NCBI GenBank assembly: GCA_020740775.1
Contig: JAHEWK010000004.1
Span: forward strand, 3,162,001-3,226,000
DNA: 64,000 nt
Direction: 5' to 3'
Source of the DNA: Ilyonectria destructans
Taxonomy: Eukaryota > Ascomycota > Sordariomycetes > Hypocreales > Nectriaceae
The number at the start of each line of letters is the position of its first letter. The first letter of the stretch is position 1. Below, in pieces: positions 1 through 64,000 of this stretch. The position numbers and the translations under genes are program-made. The notes under the pieces were generated by a model that was not told the origin of the DNA, ran no database searches, and saw only the letters and a program-made list of their open reading frames with translations.

Positions 1-918
1 TCCAAATCCCATGTGGTACCGCTACATATCATCACCATCGCACGATGGTGACCATTGCGTCTCGTTAGGCACACTGTCTTGGCCTTGTTGGGCTTTATAG
101 TACATCGACACTTTTGATCCGCCTTGGAATCCGACTTGGTGACCGCAGGTTGGTCCTTGGCAGCTGACGGAGAAAGACAGCTTTCCCATCTTTCGAGGCC
201 CTTTTATGCCGATGTTGGGGTATTTGGCGCGGCAGCCGAAGACGGCGTTTGGTCTGTGACATGCTCGGTCTCTTGCTTCCATTCGTTGAGCCGCCTTCCT
301 GGCCACTTTTCGAGCTGCCATTAGCGAAGGCTACCCGTGAGAAGGGCAAAGAGAGTGCCGGCAGCGGTGATCACGAAGATCGCCCAATTGCCATATAGAC
401 ACCATGGAATGATTGAAATTCCGAACTGAGCTACGATGGTCAGGCAGCCCAATTTCCAGACACGGTCGATCTGCAGGTCGTATCCCCATATCCACCCAAG
501 TAAAAATATTAATGCGGAGTGAGATTTTGAGCGGACCATGATCCCCTAAGCTAGCATCGCGTAATAACTATTCATCCGATAATTTGGCTACTTCTTCACC
601 GGGCTGAGCCTCTAAGAACAGTTCATGATCGCGAAGAGTCCTTCTAAGTAGCTAGGAACGGTTGGTCCGTACGTATCCAGTAGAACAATTGACCATCATA
701 GCTGGGCAATCTGGTGTCGGTGGCATCAACTGCTTGTCGCCGATTGCCGACGCGAGCGAAGTAAGCGCATATGCAACCCATCCAAAAGAAAACGCCACAG
801 TTGTCACGTAAATCCGAGGGAGGCGTTTAGATGGCTGGACGTAGACTCCAAATAACTGAGCGATGGCTTGCTGTACAGTGTTGCCGCCAATTAGCAGAAG
901 GAGGGAAAGAAATATCAC
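1..918 (-). pseudogene. Relic of an uncharacterised fungal multi-pass membrane protein gene
   Basis: The minus strand carries one protein-like sequence broken into pieces. The N-terminal part (918-652) is strongly hydrophobic and includes segments such as VAFSFGWVAYALTSLASAIG and the polar stretch DKQLMPPTPDCPA. It stops at TAG (654-652), where the context NRS-*-LL suggests a former TGG. A second hydrophobic part (539-321, FLLGWIWGYDLQ) is in a different frame. It stops at TAA (323-321) before WQLEKW, and a further TAA lies at 206-204; both fit lost CAA codons. The same frame stays protein-like to the left window edge (KTVCLTRRNGHH). I recall the pattern from a widespread unnamed fungal membrane family but cannot name a function. 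The 3' end runs out of the window. The next gene relic starts about 40 bp beyond its 5' end on the other strand. Confidence 0.6.
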
Positions 919-960
919 CGGGATTCTGCCATTGACGTAACAGCTGATCCGCGGCGGACA

Positions 961-3513
961 TTTTGCGGGAGCCTTGAGGGTATCACAGATTACATCAACA
1001 ATAGCGACATCGTCAACACGGAGGACTCATCAGCTATCAGGCGGTTTATAGAAACCAACCCTGGTGTGAATGAGATGGTTCGGGTACTAATTCATCCGGG
1101 CATTCTGTGCTACAGTTGTGAAGAGCTGAAGCAACAAAGATGCCTTGCGCAGTCAATAGACCACAACGGGGGGCGAGAACAACTACCCACAACAACGGAG
1201 TTCTACCCCTCACAGAAGAAATCATCAATGCCGTGCCAGATCCGGAACGCCTTGAGCGACCAGTCCGGGCAGAAATCGACTGTCTTGGCAAGATAGCCGT
1301 CGACTTGGCAAACAATGGCAAGGTCGAATTTCTGGACACAGACATTCAAATTGCTATTAGGGAACTTGAGGCCAAGACCAACATACCGTTACCGCATGCA
1401 CTGGAATATAACATACAGAAACTATCGGTCCTAAGCGTGGAATCCACTCATGGGGAGACGAGGTACACATTCTTGCACCTCACAGTCCAAGAATTCTCCA
1501 TGGCTACACACCTTGTGCACAATCCAGGGCTCATAAAAGAGCATATCAGCAAACACAAGTACAGTCAGCGCTACCAAAGCATCTGGCGATTTGTTGCCGG
1601 CTTATTACCAACAAAAGATGACCTTGTGGCCTTTTTTGATCTGCTACAACAAGAGCCCCGGGATTTGGTTGGGAAAAATCTCGCTTACATTTTGATGCAC
1701 TGCCTGGGCGAACGCGAGAGCCACCTAGACAAGACCTGTCGGGACAGAATTCACGAAATGCTGTCAGACTGGCTCAGCTTCGAAGTACATTCAAAGTTTG
1801 GATGCTCCATGATCAACTCAAATGCACTTCCAGACAGCATCTTTGTCAAGGCACTACACTACGCAGATCAATGGCCTTTTAATTACTTATACCCAAAATA
1901 TCATCGGACTGACTTGTCGGAATTCTTATGCGACCGTCTCATCAGTTGCCTTGATGACCATTGGGAAGTGGACTAGGTTCAAGTTGCCAGCGTGTCAAGG
2001 ATTTTGTCTCATCAGTCGTCACTTCCATTGAACATTATTGCAAGGCTCCGCCAAATGTTCGAGAGCAACGATCTGCCGCGAAAGAACTTCGCAGAACAAA
2101 CCTTGGGTTTACATGGAGAGTTGATAGAGTCTGAAGAGATCGATGCTATCAATCGGCTGGCCGCGGGGGTTAAAAGAGGATCGACAAGCGGCTGGCCGTT
2201 GGATTGCCGACGTCTATCCCCCAAAACCACTCGGCACTTAGTTGAATGTATAGGAGTAAATCGGGGCTACAGTGCGTGGGACTTGCTGATGAATCGATCT
2301 GAGCTTGCCCAGTCAGCCATTGACGCCCTGGTTGACAGTTGGACTAGTGGCAAGGACTTCCCAAAGCGCAAACGGGCTTTATATCTCAAGGTCTTATGCA
2401 CAGCCAAGAGGCCCAACATGAAACCCAAATACATTGAGAGACTGCAAAGCTATTTCAGGGGTATTCAGGACCACTCAATGATACTGGAAACTGTTTGCTC
2501 ATTTCTGGAGCAGCCAGAATTCTGTCATATTGTGTTTCCAAAAGTACAGGAGAACTTCGAGAGCGTTTCACCGCCAAGCCTTTTCGATTTGCCGGACAAA
2601 AGAACAGTTTTATTATCTTTCTGTTATCGCAACGCCGTGTATGAATTTCAACCTATCATTTGTCAAGCAGTGGCGCGTGTGCTGGGATAAGACGACGATT
2701 CCAGCGTGCAAGAGTATGCCGCAGAAATATTGTGTACACAGGAAATACACTTTGCAAATGAAAGCTGGAGAGAACCAGAGATTGTGCAGTCCATAAAAGA
2801 GGCACTTGAGAAGTATCTGTTCGAATTGGCAAGATTCTTTCCAGAGTTGCTAGGTGGCAACCCACTCGAATGGGTAGTGAACAAGATGTCTCTGCCTTGG
2901 TGCAGAATCGGAGGCTTACGCCATGGAGAGAGGAACCCGCATAATATGCGGCATTCTTTCGCGAAATGATGAGACGCAAGTCAACCGTAGTCACTCGTGG
3001 CTGCAATCAGTCGAAAATATGTTGCGGACTGCTCGAGGAGGCAAGCAGCTAGCGCGCGTCTTTCGTCTAGAATATGGGCTCAAACCGGATGGGTTACTTA
3101 AACTCATCCTAGACCTTGGACCCAACAGCCCGGCCAAAAATGATATAATGGACATCATTGATGGTAGTGCGGGCCGGCCGGAAGCTACAGAAGCCTTGCT
3201 GGACTTGATGGAACGGATGAGGGAGTCAACATTGGTGACGAACACTGTGGTCAGCGCGTTAGAAGTCGGGGTGAAATTCTCGACTCAAGTTAAAGACCGA
3301 TTGGCGGAGCTGATACGAGATCCAGACGGCTACGGGTTGCAAGACCAGGCGACCAGAGTCCTGATCTCTCAGCCTTTGCTATCTTTAGAGCGCCTACGCG
3401 ACATTCTCAATCACATTGATCTTTGTGAAAGAGACGTTTGGGTCCTCCAGCCGGGAAATTGGTGGAAACATCGGGACTGTGAAGAATTGGCAGATACGCT
3501 TAGCCCCCTGTAG
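961..3513 (+). pseudogene. Relic of a NACHT-type NLR (STAND) gene with HEAT-like C-terminal region
   Basis: Protein-like sequence runs through changing frames. It begins at 961 (IRRFIETNPGVNEMVRVLI, then a segment like the NACHT small helical region) and continues from 1140 with a winged-helix-like block containing TRYTFLHLTVQEF, a hallmark of fungal NACHT proteins. Long alpha-helical, repeat-like sequence reaches 3513. Breaks are a TAG at 1974-1976, a TAA at 2688-2690 and at least two frame changes (about 1140 and 2923-2969). The P-loop, Walker B and N-terminal effector domains are missing; the homology ends where an antisense membrane-protein relic lies. Both stops fit CAG/CAA to TAG/TAA, the CpA to TpA change expected from RIP. 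It is very unlikely to make a full NLR. A short transcript from an intact segment cannot be excluded. Confidence 0.7.
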
Positions 3514-4434
3514 CCCACCCCTATAGCCTCTATAACGAGCCCTCTGTAGCCCTCTGTAACCTGCCCCCTATGGCCTCTATCATTAGCCCTCTATATTCTT
3601 TAAAAACTAACTCTTTAAAATAAGATCTAAAAATTAAAGAGAAAAGTAGAAATAATATTATACTCTATCTCTATTTATAATATAGTCTTTTTTTATTTTA
3701 TAGATAATTATTCTACTTTATAATACTATATTCTAAAGTTAATATCTCAGGTCTAAGGTCTTCGGTCTAAGGTCTCTGTGGATCAGGGCCTAAGACATCC
3801 CCAGTGTGTCCTCATCTGGGATTGAGGGGAAAGTTACCAGGCCGCCCGGTCCGGTTATTAGGCCGTGACAATGCAGCTATAGCGTCACCACTGTGGCTAA
3901 GCTGGAGCCCTAGGCGACGAGTGTGCAAGCCTGCAGGTAAGCTTTCTCAATTGGAGGCAGTCTCAAAAGTGGGCAAGGCGGGGGAGGTCTCTCAAATGAC
4001 GTTGCAAATGCAGCTCTTGAGATGCTCCTTGTTTGGCAAATCTCTTCCCTTTTCCATCTCTGACACTACCTGCAACTGAATAGACATCTACCAACCATGG
4101 CCGCCCTGGTAGATTCCCAATGCCTGACTAAGTCCTGGGCGTGGTGACTTCAGCATCTCCATCATCAAGCGGCAGCTTTGTCAGGCCGCCGTAAGTTCAA
4201 TGGGGCTCCAGGCTAGCCGAATTCTCGCATCGTCTCTGCGCTGTGATTCGAGCATTCGTCCCCAGTGCGACCCTGCATCGGTCTCCGCCCGCCGTCGGTC
4301 TTGGCGTTTTCCGATGCCCCCGAGCTAAGAACGAGGCGATTGGTAAGGTTGGTAAGGCTTGGGAATCCCCCGCCAACCCAGCTGGCTCAGTGACGTCTCA
4401 GGGTTGGGATAGCGGCCGTAATAGAGTCCTGGTG
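3514..4434. other. Gene-free stretch with low-complexity and AT-rich block
   Basis: From 3500 to about 3590 the sequence is a degenerate repetition of CCCTCTGTAG / CCTCTATA-like words. It passes into an almost pure A/T block at about 3595-3745, then into short repeats of GGTCTAAGGTC around 3752-3778. The rest has ordinary composition and no convincing gene. The small open frames at 3804-4079 and 4243-4443 show no recognisable domain. The AT block right after a RIP-scarred relic suggests decayed repeat DNA. Confidence 0.5.
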
Positions 4435-4590
4435 TATATATAGCTGAAACGGGTCGTAGCTTGGTAAGGCGGGAATACATTTCATCATACCTCCATCATA
4501 CTCCATCATACCTTGACTCTTATCTCAATCTCATTCCCCGGACTCAATCTCACACCTCACCTCATCTCACCTCATCTCAACACAAAAAAC
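4435..4590 (+). promoter_or_regulatory. Core promoter and 5' leader of the NmrA-like gene
   Basis: A TATATATA box lies at 4435-4442, 149 bp before the ATG. The leader has two sets of 10-bp repeats: CCATCATACT-type units at 4483-4512 and CTCATCTCAC-type units up to 4580. This is a pyrimidine-rich leader of the kind common before highly expressed fungal genes. The ATG context CAAAAAACATGTC is good. Confidence 0.6.
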
Positions 4591-5618
4591 ATGTCTAAAC
4601 TCATCACCGTATTTGGTGCCACCGGCAACCAGGGCGGCTCCGTCGTCCGGGCCATCCTCAACGACCCCGCCTTGTCCCGCGAGTTCAAGGTCCGCGGCAT
4701 CACTCGCGATGTCTCCAAGCCCGCCGCCCAGGCCCTGGCCGCCAAGGGCGTCGAGGTTGTAGCTGTGAGTCCAAACCTGTACCAGATTTTGCGATCTGCA
4801 GGCTCTAACGATTTCCCGCCAGGCCGATATGGGATCCATTGAGCTGGCCGCCCCCGCCGTCGCTGGCGCTCACACCGTCTTCATGGTCACCAACTACTGG
4901 GAGAACCCTTCCGGAGATGGCGAAATTGCCCAGGGCAAGGCTGTCACCGACGCTTGCAAGGCTGCCGGCGTCAAGCACCTCATCTTCTCCTCCCTCATCA
5001 ACGTGAGCGAGGTCAGCGGCGGTCGTCTGACCCACATCCACCACTTCGATGGAAAGGCCAAGATCGAGCAGTACATCCGCGGCAGTGGAGTTCCCGCCAC
5101 CTTTGTGCTGCCCGGCCTCTTCATGTCCAACCTGTTTACCATGATCCGCAACAACGGAGAGGGAGCGTACAGCCTCAACCTTCCCGTGTCCCCCGACAAG
5201 GGCCAAGTGCCCCTCTTTAACGCTGGTGGCGATCTCGGTACGTCCCAAGCATTGCTCTAAAATGCCCTGCAAACTAACATCCTCGTTAGGCAAATTCGTC
5301 AACGCTGCCCTCCGACACTACCCTAGCTCTATTGGCAAGCACATTTACGCTGCCACCGAGTACTACACGCCCTCGCGCATCATGTCCGAATTCTCCGAGG
5401 TCATGGGGAAGCCCGCCACCTTCAACCAGATTTCCGACGAGGCCTTCAAGTCTGGCAGGCCCCCGGCGCTCGCGCAGGAGATGCTCGAGAACATGCTGCT
5501 TCTCGACGACCCCGGCTACTACGGCGGCGCTGATTTGAAGGAGAGCTTGGATCTTTTGAGCGAGAAGCCCACTACCTGGAAGGAGTTTGTTGAGACCTAC
5601 AAGGAAAAGTGGTTGTAA
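4591..5618 (+). CDS. NmrA-like NAD(P)-binding protein
   Basis: Three exons (4591-4764, 4823-5237, 5290-5618) give 305 residues with all frames joining exactly. The N-terminus SKLITVFGATGNQGGSVV is the glycine-rich Rossmann motif GxxGxxG of the NmrA/HSCARG atypical short-chain dehydrogenase family. It is followed by FKVRGITRDVSKP, the usual cofactor-discriminating region. NmrA-like proteins bind NAD(P) and act as redox sensors or regulators in the cytosol or nucleus rather than as enzymes. The family's classic member modulates the nitrogen regulator AreA, but this protein need not be that orthologue. Codon use is strongly C-biased, which together with the TATA box and CT-rich leader suggests good expression. 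It converges with the HET gene, with 221 bp between stops. The main alternative is an isoflavone-reductase-like oxidoreductase. Confidence 0.88.
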
Positions 5619-5839
5619 ATGTGCAAGACACACAGCCTAGACGGCACGGAGTAAAAGATATCGACATTAATGTAAATAACGAAGAATGAAATTCCTTCGA
5701 TTCAAATTCAATGCTAAAATAAATCCACGAAGCTATGCAATCCGTTCAAAGCTACACGCTAGTTGCATGGATACCTTCAAAACTCTCCAAACATGGTAAG
5801 AAGTGAGCGGGATACCGAGATGAAAGGTGTTGTGGCTCC

Positions 5840-8224
5840 TTACACCAAAGTCAGTGTCTGTTCCTCGAGTGATGCCGTCCACTCCTCTCCAAATTCCGTT
5901 GGCTTCACGTTTCCTTCCTCCATAGATAGACACAGGATAACGTTGTCCTGACCGGCAACGGAGTCAACATCATACTCCAACGCGACAATAAAAAATCCCA
6001 CTCTGCGGTACGTGTTTGGCCTCCCCTCTACCGAGACCACCATCAGCCCCCGAGACTCCGCCGCGATGTTTTGACGACCATCCCATTTGCCCCTGCTTAA
6101 TTCCAAGAATTTGTAGTCTCCATCACAGAGAATCGTGGGCTGGCCGTCTTCGTATGAAATCTTGAAATCTGGGTTCGTCAGACACCCGTCGATGTAAATG
6201 AGGTTTGAAAACGGCTGTGCAGTTGACGTTGGGCTAAGCCATTTGAACTGCCCCAGAATTTCTGAAGCCTCAAGGTTCGACACGCGGGCTTTGATTAAAA
6301 CTTCGCCCTCGACGACCAAATGTGTTGATGCTGGATAATGGCCGGTGATTTCGTTCTTTGTGATTTTGATATCCTCTACCGAAGCTGTCACGTTCTCGGC
6401 AACGGAAAAGGATAATGGGCCATCTACCTTCGCCCACGACCAGGAAGGGCAGGTCCTGGCGGGATTGAAGACCATCAAGTCGGGATCTTTGTTGGTCGCA
6501 TTCTGATACCACGATAAGCCGGCTATTGGGTTGCCTTTCCAAATACCGCCAAAGTACTTGTCGCCAGTCTCCTCCTCTAACTCGTGGACGATACCTTGCA
6601 GTGCGTTCAACTTGTCAGCTGGATCGCCAAGCTGTCGCTTTGAAAAGTCTTGCACCAAGTTTCTCCAGATACTACCAAACCTCACTGTGTTGACACTATC
6701 CAGTGGAGGGGAGAAGTGATGGCGTTTGAAGGTTTGATACTGGTCCGGCGCTTGACCTCCATCGGCCTTGTTGCCCTCTCCGCACTGCCACAGGGCTTGG
6801 CCAGAGCCGTAGATGAGCATTCGGCGGGAGAGCCAAGACTCTTGCAGCGTCCAACCTCTCTTGCTAATGGGTTCGGCTTCAATACTCGGCGCCTCTACAA
6901 GATCTCGCTTGTCGCGAGCTGCCGCTTTTCCAGCGAGCCATACTGTTGAAATGTCGTCCTCCCAAGCGTCCTCGTCGACAAACCAGGGCGTCGTCTCGAA
7001 CAGCGTTTTGACTTGGTCGCGGTATTCCATGCTCTCGCGGTACTCTGGATTGTTCCGGTGGCCATCGATCCAACCCAAGAGACCCTTGACGTCCTTGGGC
7101 ACAATCATATCCATGTTGAAACAGGTACCCGATAAACCCTGAAGATCGGGCCGAGGTTCAGTGAAGCTCTCGCTGGCGCCGGAGGACTTGGCTGCTACGA
7201 CGGTCACCCAGGCATTTTTGTAGACTTGGGCCATGGCCGCAATCTCGCGCGCCTTGTCCTCGGAGGAGTCTTGGACAATGCAGAGAGCGTCAACCCAGAG
7301 ATACTTGATGCCTAGCTGCTGAGCGCACACGGCAGCTTCTCCCACAACGTGAGGAAGGTTTTCGAAGGTGATGCCATTCTTGTGCGCAGCTAGGTTACTC
7401 TGAATGGTGGTGTACTGCTTCTTTGGGTCACCCCAGACGTAACTGAGTGCCACGTAGCGACCCTCCTCGCCGCCACTCTCATGCAACCGAATAGCAATGT
7501 CGTCGACACCGACGCCCGAGATCTCCAAAACCCGGGTGGGAAGCGGCGTCGGCCCCTTTGCGCGACAATCAGGGTGGTCACGCTCACACGTCTCGATCCA
7601 CCCGCGCGCCGTTGCCATCGCCGTGGGACCTGCAACCATGGGGTTCGGGGGTCGGAAGGCAACGCAATCTGCGGCAGCCTGGCCGTCGACAGTGAAGGCA
7701 TTCATGAGGACTTGGCGAGCCCTCATCTGGGGAAACCCCCAGCTCATTTCAAACTGGAAGAAGTGGATTTGAGAGCTAGGAAGGCTAGAGTCTCGGCCGA
7801 AACCCCAGCGAAGGATGAAATTCGCGTCGGTCACGAAGTATTCCGGTCCGCCCACTTCCTCAATGAGCTGCAGGATGATGTAGACGCAGAGCATGCATCG
7901 TTCGTTTTCCTGGCTCCACACGAGGAGATCGCGAGTTGTGCCCAGGATAGCGAAGCGATGGAGAAACAGATCGAGGATTGTTTTGGGATCGCGCAAGCAG
8001 CTGCAGAGCTTGCATTTGGAGGCATCCCAGCAGATAAACCCTTGGGGTCCGGGAGGCCGTATCGAGAGGTCAAGATGGATTTGTGTGCTGCCCATCTCTT
8101 GAGGATCGTCTGCGGCTGAGGGCGGGGCAGGTTCTGGTGGTTGCGGCGATGGGTGATGAGCTTCAGCGACGCGGTTTTTTCTGGCCGAGAGCCAGGCCGA
8201 GCTCCGTTGTACAAGACGCTTCAT
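5840..8224 (-). CDS. HET-domain (heterokaryon incompatibility) protein
   Basis: A single exon encodes 794 residues. The three diagnostic HET blocks are present in order: YVALSYVWGDP (residues 257-267), YLWVDALCIVQDS (308-320) and RGWTLQESWLSRRMLIYG (456-473). Upstream, GWIETCERDHPDC (208-220) is the Cys/His segment that often precedes the domain. The family triggers cell death when genetically different hyphae fuse, usually when activated by a partner protein. No NACHT, WD40 or membrane domain follows: the C-terminal 320 residues are globular and unassigned, and the Pro-rich residues 25-40 look disordered. The start is the first ATG of a long open frame; no intron is needed. Its neighbours, an NLR relic and a HeLo-like protein gene, fit an incompatibility island, but the partner is unknown. 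Confidence 0.93.
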   Translation of the reverse strand: MKRLVQRSSAWLSARKNRVAEAHHPSPQPPEPAPPSAADDPQEMGSTQIHLDLSIRPPGPQGFICWDASKCKLCSCLRDPKTILDLFLHRFAILGTTRDLLVWSQENERCMLCVYIILQLIEEVGGPEYFVTDANFILRWGFGRDSSLPSSQIHFFQFEMSWGFPQMRARQVLMNAFTVDGQAAADCVAFRPPNPMVAGPTAMATARGWIETCERDHPDCRAKGPTPLPTRVLEISGVGVDDIAIRLHESGGEEGRYVALSYVWGDPKKQYTTIQSNLAAHKNGITFENLPHVVGEAAVCAQQLGIKYLWVDALCIVQDSSEDKAREIAAMAQVYKNAWVTVVAAKSSGASESFTEPRPDLQGLSGTCFNMDMIVPKDVKGLLGWIDGHRNNPEYRESMEYRDQVKTLFETTPWFVDEDAWEDDISTVWLAGKAAARDKRDLVEAPSIEAEPISKRGWTLQESWLSRRMLIYGSGQALWQCGEGNKADGGQAPDQYQTFKRHHFSPPLDSVNTVRFGSIWRNLVQDFSKRQLGDPADKLNALQGIVHELEEETGDKYFGGIWKGNPIAGLSWYQNATNKDPDLMVFNPARTCPSWSWAKVDGPLSFSVAENVTASVEDIKITKNEITGHYPASTHLVVEGEVLIKARVSNLEASEILGQFKWLSPTSTAQPFSNLIYIDGCLTNPDFKISYEDGQPTILCDGDYKFLELSRGKWDGRQNIAAESRGLMVVSVEGRPNTYRRVGFFIVALEYDVDSVAGQDNVILCLSMEEGNVKPTEFGEEWTASLEEQTLTLV

Positions 8225-9091
8225 GTCGGTGGAGTTGAGGAGAGGGATGATGCGATGGGAGAAATGTCACGCATGTTCTTCCGTCGATGCCGTCGATGAG
8301 CACGCTCAGCCGCACACTAATACGAGCGCGCGGGGTGGCATAGCTGCAAGGCAGATTTCCCTGTATTAGTTGGGCAAAACACAGAGCGGAGCACACATGA
8401 TTTGCAGGAATACAGAAGAGTATATAGCAGAGCCGCAAAATTCTGGTGGTACTCAGAATTGTTACGGGCTCTTCACCACCGTCGCCTTAACTTGGGCCGT
8501 CTTGGCCAAGACTGAGACATCTAACTTGGCTCTATTGCTAGCTGGAGGCGCTAGCATGGTGTCGAGGTTGCCGACCCAAAGATTGCTGCTAGGAATACGG
8601 TATCGCGCCTCTAAGGCCATACTGATCTGGATGCTGCATCCCTCCGCGAACGCGAAGCGACAAGTATTTGAACTTATTTATTGGGCGGCCGAGCTAGTCC
8701 TTGAATCGGGAACCGCTTGCGCTGCCCGTTGATATGGTACCGCATTGACTGCTACGGCAAAAGTGGAATGAACACTCCACTAATGCGTAGTGTAACTGAG
8801 GCCTATATTGCATGCGACATATGGCCTTTATGCCATTCGCCACGGAAAGCCTAAAAGGACCAAAAACAAGGATGGGTCTTTTTTACGTAGCAAACCAGCC
8901 CAACGTCCATGGTTCAAGAATAAATTTTACGGAATATGCTCTACCAGATCTGACATGCTTAAGCGCTTTCAGTGTGTGACGTTCCAAATGTTCCAATATC
9001 CAACAGTTGCTGCCCTCGCACCTGAGTCGAGGCGGCTTCTACTCATCACTTATATCCAAACGTCCCATCCAGGCGTCTTTTTCCGAGTCCC
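8225..9091. other. Intergenic, 5' side of HET gene
   Basis: This stretch holds the upstream region of the HET gene and the downstream region of the SPFH gene. Small open frames (8370-8732, 8808-9122) show no recognisable domain or coding bias. No repeat or RNA gene seen. Confidence 0.4.
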
Positions 9092-10450
9092 TCAGGCTCC
9101 CGCCACGGCATCCACCACTTGACGAGTACCCATGAGCTGGATCCACTCCGGCACAACCCAGAGGCTGAGGCTGAGGGCCAGGGGGCCCCAATTCTTGATG
9201 GTATCGATGGTGGTTGAGGAATTTTCCGCCAGCGACCCAAGCAAGTTGGCGCCGCAGAAGACCACCAGGCCCAGCAGCAGCCGGCGCTGGTCCTGCCGCT
9301 GGTACAGCTCCATGGTAATGAAGATGGCGAAGGTCACCGCCCACGCGATGTAGGCGCCGGTCCTGTACGCCTTGATCTCACCTTCGACCGGTTGGAGGGC
9401 CGGGACGCACGCGCTGGCCGCGACGGTCGTGCCGCCCACGATGTGCAGCAGCCAATCCGGGATGCGGTGAGCTAGGGCAACGGGCACGCCCATTCCCCAC
9501 ATGATACACAAGCCAGACATAAGCTTTGCTGGGAGTGACGGGAAACGGTGGCCGTTACCTTTGCTGCGGCCAGCCAGAGGGCGTTCTGCCACAGGAACGA
9601 GGCGACTACTGCCCTGATCGTGACCATGAGTTGGACATGTAGGAGGTCTTCGGCCGTCACCATGATGGTGCAAACCGTCTTCTTCGAGGATGGCTTTCAC
9701 GACATCCTCAACAGAACCACCGTGGCTCGGAACGTCGCCATCGACATCGCCAAGGTTCGAATTGGGGAAGTACCCAAGGCCGAGATATTTGCAGTCGTAT
9801 TCCAGCTGCTCCTCCCGGGCCCGTCGCTCGGATTTTAGGCCGGTACACCTCTTTGTGCGCAGTCCCTCCTTCGGGGCGTGTATCAGGGTGGCATTGACAG
9901 CGTTCCCTGGCTTGGACAGGATACCCTCATCCTTCTTTAGCTCCATGCCAGGCACGTCGTGTAGCTCCTCAACGCTCGCGTGAAAGATGCGAAGGCCGAA
10001 CTGCGACAGCTCGCTCTGGATGTTGCAGTAGAGGCGCTCCTTGAAGCCCTCGCGCTCGGTAAAGATGTCCTCCATCGTCATGCCTGAAACGAGCACGCGC
10101 GTCTCGCCCTCGATGATGCCTTTGACGGTGCTCTCGAGGAATTGTGAGCTGGCCTTCTTGTTGGCGTCGGCGTCGGCGTCGGCGAGCAGCATGGCGTACT
10201 TCTTGAGCGAGTCGCCGCTGCGCTGGTGGACATCGGGACCGACGGTAAAGACGACAGGTAGGAGAAACTGGAGCTTCTCCTTGGTCATGGCCTGGAGGTT
10301 CATCGAGTAGTCGCAGGGCTGGGTGCTGAAGCGAAAACATCGTTGACTGGGCCAAACCCAGGCGCATTTGGTGGTCTTGATGACGTTGATGCCCATGCCA
10401 GTAATGGCAAGGTACTCGTCGGGCGCCGCAATGCGGTAGGACATGGTCAC
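9092..10450 (-). CDS. SPFH (flotillin/prohibitin-type) domain protein with multi-pass hydrophobic C-terminus
   Basis: The open frame encodes 452 residues. Residues 1-180 match the flotillin SPFH domain closely: MSYRIAAPDEYLAITG, MNLQAMTKEKLQFLLPVVFT, GIIEGETRVLVSGMTMEDIF, ERLYCNIQSELSQFGLRIF and VEELHDVPG. The normal flotillin coiled-coil (Ala/Glu heptads) is absent. After an unassigned linker come about five hydrophobic segments (LMSGLCIMWGMGVPVALA, LLHIVGGTTVAASACVPAL, AYIAWAVTFAIFITMELY, LLLGLVVFCGANLLG, ALSLSLWVVPEWI). Gene structure is uncertain. Between about 9540 and 9663 another frame reads VQLMVTIRAVVASFLWQNALWLAAAK, a better coding candidate than the long frame, so an intron, a frameshift or two adjacent genes are possible. 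SPFH proteins scaffold membrane microdomains. It diverges from the HeLo-like gene across 491 bp. Confidence 0.65.
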   Translation of the reverse strand: MTMSYRIAAPDEYLAITGMGINVIKTTKCAWVWPSQRCFRFSTQPCDYSMNLQAMTKEKLQFLLPVVFTVGPDVHQRSGDSLKKYAMLLADADADANKKASSQFLESTVKGIIEGETRVLVSGMTMEDIFTEREGFKERLYCNIQSELSQFGLRIFHASVEELHDVPGMELKKDEGILSKPGNAVNATLIHAPKEGLRTKRCTGLKSERRAREEQLEYDCKYLGLGYFPNSNLGDVDGDVPSHGGSVEDVVKAILEEDGLHHHGDGRRPPTCPTHGHDQGSSRLVPVAERPLAGRSKGNGHRFPSLPAKLMSGLCIMWGMGVPVALAHRIPDWLLHIVGGTTVAASACVPALQPVEGEIKAYRTGAYIAWAVTFAIFITMELYQRQDQRRLLLGLVVFCGANLLGSLAENSSTTIDTIKNWGPLALSLSLWVVPEWIQLMGTRQVVDAVAGA

Positions 10451-10812
10451 GGTGCTGGTTTAATTGGCGTGCTGGAAGCTGGAGCGAGAGAAGAAGATTG
10501 CAAGTCGAGCAAAGCAAAAGTGGTTGTTGCAGCGGAAGCAGAGCCGCGTCCGCGTGTTGTCCTCGGTTGTCCTTGAGAGCTCGTTCGATTCTGAAGTTGG
10601 CTATGATCGGGACCAACGCCAGGCCGTCGGGCAAGCTGGAATACCCTCCACCGAGATCCCTCTTTCGTGCCACACGTGATAGCACCGCCCGTGGTGGCGT
10701 TGGCGGCCTCAGAGCGATTGGTGCTGAGCCCCGCGATGCAGCTGGCGGCCTGAGGCTGTTCTCACAGGGCCATATTCCGAAGCCCTTCGAGCAGCAGCAG
10801 CAGTCCACACCC

Positions 10813-10920
10813 AAACCTTTCCGAGCCCGACACATCACTGCCTCGGAGGCCTGGACATCGAAGAACGACTTACTGACGCTGGTCAACAAGCCTTTCCGAG
10901 CCCGATACATTGCTTCCTCG
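10813..10920 (+). repeat. Two 33-bp direct repeats, 75 bp apart
   Basis: Copies at 10813-10845 and 10888-10920 match at 28 of 33 positions. Both are in phase with the downstream HeLo-like frame, which is open through them, and would encode KPFRARHITAS and KPFRARYIASS. A weaker relative (KPFEQQQQ) precedes them at about 10780. They lie upstream of the preferred ATG (10942), so they may be leader DNA or an N-terminal extension. Confidence 0.6.
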
Positions 10921-10941
10921 ATTTATCAACAACCGTCAACA

Positions 10942-12162
10942 ATGGATCCCCTCTCGATCGTGGCGTCTATCGCGACGTTTGCCCAGGTGGCAGTAACAAC
11001 GTCTCAGATACTGTACGAGTTCACGAGAGGAGTGCGAGTTGCCACCAACGAATGCGACAAACTCTTGGCCGAAATCAACATGTTGCAAGAGGCGCTGTCC
11101 CATTTCGGCCCCGGATTGTCGCCAGTGGAGAAGCTGCCGCAGACATATCTCATGACACTCTCGGAAGTCACCAAAGCTTCCACCGTGTCCTTGGAAGAGC
11201 TGCTATCCGTTCTGGAGCGAGCACCGCGCCATGCCCGTCACCCGTCCAGACGCCTCGCGTACATCGGCCTTCCCAAGGCCCTGGAGTCGACACGAGACAA
11301 TATCCGTCATCAGAGAGAGAAGTTCCTGCTTCTTCTGAGGTATGCGCCATTCCCTCCCAGCAGCCCACCCGGACAAGGACTGACATGCGTGTGCAGCCTG
11401 CGAGACCCCGAGCTGAACCGTCGAGTCGATGTCACCAAAGACAAAGACAAACACGAGGACCCGACCTTGACGGGCTTCCTTCCAGAAGGAGCGAGAGTCG
11501 GCGATATCCACGAGTGCAGACCCGAGACAGCGGGGTGGACCTCGAGGGCGGTCGCAAGATGGACGATACCGGCGCATTCTGGCCGCGGCAGAGATTCGAA
11601 CGGGGTAGGAATGGGCACCGACTACCGCCGGATTCTATTCTCCCGATGTGTTGAAGGCGGCCTCGTCGTCGTCGGCGCCGCCGGTGCCGCCATGATGAGC
11701 TGCTGGGCCCAGACCCAGAACACGGACGTGTGGACGCTTGGTTCTGCCGTAGGTGCCTCCACGCTGGACCCAGGGAGTGTGCAAGCGGGAGACGTACACG
11801 GTTACAGGGCGACGGAGATTGTCCTCCTCCAAACCCTCATCCCCAAGGCCGTGTTCGACTCCCCTGCCGCGCTTGTTACCAGCATCGCAGTGACGACGTT
11901 GGCAATGACGGCGTACCACTACCTCCACCGACACGAGAAATACCAGGACCCGCTCATCTTCGGCATCGCTGGAGGAGGTGCTCTTGTCGGCAGGCTGGCC
12001 GGCCTTGATGGAACGGGCGTGCTTCTCCGAATCATTCCCTGTTGCGTCCTGGTCTCGTTGCTGTTGAGTGCGGCCTGGTCGCCACGGCTAGCAGGGAAGC
12101 CTCATCGCCAGGTCGACGATGGGGCTATGAGCTTGAAGGCGGGGGCTTTGGATGCTATGTAG
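10942..12162 (+). CDS. HeLo-like (fungal STAND N-terminal type) domain protein with transmembrane C-terminus
   Basis: Translation starts MDPLSIVASIATFAQVAVTT, the typical opening of the helical N-terminal domain (HeLo-like/SesA type) found on fungal STAND proteins. The predicted helical bundle reaches about residue 132. An intron with a GTATGC donor at 11340 and CAG acceptor at 11396 (57 bp, frame-neutral) gives 387 residues. No NACHT or NB-ARC motif follows. A charged linker (DVTKDKDKHED) is followed by about four hydrophobic segments, including GGLVVVGAAGAAMMSCWA, ALVTSIAVTTLAMTAYHYL, LIFGIAGGGALVGRLAGL and LLRIIPCCVLVSLLLSAAW. Domains of this class can act as membrane-targeting cell-death effectors when activated by an NLR partner; here the domain is tied to its own membrane anchor. 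The start could lie further upstream, since the frame is open from 10498. Confidence 0.68.
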   Translation: MDPLSIVASIATFAQVAVTTSQILYEFTRGVRVATNECDKLLAEINMLQEALSHFGPGLSPVEKLPQTYLMTLSEVTKASTVSLEELLSVLERAPRHARHPSRRLAYIGLPKALESTRDNIRHQREKFLLLLRYAPFPPSSPPGQGLTCVCSLRDPELNRRVDVTKDKDKHEDPTLTGFLPEGARVGDIHECRPETAGWTSRAVARWTIPAHSGRGRDSNGVGMGTDYRRILFSRCVEGGLVVVGAAGAAMMSCWAQTQNTDVWTLGSAVGASTLDPGSVQAGDVHGYRATEIVLLQTLIPKAVFDSPAALVTSIAVTTLAMTAYHYLHRHEKYQDPLIFGIAGGGALVGRLAGLDGTGVLLRIIPCCVLVSLLLSAAWSPRLAGKPHRQVDDGAMSLKAGALDAM

Positions 12163-13105
12163 CTCTGGAGGAGGTTCGGCTTGCGGTTCGACGGTGGTCT
12201 CAGGGCAGAAAGGCGGCCTCGCAGAGGTGACGTCGCTACTGGGTTTCGGTACAACAGCAGACACTAAGTTAAATGACATGATTTGTTAAGGGCAGGAGTA
12301 GGCTCGAATAAAATTGAATGACATAAGTCTGGAACCACTTATCACGTCGCGGTCGCGTGTCGCGTCACCCTCCAACACACGCTCGACTCCCAGAAGATCT
12401 TTTAATACCATTACAAGAAGAAATTGCAGCTTTAATAGAGAATTAAGTTCTACATCATAAGCTTTTATCTGTAGTGTCACGTCCCATGTCATAACAGGCG
12501 GTCAGTACTGGCAGTACTTGTAGACCCAGCACGACCGTCACCGGACTGCACCTGTGATTAGGCCCGAGACAGTGAGCCCTCTCCAGTTTGCTCCGACACC
12601 AAGCCGCAAGTCATGGCCCTGACTGGCACCTTGGTCCCACGAGTTATTACAGGCGATTCCAGTCTAGTTGGGACACAACGAAAGTGTGTCATTGTGAAGT
12701 GTGAAATCGCCCGGGAAGATGCCGCTAGGGAAGTGACTTCCATGGACAGCACAAATGGAAGAAGCCAAGGCCAGAGAGGCGGTGATGAGAGCTTTCAAGC
12801 TCATTTCTTCCTGGATAATTGCAAGATAAAATGATCTGATACTCGAGCAGAATGGTGAACTTCATTCGAAGTCGAATTGAACCTTGGCATGGAGATATTG
12901 CAGTCGCTTTCATACGAGTATCACACTTGAGAAAGGATTCGGAATAGCACACATCCTGAGCAGAAACGCCGCCACGTTTCATCTAATATACGCTCAGTCG
13001 AATCTCCCCTTTCAGTCTCTCGACATCATCCATCAACCAGACCAGCACTAATCTACGTAATTAAGCGTTATCAACCGCTTTCCACGGCCTGTTTCGATTT
13101 GAATG
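12163..13105. other. Intergenic, no gene supported
   Basis: The sequence is partly A/T-rich with short unassigned open frames on both strands. Nothing with recognisable domain or splice-joined coding signal was found. It separates the HeLo-like gene from the 3' end of the metalloprotease gene. Confidence 0.4.
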
Positions 13106-15194
13106 CTATGGGTCGCGTGGGAAATCAGCATAATTGTACTTCAAGATCGCCCAGGCAATATCTTCAGCGTCGTCTGTTAAAATGACCTGTAATTTGCGCC
13201 TATTTATATGTCAGTATAAATCCCACTTTTTTACAGACTCACGACGCCTCAACGTACCAGTAGTCCAGCATTGTTGCCGGATTCTCATACATGGCACGCC
13301 AAAAGATGAGACGGGGAGTGAAACACCAGTTGAGCATCGCTGGATCAAAGTCAGGCCCCATAAAGCCCAGATCATCTCTCGCTGGAAGGAATGTATCGAG
13401 TTGTCGGTCGACGAGGTCGATGAGAGCCGCTGCAATGCGTCCTTCTTGGTTGTTCATGTTCTTCTCAAAGCAGCTGGACTCTTCTAGAGATTTTGAAAAT
13501 ACGCTGGTAATTCCCTTGTCGGTGTAGAGCATATATTCCCCCTCCGTTAGATGTGTATTGTCAATTGACATGAGACCGAGGGCAGTGGCGTAGCCCTCAG
13601 AGAGACTTGTTCCCTTCTTCACATCCTTGTTGAAGCAGAAACTGTGGTTACCGCCTCCATCGAAGAACTCCTTGCTTCGAGCTAGATAGTGCGCAAAATG
13701 GCCATATTCATGTGCCATAACGGCTGGATTCTGAGCCTCGATCGCCGGAAGATTGATGAAAGGCCCCTTGCTACTGACGGAGAAAAAAGTGCCCTCTTCG
13801 GCTGACGGATACCACACGTTAACCCTTTCCATCTCACCCTCTGATGTAGCCACCTTGGTGCTGAAGAATTCGGTAATCGTGTGGAAGGTGTCGGCTACCC
13901 AGAGTCCCTTGGAATACTCGCTGAACCCATGGCTGTTCGTGGCAGATATTGTCTCTCCAGCCACGACCATCCATGGGTTCAATGACAGGTCCAACTGGAC
14001 CTGAGTTACCTGAAAGTCGTCCGAATTACTGTTTCGAGTTCCAACGAGGTAATGATCACCCTTGAGCTTGGTGTACAAGGTATGCGCAACGATCCTCTGG
14101 CCAGGAGAGACGCTGAACTGGAAGAGAGCTTCTCCATTCTCGTTCAATGTCTCTATTGATTGCCAGGTGCCAATCTTATCATCGCCTCTGTAGAGATCGG
14201 CATGTGCGGTGACCCTCAAGAACCGTACTGGTTGCTCTTTGCCGTTGCGGTCCATGTAGGTCACTCTTGCGCTCACGAAAGCGGGCGTGATGGATTGGTC
14301 ATCCCTGGGTTCATGCTTTTTGTCATCGAGGGATGAGGACGCTGACGAGCCAGGGCGAACGTCTCGGGCTTCGTGCTTCTTGTCGGGAGGAGCCGACGGT
14401 GCTGGTGAGTCTGCATAAACAGTGACTGTACTGTATACAGTGACCGGGTCACACTTGCATCCCGACGCTGCCGGGTCAGTGGCTGATGGTTCATAAGTCG
14501 GGACGAGTGTAGTTGATGTCGCAGGCTGGTCCATAGGGATAGTAGTCGATGATGCTTCGGGAATAGTGCCGTCTTTAGGGATAAGTTTATCGACTGGTTG
14601 ATATGCCACGTAGCTTTCCTCCGGAACGTATGGTGTAGTCTCGTCCTGTCCACTAGGATCAAAGGCACTTAGCTTCTGGATAAGCGCAGAGTTGAGATCC
14701 TTTGCATATTTTCCGGTGTTCCAAGCCAACCATTGCTGCATCGTGGTGTTGTAAACAATAATAACGCCAGTTCTTTGGGCTGTGTAGAGATTGGATTCAC
14801 TATCGACAATGTCGACCAGGAGGAGCAGGTCCTGCGAAGGGGTGGCGGGTATGTTGAAGGAGACTGGTTGAATGAATTCCTTATGTGACATGGGAGGTTG
14901 AGTTGTCGTTGTGTAGACAAGAGCTGGGCCTGGATTTTGGGCCTGGGCATTCGTCTCGTTCTGCGACAGGTATGGAGAAGTGTAGAGGTTCAAGGTGGCA
15001 GTTTCGGCCTTGGCCTGGAGTCGAGTAATATTGATAGGCGCATCGATGTACAATCGTGTCTCGCCTCCAACATTGTCAGTGGTGAAGGTGACATCGCTGG
15101 TAACAATCCCAAGGCTCCAGCCAATATCGGCCTGCGTGGCGAGAACTGGAGCACACAAGATCGCTGGAGCGATAAAGCTCCGGAGGCGAACCAT
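13106..15194 (-). CDS. Secreted zinc metalloprotease-like protein (HEXXH)
   Basis: The main exon (15194-13239) encodes 651 residues. It begins with a signal peptide (RLRSFIAPAILCAPVLATQA). An N-terminal Ig/beta-like region and a Ser/Thr/Pro-rich linker (residues about 200-290) precede the catalytic part. There, HEYGHFAHYLA (near residue 495) supplies HEXXH, and SLSEGYATALG about 35 residues later offers the third zinc ligand Glu of a gluzincin. The exact peptidase family is not clear to me. The frame ends YWYVEAS, but an intron is likely at the 3' end. Donors GTACGT, GTTGAG or GTGAGT at 13257-13241 and the acceptor TTACAG before 13186 would add a short exon (VILTDDAEDIAWAILKYNY..., stop TAG at 13108-13106). 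That reading needs the weak GTTGAG donor. Without the splice the gene ends at 13239. Confidence 0.78.
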
Positions 15195-16282
15195 GTCGAT
15201 GGGTTGTGGACGATCGCCGTCCGGTCACGTCGCGTCTTGTAGAGGCCCGCGATGACTCTACTGCATATACAGAAAGCGTGGAGAGAACGGAGGGACGGTG
15301 CGTTCCAGCTTCAAGGCGCCCCCTACCAGAGATATATCTCTGGAAGGGGCCACTTGCCCATTGCCACCACTAGCTTTAGTATAAGCTTATTATTGAGTTG
15401 GCGCGTTAGCGGCAGCTTTCGATTGATCCAGCTGGACAAATTGAGGCGCCCTCAAGCCTCTTGACACCTTGATTCAGGTCATTGGCATTTCGGTATGCGC
15501 CTCCCTAGAAGCGCAGGGCGTTAGCGGTACGGCATAGCGCACTAGGGAGGGCTAAAATGGATGTTAGGGAGGTTCTAGCACCGACTGAGGTTGGAGCGAC
15601 ATGGTCTAGACGCCTCGTTGGAGAAACAGTTGACAGGTGCGCTGGAGCGAGTGCGTAGAGCTGAATTAGCTGACGCCACTCGTAGGGCTGGGGTCTCAGC
15701 GTAGTCACAGCGGCATCTGATGATTTGGACAGAGCCAGGCGGCTCAATGGTACAGGTCGTATGGCTGATGCCAGTGCCTGCAAGCGCTTGAAGCAAGAAA
15801 GACGACCTACTGGTCAATATCTCCATCACGGCTGGCTCATTCACCGACCCGATACACGTAAGATTGACCTCCCTCTGAGACTTTCAGCCGTTCCTCTAAA
15901 TTGACGCGTCCTTTGGGCTTTGGGCGCTAAGACACTGGTTGGGTCTGTCAACGGTCTAGACCTCCAACTTGACAGTGATGTGGCTGAGCAAAGAGCGGAA
16001 GTCTCCAGCTCCGAGTGAATGGTGGCTGGCAGTGCCCATTAATTAGCACCTAGTTAGCACTCACGAGTGGCCCATGGTAAGCAGCCATGCTTCCACTTGG
16101 GCCGGGGTCTGCATCTCACAGTCCTATTCATCTAGTACTTCAGCATGCGCATGTATCATTCACAGGGGGTCAGCGGAATGCCGATCGAATGCTTATGAAG
16201 ATATTCTTGGAAGACCGAGGCCTTGGTCGAGTGGAAGTTTGTCGCTCTCCTATCTGTCTCACCACTACCCAGATGGCTGCAT
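15195..16282. other. Intergenic, possible decayed repeat
   Basis: This covers the upstream region of the metalloprotease gene and the downstream region of the SDR gene. Around 15575-15850 the plus strand gives a charged helical reading (GALERVRRAELADATRRAG) interrupted by stops. That might be an old transposon-derived fragment, but I cannot assign it. Confidence 0.3.
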
Positions 16283-17471
16283 CTACTTCAACCCCCCCGA
16301 CAGAATGATTTCCTGTCCAGTCATATACCCCGTCTTTGCCATCCTACATCAGATGTTAGCAAAAACGTGTACTTAATTAGCTTGCATCATGTCACGAACA
16401 TCACCACTGCGTTTGAAACCTCATCTGGCAAGCCCAATCGATGCACTGGGATGCTCCCAACGATGGCAAGGCCCGGGTCGGTCGCTCTCAAAGCCTCCAT
16501 GTCCGTGTCGCTCTTCCAGCTGCTATCGCCGAGGTCAGTGTCTGTCCGTTTGTGGTTTTGTGAATGTCATACTTTGATTTCGGTTCCGGTATCATCCCAG
16601 TCGCCCCAATCATGGCAGGCAAGACCTTTAACAGTATTAAAACCGTTGATCCAAGCGTTGAATTGGTGGGTAGGAAGAGAGACTCACAACATTCACAGTG
16701 ATGCCTTCGGGAGCCAGCAATGTGGAGAGGTTCAGTCCCATGGAACTATATGAGAATCAGTGCAGGTCTGTGTCCGTCGCAACGATAGTCATACCAAAGA
16801 GCGCCTTTTGTTGCGGCATAGTGGCATCCGTTGATACCACCACCTCGGCTCGCAATACTCCCTATAAGGATAATGCGTCCCAAACCTTGCGATCTCATTC
16901 CGGCCAAGCATCCCTTTGTGACAACAAATTGGCTCCGAGCGTTGATTTCCATCATCTGATCCCAGTCGTCCTCTTCAATGTCTTGGACATCGCGAATACG
17001 TTTCCCAAGACCGGCATTTGCCACGAGGATTGTTATGGTCTCGTGCTTAAGGGCCACGCGCTTGTCATTTAGTATCGTTGGGACCAAATTTCGCGTCGAT
17101 TCCCGGTCAGAAAGGTCGGCGGCCACGCAGACGAAAAGTTGCGATGGGTACAAACGCCGGAGTTCTTTTGCAATTGTCTCTGCCTTCGCCTTCATTGCAT
17201 GTCCAGCGCGATCAGCCACAATGCCGACGGCGAATGGATTGAAGGAGGGCAATTGTGTCTATACCTGACTTGAGGAGTAGTGCAATACAACGTCACATCC
17301 CTCACCAGCTAAAGCCCTAGCACATGCTGATCCGATTCCTCCACTGGTTCTCAGAGTAAGTAGGGACCATTTCCAACGCACCAAACGAAGCAGTACCCAC
17401 CTGGCGCCAGTGACAAGCGCTAGCCTGCCCCGGATCTCGTTGTTTGCGGTCTGGAGGTGTAGTGTCGTCAT
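16283..17471 (-). CDS. Short-chain dehydrogenase/reductase (SDR), seven exons
   Basis: Seven exons join in frame to 278 residues: 17471-17401, 17343-17265, 17189-16795, 16745-16688, 16625-16573, 16519-16400 and 16343-16283. The spliced protein has the classical SDR motifs. These are the cofactor loop LALVTGASGGIGSACARAL (split by intron 1), ILVANAG, the catalytic Ser in ILIGSIAS, the YxxxK motif YAATK, the C-terminal helix SMGLNLSTLLAPEGITVNV and a terminal TGYMTGQEIILSGG. It should be an NAD(P)(H)-dependent cytosolic oxidoreductase of the FabG-like group; the substrate is not predictable. The exon 6 donor is GTTCGT and acceptor 2 is AATGAAG, so these two borders are the least certain. The gene was invisible as a single long frame. 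Confidence 0.85.
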
Positions 17472-18055
17472 CGAGGGCAGTATAATAAGGAGTCAAGATG
17501 CAAACCTAGGACTATCTGAGCGAGATATCTTCTGTTGGTGGCAGAACTGAAGTGTGCGATTGCTGAAGCGCATCACGATTACGGACAGTTGTGCGGGGAA
17601 GCTCGCTCCAAACGCCGATAGAGGAGACAGCCAATAGCTGAGTGGCAGGCTCCCCACCTGCTGGAGTCACCTCGGCCTGAGATACATCGAGGGTGGAAGG
17701 GATTGTAAATGGCTCGTATAATCAATACTTTTTTCATCAGTGGATTAAATATATTTGAGTGTTGTTATCTGAAAAGAGTAGGTTTTTCTGCATGCTACTA
17801 CACCGGTCGCCTTTCGTCAGCTGATCGGGGAAGGCATCGCGTTACTCGTTCGTCTTGAGCCTCCATACCTCCTTCGTAAGGATCCATGTATAACCGATAT
17901 TCGTTAATGGACTGGTTCAATCTCCAAGATAGATATATTTACATGAAATTAAATAGCGACACGCACGACCAGGTCTAAATACCTCAAAGTCCCCATTACT
18001 ACGTAGAGGACATCAACTCGTTTTCCCCTAAGAGATTACTACAGTATCACCACAT
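17472..18055. other. Intergenic, no gene seen
   Basis: Upstream region of the SDR and downstream region of the metallo-beta-lactamase-fold gene. It is moderately A/T-rich; no domain, RNA gene or clear repeat was found. Confidence 0.4.
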
Positions 18056-19084
18056 TCAAATCCTCAAGCGCTGATTCAACCTTGCTGCCTTCAGCCGAAC
18101 ACACAATCCCATGACCTTCAAATAGCGCACATAACGTTCAGTCCCAACAATATATGGGTTCGGTAGGGTGCAACGGCTTCCACGGCATTGCCGGTTCGCC
18201 AGTACGTCGAGATGTTGCAACGTGTGGTCTTGGGTTTGGTGATTGCTAAGTAGGACATCGGCGCCGCGGTCTTTCACCAGCTTGGTAAACTTCTGGAATG
18301 ATTCGATTTGTGTTGCCTTGTCCTCTGCGCTGCTCGGGACGCCACCACCACCATAGAGCCCGGCTAGGTGTTTCTTGCCGTGTTCGTACACGGGAAACAT
18401 GAGAGAGACGCACCCTGGCGTGTGACCCGGCGTCGCATAGATTTCCACGGATGTGTTACCGACGGTCAAAGTATCCCGGTCGGCGAACACTTTCTCTTGA
18501 ACAGGTGCGCCGTCGATGTCTGCTAGTGCCTCCCAAGCGAGTTTCGAAGCATACACGGTAATGTTGTATGTTTGCTGTAGCCACAGAGCGCCGCCGTAGT
18601 GATCAAAGTGCTCGTGAGTGATGATGAGGGCCTTCACGTCGGTTCCCTCGTAGCCAAAGGCCTGTAGGCCGGGGATGATGACCTGCTCTGCCTCATCCGG
18701 ATTGTCCATAGAGTCGATAAGAATCAGGCCGTCGCCGGTATCGATAGCCCACGCCGAAACACCTGACGCGCCAACAAAGAAGAGCGAATCGAAAGGCCTC
18801 GCGGGAGTGACAAATCCCGCTGTTTGCGCAGCGCTGCCAATCTCGGGGTACTTTTGCTGAGAATTAATGCATCGGTGCTGGTATTCCTGCCACAGATCGG
18901 GCCAGGCGAGTTCCTGCGCTTCGGCTTGCCAACGGGAGACGTTTGAAACTTGGGCGTTGGGAAACTCAGTGACGTCAAACCACGTCGAGAAGACGGCGGT
19001 GTCTGTGTCTGCGCTGTGGACTTGAGTTGTGCAGAATGCAGACGACAGCACCCACAAGAAAAGTTGGGACGTTCGTGAGGGCAT
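18056..19084 (-). CDS. Secreted metallo-beta-lactamase-fold hydrolase
   Basis: I prefer the ATG at 19084 because it places a clean signal peptide (MPSRTSQLFLWVLSSAFC, cleavage near VHS-AD) at the start; an in-frame ATG 27 bp upstream adds nine polar residues. The product has 342 residues. The metal-binding signature is intact: ITHEHFDHYGG (HxHxDH, about residue 157), the downstream zinc His in YATPGHTPGCVSLMF, and a further NHQTQDH near the C-terminus. The layout resembles subclass B3-type beta-lactamases and related fungal secreted hydrolases. Fungal members are reported to open lactone or lactam rings, but the substrate here is unknown. The gene has no intron. No resistance role can be claimed from sequence. 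Confidence 0.85.
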   Translation of the reverse strand: MPSRTSQLFLWVLSSAFCTTQVHSADTDTAVFSTWFDVTEFPNAQVSNVSRWQAEAQELAWPDLWQEYQHRCINSQQKYPEIGSAAQTAGFVTPARPFDSLFFVGASGVSAWAIDTGDGLILIDSMDNPDEAEQVIIPGLQAFGYEGTDVKALIITHEHFDHYGGALWLQQTYNITVYASKLAWEALADIDGAPVQEKVFADRDTLTVGNTSVEIYATPGHTPGCVSLMFPVYEHGKKHLAGLYGGGGVPSSAEDKATQIESFQKFTKLVKDRGADVLLSNHQTQDHTLQHLDVLANRQCRGSRCTLPNPYIVGTERYVRYLKVMGLCVRLKAARLNQRLRI

Positions 19085-21073
19085 CGTGGGTTTCGAGCGT
19101 GGCTCTCTCAAATATTTCTAAAGTCGTTCCCTCTGGATACAGTGACGGAGAATCTTGATTGATCTTAAGCAGTCTCTAAGTTATATACCAGAACTCCTAA
19201 TTGCCTTCAATTCCGTCTACTTTCCATCATCGATACTGCTCCGTTTTAATCCCATTTCCGTGATGTCCATACTTGTGGATTCGATCCTGGCACTTCAGAC
19301 GGATTAAGCCACCATAAGGCGGGGTAGTGCGGGGAACGCAGTGTATCGGCTTCTAGTGAAGGGAAAACAAGCCAAGACAGGGGCATAGACAGGGAATAAG
19401 AGACAACTGCTCATACGGTCTCGGCGATGAGGGGCACGAGATGTCCTGTGGGTCTCCTAGTTGGGATTAATTGTATGGGCTAGGAGCGGTTGCCGCGGCA
19501 CGGAAAAGCTCATAACGGCACGGAAAAGTGAGGTTGGAAGCGGAGACGGAGATGGAGACGGAGGCCTCGTAGGATCGTCGGATATATTTGTGGGTTTAAT
19601 GACTCATTAATATTGTGACGGATTAAAGGCATATGAATACCGCAGTCGACTCCGCGAAAACCTCGAGCTGTGAGAAAAGCACCAGCTGGGTGTCCAGGGT
19701 TGACGACACCATTGTGCACCTCTTCCTCCCATCGTTGGATTTTGGTCTTGACAATGATTTTCTGTTTCTTTTATCCAAATACGAACACTCGGTTCAGTTA
19801 TCGGGAGGGATTTTCGGTCCCATACGCAAACGATGCATGTGTTGTCAAAGACGTTGGTGTTAGAGTGGATGCAACTAACATGAAAGGAATGATAGGCCCA
19901 CGGTGTTTTCTCTTTGTCACAACTTTAAATTGACCGTCACAGGGCTGTCGGTTAAGCAGGGAAATGGAGATTAATTAGACTGTGATTGTGGAGGTTTCTC
20001 CCCAGAAAACATGGATCCAAGATGGACCAAGATCCACAGAACCACACGGAGTGGTGAGAGTGTGACACATACAAACCCCCCCGGCTTGGCAGCCATTCAT
20101 GCTCAAATAGATCATCCCCGCATCACTGCCCTTCAAGGATGTGACGATTTGGCATCTCAAACAGCTCATTTGCGGGGTTGAGGCAGATGCAACGGGGCTT
20201 TTTTTGACCACGTTCAGCCCAGATACGAAATCTCAGGGTAGCTGATTACACTGTAAATTCACAACCCACAAAATCGTGGCAAGAAATAAAGCTGGGGAAA
20301 TCCCAAGTTGAGTAAACTCCATACGCCAACGATCGTCACATCGCGCCTTCTGAGGGGAAGACGGGACGGACCTTATTCTGGCTTCCGTGTGTTCGGCAAT
20401 TGCGAGTCGTGAAGAACCGCCAATGCTTGGCGTACTTGGATGACCACGCAATACCGTTGCATCCAGCGTAATACAGTGTGACCTTCCTGGTTCGGAAAAC
20501 GACGACCAGGAGGATTTTCGGCGAGAAGGGCTTATTCCCACAGGGTAGATTGCCACAAACGTTAAACAAGCTCTGTGTCTAACATACCCTGATGCCTCGA
20601 AACGTGGGAAATACCGGGTGGCCGTGGCGAGTTTGGGGTGCGCTGGGGGATTCAAATCTGGCTCCCTGCCAAGCTGCTTATCCCGAAATCCTCCGTGCTT
20701 CTCTTGGCAAACGCCAACCCCGCAGTGTGCTATTTGATGCTGGAGTCATTTTGCCGAATAGATGCAGTCCCACATCATGAAGGGGACCGACTTCTGCCCA
20801 TCTGACCTGTTCCCCATGGGGAGTTGCGGGGTAAATAAGTTTATCTGGATAGTGTTTGCCGATCACTAGCTTTTATTCGCCAAGTTAAAATCATCCCTGT
20901 ATTTGGGATGAGACGTTGGTCGTGCGGCAAAATGGGCTGCTTGGGCTGTGGGAAGAATTATAAAAGGAAGATGCGGTTCCCGAGTTTTGGTTCCGGCAGA
21001 CATCTTCAGATCTACAGCTGTCAACACACCTTTTCGAATTCACAGGAATTACCGTTAGCTTGTTCCACCTAGA
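19085..21073. other. Long intergenic region upstream of the sugar transporter
   Basis: About 2 kb with only unassigned short open frames on both strands. The last 115 bp form the transporter promoter, with TATAAAA at 20959-20965. Two copies of GGCACGGAAAAG (about 19497-19527) were seen. No gene is supported. Confidence 0.4.
20959..20965 (+). promoter_or_regulatory. TATA box of the sugar transporter gene
   Basis: TATAAAA in the context GAATTATAAAAGG, 109 bp before the ATG at 21074. Confidence 0.5.
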
Positions 21074-22917
21074 ATGGGATTTAGTACTCATGCATCCGGC
21101 ACAAATGATCCGCCCGAAGTGCGGAACTGGCGTATCCACATGATCGCCTTGGTGGCGAGCATGTCCGCACTTGCAAGTGAGTGGTGACGCTTTGATTCAT
21201 TTTAGTTATGTGTGTACTAAATTCTTGACCTGTTAGTGGGCTATGATACAGCCGTTATTGGAGGCACCATGGCCTTGGAATCGTTCATCCGAGACTTTGG
21301 TCTTGACGCTGGCGACCAAGTGGCCAGAAATACGATACAGGGTAACATTGTTTCGACTTTTCAGGTACGAGCCACGTCCAAACCCTCCGTCTCCCTCGAC
21401 CATCCCCTTTGGATACTGACTAATGCCAGGCCGGTTGCTTCTTTGGCGCCCTTCTGACATTTCCCATCGCTGAGAAGTGGGGTCGTAAGAAGACCGTCAT
21501 TCTCGCAGCCTCTGTGTTTCTTATTGGCGGCACACTAATGACTGCTGCGAATGGCAACATGAACATGATTATCGGCGGCCGAGCTGTGGCTGGCCTTGGC
21601 ATCGGCGCCTCGTCTCTTACCGTCCCCGTCTACATTGCAGAGACGGCTCCCCCATCTATTCGCGGACGTTTGGTAGGTATTTTCGAAATCGCCTCTCAGG
21701 GAGGCGGCATGCTGGGTTTCTGGATCAACTACGCGACGGATCGAACGATAAACGTGAATACGAAAACGCAGTGGATTATTCCCCTTGCGCTGCAGCTCGT
21801 CCCAGGACTTGGACTCTGCTTTGGTATGATGTGGTGTCCGGAGTCTCCACGATGGCTAGCCCGAGGTGATGACTTTGAAGCCGCTGAAAAGGTTCTCGTT
21901 GATATTAGAGGACTATCATCTGACCACGAGTACATCCGCCGCGAAATGGGCGAAATCCGAGCCCAAGTCGAAGAGCGAAGCACCAACAGAATGGATAAGA
22001 AGCAGCAGTTCAAGAAGCTCTTCCAAAAGGGCGTCCGAAACCGCATGGGAATCGGTCTGGCCCTCATGTTCCTGCAGAGCTTCACGGGCGTCAACATCAT
22101 CACCTACTACTCGCCCCGCATCTTCGAAAGCCTTGGCGTCTCAGGTACGTCCCTGAGGCTCTTCTCGACGGGCTTCTACGGGATCGCCAAGACGCTGGGC
22201 ATGTTCCTGTTCACGTTCTGGGTGGTGGAAAAGGTCGGGCGCCGCAAGGGCTTAATTTGGGGCGCCGCTCTTGGCTGCATCCCCATGTGGTACATTGGCG
22301 GCTACGTGATGGCTGCCGATCCGGCTGGCGCCGCAGCAGCTGGGACGATTAACCGCGACGGATGGGGATACCTCGCCATCGTGTGCGTGTACATCAACGC
22401 CGTCATCATCTGCGCGACCTGGCAGGGCATCACCTGGACGTACGCGTCGGAGATTTTCCCCCTCGACATCCGCATGCTGTGCGTGGCGCTTACGACGGCC
22501 GACACCTGGCTCGGCTCCTTTATCATTGCGCGTTCGACGCCGTACATGATTTCAGACCTCGGCTACGGTGCATACTTCTTCTTTGCGACCATCCTTGTGT
22601 GCATGGGTATATGGTCGCTCTTCTTCGTGCCGGAAACGAAAGGTCAGTAAATCCCCCCGGTCGGGCACTGCAAGCCAAGAGCTGCAGGCCAAGCCTTTAT
22701 ACTTTTGACTTGCCTATTCGGTTGCGACTCTCCTTGATCAATCTCTCGTTTTCTAACCGAGCTTTCAGGTGTTACTCTCGAGGAGATGGATGCTCTGTTC
22801 GCGAGACCCGTGTACAAGACGGTTTGGGCGCAAATACGACGCAGGGAGGTTCTCCCGGCTGCGCGATCCGACTCCCCCTTCGACGAAAAGGACGTCAAGG
22901 ACGAAAAGGAGCCGTAG
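21074..22917 (+). CDS. MFS sugar transporter (hexose/polyol type)
   Basis: Four exons (21074-21176, 21237-21364, 21430-22642, 22769-22917) give 530 residues in frame. The family signatures are present: GYDTAVIGG in TM1, EKWGRKKTV after TM2, GRAVAGLGIGASSLTVPVYIAETAPPSIRG, PESPRWLARG before the central cytoplasmic loop, FTGVNIITYYSP in TM7 and FFVPETKG after TM12. It is a plasma-membrane sugar/H+ symporter of the SP family. The substrate (hexose, pentose, polyol or quinate) cannot be decided. The tail after the last intron (VTLEEMDALF...) is the usual cytosolic C-terminus. Reading without the last intron would truncate it exactly after the PETKG motif. No metabolic partner is adjacent. Confidence 0.93.
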
Positions 22918-24270
22918 ATTTTTTTTTTTCTTTTTGGGCGTAGTCTGTGTTCGAGGCTCCGATGCATTCAATGCCGGTTGCTCTGGGAGTGAGCGGCGCA
23001 GCGACATGACCATCCCTGCGTCTCTTGCGCGGCCATGAGGCCCACTGCGGGTACTTGTACTCACACACAGTTGTCATAATAAAGCATCGACTACGTTCAA
23101 TCTATTGCTCCCCCTGTGCAGCACGTGTCCCGGTTTTCGTTTCACTGATATTGGCCGTAGCAAGGCCTATTTGCAGTTTCCATTACTATTACCGGCTGTG
23201 TCATTCATTCCTTGCTACCAACAGGGCAGGTGATAGCACTCCAGCATCCCAGCCGCGGCCCCCAGTGCGTCTGGGGCAAACGACTGGTCACGTCGCGAAT
23301 GCCAAGAATATATCATGGGACGGCGTAGCATCGTAGTTTCAACCGTGGCCTGACGGGATCGAGTGCCAAGCCTCACCTTCCTTCTTGGACTACTGCTGGT
23401 GGCTGCCAAGACGCGGATTTCCGAAGCTTGCAGGATCGGTGCGGTGGTGGGCTGCATTCGCATGCTTGTGGGTGATGGAGTCGATGGAGTCCGTCACTAT
23501 CTAGGGCCCGCAAGTCTCTCCAATCTAGCTGCAAGGATGCGATCTTGGATGGAGCTGGCTGCTCCAGTGCTCCACGAACACACGCCTGGGCCATCGAGAC
23601 TGAGCTTCTGGAGACGTTTTCCAATGGCCGCTAACAGAGTCGTCGACCCACCGGTGTACTGATCCACCCCATCTGCTGCCCTACGGTCCATTCTTATTAC
23701 ACATAATTACCTACGACAGATGCATTTGTCGTGGGTGCAATCGTCACGAGCTGGATTACCCCGCTGTGCGACTTCCGGGGGCGATTGTGATGGTCGCTGG
23801 TGGTTTCAGGAGGCATAACGAGGCACAACGACGGTATTTTGGCTTCATTCAATCGCCAGACATCCCTGTCCTAGCGTCGTTGCGATTCTAAATTTACCTT
23901 CTAGAAAGACGCAGCCTGTGATTCTTGCGCACACCATCCCGGCCAGATCCGAGGCTCCGGCGGCCGAGTTGCTTGCAGGTCCGCATGCGACGCCAGGGGG
24001 CGGCTTCCCTCGGCCTCCAAGCTGCTTTTGTGTGTCAACGGGCTTTCGTCTAACTCGAAATCGCCATCGAAGGCTTCTGCGAGGCTTCTGTGCGTCGACG
24101 TGATACCGAAGCGCCTTCCAACCCCGGAGGCCGCTGCCACCGGTCTTGCCACTTGACCTCGCGCCAAGGAAATAAGCTTATGATAACAAATAAGGTTGCG
24201 AGAGGATTCGGCATGGGATTGGCTCAGACCGCGCCACTTAATAAGGACTGTACGCTAGGGTGGTCATGGA

Positions 24271-24300
24271 TTCACACCAACACGCACCAACACGCACCAA
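24271..24300 (+). repeat. 10-bp tandem repeat, three units
   Basis: Three consecutive units of the type CACGCACCAA. The first has two substitutions and the last two are identical. Confidence 0.7.
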
Positions 24301-24528
24301 CGAAGCAGCCCCGGCCGCCTAGAGGAATGCCAAGGGAACAGCGCCCCGTCGATCGATCCCGGACCTTCCTTTCCTAGTAGATACGCCGCCTGTGTCCATA
24401 GGCCCGACTGTCTGATGAGGGTCACCTGCCAAGCGAGATAAGGAGCGATCCTATCCGCAGTGAGCATTAGGCCGGGCAAGGAGTTTGCCAAGGTGCGGGG
24501 ACCCCGAGGAGACTTGGCGAACCACGAT

Positions 24529-24615
24529 AGTAGCGGGTCGTTGGTAAGGAGAGTAGCGGGCTTTTGGTGAGGATAGCAGCGGGCCCTTAGCTAGGATGGT
24601 AGCAGGCCGATAGCT
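24529..24615 (+). repeat. Degenerate 23-bp tandem repeat
   Basis: Units begin with AGTAGCGGG (24529), AGTAGCGGG (24552) and AGCAGCGGG (24575), an exact 23-bp period. A decayed fourth unit (AGCAGGCC, 24601) is 26 bp later. Each unit continues with a TTGGTAAGGA-like half. Confidence 0.65.
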
Positions 24616-25275
24616 GCGCGTCTTTACTCAGGCCGGACTGGCTAACCCTATCGGAGCATTGGTTGGAAACGGGGAAGAGACACGCGTTACGAGATAGAGT
24701 GATAGACGGCGCCGGGATAGTCAACATGGCTTCCTCACCCCTGACTCGTCACTCGCCCGAGAAAGCTCCCACCAGCAAAACTCGCCCCAGTAAAGCCATT
24801 TTCAGGGATTATTCGCACTCTCTTCTCTCTCTCTCTGACCGGTCCCAATGGTCCCCAATAGCCCGGCTCGCCCGTTGGCCGGCCGCCTGTCTCTCGCCTG
24901 ATACCGCCATGCATCACGGCCTTGGCGCATACTCGATGGCACCAACACAGGCCCAACACAGGCCGAGCACTGTAACACTCGCCCGCTTCGTATCCTGGGA
25001 TCGTCCTGGATCTGCTCCTGCCTGTTTTGCCTTCGCGCGCAAACGCAGTGCGACGTGGTACTGCACTGTACGTGGTTGCATATGCTGTTCTGTTGATAAA
25101 ATCCCCAGCTCGCCCGCTCCCCATTGCCCGTCTTTTTCCCTTCCCGAGACAGGTCTGTGACAGGTTCTGCAATTGCGACGCATTTGCAGCTTCCCGCGCT
25201 CTCTCTAGACTCAGCCGACTCTTTTCGACTTCAGCCTTCTTTTGTGAATCTCCTCTGCGCGACAACCCGCCCAAC

Positions 25276-27221
25276 ATGTCGTCCAAGGAGTTTGACGCCG
25301 ACGTCAAGGCCGCCACGCCGCCTTCGCCGACCCAGGATCCCGAGAAGTCGACCGGCCAGACTGACTTCATTCCCGAAGATCGTCGCGAGACTGACTTTAT
25401 GACCCGCAATGGTCTCAACTTGCGCTCATTCCAACGACGTAAGCTGGCCGATACTCTTGTATTCTGCCCCCCTCATGCTCACATTAGTGCCTAGGTGACT
25501 ATGGAACTGGCGAGGTCGAGCTCGATCGCTCCATGAAGAAGCGCCATCTGCACATGATTGCCATCGGTGGATCCATCGGTGCCGGTTTCTTCGTCGGTTC
25601 TGGTGGTGCCCTCACCAAGGGCGGACCTGCTTCTCTCCTCATCTGCTTCTCGATTGCTGGTATCATGATCTTCAACGTCGTCCACGCCCTCGGTGAACTC
25701 GCCGTCATGTATCCCGTCTCCGGTGGCTTCTATACCTACTCTGCTCGCTTCCTCGATCCTTCTTGGGGTTTCGCCATGGGCTGGAACTACGTGAGTTTTA
25801 CCCGAATACAATTGTGTAATCGGCCCCGTTTACTGACATATCCCAGGTCTTCCAATGGCTCATCGTCCTACCGCTTGAATTAACCGTCGTCTCCTTCACC
25901 TGCCAGTACTGGAACCGAGACATCAACGTGGCCGTCTGGATCACCGTCTTCTGGCTTTTCATCATCTTCGTCAACATTTTCGGTACCTTGGGATACGCCG
26001 AGGAGGAGTTCTGGAGTGCTTGCTTCAAGCTCGGAGCTACCGTCATCTTCATGATCGTCGCCCTGATCTTGGTCTGTGGTGGTGGTCCCTCTAACGGCAA
26101 GTTCGACGAGTACTGGGGCGACCGACTCTGGCATGATCCTGGCGCCTTCCAGCATGGCTTCCGTGGCTTCTGCTCCGTCTTCGTCACCGCCGCCTTTTCC
26201 TACTCCGGAACTGAGCTGGTCGGTCTCGCCGCCGCCGAGTCTGCCAACCCCGCCAAGGCGCTGCCTGGTGCTATCAAGCAGGTCTTCTGGCGTATCACTC
26301 TGTAAGTCATGTACTTCATCTCTCATGGCACAGTACTAATTCCCACAAGCTTCTACGTCCTCGGCCTCACCTTTGTCGGTCTCTTGGTCAGCTCCACCGA
26401 TGAGCGTCTCCTGGGTGCCAAGAACGCTTACCAAGAGGGAACCTCGCCCTTTGTCCTGGCCGTCAAGGATGCTGGTCTCAAGGGCTACGATTCCTTCATG
26501 AATGTTGTCATTTGCGTCTCCGTCATTTCCATTGGTGTCTCGTGTGTGTACGGTGGTTCCCGAACCCTGACCGCCCTTGCCCAGGAGGGATACGCGCCCA
26601 AGATTTTCACCTACATCGACAGATCTGGTCGTCCTTTGACCTCTGTCTCATTCCTTCTCGTGTGGGGTGGCCTGGCCTACATTGTTCTGGCCTCCAAGGG
26701 TTCCCTTGTTTTCGACTGGCTTCTTGCCCTCTCTGGTCTCGCGGCTTTGTTTACCTGGGGTTCTATCTGTGCCGTAAGTTGCATCAATCCACGCCTTGGC
26801 TCCAATGCCGAGTTTCTAACTTATTTTCTAGGCCCACATCCGCTTCCGAAGCGCCTGGGCCTACCAAGGTCGCTCGCTCGACGATATCCCCTTCAAGGCT
26901 GTTGGTGGCGTTTTTGGCTCCTGGATGGGACTTGGTCTCTGCGTTATGATCCTGGCAGCCCAGCTCTTTGTCGCCATCTGCCCTTACGACACTGACGGCT
27001 ACGGAGATGCCTCCAACTTCTTCATGCAGTGCCTTGCCTTGCCCGTCGTTCTTGTCTTTTGGATTGTTGGCTACCTCTGGAAGCGTACTGGCTGGCTCAA
27101 GCTCGACCAGATCGACCTCGATGCCGGTCTCCGAGCTCACGACTGGGACGAAATCAATGCCTACCGTGCTAAGGTCGCTTCTTGGCCTAAGTGGCGCCAG
27201 TACCTTAACAACTTCATCTAG
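25276..27221 (+). CDS. Amino-acid permease (GAP1/YAT family)
   Basis: Five exons (25276-25438, 25495-25790, 25847-26301, 26350-26773, 26832-27221) give 575 residues with exact frame joining. The protein has a hydrophilic N-terminus of about 80 residues. The APC signature HLHMIAIGGSIGAGFFVGSGGAL lies in TM1, followed by HALGELAVMYPVSGGFYTYSARF, the conserved SGTELVGLAAAESANPAKALP, and alternating hydrophobic segments consistent with 12 TMs. It is a plasma-membrane proton/amino-acid symporter of the fungal GAP1-like type; the substrate range is unknown. Codon bias is strong (C-ending codons), suggesting high expression. GATA elements upstream fit nitrogen regulation. Confidence 0.94.
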
Positions 27222-27754
27222 GCTTGCACCATGCTGTCAACCGTCTCGCGAATTCGGGTTAGACTTGGCCAGAAATTTCGTATGTAGCACTTGAAATTCT
27301 CAGATACCGACTAGAGATAGTTAGCGAGGTTGCTATTTAATCACTTTACAACCTATCGGCATTTTGTCCAGGTTACAATATGCAGTTTTCCCTCGCAGTC
27401 AACTAGCGCCGTGACGGTCATGACCTTAAATCCATGCTTAAATCCTCCGCCCTTTCGTATTCGGTAGCAGGGAGTGAGATAACTAGCCGTCTGAGATTTA
27501 ACTTGGTAATATGACAAAGTGGGATGTCCGAGGTGATGCTCCGCTTTGGTCGTCTAGCTTGATTAAGTCGGTGGGATGTGGGATTTGCCGAGCGGGATGG
27601 CGATGCACCAGGTGACTAAGCCCTCTGGTTGCTCATTCTTGCCATCCTCTTTATCATCATGGAAGATCAAGAGCACATATAATTCAAGTCTTCTCTCCAG
27701 ATATTGGTCCTTCTTCAAATTGTTCTCTTGACTTTCCAGACTACACACTTGAAA
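27222..27754. other. Intergenic, no gene seen
   Basis: 3' region of the permease gene and promoter of the macrodomain-sirtuin gene. No recognisable motif beyond short A/T runs. Confidence 0.4.
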
Positions 27755-29530
27755 ATGTTGGACAACACGTTGGGATATCTCTTCAAGGAGGCACACTCAC
27801 ACCACAACCGATCATGGCGTCAGCAAATCCGGCACTATGAAGAGCACCTGGATCATTTTGGGACATCACCTAAACTCAGAATTCTTCAAGAGATCCTTTG
27901 CGTGCGTCCACCAGTACCGCCTTTGCCAGAGCATATCCTGCAGCAACTTGACGCCATCTTTGCTCTCCGAAAATCCCACCAGTTGTTGACAAAGGCTGGG
28001 TCCGTGACACCACTGGCAATATCTTCAGATCAAAACGCTACTCCAGATGTCAGAATCAGCCTCTGGAAAGGAGACATCACCACGCTAGCTGATGTCACTG
28101 CCATCACCAATGCTGCCAACGGTCAGATGTTGGGGTGCTTTCAACCCACTCATCGCTGCATAGACAACATTATCCACACATGGGCAGGGCCTCGACTACG
28201 AGCAGAGTGCTTCGAGCTAATGCAAGCTAGAGACAGTGATCTAAGCCCCGGGGAGTCACTTGTTTCTCGTGGCTACAGCTTGCCAAGCCCTTTCGTCATT
28301 CACACTGTCGGCCCGCAATTGGTCAAAGGCACCTCCCCAACAGATGAAGAAGTGCGGCAACTTTCCGGGTGCTACGAGTCGATACTTGATGCTCTAGAAG
28401 TGCTGCCTGCTGGTGAAGATGGGAGGAAATCAGTTGCCCTCTGCTGTATTTCCACAGGTCTTTTTGCCTTCCCAGCCCAGCAAGCGGCTGAAATCGCGGT
28501 CGAAACCGTCTTCTCGTGGCTTCAGCAACATCCTAAAACGACAATCACAGATGTCATTTACAACACGTTTACAGATTCCGATACGGAGATTTATAGCAAC
28601 ATCCTTGGGTCGTTGCCAGATGGATGGATTCCGTATCCGAACAACCAAATAACTCCCTTGATCCAGGCAGACTCTCTAAGTCAAGCTCGCCAGTGGCTTG
28701 ACTCTGCAGACGCTGTTCTTGTCTGCGCTGGCGCTGGGTTATCCGCAGCTGAAGGCTTAGACTACACATCGACGGCGCTTTTCAAGAAGCATTTCCCGGG
28801 CTTTCTCAAGTACGGCTTGCGGACGTTATACAGTGTTTTCGGATTTGATGGTTGGCCCTCAGAGCAGGATCGATGGGGCTACTTCTTTACACACTTGAAC
28901 ATGGTCAAGACGTGGCCAAAGTCATCAACTTACCAAAAGCTCCTCTCTAGGCTTGCTAAGTTTGGGCCGGATGCTCATGTGCGTACTTCAAACGCCGACG
29001 GGCTGTTTGTAGCGAACGGCTGGCCTGCGGAGCAGTTGTCGACTCCTCAGGGATCATACTCGGTTTTCCAATGCCTGAAGAACTGCAGACCTGACGCCGT
29101 CGTTGAATCATGGCCCGTAGTTTCCGATGCCCTTTCATCGTTAGACCCAACTACGCAGAAGCTTTCCGATCCTGAAAAGATTCCGTGGTGCCGGTTTTGC
29201 GGAAGTAAGATGAGCATCTGCGTACGGGCCGGGTCATGGTTTAACTCAGAGCCTTTCCGCGAAGCCGAAAAGAGGTGGGTTGAATGGAGAAAACGAGTCC
29301 GACGAGAGGGAAAGAGGGTTGTCATTTTGGAGCTCGGTGTGGGCATGAATACTCCAGGTGTGCTCAGGTGGCCGAACGAAGATCTCGTCTCGGAAGGGAA
29401 TGGAAAGATCAGACTGGTCCGCGCTGGCCTGGGGCAAGAGGTGGCTGTGCCGTTCGATTTGGAGGAGAATGGGCTGGCGACTAGCATTGAAGGGGATTTG
29501 GAAAAGATTGTGCACGAACTTTTGGGCTAG
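27755..29530 (+). CDS. Zinc-macrodomain / SirTM (class M sirtuin) fusion protein
   Basis: A single exon gives 591 residues from the ATG at 27755 (AAAATG context); an in-frame ATG at 27704 would add 17 hydrophobic residues. Residues about 1-295 are a zinc-dependent macrodomain: helical N-terminus, ISLWKGDITTLADVTAITNAAN, then the zinc motif GCFQPTHRCIDN (Cys128, His133, Cys135) and IHTWAGPRLRAEC. Residues about 305-591 are a sirtuin: CAGAGLSAAEGLDY, RTSNADGLF (Asn413, Asp415), PQGS (Gln432, where ordinary sirtuins have the catalytic His) and zinc Cys pairs C440/C444 and C479/C482. That residue set marks the SirTM class, which adds ADP-ribose to proteins, while zinc macrodomains remove it. In bacteria the pair sits in operons with a lipoyl-carrier protein; one-chain fungal forms have been reported. 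No lipoyl carrier or ligase gene was seen in this window. Confidence 0.9.
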   Translation: MLDNTLGYLFKEAHSHHNRSWRQQIRHYEEHLDHFGTSPKLRILQEILCVRPPVPPLPEHILQQLDAIFALRKSHQLLTKAGSVTPLAISSDQNATPDVRISLWKGDITTLADVTAITNAANGQMLGCFQPTHRCIDNIIHTWAGPRLRAECFELMQARDSDLSPGESLVSRGYSLPSPFVIHTVGPQLVKGTSPTDEEVRQLSGCYESILDALEVLPAGEDGRKSVALCCISTGLFAFPAQQAAEIAVETVFSWLQQHPKTTITDVIYNTFTDSDTEIYSNILGSLPDGWIPYPNNQITPLIQADSLSQARQWLDSADAVLVCAGAGLSAAEGLDYTSTALFKKHFPGFLKYGLRTLYSVFGFDGWPSEQDRWGYFFTHLNMVKTWPKSSTYQKLLSRLAKFGPDAHVRTSNADGLFVANGWPAEQLSTPQGSYSVFQCLKNCRPDAVVESWPVVSDALSSLDPTTQKLSDPEKIPWCRFCGSKMSICVRAGSWFNSEPFREAEKRWVEWRKRVRREGKRVVILELGVGMNTPGVLRWPNEDLVSEGNGKIRLVRAGLGQEVAVPFDLEENGLATSIEGDLEKIVHELLG

Positions 29531-30308
29531 ATGTAATCGTTAAACGAGTAGAGCCTTGACACTATGATCATGGAGATGACATTGATAGAGTTAGACTATT
29601 AAAGAATGTTTTGTACCACGCTGTTGAACTAATCTTGCAATCCTTCCGGGACATAATTGATAGTAGATGGACACTGAACCTTCGACTGCGAGATGTTGAT
29701 ATTTGCTACTTTGGAGCCTAACCGTGTAACATGGCCTTGGTGGCGTCGTTTCAGCAAAATTCAAGTCGTCCTGACCAATTTCCGATTCCTGTTCAGCTGG
29801 TCCCAGCTCAACTCGGCATCTGCCGTCAATTGTCGGAAAGCCAACACATTTCGCTTCAGCTTTCTGCCAAGAAGGAGGCTATGGCTAAGATGGCGCCCAA
29901 CCAGAACGAGCCAGCGCCGGCAGTTGATTGCGGCGGCGCCACGCCATTTCACCACTAGCCAATCCTCTGTAGGGGCTGGACATTTTCCCAAGAAAAGCTT
30001 CGCGCTATGGCGTTGGCGTGTGTAACGGGGATGAAGTTGATTGATGCCTAGTAATAAGCCATGGTCATGCGAAGCCCCTGAGGTTAACGGCCTTATGCTT
30101 AATTTTATAGTGGGATGCTTGGGCGCCTTGGCGAGGAACAGGCAGAATGATATTATAAGTATACTACGGAACGTTTTTGTCGTGTCGCTCTCTGTCCTGT
30201 TCCTTCTTTCACCGCGAATCTGCGACATCACTGGGAATCCTTCCTCGTTCCACTACTTGGTACACTCTTTTGTGAAGCCTTCAAGGCCTCTAGCCTTTAC
30301 CCTTCATC
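29531..30308. other. Intergenic, no gene supported
   Basis: Open frames at 29693-30025 and 29761-30231 overlap on opposite strands and show no domain. The last 100 bp are the promoter and leader of the secreted protein gene. Confidence 0.4.
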
Positions 30309-31589
30309 ATGATATACCACAAAAACCTCATTGTATTCTCCATCGCGGCCTTGGCAGCCCACGTCCTCTCTGCCCCAGCGCCCGAGCCCGCCAACCCTGC
30401 TATCCCTGACTTCGAGTTCGATCCCGGAAACTGGTGGGCAAAACAGGCCTTCAGCTGTCCCCTCTGGAAGGGTCCCCTGCCCGACAGCGCTCAGGACCTC
30501 GCTGGGAGTTCTTGCAGCAATATCTGGACCAAGACCTTCACACAGGGCTCCATCACGGCGCGCCTCTACCAGGTCCCTGGCCAGTGGCAGAAAGAGCCAC
30601 GCTACAGCGAGATCGTCAACGGCGCTGGAGACGCAATCAAGAAAGGTCTTTCCACCTTTGGTGCCCTCGCTGGTCCACTGACCATCAATATCGGTTTCGT
30701 TTCCGGCGTGCTTGGCGACATTGTGCAGGTTGACGACGACAATTCCGGCACCAAAAGCCCATGCTACATCATCCTCGACTTCCCACCTAGTCACCAAAAC
30801 TACCCCCTCGTGGCCATCCAAAAGGACGTCATCAAGGGCATGTACCAGTGTGTCGAGCAGTTCCACCGTCCCAACGTCGTCGCATGGACCGACGGCAACA
30901 AGTGGTGGCGACTCGCCGTGGCCCGCTACTTCGATGGGCTTTCCTACCCAGCGTCAACCGGAATCATGACTCGCGGCCTCTACCCAGAGGAGTACCAGCA
31001 TGGCATCCCCCTGTACCAGAATAGGGATGCCGCTGCCCTCTTCTTCCACTTCGCCGACGGTCTCGCCGGCTGGAGCCCTACGGACGTGCATAACTGGATG
31101 AAGACGCATCCCAACAAGGCAGACTATGACAGGGAACGAAAATCGCTCTCCACTGACGCGAAGATCACATCAAGTCTCTTCCATCGCTTCATCCTAGCCT
31201 GCAAGGACAAGACCATCAAGTACCCCAACGGCCAGAAGATCGCCTCCACACTTGGCGGTCCTCCCGAGCGAGCCCACTCCGTCGTCAACATCGGTCAGGT
31301 TGGCGGTGACTACTCCAAGACTGTGGCCGTTAGCGCTTGGAAGGGATCCACACAGGTATTTCCCATCAAGGCCGGGCAGAAGATGCGTTTGACGATGGAG
31401 GTCGAGCCCGGTATTGAGTGGAGTATCCGCAAGGTCGGCACGACGGCGTGGGGGAGTGGAGATCGAGGACGGTCGGTTACAATTGCAGCTGCCGCAAGCG
31501 CTGACACCAAGTATGAAATTGCAGTGAGTTCGACGAGAGATGATGCTGGTTCAGGATTGAGCAAGGTGAAGATGACGAGGACTGCGTGA
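30309..31589 (+). CDS. Secreted protein of unknown function
   Basis: A single exon gives 426 residues. A signal peptide is clear (MIYHKNLIVFSIAALAAHVLSA, cleavage about residue 22), followed by a short Pro/Ala-rich pro-region (PAPEPANPA). The mature protein has few cysteines. It contains PGNWWAKQAFSCPLW, a Gly-rich hydrophobic patch (LAGPLTINIGFVSGVLGDI), NKWWRLAVARYFDGLSYP and a C-terminal beta-rich module (about residues 330-426, ending VSSTRDDAGSGLSKVKMTRTA) that looks like a carbohydrate- or surface-binding sandwich. I recognise no catalytic motif. Codon use is strongly C-biased like the permease, so it may be abundantly expressed. Candidate roles are a cell-wall or extracellular protein; this is only inferred. 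Confidence 0.8.
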   Translation: MIYHKNLIVFSIAALAAHVLSAPAPEPANPAIPDFEFDPGNWWAKQAFSCPLWKGPLPDSAQDLAGSSCSNIWTKTFTQGSITARLYQVPGQWQKEPRYSEIVNGAGDAIKKGLSTFGALAGPLTINIGFVSGVLGDIVQVDDDNSGTKSPCYIILDFPPSHQNYPLVAIQKDVIKGMYQCVEQFHRPNVVAWTDGNKWWRLAVARYFDGLSYPASTGIMTRGLYPEEYQHGIPLYQNRDAAALFFHFADGLAGWSPTDVHNWMKTHPNKADYDRERKSLSTDAKITSSLFHRFILACKDKTIKYPNGQKIASTLGGPPERAHSVVNIGQVGGDYSKTVAVSAWKGSTQVFPIKAGQKMRLTMEVEPGIEWSIRKVGTTAWGSGDRGRSVTIAAAASADTKYEIAVSSTRDDAGSGLSKVKMTRTA

Positions 31590-34240
31590 GGTGAAGGGCG
31601 TGAGAGTGATGAAAGAGGTGGTCGATGTTGTTGCAACGGGGCTTTACAAAATTGCTATAACCTAGTCAGAGACTTTAATGTTATTTCGGTCAGTATCGGT
31701 GTATCTCTCAAAAATATACGTGATACTCTGGACTGTGATCCTTTTCAAGATATACATGGTAACATTGATCATTGTGATGGTGGTGAAAGGCACGCTGGTG
31801 TTTTAATGACCGCGGGGCTAGCCTGACATATTAGCTACGACTTAGAGCGACTGCACCACCCAAGTCATTGGGTGGGAATGCTTTTTCCCTTCTTCAATTT
31901 TGACCTTCCGAATTGCACTGTTGTGCCTTGTGAATTTATGCCAGCTGTCGCACCAGCTTATACCACATTCTTTATACTCTTTTCCTCTTGGTTGCATTGA
32001 GAAGCATTGATCAGGTGCTTCAAGTATCTAGTCTGCCTGTTCCTCAGCTGGTCTCAGCAAGATCCCTCATTTTGTTGGATCCCTGTTGTGATTTCAGACT
32101 CCCTATTTTTGTGGCCCGGTCTGCCCCAAGTGAATCTCAACCAACAAATTATCCACAAAAGTCCCCCAGCTTCTATCCCAAATACGCTACGTCACTCTAG
32201 TATATTGAATGAAGGGTTAGTACAAGGCGATTCATATTGTACATATAAGCAATAATGAATGTGGGTTTCTTACTGGTCTCAGAGCACTAGGGCCTGCACG
32301 CACTCCTAAACAAATTTATCTACCAAGCGAGCCGCGTTCGTCATCTATGGAAACTCCATTGTGCCTAATCTGATTGTACATCACACACGGTCGTAGAACA
32401 TCGTGGCGTATGCAACATATTGTCACCTGGATTACATGCCACCCCACTATACTCTGCTGAGAGATCTCGTAGCACATGACGCACCTAAACCTCGCAACCT
32501 GACGTTGAGGCTTGGGCACCGTCCTTACACCCTAGTAAGACGCCTTCCTAGAAGCCAGGGAAAGTCTCAGCTTGAAACCGTGGCCAGAAATACGGCCCAA
32601 ACTTTCCCTACTATCAAGTGGCGGTTTATCACTGGCATCGCGGAGATCCGAGCAAAAAACATGGTATTCGCCTCGGCGACAACATAGTAAGCATGCCCGA
32701 GGCAGTACGGCGGCATCGTTAAATACGGCCTATGAAAGGAAGTAAATGGCGAGTTCCAAGATTTTGATATGCACTGCGGCTTAATTGCTTCTGGAGACAG
32801 AGTTATCGAGAGTGCTGCGAGGAGAGATCAAATCATTCGTCACGTTGACGACACCCTTTGCTTTGACATGGTAGCAGGGGTCCTATGACAGAGTTCTCAT
32901 GGTAGGTATTGCTATTTGTGGAATGTCCGACTATGCCGTGTCTCACAAGACCGATCACTGGCATCATTATGCCGCTACCGCTGCCGCTGCAGCTGCTTGC
33001 GCTAGTAGCTACTTTTCTGCATCAGCTCAGAGGTGGCCTCCGCTGTCTCAGCACTTTCCACAAATGCAGCGATGAAAGGCAATAATAGAACCGCCTCGAG
33101 ATAAAACTTTCTGATGTTGGTTGACTGCCCAAAGAACGTCAATCGAGCCGTCGTTCGATCTAGTCGTAACCGAGATATTCGCGTTCTAGGCCGCCTAGCT
33201 TCTAGTGAGGAGTCAACTCCCAAGTGTACGCGACGGGCCGCACCGAGCTATTAGACGCATCAAGGAATAGCGTCCTGCACCGATGATTCGGTGGCTGGCA
33301 TGCGTGCTCTGATCCAGTCCCAGGCCTCGACTTGTCGATCGATTTCGGGCATGCAGGCTAAGTGGCTTTCGGAGCATTGCAAATGGAGGGGTAGGACGGC
33401 ACGGGGAAAACTCAATACACACTATAAAGGGAGACAGCACTGCAGGTGACAGCTAGAGTCGAACTGGACATCCAATGACGGTGGCTCCTTACACCGCTTC
33501 CTGTGGTCGGTGAGAACTAGTGGATGATTACTGCATGAGAATACCAAGAGAGTTTAGCAATGTTGTGAGTCGAGGACGGGACGGAATACGGACATAGGAT
33601 GCAGGCTGACATAGAGAGTTTATTGGAGGGCCTGCCGGGAACTTTGCACCTTGGCGTTCAGCCACATGCCATCATGGCCTATGATCAGAAATGCGAGTAT
33701 ATAAGACATGTCAAAGTGTCACTACTTGTAAATGCCTCACACGGGAAGTAATAGGCATGGCTGAACTCTCTCGCCATTGGCCACCTAGTCTATGCCGTCG
33801 CTCAAGCTGTTACGGCATGCAAGGGAATAGATGCGGGGACAGCCCGTTCTGAGACCTCGGCGGTTGCCGCTCCTCCTATAACAACTTGCATGAACTGAGA
33901 CACGGGATACGGGAACGGATGGCGCGGCCCGGGAGCGTTCTAGGCCTGCCCGAGACCCTAGAAACAGCGTCTATTCGTGCATAACAGTCCTCGTTGTGCC
34001 ACCTCGGGGTGATAGTGGCTGGCTGGGTAATCCACAGCGGGAAGCCTTGAGACGCCCTAGGTACGTCAGCTGGACTATACGGAAGTATGGCGAACAGAGA
34101 TAACAATTGATTACAGCGAGGCGATGCAAAGTGGTATGGAAGAAAAGTTGTAGGAGCCTAGTAACTATATAATACCTTCCCACGTCACCTTGTCTGATTC
34201 CTGGACCATATCGAACAAGTCATCTGCCAACACAACCAAC
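31590..34240. other. Intergenic 2.65 kb without a supported gene
   Basis: Only short, domain-free open frames (for example 32403-32687 plus, 33213-33440 minus). A TATATAA-like word at about 33698 has no gene assigned to it. The GMC oxidoreductase promoter lies at the right end, with one CGGAA at 34079-34083. Confidence 0.4.
34166..34173 (+). promoter_or_regulatory. TATA box of the GMC oxidoreductase gene
   Basis: TATATAAT, 68 bp before the ATG at 34241. Confidence 0.5.
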
Positions 34241-35914
34241 ATGGAGCACCTCCTCACCATCGACCTTGACGTGGTCACCCACCTCAGCAAGCTCGACGCC
34301 TACGACTACATCATCGTAGGAAGCGGCTTTGGTGGTGGCCCTCTCGCTGAGATCCTCGCACGCCGCAAGAAGAAGGTCTTGCTCATTGAGCGCGGAGGCG
34401 TCATCTTCTCCACCCACGTCCTCAACACCTCGCGTCCCTACTTCAACCGCGGCGCTAGCAACTCGCCCGAGGGAAATGAGAGTGTGTATGATGCTGTCAA
34501 GGCCAAGGTGCAGTGCACTGAGGGGTCTGAGGCCTACGTCGGCGGCCCTGTTTACTGCGTTGGCGGTCGGACTAACCTCTGGGGCATCTGGACTCCGGAG
34601 ATCAGCGAGGGAACTCTCAAGGAGTACTACCCAGCTGAGATATGCTCGTTCCTCAAAAGTGGTGGCTATGATACGGCGTTCAACTTCATCACCGACAACT
34701 CGCAGAAGGATGCCAAGTACCCCAAGGACAGTGGCCAGATTTCGATTGCTGAGATCGATGAAGTCAAAGTCATGCTGGAGACTGCTTTGCCAGACACGGA
34801 GTTCGATCTGATGCCCGTCGCCGCCCAGTTCAACGCCCCGGCGCCCTACAAGTTCCCGCAGTGCGCATACAGCACCACTCTCGCCTTGATGAACCGTATC
34901 TATTCCAACGACCGATACTTGACGGTCCTTTTGAACACCGAGGTCATCGCGTTGGATCAGAGCGAAACCACTACCTTGTAAGTAGCTAGGCGCTTCTCTC
35001 CTGCCTTTCTCACGCCTCAATACAGATCTGCTGACATCGATGGCACCGAACCTAGCCGCAGGAGCATCAACAGCCTCAAGGTTCGGAACACGAAGGACAA
35101 GATCATCAAGGACCTCGACGTCTGCAAGGCCAAGGTGATCCTCTCTGCCGGTGCTATTGGCACAGCTACCATTGCCCTCAACAGTGGGCTGCAGCTTCTC
35201 AACCCTCTTGTCGGTAAGGGTCTGATTGACCACGACATCTTCTATGTCAGGTTCGGAAAGGAGCGAGATCCTGGCATTACTTCGAAGCCGCTGAACCTGA
35301 AGTCACTTGTCAACGTTGCAGGCCAAGTTAGCCTCCTCACTGTGACCGTCAACGCCAACTTCTTCCTCGCTGGAAGCTCTGCATCGCTCCCGACCACGCA
35401 GTACTACAACAAAGATGGCAAGCTCATCAACCCTAAGGAGGGCTTTGAGAATCAGGGAGACTACGACACCATCTGCGTTCTGTTCGAGTTCGTGGGCGTT
35501 CTGGACGACCGAAACCAGGTGCTGAACCTGCCGAGCGTGGATCCTGTCATTGACATCCAGCGACCGCCTGTCAAGCAAGTGGTGCTTGCGGGTATGGAGG
35601 ACATGATCCGGAAGATCAGAAACATGTTCATCTTCTCTGATGCCGACTGCGACAGCGACCACGCAGCGCCGCGTCCGCAGCACATGGGCTTTGGTGTCTT
35701 CTCCCACGAGTGCGGCACCATGCGGATGGATGGGCCCAAGGGAGAGGGCGTGGTTGACTCCAACCTCAAGGTAAAGGGCTTTGACAACTTGTGGGTTTGC
35801 GACTTGTCTGTCCTTCCGGTCAGTGCAGAGGCGAATCCGTCGCTTACGCTTGCGGCGCTGTCGCTGAGGCTAGCCGACGAGCTATCATCGGACCCAGTCG
35901 ACCCGGAGGAGTAG
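34241..35914 (+). CDS. GMC-type FAD oxidoreductase (pyranose-oxidase-like)
   Basis: Two exons (34241-34977, 35026-35914) give 541 residues. The dinucleotide-binding motif YDYIIVGSGFGGGPLAEILA lies near residue 27, followed by KKVLLIERGG (ribose-binding Glu) and YCVGGRTNLWG. The C-terminal GMC part has FSHECGTMRMDG, with the candidate catalytic His, and a final block NLWVCDLSVLPVSAEANPSLTLAALS holding the Asn of the His/Asn pair seen in pyranose 2-oxidases. Such enzymes oxidise sugars or alcohols with oxygen or quinones using FAD. No signal peptide is visible, so the enzyme should be intracellular, which pyranose oxidases often are. An in-frame ATG at 34190 would add 17 residues. It stands 4.4 kb left of the aromatic-acid cluster and is not clearly part of it. 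Confidence 0.88.
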
Positions 35915-36290
35915 TATTGCGTTGAAGCTTTTCTGCGCATTATAGTGCATCTCTCTCAAATTTTACTGGAAGTTGAATTTCTAAGGGCTCCTATCATTCC
36001 TATGACTTATATCTCGCAATATGCTACATCTGCCAAGGAGAGGAGGGCAATTGTGACAGTGCATGTGTCCAAGGCCCCGCCGCGAGATCGGTGGCTCGCT
36101 TCACCCATTCACCGCCGGGAAGGAGGTCCTAATAAAAGGCTGTTTCTAATATTAAAATTAGGACGCACAAAAGACTGCTGGTATTGTAAACTCCACCCAG
36201 ATTGCCACGCCTGCCCATGATGTCTGGAAATTCCGTCCAGACGCGAGTATTCTATAAAACCACTGCCAGTCCCTTACCCATAAGGCTCCT
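35915..36290. other. Short gene-free interval between convergent genes
   Basis: 3' ends of the GMC gene (plus) and of the papain-fold-like gene (minus) face each other. Nothing else seen. Confidence 0.4.
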
Positions 36291-37269
36291 TCAATCATCC
36301 CTTCGGTCATCACCCCAGCCCTTCTTAATCGTCTCGAAAAAGTCCTTTATCGTGTCGCTATCACTCTCGTCATTGTCTCCTTTCAGTTCTTTCAGTTCCT
36401 TTTTAGACCTGAATTTGGCAACGATGAGATCCCGTGCAATCTTTGGGGAAGCAAGCGCCAACTCTTCTTCTAGCTTCGCTTGGCTGATGACCTTTCCGTT
36501 GCACAGGGCTTTGACGAGCGTCTCCACCAAATGTTGGCAGTTGTTCGACAGAAGACGATACTTTGGATGGAGCGCCATATGGGCAAGGCCTAGGGCTCAG
36601 AGTTAGCACAGGAGCGGTGCAGACCGCTTCTCTGGTTCAGGTCAACTCACCTAGCTGCTGGATCTCGGTGTGCGATTTTGTAGTCTCCCCGACATAGTAG
36701 CAAGAGCTCCAAGTCGTTACAAACTCAGTTGTGATCTCATTTACGCGGAAATAATTCCTCCCAATGGCGGCGAGCTCCATGCGATCGCTCATCAGATCAT
36801 AGCAGTAACATGCCTCGAGGCCGCGGTCGATGACACACACGGCCCAGTGGCTTACACTGTCCAGGCTCATGCCAATGTGTTTAGCCAAAAGTGTATATGT
36901 CTTTTCCGACAGCTCAAATTTGCCAAATGAAATGGGAACCGTCACTAGGAAGACGGCCCTGTGGTTGGTCTTCTCGTCGTACTCCAAATAAGCCATATCC
37001 GAGGCAGATTCGCCCGTGACCTTGGACGTGACCAACTTGAGAAACTCATTCCGTAGACGGATTTCCTCGGCCTTCTTTGCGTCTATTTCCCTGGTGCCGC
37101 GATCTTTCAGTCCCTTCCGTTGCTCCCTAAGTTACAGCCTCGTCAGCACTATCCAAACGCGGTGGTAAACGAGCGGAGCAAGGTACCATTTCTTGGAGAT
37201 GGATGTATAGGCCGCCCCGCCAGCCGCCTTGCTAGCCGCGGCTAATTTGGACAGGGTATCAAAAGCCAT
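36291..37269 (-). CDS. Putative permuted papain-fold protein (LRAT/PPPDE-like, H...NC)
   Basis: Three exons (37269-37187, 37126-36651, 36595-36291) give 287 residues in frame. A helical, lysine-rich N-terminus (GLKDRGTREIDAKKAEEIRLRNEF) is followed by a beta-rich domain. It contains VSHWAVCVID, a CYDLMSD strand, YYVGETTKSHTEIQQL and, 50 residues later, YRLLSNNCQHLVETLVKAL. A His in a beta strand followed by an NC helix start is the catalytic layout of permuted papain-like folds such as LRAT and PPPDE (deSUMOylase/deubiquitinase-type). The Cys of NNCQ would be the nucleophile. The acidic/basic tail (KELKGDNDESDSDTIKDFF) looks disordered. No signal peptide. The family assignment is by motif only; hydrolase, acyltransferase or inactive roles all remain possible. 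Confidence 0.72.
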
Positions 37270-38682
37270 TCACGCGAAAGCGATAGCGAGACTCCTGCCG
37301 ACTCCAACTCCAACTCCGTCTCGAGAACGCTGATAGCGCGGCTTTGGCGTTGCGGCTTTTGCGAGCCTTTTGCACTTGGGCAAGGCAAGATTTGTCAGGC
37401 CGCTAGCCCATAGAGGCTTAGTGAACAAGGCAGATTTATACGTCAGGCCGGAGGATCCGGGTCAGCTGTTGGTGGGTCTAAACGCGCCAAGTTTCCTGGC
37501 ACGGCATCTTCGCGCCGGAGTACGAATAGCAAGTGGCTGAGTGACTCTCTTGGCGGCTGAGCTGAGTACAAAGAAGACAAAGAAGCCAGAGTGAGCTTCA
37601 CACCATGCAAACCGAAAGGTCTAAGCGCCGCCCAGTATTAAGGCTGCTGATATGATAGCCAAGTTTACCAATTCTGACCCTGGATATCTACCTGTCCATC
37701 TTCGACGAGACTCTTGACTAGCCAGAGACCTTTGGGTTCTTTTACGGTATCCTACACATCGCCATGATAATCCCACTCACCTTTGGTCATTACTTTCCAC
37801 GAGATGCGTATAGTTCTTGTGACGGCAATCAGTTCGGCCATGTCAAGGGTGACATTTGCATAGTACTGGGTGTGAGTAGCGCCAGACAGAGACAGATCGG
37901 CAGCCCATATTGGTTCAGCCGGTCGCATCGTTATGCGATAGCGGTGGCTTTGTCGTCGCTGGCGCAACCAAGTCTTGTGCCTAAAGAACTGACAATTTTT
38001 TGACGTATGTCACAATTGGCTTGGTAGTACACAGATACATCAATTTCCCAGGGGCGCCATGTTTTAAGCATGTGCCAGTGAGTGCTTGGTTGTGGCAATG
38101 TCCATTGAGGCAGTGCGGATCGCCACTGTGGAATGTGGCGGTATTGACGACAGTGTGCGAAATTATGAGCCACGCTGAGAATAATGGGCTCAGGGACACA
38201 TTTACACGACAGTTCTGCTAGAAAAGATTACGATTCGAAAAAAATTCCATTACAAATCATCTCTAGATACTGGTGCTCGCCGTCAATGTCAGGAAGAAGT
38301 AGACATTGATTAGAATAGTCCGCCACACCAACCAGCTGTTCCTGGGACATCGGAACCTCGCAGTCGGATTTCTTATCTAGAGGCTGTCTAGAAGGGTTCT
38401 AATTGATTCATGGAAGCGCACTACAGGAATCTTCTCCCCTTCCGGCCACAACTCACCTGCCGTAGGCCTACGTCATTCCGGAATGGACCCGCAACAGAGC
38501 CGGAAGCCCGTTCCGATTGCACATTAGCTACCCTACACCTTAGTCACTACGGAAGCTGGAGACAAGATCTATAGGGACGCTGACTTAATAAAACATGTTG
38601 CATTGGATGTTGCTGTGCATCAAATCATACCACTTATCCGACCCTTGGCCATTGAATCTTTATACTCATAGCATTTACAGCA
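37270..38682. other. Intergenic region upstream of the ThDP decarboxylase
   Basis: 1.4 kb between divergent genes. Short frames show no domain. The right 250 bp are dense in CGGAA/TTCCG elements, listed separately. Confidence 0.4.
38440..38554. promoter_or_regulatory. CGGAA/TTCCG element array upstream of the ThDP decarboxylase
   Basis: TTCCG at 38440-38444, the palindrome CATTCCGGAATG at 38474-38485, the pair CGGAA-GCCCG-TTCCG at 38501-38515, and CGGAA at 38550-38554. This is six half-sites in 115 bp, where roughly 0.2 would be expected by chance (one per about 512 bp counting both orientations at even base composition). The array sits 129-243 bp before the ATG at 38683. Paired CGG/CCG triplets are the usual target of Zn2Cys6 proteins. 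Confidence 0.5.
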
Positions 38683-40723
38683 ATGGACACTTTGTAAGTA
38701 CTAGCAACGCTTGATGGACACACAAGCTTAGTGTAGGAGACGTTATTAACGTGCATATGCAGGGAAAAATATTCGGCATCATTTGCCTTCTTTGAAGGCC
38801 TCTGGGAGGTATGACATACTCTGTACCCAAGAAAGGGACTGCGTGAGATGGTCTTTCACATGCTTACTTGTCGTCTAGGCGGGCGTCAGCCATGTCTTTG
38901 TGAACTTGGGGTCAGATCACCCGGCTATCATGGAGGCCCTGGCCCATGGAGCCCATCTTAAAGGCATTAACTTTCCTAAAGTCATAACATGCCCACATGA
39001 GGTTAGTTCTAACCGCCGGGGAAGTCTCCGGAGAAACAAACCTGACTGGATATAGATGGTGGCCATGTGTATGGCCGATGGGTTTGCCCGCCTCACGGGA
39101 AAGCCACAGTGTGTGTTGGTCCATGTTGATGTGGGAACTCAGATGCTTGGGTGTGCTATGCACAATGCGTCAGTGGCCCGCTGCCCTGTTCTTGTCTTCG
39201 CCGGCCTCTCGCCATTTACCCTGGAGGGAGAGACTCGCGGATCCCGCACCGAGTATATCCATTGGCTTCAAGATGCCCCGGATCAAAAGGCCATCGTTTC
39301 TCAGTTTTGCCGCTTCGCCGGCGAGTTTAAGACTGGCAAGAACATCAAGCAGGTCCTCAACCGAGCTCTGCAGTTTGCCACCAGCGACCCTAAGGGTCCT
39401 GCGTATATCATGGGCGCCCGTGAGATCATGGAAGAGGAAATTACACCCTACCATCTGGATCAAGACGTTTGGGGCAGTGTCTGTCCAACTGGTCTGCCCA
39501 CTGAAGCACTGGACACCATTGTTTCTACACTGGCAGAAGCCGAGCGTCCGTTAATCATTGTCGGCTACACCGGCCGCAACCACGCTACTGTACCCGAGCT
39601 GGTTAAGCTGGTGGAAGCTATTCCCGGAACTACAGTACTGGACGGACTCGGTAGCGATGTTTGCTTCCCCTGGAGCCACCGCGCGTTCCTCGGAGTGGGC
39701 ATTGGGCGCCACGAGAGTATTGAAAAGGCCGACGCAATTCTCGTCATTGATTGCGATGTCCCGTGGATTCCGACCCAATGCAAGCCGCCCTCCGATGCAA
39801 AGATCATACATGTGGATGTCGATCCTCTTAAAGAGAATATGCCTTTGCATTACATCCCGGCCTTCCGAAGGTATCGCGCCGACTCAGAGACTGCGATCCG
39901 ACAGCTTAACGACTACATTTCTCAACACCAACGCTATTCTAATCTTACAAATATCGGGCCTTACAACAAACGATGGGAAGCCCTAGAAGTATCGCATCGA
40001 CAACACCTCGAGAAGCTCGCAAAGATCGCCGAACCACCTGCCGACCCCTTGGAGCCTGTGGGAACATCTTATCTTTGCTCAAAGCTACGGGCCACATGCC
40101 CCACAGACACCATCTGGTGCGTCGAGGCTGTCACAAATGCGCCCTTTATCTACGAGCAGCTCCAGGTAGATGAGCCCGGTCATCTCATCAACGGTGGCGG
40201 AGGTGGTCTTGGCTGGTCTGGAGGCGCTACGATTGGCGTGAAGCTGGCTTCAGATTGGCTGGCTGGGGGTCAAGGAAAGGGAAAGTTCGTGACACTTATT
40301 GTGGGTGATGGCACCTACATGTTTGGAGTTCCAAGCACCGTGTACTGGATTGCCCGGAGGTATGGGCTGCCAACGTTGACTGTGGTCCTCAGTAACAAGG
40401 GTTCGTATCTTCCAGTTACCTTATCCCCACTAGTGTCTACTCTGTACGAACTGACCCGAATAGGATGGAACGCTCCTCGAAATTCATTGACATTGGTTCA
40501 TCCCGATGGATATGGATCCAAGCTCTCGAATGAAGGTCTGAACATCTCATTTACTCCGACACCCGACTTCTCAGGCATAGGAAAGGCAGCATCGGGAGGA
40601 ACTGCATGGGCTGGAGTTGTCTCTACGAGCGAGGACTTGATTCGATTGCTACCGGAAGCTGTTGAAAAGGTGCAGTCTGGCGTTTCGGCGATTCTCGAAG
40701 TTAGACTTAAGGGGTCCTGGTGA
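38683..40723 (+). CDS. ThDP-dependent 2-oxoacid decarboxylase-type enzyme (benzoylformate decarboxylase-like)
   Basis: Five exons (38683-38693, 38763-38808, 38879-39001, 39056-40400, 40464-40723) give 594 residues. The first exon encodes only MDT plus part of a Leu codon. The pyrophosphate-binding fold is complete: N-terminal Pyr domain with the catalytic Glu in CPHEMVAMCMADGFARLTG, a middle domain (ERPLIIVGY...), and the PP domain with the ThDP/Mg motif VGDGTYMFG followed 24 residues later by LSNKGW (GDG...N). It belongs to the acetolactate synthase/benzoylformate decarboxylase superfamily. Family membership is secure; the exact reaction is not. A cytochrome b5-hydroxyacid dehydrogenase and an aldehyde dehydrogenase in the same cluster favour decarboxylation of an arylglyoxylate to an aromatic aldehyde. 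No mitochondrial presequence is visible. The exon 4 donor is the unusual GTTCGT. Confidence 0.88.
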
Positions 40724-41506
40724 TTTCAACTAGAATGATACTAGGTGTTTGCCAAAGCCTGTCCTTGAAGAAGGAATGTGAATCAACCAAGTTTCAGTTT
40801 TGGTTTAAAATTATTCAATTGATCACATTGACAAATGACTAAATTGTAAAGTTGGAATACAAGCTTTGATCGACATGGAGAGATTTCCCACTGAATTGTG
40901 ACCCTAATGACAAAGTCAACTTGTTTCTTGCATGTGAGTGCAGTAGAGAGAACTTTGCGTTCGAAAATAAACTTCAACATTGCCCTCTGTCATTCTCTCC
41001 AAGTCTTGGCTTGATGACTCGTTCCCAGTTGAACAAGGGCATGGGGTGGCACGTATCTACGCAGTCATCCTCCTCCTCCTTCAATACTTTGAGACTCCTG
41101 CGCCTCTCTACTGTAGGTTTACCCCGCGAAGTGAGTCTTTGCTTGGCAAGATATGTACCCGCCCGAATCCGTTAGTCATGATAGCCTCGGAACTGCCAGG
41201 AATCGTCGGAAAGTGGGTCTGGTGCAACCTACACGATGTACGTCTCAGGTTGTTATGGAGTCTCCGAAATTTGGTCAGGAACGCCAAGACAATAACAACG
41301 GGACCCTAGTCGGAATCCGAATCCATTCCGTCACGAGATTGTCGGGAAACCAGCCCAGCCCCAAGCGGCTAATCCCCTCACTCTCACTTCCGTTCCATCA
41401 CTGTAGATAGAGCGTCCGTTACACGGTTGTGAGCACTTAATGGCCTTGGTTGACGTGTTCACTAACAATAGTCGACCCACTATCTAGCCTTTTCCCATCC
41501 ATTACC
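40724..41506. other. Intergenic between decarboxylase and aldehyde dehydrogenase genes
   Basis: Terminator region of the ThDP gene and promoter of the ALDH gene, both on the plus strand. The open frames here are short and domain-free. Confidence 0.4.
41188..41392. promoter_or_regulatory. CGGAA/TTCCG elements upstream of the aldehyde dehydrogenase
   Basis: CGGAA at 41188-41192, 41207-41211 and 41311-41315; TTCCG at 41326-41330 and 41388-41392. The pair at 41311/41326 faces inward with a 10-bp spacer. All lie 115-320 bp before the ATG at 41507. Confidence 0.45.
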
Positions 41507-43139
41507 ATGAATCGCCTTAGAATTTATCGAAACCCGGGCGCTTCCTGGGCCCAGGCAAGGCACCTCGGAGGTCGCCGAAGCATCACGACGAAGAAGATTG
41601 TTCCCCTCATCATCGACGGGAAAGACATCGAGACTTCATCTACATTCCCAGTTATCAGTCCACTGACTGGCAAACACGTATGGTCTTTGTCCTGCGCGAC
41701 GAAGCAGCATGTCGAGGATGCTGTTCAGAATGCCCAAGATGCGTTTCCGGCCTGGTCGCGAACCAAGGCATACGAACGCCGCGACATCCTCCTCACTGCG
41801 GCTGACATCATGAATAAGCGGAGAGAAGAGCTGGGAGGGTACATGAACCAGGAGATCGGTGCTAATCAGGGTTACCAAGACTTTATTATTGGTCTTGCGA
41901 TTGATGGCTTCAAAGACACAGCTGGGAGAATTTCTGGCGCAATGCAGGGCTCCGTTCCAGAGTCCAATCTGGACGGAATGAAAGCCATCGTATACAAGAG
42001 GCCATATGGAGTGAACTTGGGAATTGCACCTTGGTAAGAAAGCAGCTCTTCGCCGTACCGTTGGCAGACGTTGGAAGCTTACTTATTCAACTAGGAACGC
42101 CCCATATCATCTTGGCCTCCGGTCCATTTTGTTTGCCCTTGCAACCGGAAACACCGCAATCCTCAAGGGAGCCGAATTCTCTCCTATGTGCTACTGGGCC
42201 ATTGCCGACATCTTTCGAGAGGCTGGGCTGCCCGATGGTTGCCTCAACCTCATCTTCCATTCGCCAGCGGATGCCGCCGTCATTACCGAGGAATTTGTAG
42301 CAAACCCACATGTGAGGAAGATCAACTTTACAGGCAGCACGAAGGTCGGCAGTATCATTGCAGCATCAGCAGGCAAGCATCTGAAGCCGGTTCTCATGGA
42401 GCTTGGAGGGAAGGCAAGCGCCATTGTGCTGGAAGATGCAAACCTTGAGCAGGCGGCGCTGCACTGTGCGAGAGGAGCTTTCATGAACGTGAGTTTGAAT
42501 CATTGTCAGTACGATTTGGATGAATGATGAATTAACAGGTGATTATAGGCCGGCCAAATTTGCATGTCGACGGAGCGTATCCTCGTGCACGAATCCGTCG
42601 CGCAGAAGTTCCAAGAAATTCTCCGCGACACCACCAAGCAGGTCTTTGGCGCTGCAAATGATACACCCATGCTTGTTACAGCAGCTTCAGCCAAACGAAA
42701 CCGGGGTCTTGTTACAGATGCAACTTCCAAGGGAGCCAGGTCGATGAAGATCTTTGATGGAGGCCATGAAGGCCAATACGAGACTCACATGCAACCCGTC
42801 ATCCTCAAAGATGTTGACCAGAACATGGACCTGTATCAGACTGAGTCTTTTGGGCCCAGCGTGTCTCTATTCACCTTTAAGACGGAAGAGGAAGCATTGG
42901 AGCTCGCCAACAATACCGAGTACGGCCTGTCAGCCAGTGTCTTCTCTGAAGATCTGAAGGCAGCATTCCGTGTTGCTGACGGGTTGGAGTCTGGAGCAGT
43001 GCACATCAATTCCATGACTGTGCACGACGAGTATCCTTTGCCTCACGGAGGAGTCAAGAAGAGCGGATTTGGTCGGTTTAATGGTTACCAGGGCCTGGAT
43101 GAGTTCCTTTACTACAAGACTGTCACCTGGATGGAGTGA
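41507..43139 (+). CDS. Aldehyde dehydrogenase (aromatic aldehyde / vanillin-salicylaldehyde type)
   Basis: Three exons (41507-42033, 42095-42488, 42549-43139) give 503 residues. ALDH landmarks are intact: LGIAPWNAPYHL (substrate/cofactor channel; split by intron 1), LKGAEFSP, FTGSTKVGSIIA (NAD loop), MELGGKASAIVL with the general-base Glu, the catalytic Cys in AGQICMSTERILV, ESFGPSVSLF and the C-terminal PHGGVKKSGFGRF. The layout is closest to salicylaldehyde/vanillin-type dehydrogenases, which oxidise aromatic aldehydes to acids with NAD(P). The first 28 residues (RLRIYRNPGASWAQARHLGGRRS) are basic and could be a mitochondrial presequence. Downstream of the decarboxylase gene, it would convert the aldehyde product to a benzoate. 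It converges with the flavocytochrome gene, with 120 bp between stops. Confidence 0.92.
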
Positions 43140-43259
43140 TGGTCAATCAAGTCGTGTCATAGAGTAACTTAGTCAAGGGATCCTTCATTGAGACTTAAGT
43201 CTAAGATTATTTCACATGCGTCCCATTCAATTCGCTCAATACCTAAGTCTCGAATTATT

Positions 43260-44827
43260 CTACAATCTTGCTGACCTCCTCAAGACTCTCTTCACGTAAG
43301 AATGACCCTCATCTGGAACTAAGTGATCTATATCTTTTGTGTTGACGTAGCGAGGATGAGCATCTCGCATCAAGTCAGTGATACCACACAAGCGCATGGT
43401 AGTCTCGACCTCGTCTTTGATAACTGTTTCCAGAGTTAGCAGGGGCCATGCAATCTTGAACCGTTTTGCTTACTCTCAATTGCGCGCTCAATGCCCTCCT
43501 CGCCATATCCAAGAGCGAACAGGAAGGATCTGCCGAACCCCACGGCAGAGGCCCCCAGGCAAATGGCTTTCACAACGTCTGAGCCTCGGCGAAATCCGCC
43601 ATCGACCAATATTTCCATGGCTCCGAGAACCTCAGGGCAGCTCTTGTGCAACTCAAGCAGAACAAGTATCGCGGGAGGAGCATTATCCGCTGCTCTACCT
43701 CCATGGTTACTCAGAACCACCCCGTCGCAGCCGATTTCATACGCAGTCTTTGCATCTTCAGCGCGCTGTATCCCCTTGACTAGAATTGGAACGCTTGTCA
43801 AGCTCCGCAGCCATTTAATATCGTCCCAACTCAAACTGGAGTCGATGAACGACGAGGCCAGACGGGCAAAACCAGCACCCTTCGCGTCCTTGCCTCCGAC
43901 AGATATTTTGATGCCAGCGATTGCCTGGGTCTCCGCAGAGCGTACACGTTCGTCTTCTTCGCGTTTTGGCACCACCGGGACGTCGGCTGTGACAAAGATG
44001 GCTTTGATCTTGCCCGAGGCCACCACTTGCCGAACTGCAGCCTCAGATTGCTTGCGATCTTTGTTCACATACAGCTGAAAAAAGGCATGCTTCGCTGTTT
44101 CTTCGAGGATTTCGGAGTATGGGTAGGAAGATGGTGTCGCGAAACAGTGGATGATGCCTCCAGCCGCCGCTCCTCGTGCTAATGTGAGCTCGCCTTCGGA
44201 GCCGCCAGTCTTTGCGCCGCCCGTTGGAGCGATGTAAACAGGTAGGTCCAACTTGCACCCAAACAGAGTCGTGCTTGTATTGACACTGGAGACATTGCGC
44301 ATCACAGCAGGTCTCAACCAGACTCTCTTCAGAAATTCCCTGTTTGCGTCCCTCGTGATGTTGTCATTGGAGCCGCTGTGGATGAATGCCATCGACTTCC
44401 TAGACAGGCTTGTCGCCGCCGCCGCTTCAAAATCATCCAAGTTGATAATGTCTTCAAGCTGCGTCTTTCCTTTAGCCTCGTCGACTTGAGGAGTGGTCAT
44501 GGCATTGGCATTCTTCCATTCGTCGGTGATGCTGGACGCATCAAGTGTTCCGATGTGTGCCTTTGCGTCAAGCGACCGTCGAATCAGAGAGGGTGCGTGG
44601 ACCTCATTGTATGTTGAGGAAGCATCTCGTCCCGCGTATTGGTATATGACTTCAAATATTTATTAATCTCTGGCTCCAAATTTTATTTGCGTGTGCATAC
44701 TTTCTGGTCCTCCAGGGTGCTCGGGCGCGAACGCTGTCATGTCGAATACTTCGCCATCCACAACAACCCAGACATCATCCGTCTTATTGTGTCTGGCGAC
44801 TTCAGATGCCGTAATTGTTTCTCCCAT
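43260..44827 (-). CDS. Cytochrome b5 - FMN-dependent 2-hydroxyacid dehydrogenase (flavocytochrome b2 family)
   Basis: Three exons (44827-44701, 44649-43474, 43423-43260) give 488 residues; the heme domain is visible only after splicing. The cytochrome b5 part is residues 1-70: TASEVARHNKTDDVWVVVDG, heme His37 in PEHPGG and His60 in EVHAPSLI. The FMN TIM-barrel follows from about 100, with YIAPTGGAKTGG, FFQLYVNKDRKQ, VLVKGIQ-like ILVKGIQRAEDA, the catalytic His/Arg block DGVVLSNHGGRAADNAPP and ILVDGGFRRGSDVVKAI. The family oxidises L-2-hydroxyacids (lactate, mandelate) and passes electrons from FMN to heme. There is no mitochondrial presequence, unlike classical yeast lactate dehydrogenase, so it may work in the cytosol. 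In this cluster mandelate or a hydroxymandelate is the favoured substrate, by inference. Confidence 0.92.
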
Positions 44828-45669
44828 TTCGTCTTCTGAGGCTTAATAATGAGATGCAGGTGCTAGATGTCCACTGTTCGTATCATAGGCAAGCTGTTTG
44901 AGGCAGGGGATGATTTGACGATGAGTCGAATTGAAAACAACCAAGTTCTTCTGGATGGGACAATCCCAATCGCATCTGTCGCTGGTGCCCGCGTCCCACC
45001 ATACACATCACTGGTATTACTATTCCGAAGAAAGTCGGCCAGATTTCAGGGCTCTTGGCTCCACCCACATGCGCCCTTCACAGGAATGGCAAATTGGACT
45101 CGGATCTAGACCATATTCCGATTACGATACTTCCGCCACTTTTCAATCCAAGGGAGGCATGGTTGTCTGGATACGGTTCCCCGAGCACACCGTGTGAAGG
45201 AGCAGCCTGTGGAGACAATGGCATGACCGGTTACATCGTCATACTTCATCCATGTGGAAAACGGCAAATGACTACGAATCAGAATTGAGTTTTGTCTACA
45301 GCCTAGTGAAAGTTTAGCAGGCATTTCCTAAATTTGAACGGAACTGCGGTTACCATGGCTGTAGTGTCGTTCCGGACGATGCCCGGAACGAGTGGGGCCA
45401 CCTCCGCGAAGTTGCACCATGTTTCCGTCGGACCTGGGCGATGTCCCTAGGTGAGCTGTGAGGCTCTCTGCATTTTCTGAGCATGGTTTGAGATGACTTC
45501 AATGGTCGTTTATTTGGGGTAGATTATCTTAACTAGGATGTCATTGTGGGCAACTGAACCTACTGTTTAAAGGTCCATCTTCCGCCAACAAACCAACAAG
45601 AGGAAGTCAATGCGGTAGTACATCCCAATCACCTCTCTAATCGTTAAACATCTTTATTGAAAATCCATC
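44828..45669. other. Divergent promoter region between flavocytochrome and FAD-oxidase genes
   Basis: Shared upstream region of two cluster genes on opposite strands. The short open frames here have no domain. It is rich in CGGAA/TTCCG elements (separate entry). Confidence 0.45.
45023..45584. promoter_or_regulatory. CGGAA/TTCCG elements including a perfect inverted repeat
   Basis: Half-sites: TTCCG at 45023, 45116, 45131, 45370, 45423 and 45580; CGGAA at 45340 and 45384. The strongest element is a perfect inverted repeat, with arms CGTTCCGG (45368-45375) and CCGGAACG (45383-45390) around a 7-bp spacer. Eight half-sites in 562 bp compare with about one expected by chance. Confidence 0.5.
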
Positions 45670-47246
45670 ATGTCTGCAGCACCACCCCGCTATTCTACTC
45701 GTGCTGAGTATCCTTCAAAAGTCCTAATTCGCGGGACCCCAGAGTATGAGCGATGCCGGCAGAACAATCCATCCGCAGACACTCCATCTCGATACCCGCA
45801 GGAGATCCATGTCGTCGAAACACCCAATGACATTTCCCTTGCCCTCAAGCGAGCGACTGAACTTGGTGTTCCTGTGGGAGTCCGCTCATCAGGCCACATT
45901 TTCAACTTGCCTAATCTCATCGACGGTGGCATCTTGATTGACACGACGAATCTAAACCGAAGCATTGAATATGATTCCATCACAGAGGAAATTTGCTTTG
46001 GCCCTGCTTGTCGCGTTGAAGAGCTTGCCGCTAGGCTCAAGGACATCAACCGATTCTTCCCCCATGGTCATGCTCCTACAGTTGGCTCTGGCGGCTTCCT
46101 CCTGGCTGGCGGTCAGGGATGGTTTGTCCGAGGCTGGGGCGCTACCAACCAGACATGGATCAACAAGATCGAAATGGTCGTTCCCGATGGCCGAACCGTC
46201 ATCGCAAGTCGCACCGAGAATCGCGATCTTTTCTGGGCTGCTCGCGGCAGCGGCTTGGGTTTCTTTGGAGTTATCACCCGCTTCTGGGGAAGAACCATCA
46301 AGACGTCGCTAATGTGGGAGAGAATCCTGAAATTCAATATCAACAGCGACAACTACATGGCGCTCATGAGCTGGGCCATTGAACGTGGTCGCGACACCCC
46401 CAAGTATGGCACGGATCTGAACCTCACCATCGACTACCCCGAAAAGTATGACCCTTCATACACTACGGACGCCATCCCGATTAACGGGAAACTTACAATG
46501 TCGCTGAATCTGCTTTGCTACACCGATACGATCAGAGAGGCCCGCACCCTGTTGAGCGCTTACGACAAGATGACGCCTGAAGTTCAGGCGGCGCTGTTAG
46601 AGATGCATCCCGTGCAGCCGAGGACAGTTGAGCAGGTATTTGCACGGAAGCGCCGCTTCCTCGGTAATGATAGCAGAGACCGATGGCAGATCAACAGCAT
46701 CATGAATGATCCCGATGTTCCTCTTGAGAGAGTGAGTAAAGTCTCTCAACCAACCAAACTCCGCTAATTCTGTTTAGTTGCTGGAAGCGATCAAGCCCGC
46801 AATGCTGGAGCTGCCCACCAGAACCTCATCTGTGTTCCTGTGCCATTGCGACATTGTCCCCGATGAGGAAGATGCCGCCCTTAGTCTGCCCCAAGACTTG
46901 TACATCTCTACCATTACCGGATGGACGGATCCTAGAATGGAGCCTGCCATTTACCAGCCTATGCGTGATCGATACAGGCGAGCTTTCCCTGTCGCCATCG
47001 GCATGTATATCACGGAGCTGGATGTTAACTGCGACGATGCCAATGTAAGAGCCCCATGCTGCAGAAGCTCAATGGCAATGTCCCTTACTAATGTTTAATC
47101 AGACCAAGGTCATGAGCGATACTGCTCTCGCCAAATTTCTCAAGATCCGAGAGAAGTGGGATCCTAAAGAGTTGTTCCCCAATTATAAGAAGTTTGTCAA
47201 GGCCCACGACAAGATCAACCGCCTTCAGAATAAGGCGCAGCTGTAA
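45670..47246 (+). CDS. FAD-linked oxidase (BBE/GOOX-like, FAD_binding_4)
   Basis: Three exons (45670-46731, 46778-47044, 47103-47246) give 490 residues. The FAD domain shows VPVGVRSSGHIFNLPN, where His is the expected covalent FAD anchor. It is followed by GGILIDTTNLNRSIEYD, FPHGHAPTVGSGGFLLAGGQGW and WAARGSGLGFFGVITRF. The C-terminal segment WDPKELFPNYKKFV is the usual family end, though without the BBE-type N-Y-x-N motif. The second flavin anchor Cys of bicovalent berberine-bridge enzymes is not found where expected, so flavin attachment is probably single. No signal peptide, hence likely intracellular. Such oxidases act on alcohols, phenols or hydroxylated rings with oxygen. The exact substrate is open; position in the cluster suggests an aromatic intermediate. 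Confidence 0.87.
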
Positions 47247-47570
47247 ACTAGTCCCCAGAAACCTACATTCCTATCTATTATTACAATCAATCAACCGAAA
47301 TCTCTCTTGAGCATAAATTTGGGCGGTGAAGAAGCATGAGTTGAAGATATTTGACACCGTAACTCCCGCTTTGTGCAAATATTCGTACCTCACCAACACC
47401 GAGTCCCAATCCTTGACGTCTAAGATTTGAAGTCAAAGCTCCATGAAATGGTTCTAAGATCCTGACGGGGTAATGAGTTTGAATCCTACATTCAAGCTAA
47501 TGACAGTAAACGGCATAACGTATAAAGTATTACTTGAACTAAATCTAAGCCTAAGTGTCGTCTACATACT
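47247..47570. other. Short interval between convergent genes
   Basis: 3' ends of the FAD oxidase (plus) and UbiD gene (minus). No feature seen. Confidence 0.4.
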
Positions 47571-49240
47571 TTAAACATCATCGAATCCCATCGCTGTCCA
47601 ATTCGCCTTCACCTTGCTCTTCACTTCCTCTGGATACGATGTCTCGAAATCCACCGAACTAAACGTTTTCCGGCCCTCATATTCCATGGGGAATAAGCAG
47701 TCTGATATCGCCTTGCCGCCGGTCGTGACAGTCCCAGTCCCATGAGACATGTAAGGAGTCATGGGGAAGCTTGGCACGTCTTCGAATACGTACTCGTCTT
47801 GACCTGGGCGACATCTTGTCACCAAGGCCCACATGACGTCTTTGAAGTTGTAGATGTCCACATCTTCCCCAAAGAGTAGAATGCGGTTGAACAACATGGA
47901 GCTCTTGTTGTTGTAGACAATCTGGCCTAGCTTTGAGCAGAAGTCCTTCGAATTTGTCTTCAAGCTTGTGAGCTTTTTTGTGTCCACTTGCAGAGCGCAC
48001 CAGTTTGCCATGGTCTCAAGAGGGGCGACGGCGTCATTAATAGGCAGATCGTGGTTTTTGCAAAGCGTTAGTAGCTCGGCCGACGCCATAGATGCGGTGA
48101 CATGCTATTCAATTGGTTAGAAACGGGTAATAAATATGCAAGGAATACGATGAGCCTCACTGATTCGTCCGTGATCCTCCCAGGAACAGATACCGGCAGA
48201 ATGGGATCATCTCGGTATGTAATAGCGTTGACTGTAAAAAGCGGATGCATGTGTCTATCGCCGTCGAAATGCAACCCCAGGTAGTCTTCAAATGGACCTT
48301 CAAGCGCCTTGTCCTTCAACGAAAAAGTTCCCTCGAGAACAATTTCACTATTGGCAGGCACAAGCAGGTCGCTCAGCTCACACTTGACGAGGTCCAAGGG
48401 CTTTCCAACCATGGCACCAACGTATTCGGCTTCTGAGACTCCCTCTGGGACAGGTAGAGCTGCAGCTAGGCTTGCGGCTGGCGGAATTCCCAAGGCCAAG
48501 GCCCATGGCATTTCGTCTTTCCCTTCTTTCAGCCACTTGTCGCGAATAATAGAGTTGTGTTGCCCTGTTCCGACAAGACAGACCAGTCGTCTCTTGTCAT
48601 GAATCATGCCTCGAAAAATTGACCAGTTCGTCCATGATTTGTCTGGTGATTGCAAAATATGAACGCCATATGTTTGCAAATATTTTCCTCCATCTCCTTG
48701 ATGAAGTAAGGGCGCTGGGAGTTTATGCAAGTCAATGTCGTCTCCGAAAATCTTGTTCTGTTTACAGGGACCGCTGGCTAAAACATTGGGCTGTAGCAGA
48801 GGCTTGTTCTTCGCGGATTGCGTCCTCTCCAGGATGGCTTTCCAGCTGGAACTGGGAGGCAAGCCGAGATTTCGTGCGATGCGGCCATATTTCTCTTCTT
48901 CGCTGGCGCGTAAGCTGGCAGCGTTCCCAAACATTCTCCACAGGCCATTGCGGGCACCTCTGACATTGTTAAAGAGTGGCGCTTTCCCGTTTACTTCGCT
49001 GACTCTTCTTACAATAGCGCCAACTTCAAGATGCGGATCGATCTCTTGATTAATTTCTGCGAGATCGTTGTCTTGGCGCAAAACGTCAACAAAGGTGCGG
49101 AAATCGAGCTGTGCGGCAATCTCCTGCTGTTGCGATTCGAGCGTGCTCTTTTGTCGAACCGACAAAGTCTGAACGTTCATATTGAAAAGCCTGGGACGTA
49201 TCCGTTGGGCTAAGAGGAGTTTTTGGGTTGTACGATACAT
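47571..49240 (-). CDS. UbiD-family prenyl-FMN-dependent (Fdc1-like) decarboxylase
   Basis: Two exons (49240-48161, 48104-47571) give 537 residues. A basic, hydroxylated N-terminus (YRTTQKLLLAQRIRPRLFNM) suggests a mitochondrial presequence, as in yeast Fdc1. The prenyl-FMN-binding region DGGKYLQTYGVHILQSPD and WTNWSIFRGMIH carries the catalytic Arg (210), and LEGPFEDYLG the catalytic Glu (314). In characterised fungal Fdc1 the third acid of the Glu-Arg-Glu network is Glu followed by Met; here it is Asp319-Tyr320. The metal-site and C-terminal regions are complete (DAVAPLETMANWCALQVDT, LVTRCRPGQDE). The family reversibly decarboxylates aromatic or acrylic acids with prenylated FMN. A UbiX gene diverges 453 bp away, so cofactor and enzyme are probably co-expressed. 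Confidence 0.93.
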
Positions 49241-49372
49241 GGCGAATCCCCAGCTGTGATTTCAATATGCCAGAAAAGATGCTGTGAATGGGATTCCAAA
49301 ATTCCAGCGATTTCCATTGCAAATATTGCCAATCGCCACCAGTCTCCAGGTATTCGTACCCATTCCGAGAAC

Positions 49373-49662
49373 AGATTCCCGATCTTCTTTGGGTGGCGAT
49401 AAGGTAGTTGGGCTGCTAAACTAGTCACAGGAACCGGTTCCGAAGCTTAGGAACGGAGTCATGGAGATCGGAAGCGGTCCGCTTCATGTCCGACCCACAG
49501 CCAGATCCGATAGGAAATACAAGTGTAAGATTAATCTGCAGACGGCACGGGTAATGCAATCGGGAGTTTACTCATGCTTGATTATCCCGAATAGGTCAGC
49601 CAAGATAGAGGAAGCAAGACAGAAAGTTCTTTGAGTGCCATTCTTAAGCTCGACGTATTCCG
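49373..49662. promoter_or_regulatory. Divergent UbiD-UbiX promoter elements
   Basis: TTCCG at 49373-49377, 49438-49442 and 49658-49662; CGGAA at 49469-49473. Two palindromes are present: GGAACCGGTTCC (49430-49441) and GAAGCGG-T-CCGCTTC (49471-49485). Both contain CGG/CCG triplets of the Zn2Cys6 kind and lie midway between the two start codons. Confidence 0.45.
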
Positions 49663-49693
49663 AAGACGACAGTGTAGACCTTATTCTACTACA

Positions 49694-50509
49694 ATGCAGA
49701 CAAGGTGTCTACGAAGGGTGGCTATCGCCATTCCACGAATTCAGTCAATACGGCCAGCTGTAATCGATCTCCCAATTCTACCTGGCTTCAGGCTACAAGC
49801 TAGGAAATACTCCAGTCAATCAGCCGAAGCACCAGCTGCCAGCAATCCAAGAGTAGCGTCATGGCCAACACAACACGGTCGGGCATCGCATATGCCAGGC
49901 AGGCCGCGTAGGATTGTGATAGGCATCACTGGCGCAACGGGAACAGTTTTTGCCGTCCGAATCCTTTCCATCCTACGCGAGCTCGGTATTGAGACACATC
50001 TCGTCATCAGCAAGTGGGCGCTGGCAACACTAAAATATGAGACTTCCCTGACGGAATCAGACATTCGGGGTCTCGCCACTGTGAACTACACGGCGAAAGA
50101 TTTATCGGCACCTATCGCATCGGGCTCATTCCAACATGATGGCATGATGATTGTGCCGTGCAGCATGAAGACGCTGGCTGCGGTGCGCTCCGGGTTTTGC
50201 GACGACCTGATTTCTCGGGCTGCAGATGTCAGTCTCAAAGAAGGCCGTCGCTTGATGATGGCTGTACGTGAGACTCCACTGAGCGATATCCACCTCGATA
50301 ACATGTTGTTCCTACGACGCGCTGGCGCTGTGATATTCCCGCCAGTTCCGGCCTTCTATCACCGGCCCGAGAGTCTGGATGATTTGATTGACCAAAGCGC
50401 TGGAAGGATGTTGGATATGATGGGCATTCATACTGATGGGTTTGAGAGGTGGGAGGGATTCCGAAGGGATAACACAGGGCCTGTTAGGGTAGCGGCTCAA
50501 ATGTCTTAA
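49694..50509 (+). CDS. UbiX/PAD1-type flavin prenyltransferase
   Basis: A single exon gives 271 residues from ATG 49694 (ACTACAATGCAG); an upstream in-frame extension has only non-ATG starts. The first about 80 residues are basic and Ser/Arg-rich (QTRCLRRVAIAIPRIQ...ARKYSSQSAEAP), a likely mitochondrial presequence. The core has the FMN loop RRIVIGITGATGTVFAVRIL, SGSFQHDGMMIVPCSMKTLAAVRSG and the C-terminal LLFL-like block LDNMLFLRRAGAVIFPP, then PAFYHRPESLDDLIDQSAGRMLDMMGI. UbiX enzymes join dimethylallyl phosphate to FMN to make the cofactor required by UbiD enzymes. Divergent pairing with the UbiD gene is the classic PAD1/FDC1 arrangement. It converges with the Zn2Cys6 gene, 103 bp apart. 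Confidence 0.95.
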   Translation: MQTRCLRRVAIAIPRIQSIRPAVIDLPILPGFRLQARKYSSQSAEAPAASNPRVASWPTQHGRASHMPGRPRRIVIGITGATGTVFAVRILSILRELGIETHLVISKWALATLKYETSLTESDIRGLATVNYTAKDLSAPIASGSFQHDGMMIVPCSMKTLAAVRSGFCDDLISRAADVSLKEGRRLMMAVRETPLSDIHLDNMLFLRRAGAVIFPPVPAFYHRPESLDDLIDQSAGRMLDMMGIHTDGFERWEGFRRDNTGPVRVAAQMS

Positions 50510-50612
50510 TTGTAATGACCGTCATCGCGTTCCCGATGAATAGATACCATACATTGTGTTAATTTACGTGTACATGATGTAGTAAATATGTCGTCATTAA
50601 TCCTTGATGATG

Positions 50613-53139
50613 TTAAAACGGTCCTTCCGCAAAGAATATGTTCTCGTCGCCCATCGGCCAGTTCGATAGAAGTGACTCGGACCATCCCAATTGCAAGTCA
50701 TTCTCGGGAATCGCACCCATAGCTGTGCTAAACGGATTGGAAATATTGCCATCGACAGGTGGTAGGAAATTGGAGCCTTGGCCAGTGAAGCGACCCTTCC
50801 AGTTTGATCTCAACGCGCTGGTGTTCTGTACATATTTGACAGCATGTGGCATCGAAGGCTCGGGCTCGCCAAGATGGATCCTGGGGAAGTGGTTATTCAT
50901 GTCGGGAAGGTTGTCTGATAGCAAGTTGAGAGTGACTAGCGTTCCACGCATTTCTGAGAGTCTCTTCCATAACCTACGGGAGGCCCGTGATGTGTTCGCG
51001 TATCTACCAGAGACTGTAAGGGTCATCCGAAAGATTTGGCTAACAGAGTCAACAAAGTCGACGGACAGGCTGCTGGCTAGAGACGCGTGATTCTGCTTTA
51101 CGTATGCAACCAACAGAAAGAACAAGGCACAGGCAGATGCCAGAAGGTGCTGGTAGTAAGGATGTTGCATGCGATAAATATCCGTAGTGGTGTCCAGTGT
51201 GAAGAGAACGTTGACCATGTGTGACACGAGGTCAAGTGCAGGGCGGAGTTGTTCTCTACCAGTCTCCACCTCCGACGCGGCAAAAAAGCCAGGTCGCAAA
51301 AGATAACTGCGGATAGAGTCTGCACGAAGGTGCAGGATAATAGCCCAGGACGGAGGGCGAGCTGATGGATTCGAATGCCAGGTTCCAAAGTTGCTGAGCG
51401 ATTGGTTGCCCACGGCCTTCTTTCGCCACTGCTCAACCTGGAAGTTCATCACATCGAAGGCATCCTGATCTTCGTATCTTTCTCCTCTTGCAGCGCACGA
51501 GATGGGCTCGTTGAATTTGTCGCTTATGAGGATAAAGGCCAGCATGGCCTTCAGATATGGGTTTTTGATCTGCCATTGACCCAGGATTGTTAGGGCCAGT
51601 TTAGAACTGTTGGAGGTCATTACTTACAGATGATTTGGGTAGTGGTTCGAAGCTGGAATGTTGGAAGTTTGATGGGAGCCCTGTCGAAGCACTCCATTGG
51701 CGGTCGAGGGTCACAACGCTGCACATGATGATGCTGGTCTCCGTGCGTTCAGCTTCCGAGTCCAAGACATGCCTCGAGACATCACCATTGTGAAATCCCA
51801 GTTCCATCAACACCCGCCCGGCTATACCGCACATCCGCCATGCAGACCGTGTCATGTCTTGGAAGAAGAAGTATAGAGCCTGTGATACTCGAAGTCAAAA
51901 GCCGTTCTCGGTGGGAATTGATGCAGATTTCTTACCGCTAGCAAGATGATTTTCACATCTTTGATGCTAGATGCAGGCGATACCACTTTGGCATTAACAA
52001 TGTCCTGGAAGCTGGACTGCAGAATGCCCTCAATGTCGGAGTTGCCACTGGACAGTGTTGACTCAGCACGCAAAGCAATGGCCAGAGCAAGGTTCAAAAT
52101 GAGAAGGTCGTTTTCATCCGAGCCGGGCACTGGCCGTCTAGGAGAGTAGTCTCGTGGGTCAGAATGCGCCGGCGCTTCGCCCGTGTACCAGACTCGAGTT
52201 TTGCACATGAGATCGTCTAAATTCACCATCGGATGGTACTCCCCAACGACTTCTTGGTAGACAAACAGAAGACGCGCGGCTTCTTGCAAGTTCATAAGTG
52301 ATCGGAATCGCTGGAGCTGCAAATTATCTCTTCGGTTGCGAGGTGGCAATGGGTCCTTGCTTCGTCCGCCGCCATCAACACCCGCAATGCCACTGTCATC
52401 ATCAGAGGCCTCCTCATCCTCGATGCTTGCTAGTTGCGGGCGCTGTGAGGGCGATGTTGAAGAGCTTCCCTCTCGAATTTTCATCTGGGCCATATTCAAG
52501 CTGTAGTCGGGACTTGTCGGTCCGTAGAAACGTTGGCTGGCCTGGCGATGGGGTTGTCCATCCGATCCCGCTGTCTCTCTGCCCGAGCCAGGATCAATTC
52601 GTTCGGGGGATTGGGATTGGAAGCCCCCGGGAAGGCTCATTGTCGATGGAATGTTCGGAACCATTGGCTGATTATTGGAAAGCTGGACACGGGATGTCAG
52701 GCTATCGAGTTGGTCTTTGAGACTGGAGACGAGTTCGAGGATGGAGCCTCCGCCGGCACTTCAAAGGGAGGAGTGAGCTCAAGCTGAGTGAATGGGGTAT
52801 TTAATCTTTGGGGGGCAAGAGGCCCAAAATTCGATAATCGACATACCTTGACATGGCCGGGTTCCCTTGCTCATCCAGTTGGTGAGAATTGACCTGATCC
52901 GCATCACTGGCCGAAGCCGGAATATCCGTCCAGTCCCCAGGGCCGGTGCCATTGCTGAAGTTGCAATTTTGTCCTCGGCCAGCACAATGTCCACAGGGAT
53001 GTCGTCCGTCGCATTTCCCCTTTCGTCGCCGACATGCGTCGCAAGCTCTGAGCGCGTAGGGTGCTCGCCGTTTCCCCGAATCGGACCCTCGCTGGGTGTT
53101 TGCGCGCTTCGTCCCCCGAATGTCTATTGGCTCGGCCAT
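50613..53139 (-). CDS. Zn2Cys6 fungal transcription factor (probable cluster regulator)
   Basis: Four exons (53139-52847, 52758-51936, 51879-51628, 51569-50613) join to 774 residues. The zinc cluster is intact with spacing C-x2-C-x6-C-x5-C-x2-C-x6-C (CDACRRRKGKC...CGHCAGRGQNC, residues about 32-60). Exon 2 opens with a heptad-like dimerisation helix (SILELVSSLKDQLDSLTSRV), consistent with binding of paired sites. An acidic, Ser-rich linker (EDEEASDDDSG) precedes the fungal-specific regulatory domain (LYFFFQDMTRSAWRMCGIAG). Similar regulators control PAD1/FDC1 loci in other fungi. Its position inside the cluster and the CGGAA/TTCCG elements in neighbouring promoters suggest it activates these genes; the inducer is unknown. 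An ATG 99 bp upstream is less likely. Confidence 0.92.
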
Positions 53140-54510
53140 TGTCGCTGTTTTGAATGCCCAATAGTGCACGGCGGAAGCCAGGGGTATGGTTGACTGCGTT
53201 TGGTGGCTTCGTTGAGATGCAGACGTGAGGCGGAGCAAGATGGTCGGAAGTAACAGCTAGTGAGACAATGATGACGCAGCAAACTACCCATGAGCAGCTT
53301 CAGGTTTGCATGCAGCCTTGTTGCCCAGCTATCAGTTCCACCAGTCCGAGTCTCCACTCAGAATGATAAGAGGTTCAAGGTCTCCAAGTTCAACAGCTCC
53401 AAGTTGCCTCAAAGCTCGAGCCCGTTCATCGCATGGAAGTGCGGGGAAGAATCGGCCGGCAGACGGCTATCTCACACCCCTTACCCGACGAAGCACACCA
53501 GCCAATAAAGGTTTGGACGGTAATCAACTTGGATGTACGTTTAACGCACTGCGGGGTCCATGATCCGGGTCCCTGGTCGTTTACTTATTAGGAATCAAAT
53601 CCTGGTCATCTGTATCTTATCTGCCATCGATCTCGACACCTGCATTGCATGCTCCTTCGTTGTCCACGATACACGCTGTTCATGACGTTCACAAGAAGGC
53701 GTACGGAGTTAAAAAAGGAATTGAAGGATACAAATTACGGATGTCATGGGGCAGGTATGTTTCTTCATCCATTAACTCAACACACTTCGATTTATCGCAC
53801 CATCACAGATGTACAACACAACACATGAGAGTGCTCATTGCAAATAGCCACGACAAGGCCCATCATCAGTCTACATTCTTTCTCGGTCCATCTTTACCAA
53901 AAGACGGCGAATCATAAAAGATGCTGACTGAGACATTGCATCGATCTGGGATACAGCATGACGGGATTCTCCAAGACCTGGTTGTTGGTGGTGGCAAAAT
54001 AATTGCTCCAGGGTAGCGGGTAGTTGCTAATGTCGGCAAACATTCACTCTATGAAGACCTGATAACGAAGTGGCCTACCCGACTTTACTATTCCAACAGT
54101 TAAAAGATAAAAGTTGGGCTTCAAGTGCTAGGCAAGATTAACATGCATCCAGAATTATCATGATCATCGGGCCAACTCAGTATCATCACACAAGGCTATA
54201 CAAACGCCGTTCCGATGCCCCACCGCGTTCCGAAGAAGCGGAATGACGAGTGGGGGCTTTATCCACACCGACGACGAACAAGGTTGTGATCAAGTCATTC
54301 GCAGCGTATTGGAGACGACGCGTAGAGATAATGGACTCTCGTGGAATACTTGTCTGTTGCTGGTAGTTTGGGTTACATGTCAGGTAGGAGACGAGTCCCT
54401 CCTAAAAAACCGACATTTGACATGTTTCATGCTCCTCAATCATTCACCCTCCTTCACAGCAAAGTGCAAACTCCTCTTCAATTAAGACCTAAGAACCTCA
54501 AGAAATCATC
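53140..54510. other. Divergent intergenic region between regulator and SDR
   Basis: 1.37 kb without a supported gene. One CGGAA lies at 53245-53249 near the regulator start; three more half-sites lie at 54210-54243 near the SDR. Confidence 0.4.
54210..54243. promoter_or_regulatory. CGGAA/TTCCG elements upstream of the SDR
   Basis: TTCCG at 54210-54214 and an inverted pair TTCCG-AAGAAG-CGGAA at 54228-54243, about 270-300 bp before the ATG at 54511. Confidence 0.4.
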
Positions 54511-55414
54511 ATGACTAGTTCATCAGTTCAAAGTAGTCATGTTCGCCCGACTTTTGAACTGCGCGATCGCAACTACATCGTTACTGGTGGTGCGCAGGGC
54601 ATTGGGTTTGCTCTCACCCGCGCAATTTGCGAAATGGGAGGCAATGTCGCTGTGCTGGACATCCAAGAGCAGCCCGTGAAGGAATTTGATTCGCTAAAGG
54701 ATGAATTCGGCACCAAGGTGCTGTATTTCAAGACGGATGTGACGAACCAGCAGAGTCTAGAGACATCGTTCGAGAGCGCAGTTAGGGAGCTTGGATCAAT
54801 TGATGGTTGCGTGCCGTGCGCTGGGATTGCAATCGACAAGCCGTTTCTTGACCAAACTTGGGATGAGTTTACCAGGATCCAAGAGATCAACGTAAGCACT
54901 TTTCCCATGAATCACCTGTATGGCTCTGAGATGAGAATTAACCCGAGATATACTCTAGGTTCGAGGAACATTCTTCACGGCACAGCTTGTTGCTAGGCAG
55001 ATTATCAGCCAAGGAACTCCTGGTAGCATGGTATTGATTGCCTCCCAATCAGCGCACATCGCTCTCCCAGGTTATAGAATGGCTGCATATAATGCTTCTA
55101 AAGGCGCAGTCATGATGCTCGCCAAGGTGCTGGCAGTTGAGCTCGCACCAAGCAAAATCCGAGTCAACACCATCTCCCCGGGATTCGTCGACTCTGAAAT
55201 GACGCGAGCAGTCCGGGCAACAAAGTCTGAACGGGCTGGGGCTCAAATGTGGCTGTCACCGCCGAATCAACGTCTTAGTACGACGGATGATTTGACGGGC
55301 GCCGTGATCTACCTGCTTAGCGATGCAGCAAGGCATACTACGGCTGCGGATATACCTATCACAGGAGGGCTCCATGCAGGTACGATTGACGGCATTATTA
55401 GTTACGAAGTTTAG
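54511..55414 (+). CDS. Short-chain dehydrogenase/reductase in the aromatic cluster
   Basis: Two exons (54511-54891, 54959-55414) give 278 residues. Classical SDR motifs: NYIVTGGAQGIGFALTRAI (TGxxxGIG), DVTNQQ, the NAG-equivalent CAGIA, the catalytic Ser in VLIASQSAH and YxxxK in AAYNASKGAVMMLAK, then RVNTISPGFVDSEMT and a C-terminal DIPITGGLHAG. The loop after strand 2 is LDIQEQP, whose acidic residue favours NAD(H). The enzyme is cytosolic with an alcohol/ketone substrate not readable from sequence. Sitting between the regulator and the FMO gene, it may act on a ring or side-chain alcohol in the same pathway. A mannitol/sorbitol-dehydrogenase-like role is the main alternative. Confidence 0.9.
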
Positions 55415-56062
55415 TTAAACCTATGAAACTATGCGAGAATAATGCGATACAGTGGTAGCTGAGCAAGTGCCCCTACGCCAGTCTCATAAATATTGGCGAG
55501 TCATTTGTCCCTGACTCGTTTCACCACTGAAATGTGCCGATCGCGATGACACCAGCCCTCGCATGGAACGCAACAAGTCAGTCACTGAAGCCGTCCAACC
55601 TTAGTTCAGACTAGCTTCCCACTCGAAAGATTAGGGGTAGTTAGAGTGGCGACCTATCGGAACAAGACAAGTTGCTGGACCGGAACCGGAACTTCCGATC
55701 CCTGTCCTAATGGCTTGAATTCACACACAGGCTAATGGACGCCACTAGGTAGGAACCCATATTTCCCATAGCAGACCATAGATAATGCAGCACGGAAGCC
55801 ACAATAGTCTTGCTCCTATTCCGTGTTTGAACAAAACCTTGGACTAGCATGATAAGGAGGCTACCCGATATGAACACCTCAATAGCGTCGAACTAAGATA
55901 AGAACCATAGCAAAAGCTAATACCAAGCCTTCCCCACTGAAAAAGCGAGGAGCAACACCCCTTTTTCAAGCTCAGTTTCTGTACCAGATTCAATACGAAC
56001 CTCTTGCCAAGATTTGCAACCCCTCGACCCGAAAGACGTATCAGAATCTCCCCCTGGCCACG
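55415..56062. other. Intergenic upstream of the FMO-like gene
   Basis: No gene supported; contains the dense CGGAA cluster listed separately. Confidence 0.4.
55658..55697. promoter_or_regulatory. Dense CGGAA/TTCCG cluster upstream of the FMO-like gene
   Basis: CGGAA at 55658-55662, 55681-55685 and 55687-55691, then TTCCG at 55693-55697: four half-sites in 40 bp, the last two forming CGGAA-C-TTCCG. The cluster lies 366-405 bp before the ATG at 56063. Confidence 0.5.
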
Positions 56063-57836
56063 ATGGCAGGAGAGTATGATGTAGTGATTGTTGGTGCTGG
56101 TGAGTTGATCAACTTCTACAAGGAACATGGTGATAGAATGCATTTACTCACAAATCGCAGGTTGGTTTGGCCTGGCTGCTGCGAAGGCCTATGTCCAGCT
56201 TCATCCAGATTCTAAGTTTGCGGTCTTGGAATCTGCCGAGTCATGTGGCGGAACTTGGTCCAAGAATCGCCTCTACCCAGGCCTCAAGTCAAACAACATG
56301 ATTGGAACCTACGAATATCCGGATTTTCCTATGACGGAGGAAAAGTATGGTGTCAAACCTAACAACCATATTCCGGGAGCCGTCTTGCACCGCTACCTTA
56401 CCGACTTTGCCAAGCATTTCAATTTCTTCAACTCCATTCAATTTAACACAAGTGTTGACTTGGTAGAGCCTAATGGTTCAAATGGCTGGCGTCTATCTGT
56501 TACAACGCCAAGTGGTCCTCAATCCATCGAGACCGCCAAACTGATCCTTGCTACTGGACTCACGTCAACGCCGAATATTCCCGTGTATAAGAACTCGGAG
56601 AATTTCGGGGCTCCATTGTTCCACGCTAAAGACTTCTGCCGAGAGGCTCCAAACGTGGGGAAAATCAAGAACGCTGTAGTCGTTGGCGGCGCCAAGTCTG
56701 CGTTCGACGTCGCCTATGCCTTGGTCCTGGACGGGGCCGAAGTTGATTTGGTCATTCGACCCAATGGCCAAGGACCTGTCTGGATAGCGCCGCCTTTTGT
56801 CACACCGTTCAAGAAGCGATTAGATCAGCTTCTCAATGTTCGTTGGATGACGTGGTTTAGTCCATGTCCCTGGGGCGACGCAGATGGCCATTCCCGTGTG
56901 CGCCGCTTTCTCCATGGATCTGCCATAGGCCGATTCCTCGTCGATACGTTTTGGAAGGTTCTTGCTGGAGATGTTGTATCTGCCAATGCATATGATTCCC
57001 ATCCTGAGCTAAAGAAGCTCAAGCCGTGGAACTCGGCTTTCTGGATTGGCAGCGGGCTGAGCATTTTAAACTACGACACAAGTCTCTTCGACCTGGTTAA
57101 ACAGGGAAAGATTAAGGTTCATATCGACAACATTGTCCGATTAGAACGCAAGAAGGTCATTCTCTCATCTGGAGAAGCTCTAGATGCTGAAGTCCTCGTT
57201 CTGTCCACAGGTTGGAAGAAAGAATCGTCGATCAAATTTTCTGGTCTCGGCCCCGAAGGACTTGGCCTTCCGTACACCAAATCGGAGAAAGAGGTTCTCA
57301 ACCAAGAAGCAGACAAAAAGGTCCTGTCTCTATTTCCCCGCCTCAAAGACCAGCCGAAGCTCCGTTTTGAGCCCAAGGACATGGATCCCTTGCGGTACTA
57401 CCGTTTCATGGTTCCGGCCTCCATGGTTGGCTCCCGCAGCTTGGCATTTGCGGGCATGGTTTCCTCGGTCAGCACCTCGGTGTGCGCAACCATTCAAGGA
57501 CAGTGGATCTCTGCGTATCTTGATGGGAAGTTGGATCGTCTTCCGACCTCAATGACCGAGATCACAGACGAAATCATGCTACATACCCAGTGGGGTAAAT
57601 GGCGTTTTCCATGTGGCTATGGTGCCAGTCTACCAGACTTTGTTTTCGAAGGCCTGCCATATGCTAATTTATTGATGAAGGATCTTGGGCTAGGCATCAT
57701 CCGTAAAGGAAGTTGGTTATCTGAGTTAACCTCGCCGTATTTGCCAAGAGACTTTGGTGGACTTGTTGAGGAGTGGAAGGACATTCATAAAAGTGAATCA
57801 GCAGCCGAGCAGGAGGACAGTTTGAAGGAATTATAG
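56063..57836 (+). CDS. FMO-like FAD/NADPH-dependent monooxygenase
   Basis: Two exons (56063-56099, 56161-57836) give 570 residues. The short first exon supplies MAGEYDVVIVGAG, completing the FAD motif GAGWFG across the junction. Other signatures are VLESAESCGGTWSKNRLYPGL, the GxGxxG-like NADPH site VVVGGAKSAFDVAYALV (first Gly variant) and LVLSTGWKKES, the ATG-like strand. The FMO fingerprint FxGxxxHxxx(W/F) is not clear, so it is neither a textbook FMO nor a Baeyer-Villiger enzyme. Predicted role: NADPH- and oxygen-dependent oxygenation of a small hydrophobic substrate. The C-terminal helix region (LLMKDLGLGIIRKGSWL) could touch membranes. Position and upstream motifs tie it to the aromatic cluster. 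Confidence 0.88.
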
Positions 57837-58335
57837 ACGGAGATCTGGTTGAATCAACAAATAGATCGTTCCATCTTATACATATCCTCTTTAATAGCCC
57901 ATTTCAACATTACTGTATGAGCTCTGCATCTTCTGTTACCGGGTGTAGTGTTAAATGTCTGCTCCTGTTGTTTGCGGCCACTGTATGCCTTTGATGTATC
58001 TGATGATATTGAGTAATTAATATTGACTCCTGTACTCTACGTAAAGACATAAAGTGCCCTTGGGTTTGTAGAACGTAATAAACTGGGATGGATACCTTGG
58101 GTTTACTTATCAGTAGTAAAGGGTTCCAGTTTTACCACAAACTCTTTTTTTAACATGTCACATTCATCACTAGGACCGCTACGGAACGCGAAGTCGCAAT
58201 GTTGTAAATATCTGTGTCACAGATGACAACAGTGATACTGCCATTTGTATAAACTAGACTACCTCATTAACCTGATGAACACGTAGTTTCAACGGGGAAA
58301 TGGTGTGGTCAGCTGGAAAGCTCTATTTCAAGCCA
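57837..58335. other. Interval between convergent FMO and transporter genes
   Basis: A/T-rich 3' regions facing each other. No gene or repeat seen. Confidence 0.4.
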
Positions 58336-59915
58336 CTAGAGCTTCCATCGGAAGGAAGGATGCTTCCAGTCCAAATCTTCCTCCTGCTCCGATGCGGCAT
58401 CCATCGCTGCAAGTGCCTCAGCTTCATTTCTGTCTCTCGAAGCATTGTCTCTAATCATCCATACATGCGTTAGGGATGAGACGATCAAAATCGAGACAGT
58501 AGTTGCTAAGTTCAACCCATTACCGATAGGGTAGTCTGGGCCATCCCAAGACAGGAAAGACCATGTCGATATAAGCCCACCAATGCTTCCAAACATGGCA
58601 TTGATAGCAAAAGCTGATGACCTTGCTGTATCTGACACCACATTCGCAGAAGCTTGGCTGGTCGTTAACGTCCCTAAACTGAAGATGGAGGAAGCAACAA
58701 GGAAGATTGCTGCGTATCTGACTGTCGCGTTATCGGATGCGAGGAACATGATATAACCGACTATAACGAGAGGCGTGCAGAGAGTGGAAAAGATTTGACG
58801 TTGATCCATACGCCAACTCAGAAGCGCGAAGATGATTGTCAGAAAGGAGCCCATGACATACGGAGGAACTGTGTAAAGTTGTTGCTGGACAGTGGACTTA
58901 TCTCCGTAGATGGTGCGAACGATAGTCGGCGTAAAGAACGCAAGTCCTTGAGCGGTGATATTGGTGAATAGAAAGATCATAGCATTGCTCAAAACAACAG
59001 GGGATGTGATACCACGGATGAGCTTCTTCTTGTCGATTCGATCCAGCACCTTGGGTTGTTCCATTCTCTCAGATCGAATCCGTGCCTCGGCAAGCTCTTT
59101 CTCATCGTTAGAAAGCCAGTAAGCGGTGGCAGGGCGATCCGTTAATGTAATGAACCCAATAAGTCCGAGACCGATAGTGATGATTCCTTCTATCGCAAAT
59201 ATCATACGCCACGTCTTGAGAGTCCCAAAGTGATCTAGACGAAGGATTGCGGACGCGAGAAGGCCACCAAAAGCCCCAGATAAGGGTGCGCTGACGATGT
59301 AAAGGCCGATTCGAAAGGTGAGCTCAGATCGGCGATACCAACGAGACAGGTAGTATGCCATTCCTGGGTTCATACCGGACTCAAAGAGTCCGAGCAGGAA
59401 TCGCACACCCATTGCCTGTGGCACAGTGTCGACCCAAGCAGTTGCAATTGAGCAAGCTCCAAAGCATACAGTAAGTATGGGAAGGAACCAACCCGGGCCA
59501 ATGAGTTTGCAGACAATGTTGGATGGGATCTCAAAGAGAATGTAGGAAATGTAGAATATGGAGAGGGTCGCATTGTAGTCAAGCCCTGTCATATTAAGAT
59601 CCCCCTCTAGGCCAGCAATTCGAGCGTTTCCTGCACCAACGGTTAGCTAGACGCAGAATGTTGTGGCGGATTTGAGCCATACCAATATTAGCCCTGTCGA
59701 TGAAGCAAAATAAATAAATGAGAACAACAGTTGGCATGATCATCCAATCAATTTTACTTCGAAGACGACTCTCGGCTTTGGGGTCAAAAGCAATACTCGA
59801 GGAGCCGACCCTGACGCCTGTTAGATCAATGGCCACATCCAACGGGGGTTGGATCTTACCTCTCCAGTGCGCCATGTTCCAGCGAAGGAGGGGATTTCTC
59901 AGTGGAGTCACTCAT
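58336..59915 (-). CDS. MFS transporter, Dal5/TNA1-like anion:cation symporter
   Basis: Three exons (59915-59860, 59810-59683, 59630-58336) give 492 residues. The start MSDSTEKSPPSLEHGALER joins to RVGSSSIAFDPKAESRLRSKIDW, the standard N-terminus before TM1 (MIMPTVVLIYLFCFIDRANIGNARIAG). The family motif LDYNATLSIFYISYILFEIPSNIV is intact. GVRFLLGLFESGMNPGMAYYLSRWY in TM4 and the central-loop LTDRPATAYWLSNDEKELA also match. Dal5-type carriers import organic anions such as allantoate, nicotinate, tartrate and aromatic carboxylates at the plasma membrane. At the edge of an aromatic-acid gene set it is the likely uptake system, by inference. Its promoter has three CGGAA/TTCCG half-sites. Confidence 0.93.
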
Positions 59916-61459
59916 TGTGTCCGCCGATATCGTGATGGCTGGTTTCCGCTTTGGACAAGGGCGTGTTGTTCCTGATGGCAATGCGCTCTAGCAGTGTGAA
60001 GAACTTAAAGAGAGGCGAAGGAGGGACAATTTGCAGCCCTTATATTCGCGTTCTGTGTTCTTACAATAACAAGCATATTGTGATTAGCACAAAGAGCCGC
60101 CTCCCAAAACGTAAAGCGCAGAATTGAAACTAAGGTTAGTACAAGCGGAGAAAGATAATGCGGATAAGGGATTGAATACAGGAAGCCGGCGGATCAAATG
60201 CATGGGATGACGGAGTATGTAGGAAACCGACGGAACGATCCGAGTGGGCCTGGGGAGATATATACTTGGATGATGATTTGCTGTCATTCCGATGTGCTAG
60301 GGCATGGCATTCCGGTGATCCTGGTCGATAATGTGATGCGTATGGCTTGAAGATCGCAACACTTACTTCAATCTTGCTGATCAGGCGATTTTTTGTGGGA
60401 CATTTTAGACATTAGTTGCGCTCTTGTCTATGAAATCTACATAGAATCTGAAAGTTAAGAGCTGCTTGGAGGGCAGCAAGTTAATGGGCTCAGCATGGTT
60501 GATTCAGATTGGATATTGTTGGGACATTTTGGGACGATCAATACAAACAACTGATTCGGGACAATTCTGGTTACGGTTCTTCTATTCTGCATCAATGACT
60601 CGAGACTGAACCTCCGTGGGCATGACATGTGGACAAAAGGATAAGAAGGAGTAGGGCATGATTACTCTGCATCCTGGCATCCGAAATTCGGAATGCTATC
60701 TCTAACCCTTGTGAACGATAAGGAACCGCCCGTGAACCATCCCAGAAAGACAGGGATTGCTGTTCGCACCTCCAGATATCTTGCACGATGCGGTGACAGA
60801 TAAGCGATTCCCGACGACGCAAGCTAAGGCCCTCACTCAATGTATACTCTCCAACCGCTTCAGTGTGGAAAAGGGGAGAGAGAGAAGGGCCAGCAAGATC
60901 AGAGCTTCAATCGGACAATGATGGTGATTTCAAGATTGACTAAACGTGAAGTGACTCCGTGCGGTAAGAGGTAATTCTACAGATCAAAGTGCCTCAAATA
61001 ACAAATCATTTGGCCTCCGTCTTGGCTGGCCCGGGTAGCGGCCCGCGCCCTTGAGGGTGGCGGCCCGCGCACCACAGCAACGAGTCATGGATTTGCCAAG
61101 CAGGCTACCGAGGGTGCGAATTCTGTACATCACGGATATTCCCTCAAAGTCTGTCAGTGAACTCGAGCAATTAATTGTTCTACAGACTTTAGGAAGCCAG
61201 GCCAAGACGGTGTGCCGCGGTCTAGCTCTTTGAATACAAGGCGTGGGGTAGCCTTTTGGGGAGGTGATTCAAGACCTCGAAACACCGATGCATGTATCCC
61301 CATTCTGAGAAGACTGGGTGCGAGAAAGAAAATGGTCAGCATCAGGGGCTTCTCCAGTAACGGGCGGTTTAAATGCAGTCTGTACATACCGAACTTGTTT
61401 GGCAGCAGAGCGCACTCAATTGGCTCTGAGCACGGCAGATACTCTGGAATGCCGAGAAA
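59916..61459. other. Intergenic, no gene supported
   Basis: 1.5 kb with short domain-free frames. The part next to the transporter start holds the CGGAA/TTCCG elements. Confidence 0.4.
60231..60314. promoter_or_regulatory. CGGAA/TTCCG elements upstream of the anion transporter
   Basis: CGGAA at 60231-60235, TTCCG at 60287-60291 and 60310-60314, about 315-400 bp before the ATG at 59915 (minus-strand gene). Confidence 0.4.
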
Positions 61460-62130
61460 CTAGAAGGAACGGATGAAGCTTTGGAACAAGTTAGCAATTG
61501 TCTGAGTGTGCTCGTCGCAGGTTGCTAGCGATGCTGGGAACTGACGATCAACGCATGTGTAACCACCATTTCCGATATAAGTACAGCATTGAAGAGCCGA
61601 ATTGGATGCATTGGGGCATGCAACATAGGTGTTCGGGGGCTCAACGGTAGAAGTGACTGTGGCGACGGCAGTGATAGTTGAGGTAATCATAGCAGGTGAA
61701 ACGGTGATGGTAGGTGCTGTGTATCCAGCGCAGGAACAAGCTGTGCTGAATCGATTTTTACTATCACAATGGCCGGCAAAATCAGGGATGACCTTATCGT
61801 CTTCTGCAATGAGCCGACGAAATGGGACATTTTGTTGGGGCACAGCGGTGACGGTGACAATTGCGGTAGACACGAACTCAGTGACAAAGGTGGTCCTGGG
61901 TAATATTGGTCAGTAACAGAGAAGATCCTCGCATCTTGGTAGGGGAATATTTCATACGAGGGTTCCGCGGTGGTATAAACGCAGTCAAGGAATGCTGCGC
62001 AGGCTTGGCTAACGACTTCCTCAGACTGGCCGGATTGAGTGAGGTCGCGGGCACATGCGTCATTACAAGTGCCACACGGACTGGCCATTCCGCCCGAGAC
62101 GAGGACAGCGACAAGGAAAGTAAACTTCAT
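61460..62130 (-). CDS. Small secreted Cys-containing protein with Thr/Val-rich middle
   Basis: Two exons (62130-61958, 61895-61460) give 202 residues. The signal peptide is clear (MKFTFLVAVLVSGGMAS, cleavage before PCGTC). The mature N-terminus has CGTCNDACARDL and a second Cys pair (CAAFLDC), which suits a small disulfide-bonded module. After the splice a Thr/Val-rich repeat-like section (TTFVTEFVSTAIVTVTAVP, then TITVSPAMITSTITAVATV) resembles O-glycosylated cell-wall linkers. The C-terminus carries CPNASNSALQCCTYIGNGGYTCVD. I do not recognise the family; a cell-wall or effector-like role is possible but unproven. The ATG at 62130 is preferred over one 63 bp upstream because it starts the signal peptide. 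Confidence 0.75.
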
Positions 62131-63200
62131 CGTGATGACGAGAGAAAGAGAGGGTAATGAGCGTGGGACGTGACCTGGAAAGACTTCTTTCAACCTGGGG
62201 AGGGAGGCCGAGATTGTTTCTTATGGACTTGGGAGATCAATGGAAGGCGACGTTAATCTCCCTCGTCAAGAGCTAGCACGCGTTAAAAACAGCGAAATCA
62301 ATAGTCAACGATCTTCTTAGCTCAATTGAGCTGTGGGCGCAAAATTAGAGAGACGCTATTGTGCGGGCTAGCACATCTAGCCGGGTACGTTGGTCATAAA
62401 TTGGACATAATCCAATTAAGAGAGACAGTTTTCAGGATAACAAATTGCACCAAAATATGGCGTCCAATAATTCCACACTAGGGTAGTCTGAATTTCTTAC
62501 CTGCTTCCGACAAGCTCAGCTACTCATCCTTGTTATCCATCTAACTAGACTTTGAATGAGATACCAGGAGGTAGCATAAGGTACCGTGGATGCAGCCATT
62601 TAGAGATACGTGGACTCAGCCGCAACACACCGGGCACACCACGGTATCATACCTGTTACAACATGGGACACTAGGCATTACTTAGAGATAGATGGCTCTG
62701 CTTCAGTAAGCTGGCCCGATGGCTTGAGCTAAAGAATAAGAAGATAAGGGAGAAATCCACAAACTCGCTTGAGCCCTGGTGAGCAGACGCTTTTATGGGA
62801 CATCATAGATGTTGGTCAAACTATTGTTTATGGAGCTTAGCTATTTTCGTGGAAAGTCAGGGCCAAGAAGACATAACTCTACCAAATTACTCAGAGACGA
62901 AACTCAAGCATACCAAAATCCATTTCCATTTCCAGAGCTGAGCTCCCGCCGCTCTAAGCTAAGATGTTCTGTCTTTGCCTCAGTCGAAAACCTCGGCTTA
63001 ACACCCGGGGCTCTGCCAACCGAACCGCCCGAGCTGGAGGTGGACGCCACAGTCGTAGGTATTGATCCCCTACTGATCTCGGCCGGTCAAGACGCCACCA
63101 TTACTTCCTCGGAACCCTAAGAGGCGATATGAGGTCAAGGCTGAGTTGCTACCGGTTCATGGGATTAAGGCTAACTGGAGGGATTTGTATTGTACGAGAC
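62131..63200. other. Intergenic, possible relic 5' part
   Basis: No gene supported. The open frame 62809-63120 precedes the ankyrin relic and could be its decayed upstream portion, but no domain is visible. Confidence 0.3.
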
Positions 63201-63420
63201 TGCTATTTATCTTCTGCCACCGAAAAACGACATGAAGCCATGGTCAAACTCCTTCTAGTGTAAGGAATGGAGATTGGCTCACAGGATGAGTTCCGTCGGA
63301 CACCATTTTCTCATGCTACCTAGCAAGGACAAAAGGCGATCATTAAACTCTTTCTAGCACAAGAAGTCAAGGTTGACTCAATGGACATCGATCGTCGGAC
63401 GCCACTGTCACGGAGGAAGG
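63201..63420 (+). pseudogene. Ankyrin-repeat relic
   Basis: One frame reads LSSATEKRHEAMVKLLLV-*-GMEIGSQDEFRRTPFSHAT-*-QGQKAIIKLFLAQ and then VDSMDIDRRTPLS. The pattern (RTPLSxAxxxGHExxVKLLL, 33-residue spacing) is the ankyrin consensus of fungal ankyrin/NLR proteins. Two in-frame stops, no start and no flanking domain mark it as a fragment of a dead gene. Confidence 0.6.
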
Positions 63421-64000
63421 ACATGATGCTTTGTGGCGCTTCTCCAAACAGAACCGCTTGTGGATAGTGTTCGCAGAAGTCTGCAATTCATAGAATGAAC
63501 ATGTGAATTAGGGTAACAAAACAAATCTCAGCAAAGTAGAGCATTTTTGAACGACGAATAGAAACGCTCCGTTAGAATTATGCAGCTGGCTATCTACCTC
63601 TTCGAGGGCGAGTTGCTGGCACGATGGTAAAAAGAAATACAGTTTATTTTGGCAATTTTAGCAATTTAAAAACTCAACGCTTCCGGCTGATAGAGCACTC
63701 TCTGACTTTTTTGTCGGCCAAAAGGTGGTGTCGGTCGAAACGCCTACATCTTGCCTACCCTACATCGTTAGTCGCAGTCTGGATAACTTTCAGCCGTCTT
63801 TTCTCATATTAGCATGGCTGACTACGACGAATCGATCGATACGGGCGAGAAATGGCATATTGGAGAGTTCTACGCGCACCGAGGGTTAATCCCCTATTGA
63901 GGCATGGCTAGGGGATCAATTCTAGGAACAGCTGCAGGAGGAGTTGCAAGAACAACATGAGGCTGGGAATGACTGGGATATAGATTGCTGCTGATTGGAA
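63421..64000. other. Right edge, no assignable gene
   Basis: A short plus-strand reading near 63814 (MADYDESIDTGEKWHIGEF) is closed by a stop after 28 residues. The following sequence is Gln/Glu-rich in fragments. It may belong to the same decayed locus as the ankyrin relic or to a gene outside the window. Confidence 0.3.

What the first reader, a model, noticed from the sequence alone, without database searches (positions are those of the whole stretch)
38683..59915. Candidate mandelate-type aromatic-acid gene cluster with its own UbiD/UbiX pair, regulator and transporter
Seen: ten adjacent genes, namely a ThDP decarboxylase, ALDH, cytochrome b5-FMN hydroxyacid dehydrogenase, FAD oxidase, UbiD, UbiX, Zn2Cys6 factor, SDR, FMO-like enzyme and Dal5-type carrier, with no unrelated gene between them. 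Known: the first three families carry out 2-hydroxyacid to 2-oxoacid, 2-oxoacid to aldehyde, and aldehyde to acid, the mandelate route to benzoate, while UbiD/UbiX decarboxylate aromatic or acrylic acids. Inference: one fungal locus joins a mandelate-like upper path with a prenyl-FMN decarboxylation step and a flavin oxygenase. I do not know of a described cluster with this content.
Basis: partly seen in the sequence, partly recalled or inferred. Interest (0 to 1): 0.82.

Follow-up and report, generated by a model that had tools for sequence, protein, structure and literature searches.

The report
Fungal two-decarboxylase aromatic-acid gene cluster
A plant-root fungus carries ten neighbouring genes that look like one pathway for trimming the side chain of plant aromatic acids; its central genes also sit together in several distantly related fungi, which makes an unsolved step of fungal aromatic breakdown testable.

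Summary
The ten genes exist as described and are intact (38683-59875). The genome is Ilyonectria destructans by contig match. The UbiD belongs to a non-canonical FDC group (64 of 110 tree taxa, support 1.0) in which catalytic Glu282 is Asp in 67 of 67 members with a residue there, against Glu in 46 of 46 canonical sequences. Its members share contigs with this type of ThDP enzyme (17 contigs) and b5-FMN dehydrogenase (12); canonical UbiDs share none. Locus tags put UbiD and ThDP within 6 genes in 6 of 7 assemblies. A canonical UbiD-UbiX pair lies on contig C3, so this is a specialised paralogue. The mandelate reading is plausible, not proved: the ALDH is nearest to vanillin and salicylaldehyde dehydrogenases and the b5-FMN enzyme has small residues typical of mandelate dehydrogenases, but family-wide, and the ThDP enzyme fails the benzoylformate decarboxylase model. 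Best reading: a cluster that shortens C6-C3 acids to C6-C1 acids through two decarboxylations. New variant of a known kind; our searches listed no such cluster.

The parts
38683..40723 (+). ThDP-dependent enzyme, 594 aa, exons 38683-38693, 38763-38808, 38879-39001, 39056-40400, 40464-40723
   Evidence: Pfam TPP_enzyme N, M, C; last intron seen by comparison with paralogues, checked; NCBIfam PRK08327 522 bits, cut-off 456
41507..43139 (+). aldehyde dehydrogenase, 503 aa, exons 41507-42033, 42095-42488, 42549-43139
   Evidence: Pfam Aldedh; nearest solved structures vanillin and salicylaldehyde dehydrogenase
43260..44827 (-). cytochrome b5-FMN 2-hydroxyacid dehydrogenase, 488 aa, exons 44827-44701, 44649-43474, 43423-43260
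   Evidence: Pfam Cyt-b5 and FMN_dh; nearest flavocytochrome b2
45670..47246 (+). FAD-linked oxidase, 490 aa, exons 45670-46731, 46778-47044, 47103-47246
   Evidence: Pfam FAD_binding_4 only; nearest solved structures an FAD-binding oxidoreductase and EncM, over about 190 aa
47571..49240 (-). UbiD, non-canonical FDC group with Asp at AnFdc1 position 282, 537 aa, exons 49240-48161, 48104-47571
   Evidence: Pfam UbiD_N, UbiD, UbiD_C; alignment with AnFdc1 and 120 homologues
49694..50509 (+). UbiX flavin prenyltransferase, 271 aa, one exon
   Evidence: Pfam Flavoprotein; NCBIfam ubiX_pad over cut-off
50613..53139 (-). Zn2Cys6 transcription factor, 774 aa, exons 53139-52847, 52758-51936, 51879-51628, 51569-50613
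   Evidence: Pfam Zn_clus and Fungal_trans
54511..55414 (+). short-chain dehydrogenase/reductase, 278 aa, exons 54511-54891, 54959-55414
   Evidence: Pfam adh_short_C2; nearest solved SDR 3r1i
56063..57836 (+). FMO-like flavoprotein monooxygenase, 570 aa, exons 56063-56099, 56161-57836
   Evidence: Pfam Pyr_redox_3 and FMO-like; nearest phenylacetone monooxygenase, Baeyer-Villiger motif absent
58336..59875 (-).
   Evidence: Pfam MFS_1; the Dal5 label itself was not tested

Best explanation
A catabolic cluster that shortens the side chain of plant C6-C3 aromatic acids to C6-C1 acids by two chemically different decarboxylations. UbiX makes prenyl-FMN. The specialised UbiD decarboxylates a substituted cinnamate-type acid to a vinylarene (family chemistry shown elsewhere; substrate inferred). 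The FMO-like enzyme, SDR and FAD oxidase take the vinyl group to an arylglycolate, that is a mandelate (inferred; weakest part). The b5-FMN enzyme oxidises it to an arylglyoxylate, the ThDP enzyme decarboxylates that to an arylaldehyde, and the ALDH makes the benzoate-type acid (inferred from family and nearest relatives). The carrier brings in the acid and the Zn2Cys6 protein switches the set on (inferred). Shown here: intact genes, distinct UbiD and ThDP clades, repeated linkage of UbiD, ThDP and b5-FMN genes in other fungi, and ThDP beside UbiX or ALDH in two gene models each.
For: Shared contigs (from contig lengths printed): 75 non-canonical UbiD entries x 49 ThDP-group entries 17 contigs, x 119 b5-FMN entries 12; ThDP group x b5-FMN 13; 44 canonical UbiD x any 0; 68 other ThDP x UbiD or b5-FMN 0. 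Locus tags: UbiD and ThDP within 6 genes in 6 of 7 assemblies with ordered tags in both lists. Gene models that run two neighbours together: UbiX+ThDP in 2, UbiX part 71% to the window UbiX and 55-56% to a shorter piece of the C3 UbiX; ThDP+ALDH in 2, ALDH part 87% and 75% to the window ALDH. UbiD keeps N168, R173, Q190, E233, E277, and E282D keeps considerable activity in AnFdc1 (PMC5818171, passages). ALDH nearest to vanillin and salicylaldehyde dehydrogenases. b5-FMN has Gly at b2 position 198 and Pro at 230, where true mandelate dehydrogenases have small residues (PMC10153336, passages), while the b5-FMN enzyme of the sister locus on C45 has Ala and Phe there (alignment). Styrene to benzoate with styrene oxide and mandelate as suggested intermediates was reported for Pleurotus (PMC6776626 discussion).
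Against: No substrate or expression data. The 198/230 residues are family-wide (Gly 117 of 120, Pro 88 of 120), Tyr143 is Phe in the window, and a b5-FMN protein of Talaromyces stipitatus proved to be an L-lactate dehydrogenase (PMC8491902, passages). The ThDP enzyme scores 109 bits on the benzoylformate decarboxylase model (cut-off 493), and BFD His281 is not matched in the alignment shown. No P450 or epoxide hydrolase is among the ten genes. Most listed non-canonical UbiD entries show no shared contig in the capped lists, and 8 of the 17 shared contigs are over 1 Mb, one of them (Clonostachys) not local by tags. In Exophiala spinifera (194 genes off), Sarocladium and Thyridium (tags) the listed b5-FMN gene is elsewhere. 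Linkage of SDR, FMO, FAD oxidase, regulator and carrier in other fungi was not tested. No promoter motif stood out by my estimate.
Confidence: 0.5

Rival explanations
1. An aryl-lactate route: the b5-FMN enzyme oxidises phenyllactate-type acids to arylpyruvates, the ThDP enzyme makes arylacetaldehydes, the ALDH makes arylacetates, and UbiD handles the accompanying cinnamate.
For: A sister locus in the same genome (C45:3341663-3357810) holds a ThDP paralogue (56%), a b5-FMN dehydrogenase and an MFS-like protein, a homogentisate dioxygenase, a flavin monooxygenase and a 2OG-Fe oxygenase, and a gene that looks like a Zn2Cys6 factor by eye; homogentisate is an arylacetate.
Against: The window ALDH is nearest to C6-C1 aldehyde dehydrogenases; the sister b5-FMN enzyme is only 36% identical and differs at positions 198 and 230.
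Confidence: 0.22
2. A biosynthetic cluster in which UbiD and the flavin enzymes tailor a small aromatic secondary metabolite.
For: The FAD oxidase resembles EncM-like oxidases, and UbiD matches the bagremycin/ferroverdin model BagN/FevL below its cut-off (318 against 1000 bits).
Against: No polyketide, peptide or terpene synthase among the ten genes or the three flanking models tested; the block is a chain of degradative families; its core recurs in several classes of fungi (classes recalled).
Confidence: 0.12
3. A weak-acid or phenolic detoxification locus like the Aspergillus and Penicillium sorbate clusters; the ThDP, ALDH and b5-FMN neighbours do unrelated work.
For: UbiD, UbiX and a Zn2Cys6 gene side by side as in cdcA-padA-sdrA (PMC6776626, PMC9200314).
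Against: A canonical UbiD-UbiX pair is on C3; the window UbiD lacks the canonical pocket; linkage to ThDP and b5-FMN is seen for this UbiD group and not for the canonical ones listed.
Confidence: 0.08
4. The ThDP and b5-FMN enzymes are ordinary acetolactate and lactate enzymes in a chance neighbourhood.
For: A number of homologues are named acetolactate synthase or cytochrome b2 / L-lactate dehydrogenase, and one fungal b5-FMN protein is a lactate dehydrogenase (PMC8491902, passages).
Against: The window ThDP falls in a separate clade (38 taxa, support 1.0), and linkage is found for that group and not for the 68 other ThDP entries; the C1 ThDP paralogue has no UbiD, UbiX, b5-FMN or ALDH of the window type in its 10 kb.
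Confidence: 0.03

Closest known systems
Aspergillus niger cdcA-padA-sdrA cinnamate/sorbate decarboxylation cluster (PMC6776626)
   Same: UbiD, UbiX and a Zn2Cys6 gene side by side
   Different: UbiD of another clade with a rebuilt pocket; the A. niger neighbours in its Table 3 are a flavin reductase-like protein, a hypothetical protein, a BTB protein, a carboxylesterase, a glucoamylase and a sulphatase, with no ThDP, b5-FMN or ALDH gene; a canonical UbiD-UbiX pair is separate here on C3
Bacterial mandelate pathway (recalled: Pseudomonas putida mdlABCD)
   Same: FMN hydroxyacid dehydrogenase, ThDP decarboxylase, ALDH in one cluster
   Different: b5-fused dehydrogenase, ThDP enzyme of another family, prenyl-FMN pair and flavin enzymes added
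Penicillium roqueforti SORBUS cluster (PMC9200314, passages)
   Same: UbiD/UbiX genes with a regulator and flavin enzymes
   Different: no mention of mandelate or 'aromatic' in its main text (0 occurrences); its UbiD copies are 71-83% to A. niger CdcA, so probably canonical (inference)
Flavocytochrome b2-type L-mandelate dehydrogenase (Rhodotorula graminis; cited in PMC10153336; its make-up recalled)
   Same: b5 plus FMN domains, catalytic residues, small residues at positions 198 and 230
   Different: Phe at the position of Tyr143; activity unknown

Membership tests
UbiD prenyl-FMN decarboxylases | Glu-Arg-Glu/Asp network and a UbiX partner | tested here: met
   R173, E277 and D282 in the window; among 71 listed group members 70 of 70, 68 of 68 and 67 of 67 with a residue there; UbiX adjacent; the Glu/Asp rule from PMC5818171 (passages)
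Canonical fungal FDC / CdcA | Glu282, Met283, His284, Cys316, Thr323, Ile327 | tested here: not met
   Window has D, Y, L, P, S and a gap; the 46 canonical sequences (C3 and 45 hits) keep them, 46 of 46 except 44 of 46 at Cys316
cdcA-padA-sdrA cluster | SdrA-orthologous regulator between or beside the pair | tested here: inconclusive
   Window regulator shows no similarity to the two predicted pieces beside the C3 pair (best E 0.74), but those pieces only look regulator-like by eye (no Pfam match for the first; the second not scanned) and SdrA itself was not compared
Benzoylformate decarboxylase | NCBIfam PRK07092 at cut-off | tested here: not met
   109 bits against a cut-off of 493; passes PRK08327, a ThDP family without a named function, with 522 bits
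Benzoylformate decarboxylase | Ser26, Glu47, His70, His281 (numbers recalled) | tested here: inconclusive
   The Glu and His of the first domain align with BFD and are conserved in the group, as is a Ser matched by recall only; His281 is not matched in the alignment shown
Flavocytochrome b2-type L-mandelate dehydrogenase | b5 and FMN domains with catalytic His/Arg/Lys/Asp/Tyr | tested here: met
   Y236, D265, R272, K334, H358, R361 kept, domains; the equivalent of Tyr143 is Phe
Flavocytochrome b2-type L-mandelate dehydrogenase | Small residues at b2 positions 198 and 230 | tested here: met
   Gly and Pro, but shared by most of the 120 listed homologues (117 and 88)
Flavocytochrome b2-type L-mandelate dehydrogenase | Mandelate oxidation | not testable with these tools
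   needs assay
Aromatic (benzaldehyde-type) aldehyde dehydrogenase | Nearest characterised relatives act on C6-C1 aldehydes | tested here: met
   Top three distinct solved sequences: vanillin dehydrogenase 342 bits, salicylaldehyde dehydrogenases 332 and 292 bits; next 257 bits. No NCBIfam ALDH model reached its cut-off among the 25 shown
Baeyer-Villiger monooxygenase | FxGxxxHxxxW/Y/F motif (recalled) | tested here: not met
   No match to the motif

The most novel reading that the evidence does not exclude
A conserved fungal pathway, inherited as a cluster in Sordariomycetes, Eurotiomycetes, Dothideomycetes and relatives, that converts substituted cinnamates to benzoates by two decarboxylations (prenyl-FMN, then thiamine) through a vinylarene and a mandelate, a third route beside CoA-dependent beta-oxidation and direct cleavage, with a UbiD clade of new specificity.
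Probability: 0.35. Interest if true: 0.78.

Novelty: new variant of a known kind. Interest (0 to 1): 0.62.

Why it matters
[quoted passage not shown] niger (PMC12388069, passage), and mandelate was suggested on the styrene-to-benzoate path in Pleurotus (PMC6776626). This cluster names ten genes for such a route and points to a UbiD clade of 71 listed sequences with a consistently rebuilt active site, a source of new prenyl-FMN decarboxylases. The fungus is Ilyonectria destructans; from recall it rots ginseng roots, and the starts of abstracts listed tie ginseng soils to phenolic acids.

Tried and rejected
Rejected: that the window UbiD/UbiX/regulator is the Aspergillus cdcA-padA-sdrA cluster, on the UbiD active site and the separate C3 pair. 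Rejected: that the best structure hit of the b5-FMN enzyme, a flavocytochrome b2 mutant (1szf; that it is the A198G/L230A mutant is recalled and read from its alignment), proves a mandelate substrate, since Gly198 is family-wide. Rejected: Baeyer-Villiger assignment of the FMO. Led nowhere: promoter motif search (63 spaced CGG patterns; best CGG-N8-CGG, 9 seen against 2.9 expected, in 5 of 7 promoters, which I judge not significant for 63 patterns); bacterial relatives (3 loci with UbiD at 34-36% and UbiX at 50-54%, none of the other eight proteins at E 0.001 in the fetched flanks); bacterial context of the ThDP family (3 of 296 genomes matched at E 1e-110, none over cut-off).

Counts: the tables were typed by hand. 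One search leaves out hits without a contig length (P0115; P0133, P0143, P0203; P0337), so 75+44 of 120 UbiD, 49+68 of 120 ThDP and 119 of 120 b5-FMN hits were used. The tool lists only the best 120 hits of each search and one longest contig per cluster of sequences; equal length is taken to mean the same contig. P0168, counted in the ThDP group, falls outside the clade; it shares no contig. Trees left out 12 UbiD and 13 ThDP fragments or fusions. The gap at Ile327 (71 of 71) includes some fragmentary models that lack the region. Tag pairs were picked by eye; JGI-style protein numbers were not used. Papers other than PMC6776626 (sections 11 and 15 and passages) were seen as passages or listings only.


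Full report
What is there. The window lies at C34:3162001-3226000 of a 71.7 Mb genome in 74 contigs. The UbiD is 98% identical to an Ilyonectria robusta entry. A listed I. destructans protein (P0262, contig of 3,605,468 bases) matches the gene on our contig C45, which has the same length, at 95.5% and 98% over two segments, the first spanning an intron. The genome is therefore I. destructans. A small gene finder trained on 264 kb of the genome, then manual splicing against families and paralogues, gave ten intact models. One search shows no other model of 120 aa or more inside the block, and the three flanking models tested look unrelated.

The UbiD is not the usual one. AnFdc1 is its nearest solved relative. 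The genome has a second UbiD on C3 (52% identical), next to its own UbiX (55% to the window's) and a gene that looks regulator-like by eye (no Pfam match for its first piece). In an alignment of 120 homologues, 71 hits and the window differ from 46 canonical sequences (C3 and 45 hits, A. niger among them) at the same places: Glu282 to Asp (67 of 67 with a residue), Met283 to Tyr/Phe/Ala, His284 to Leu/Met/Ile (one Gln), Cys316 to Pro, Thr323 to Ser (one Ala), a gap at Ile327 (71 of 71, some of them fragments), His397 to Asn or Thr; N168, R173, E233 and E277 stay, and Q190 in all but one. Ile187, a pocket residue, is Gly in 52 of 71. Four Aspergillus-type sequences share most of this but keep Glu282. 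The reference row, P0115, is an A. niger chain with Gly at 439, where the others have mostly Leu. A FastTree of 110 sequences puts the 64 non-canonical ones together (support 1.0), 60 of them the Asp form (0.997). PMC5818171 (passages) reports that E282D in AnFdc1 retains considerable activity and that part of the UbiD family has Asp there, so these enzymes should be active. PMC12153358 (passages) counts the equivalents of Ile187, Gln190 and Ile327 among the pocket residues and found that changing the last to Ala in a cinnamate decarboxylase cost most activity, which fits another substrate here but could also mean weak activity.

The cluster is conserved in its core. Homologue lists of UbiD, ThDP and b5-FMN proteins print contig lengths and often ordered locus tags. 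Equal contig lengths: non-canonical UbiD (75 entries) with the ThDP group (49) 17 contigs, with b5-FMN (119) 12; ThDP group with b5-FMN 13; canonical UbiD (44) with any, 0; other ThDP (68) with UbiD or b5-FMN, 0. Nine of the 17 contigs are under 1 Mb. Tags: UbiD and ThDP lie 2-6 genes apart in Stachybotrys, A. nanangensis, Neopestalotiopsis, Exophiala spinifera, Colletotrichum jinshuiense and Monosporascus, and far apart in Clonostachys (6 of 7). UbiD and b5-FMN lie 2-6 apart in 3 of 4 (E. spinifera 194). ThDP and b5-FMN lie 2-11 apart in Fusarium nematophilum, E. aquamarina, Knufia, A. nanangensis and Neopestalotiopsis, but not by tags in Sarocladium, Thyridium or E. spinifera: 5 of 8. Two gene models join UbiX to ThDP, with the UbiX part closer to the window's than to the C3 copy, and two join ThDP to ALDH, 87% and 75% to the window ALDH. 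These fungi belong to Sordariomycetes, Eurotiomycetes, Dothideomycetes and others (classes recalled).

What each enzyme suggests. ThDP: nearest solved family is benzoylformate decarboxylase, weakly (71.5 bits, with the 615-aa model); it passes the NCBIfam family PRK08327, which has no named function, and fails the benzoylformate decarboxylase model. It falls in a clade of 38 (support 1.0) whose group has particular residues such as His59 beside the catalytic Glu60, Asn in the others. b5-FMN: catalytic residues kept, Phe for Tyr143, Gly and Pro at positions 198 and 230. PMC3526519 and PMC10153336 (passages) describe small residues there as favouring mandelate; but most of the 120 homologues share them, and one fungal b5-FMN protein is a lactate dehydrogenase (PMC8491902, passages). 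ALDH: vanillin and salicylaldehyde dehydrogenases first. FAD oxidase, FMO and SDR: families only.

Reading. Put in order, the enzymes can take a cinnamate-type acid to a benzoate-type acid: decarboxylation by UbiD, oxidation of the vinyl group to a mandelate by the FMO, SDR and FAD oxidase, then dehydrogenation, ThDP decarboxylation and aldehyde oxidation. The last three steps are matched by family; the middle is inferred; the substrate is not known. The sister locus on C45 with ThDP, b5-FMN and homogentisate dioxygenase genes supports an aromatic role for the ThDP/b5 pair but also the rival arylpyruvate route; its b5-FMN enzyme differs at positions 198 and 230. The genome has many intradiol dioxygenase matches (13 below 1e-20) into which benzoates could feed.

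Known or not. The A. niger cluster (PMC6776626: passages, sections 11 and 15), the SORBUS cluster (PMC9200314, passages) and the 2025 review (PMC12388069, passages) describe the canonical pair. Searches of the open-licence library for UbiD or FDC with mandelate, benzoylformate decarboxylase, cytochrome b2, vinylguaiacol or styrene in fungi, judged by titles and starts of abstracts, listed no cluster like this one. Most subscription papers are not in that library.

Noticed in passing
G000 C45:3341663-3357810 (L037, L038): Second aromatic-type locus: ThDP paralogue, flavin monooxygenase, 2OG-Fe oxygenase, homogentisate dioxygenase, a gene like a Zn2Cys6 factor by eye, b5-FMN dehydrogenase with other residues at positions 198 and 230, MFS-like protein.
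   Followed up: partly
G000 C45:3205567-3207075 and 3200861-3201253: A paralogue of the window's FAD oxidase (50%) lies about 5 kb from an intradiol dioxygenase match.
   Followed up: no
G000 C3:809141-814312 (L020, L002, L024): UbiD with all canonical residues and its UbiX, beside a gene that looks regulator-like by eye; a cupin-domain protein follows at 814564-815662.
   Followed up: partly
G000 C45:1336760-1338326 (L039): Closest paralogue of the b5-FMN dehydrogenase (about 60%), with Tyr kept at position 143 and no other window-type protein in the 9 kb fetched.
   Followed up: partly
window 34241-35914: GMC oxidoreductase just outside the block, with a weak PPPDE-like gene between; no link to the pathway was tested.
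   Followed up: no
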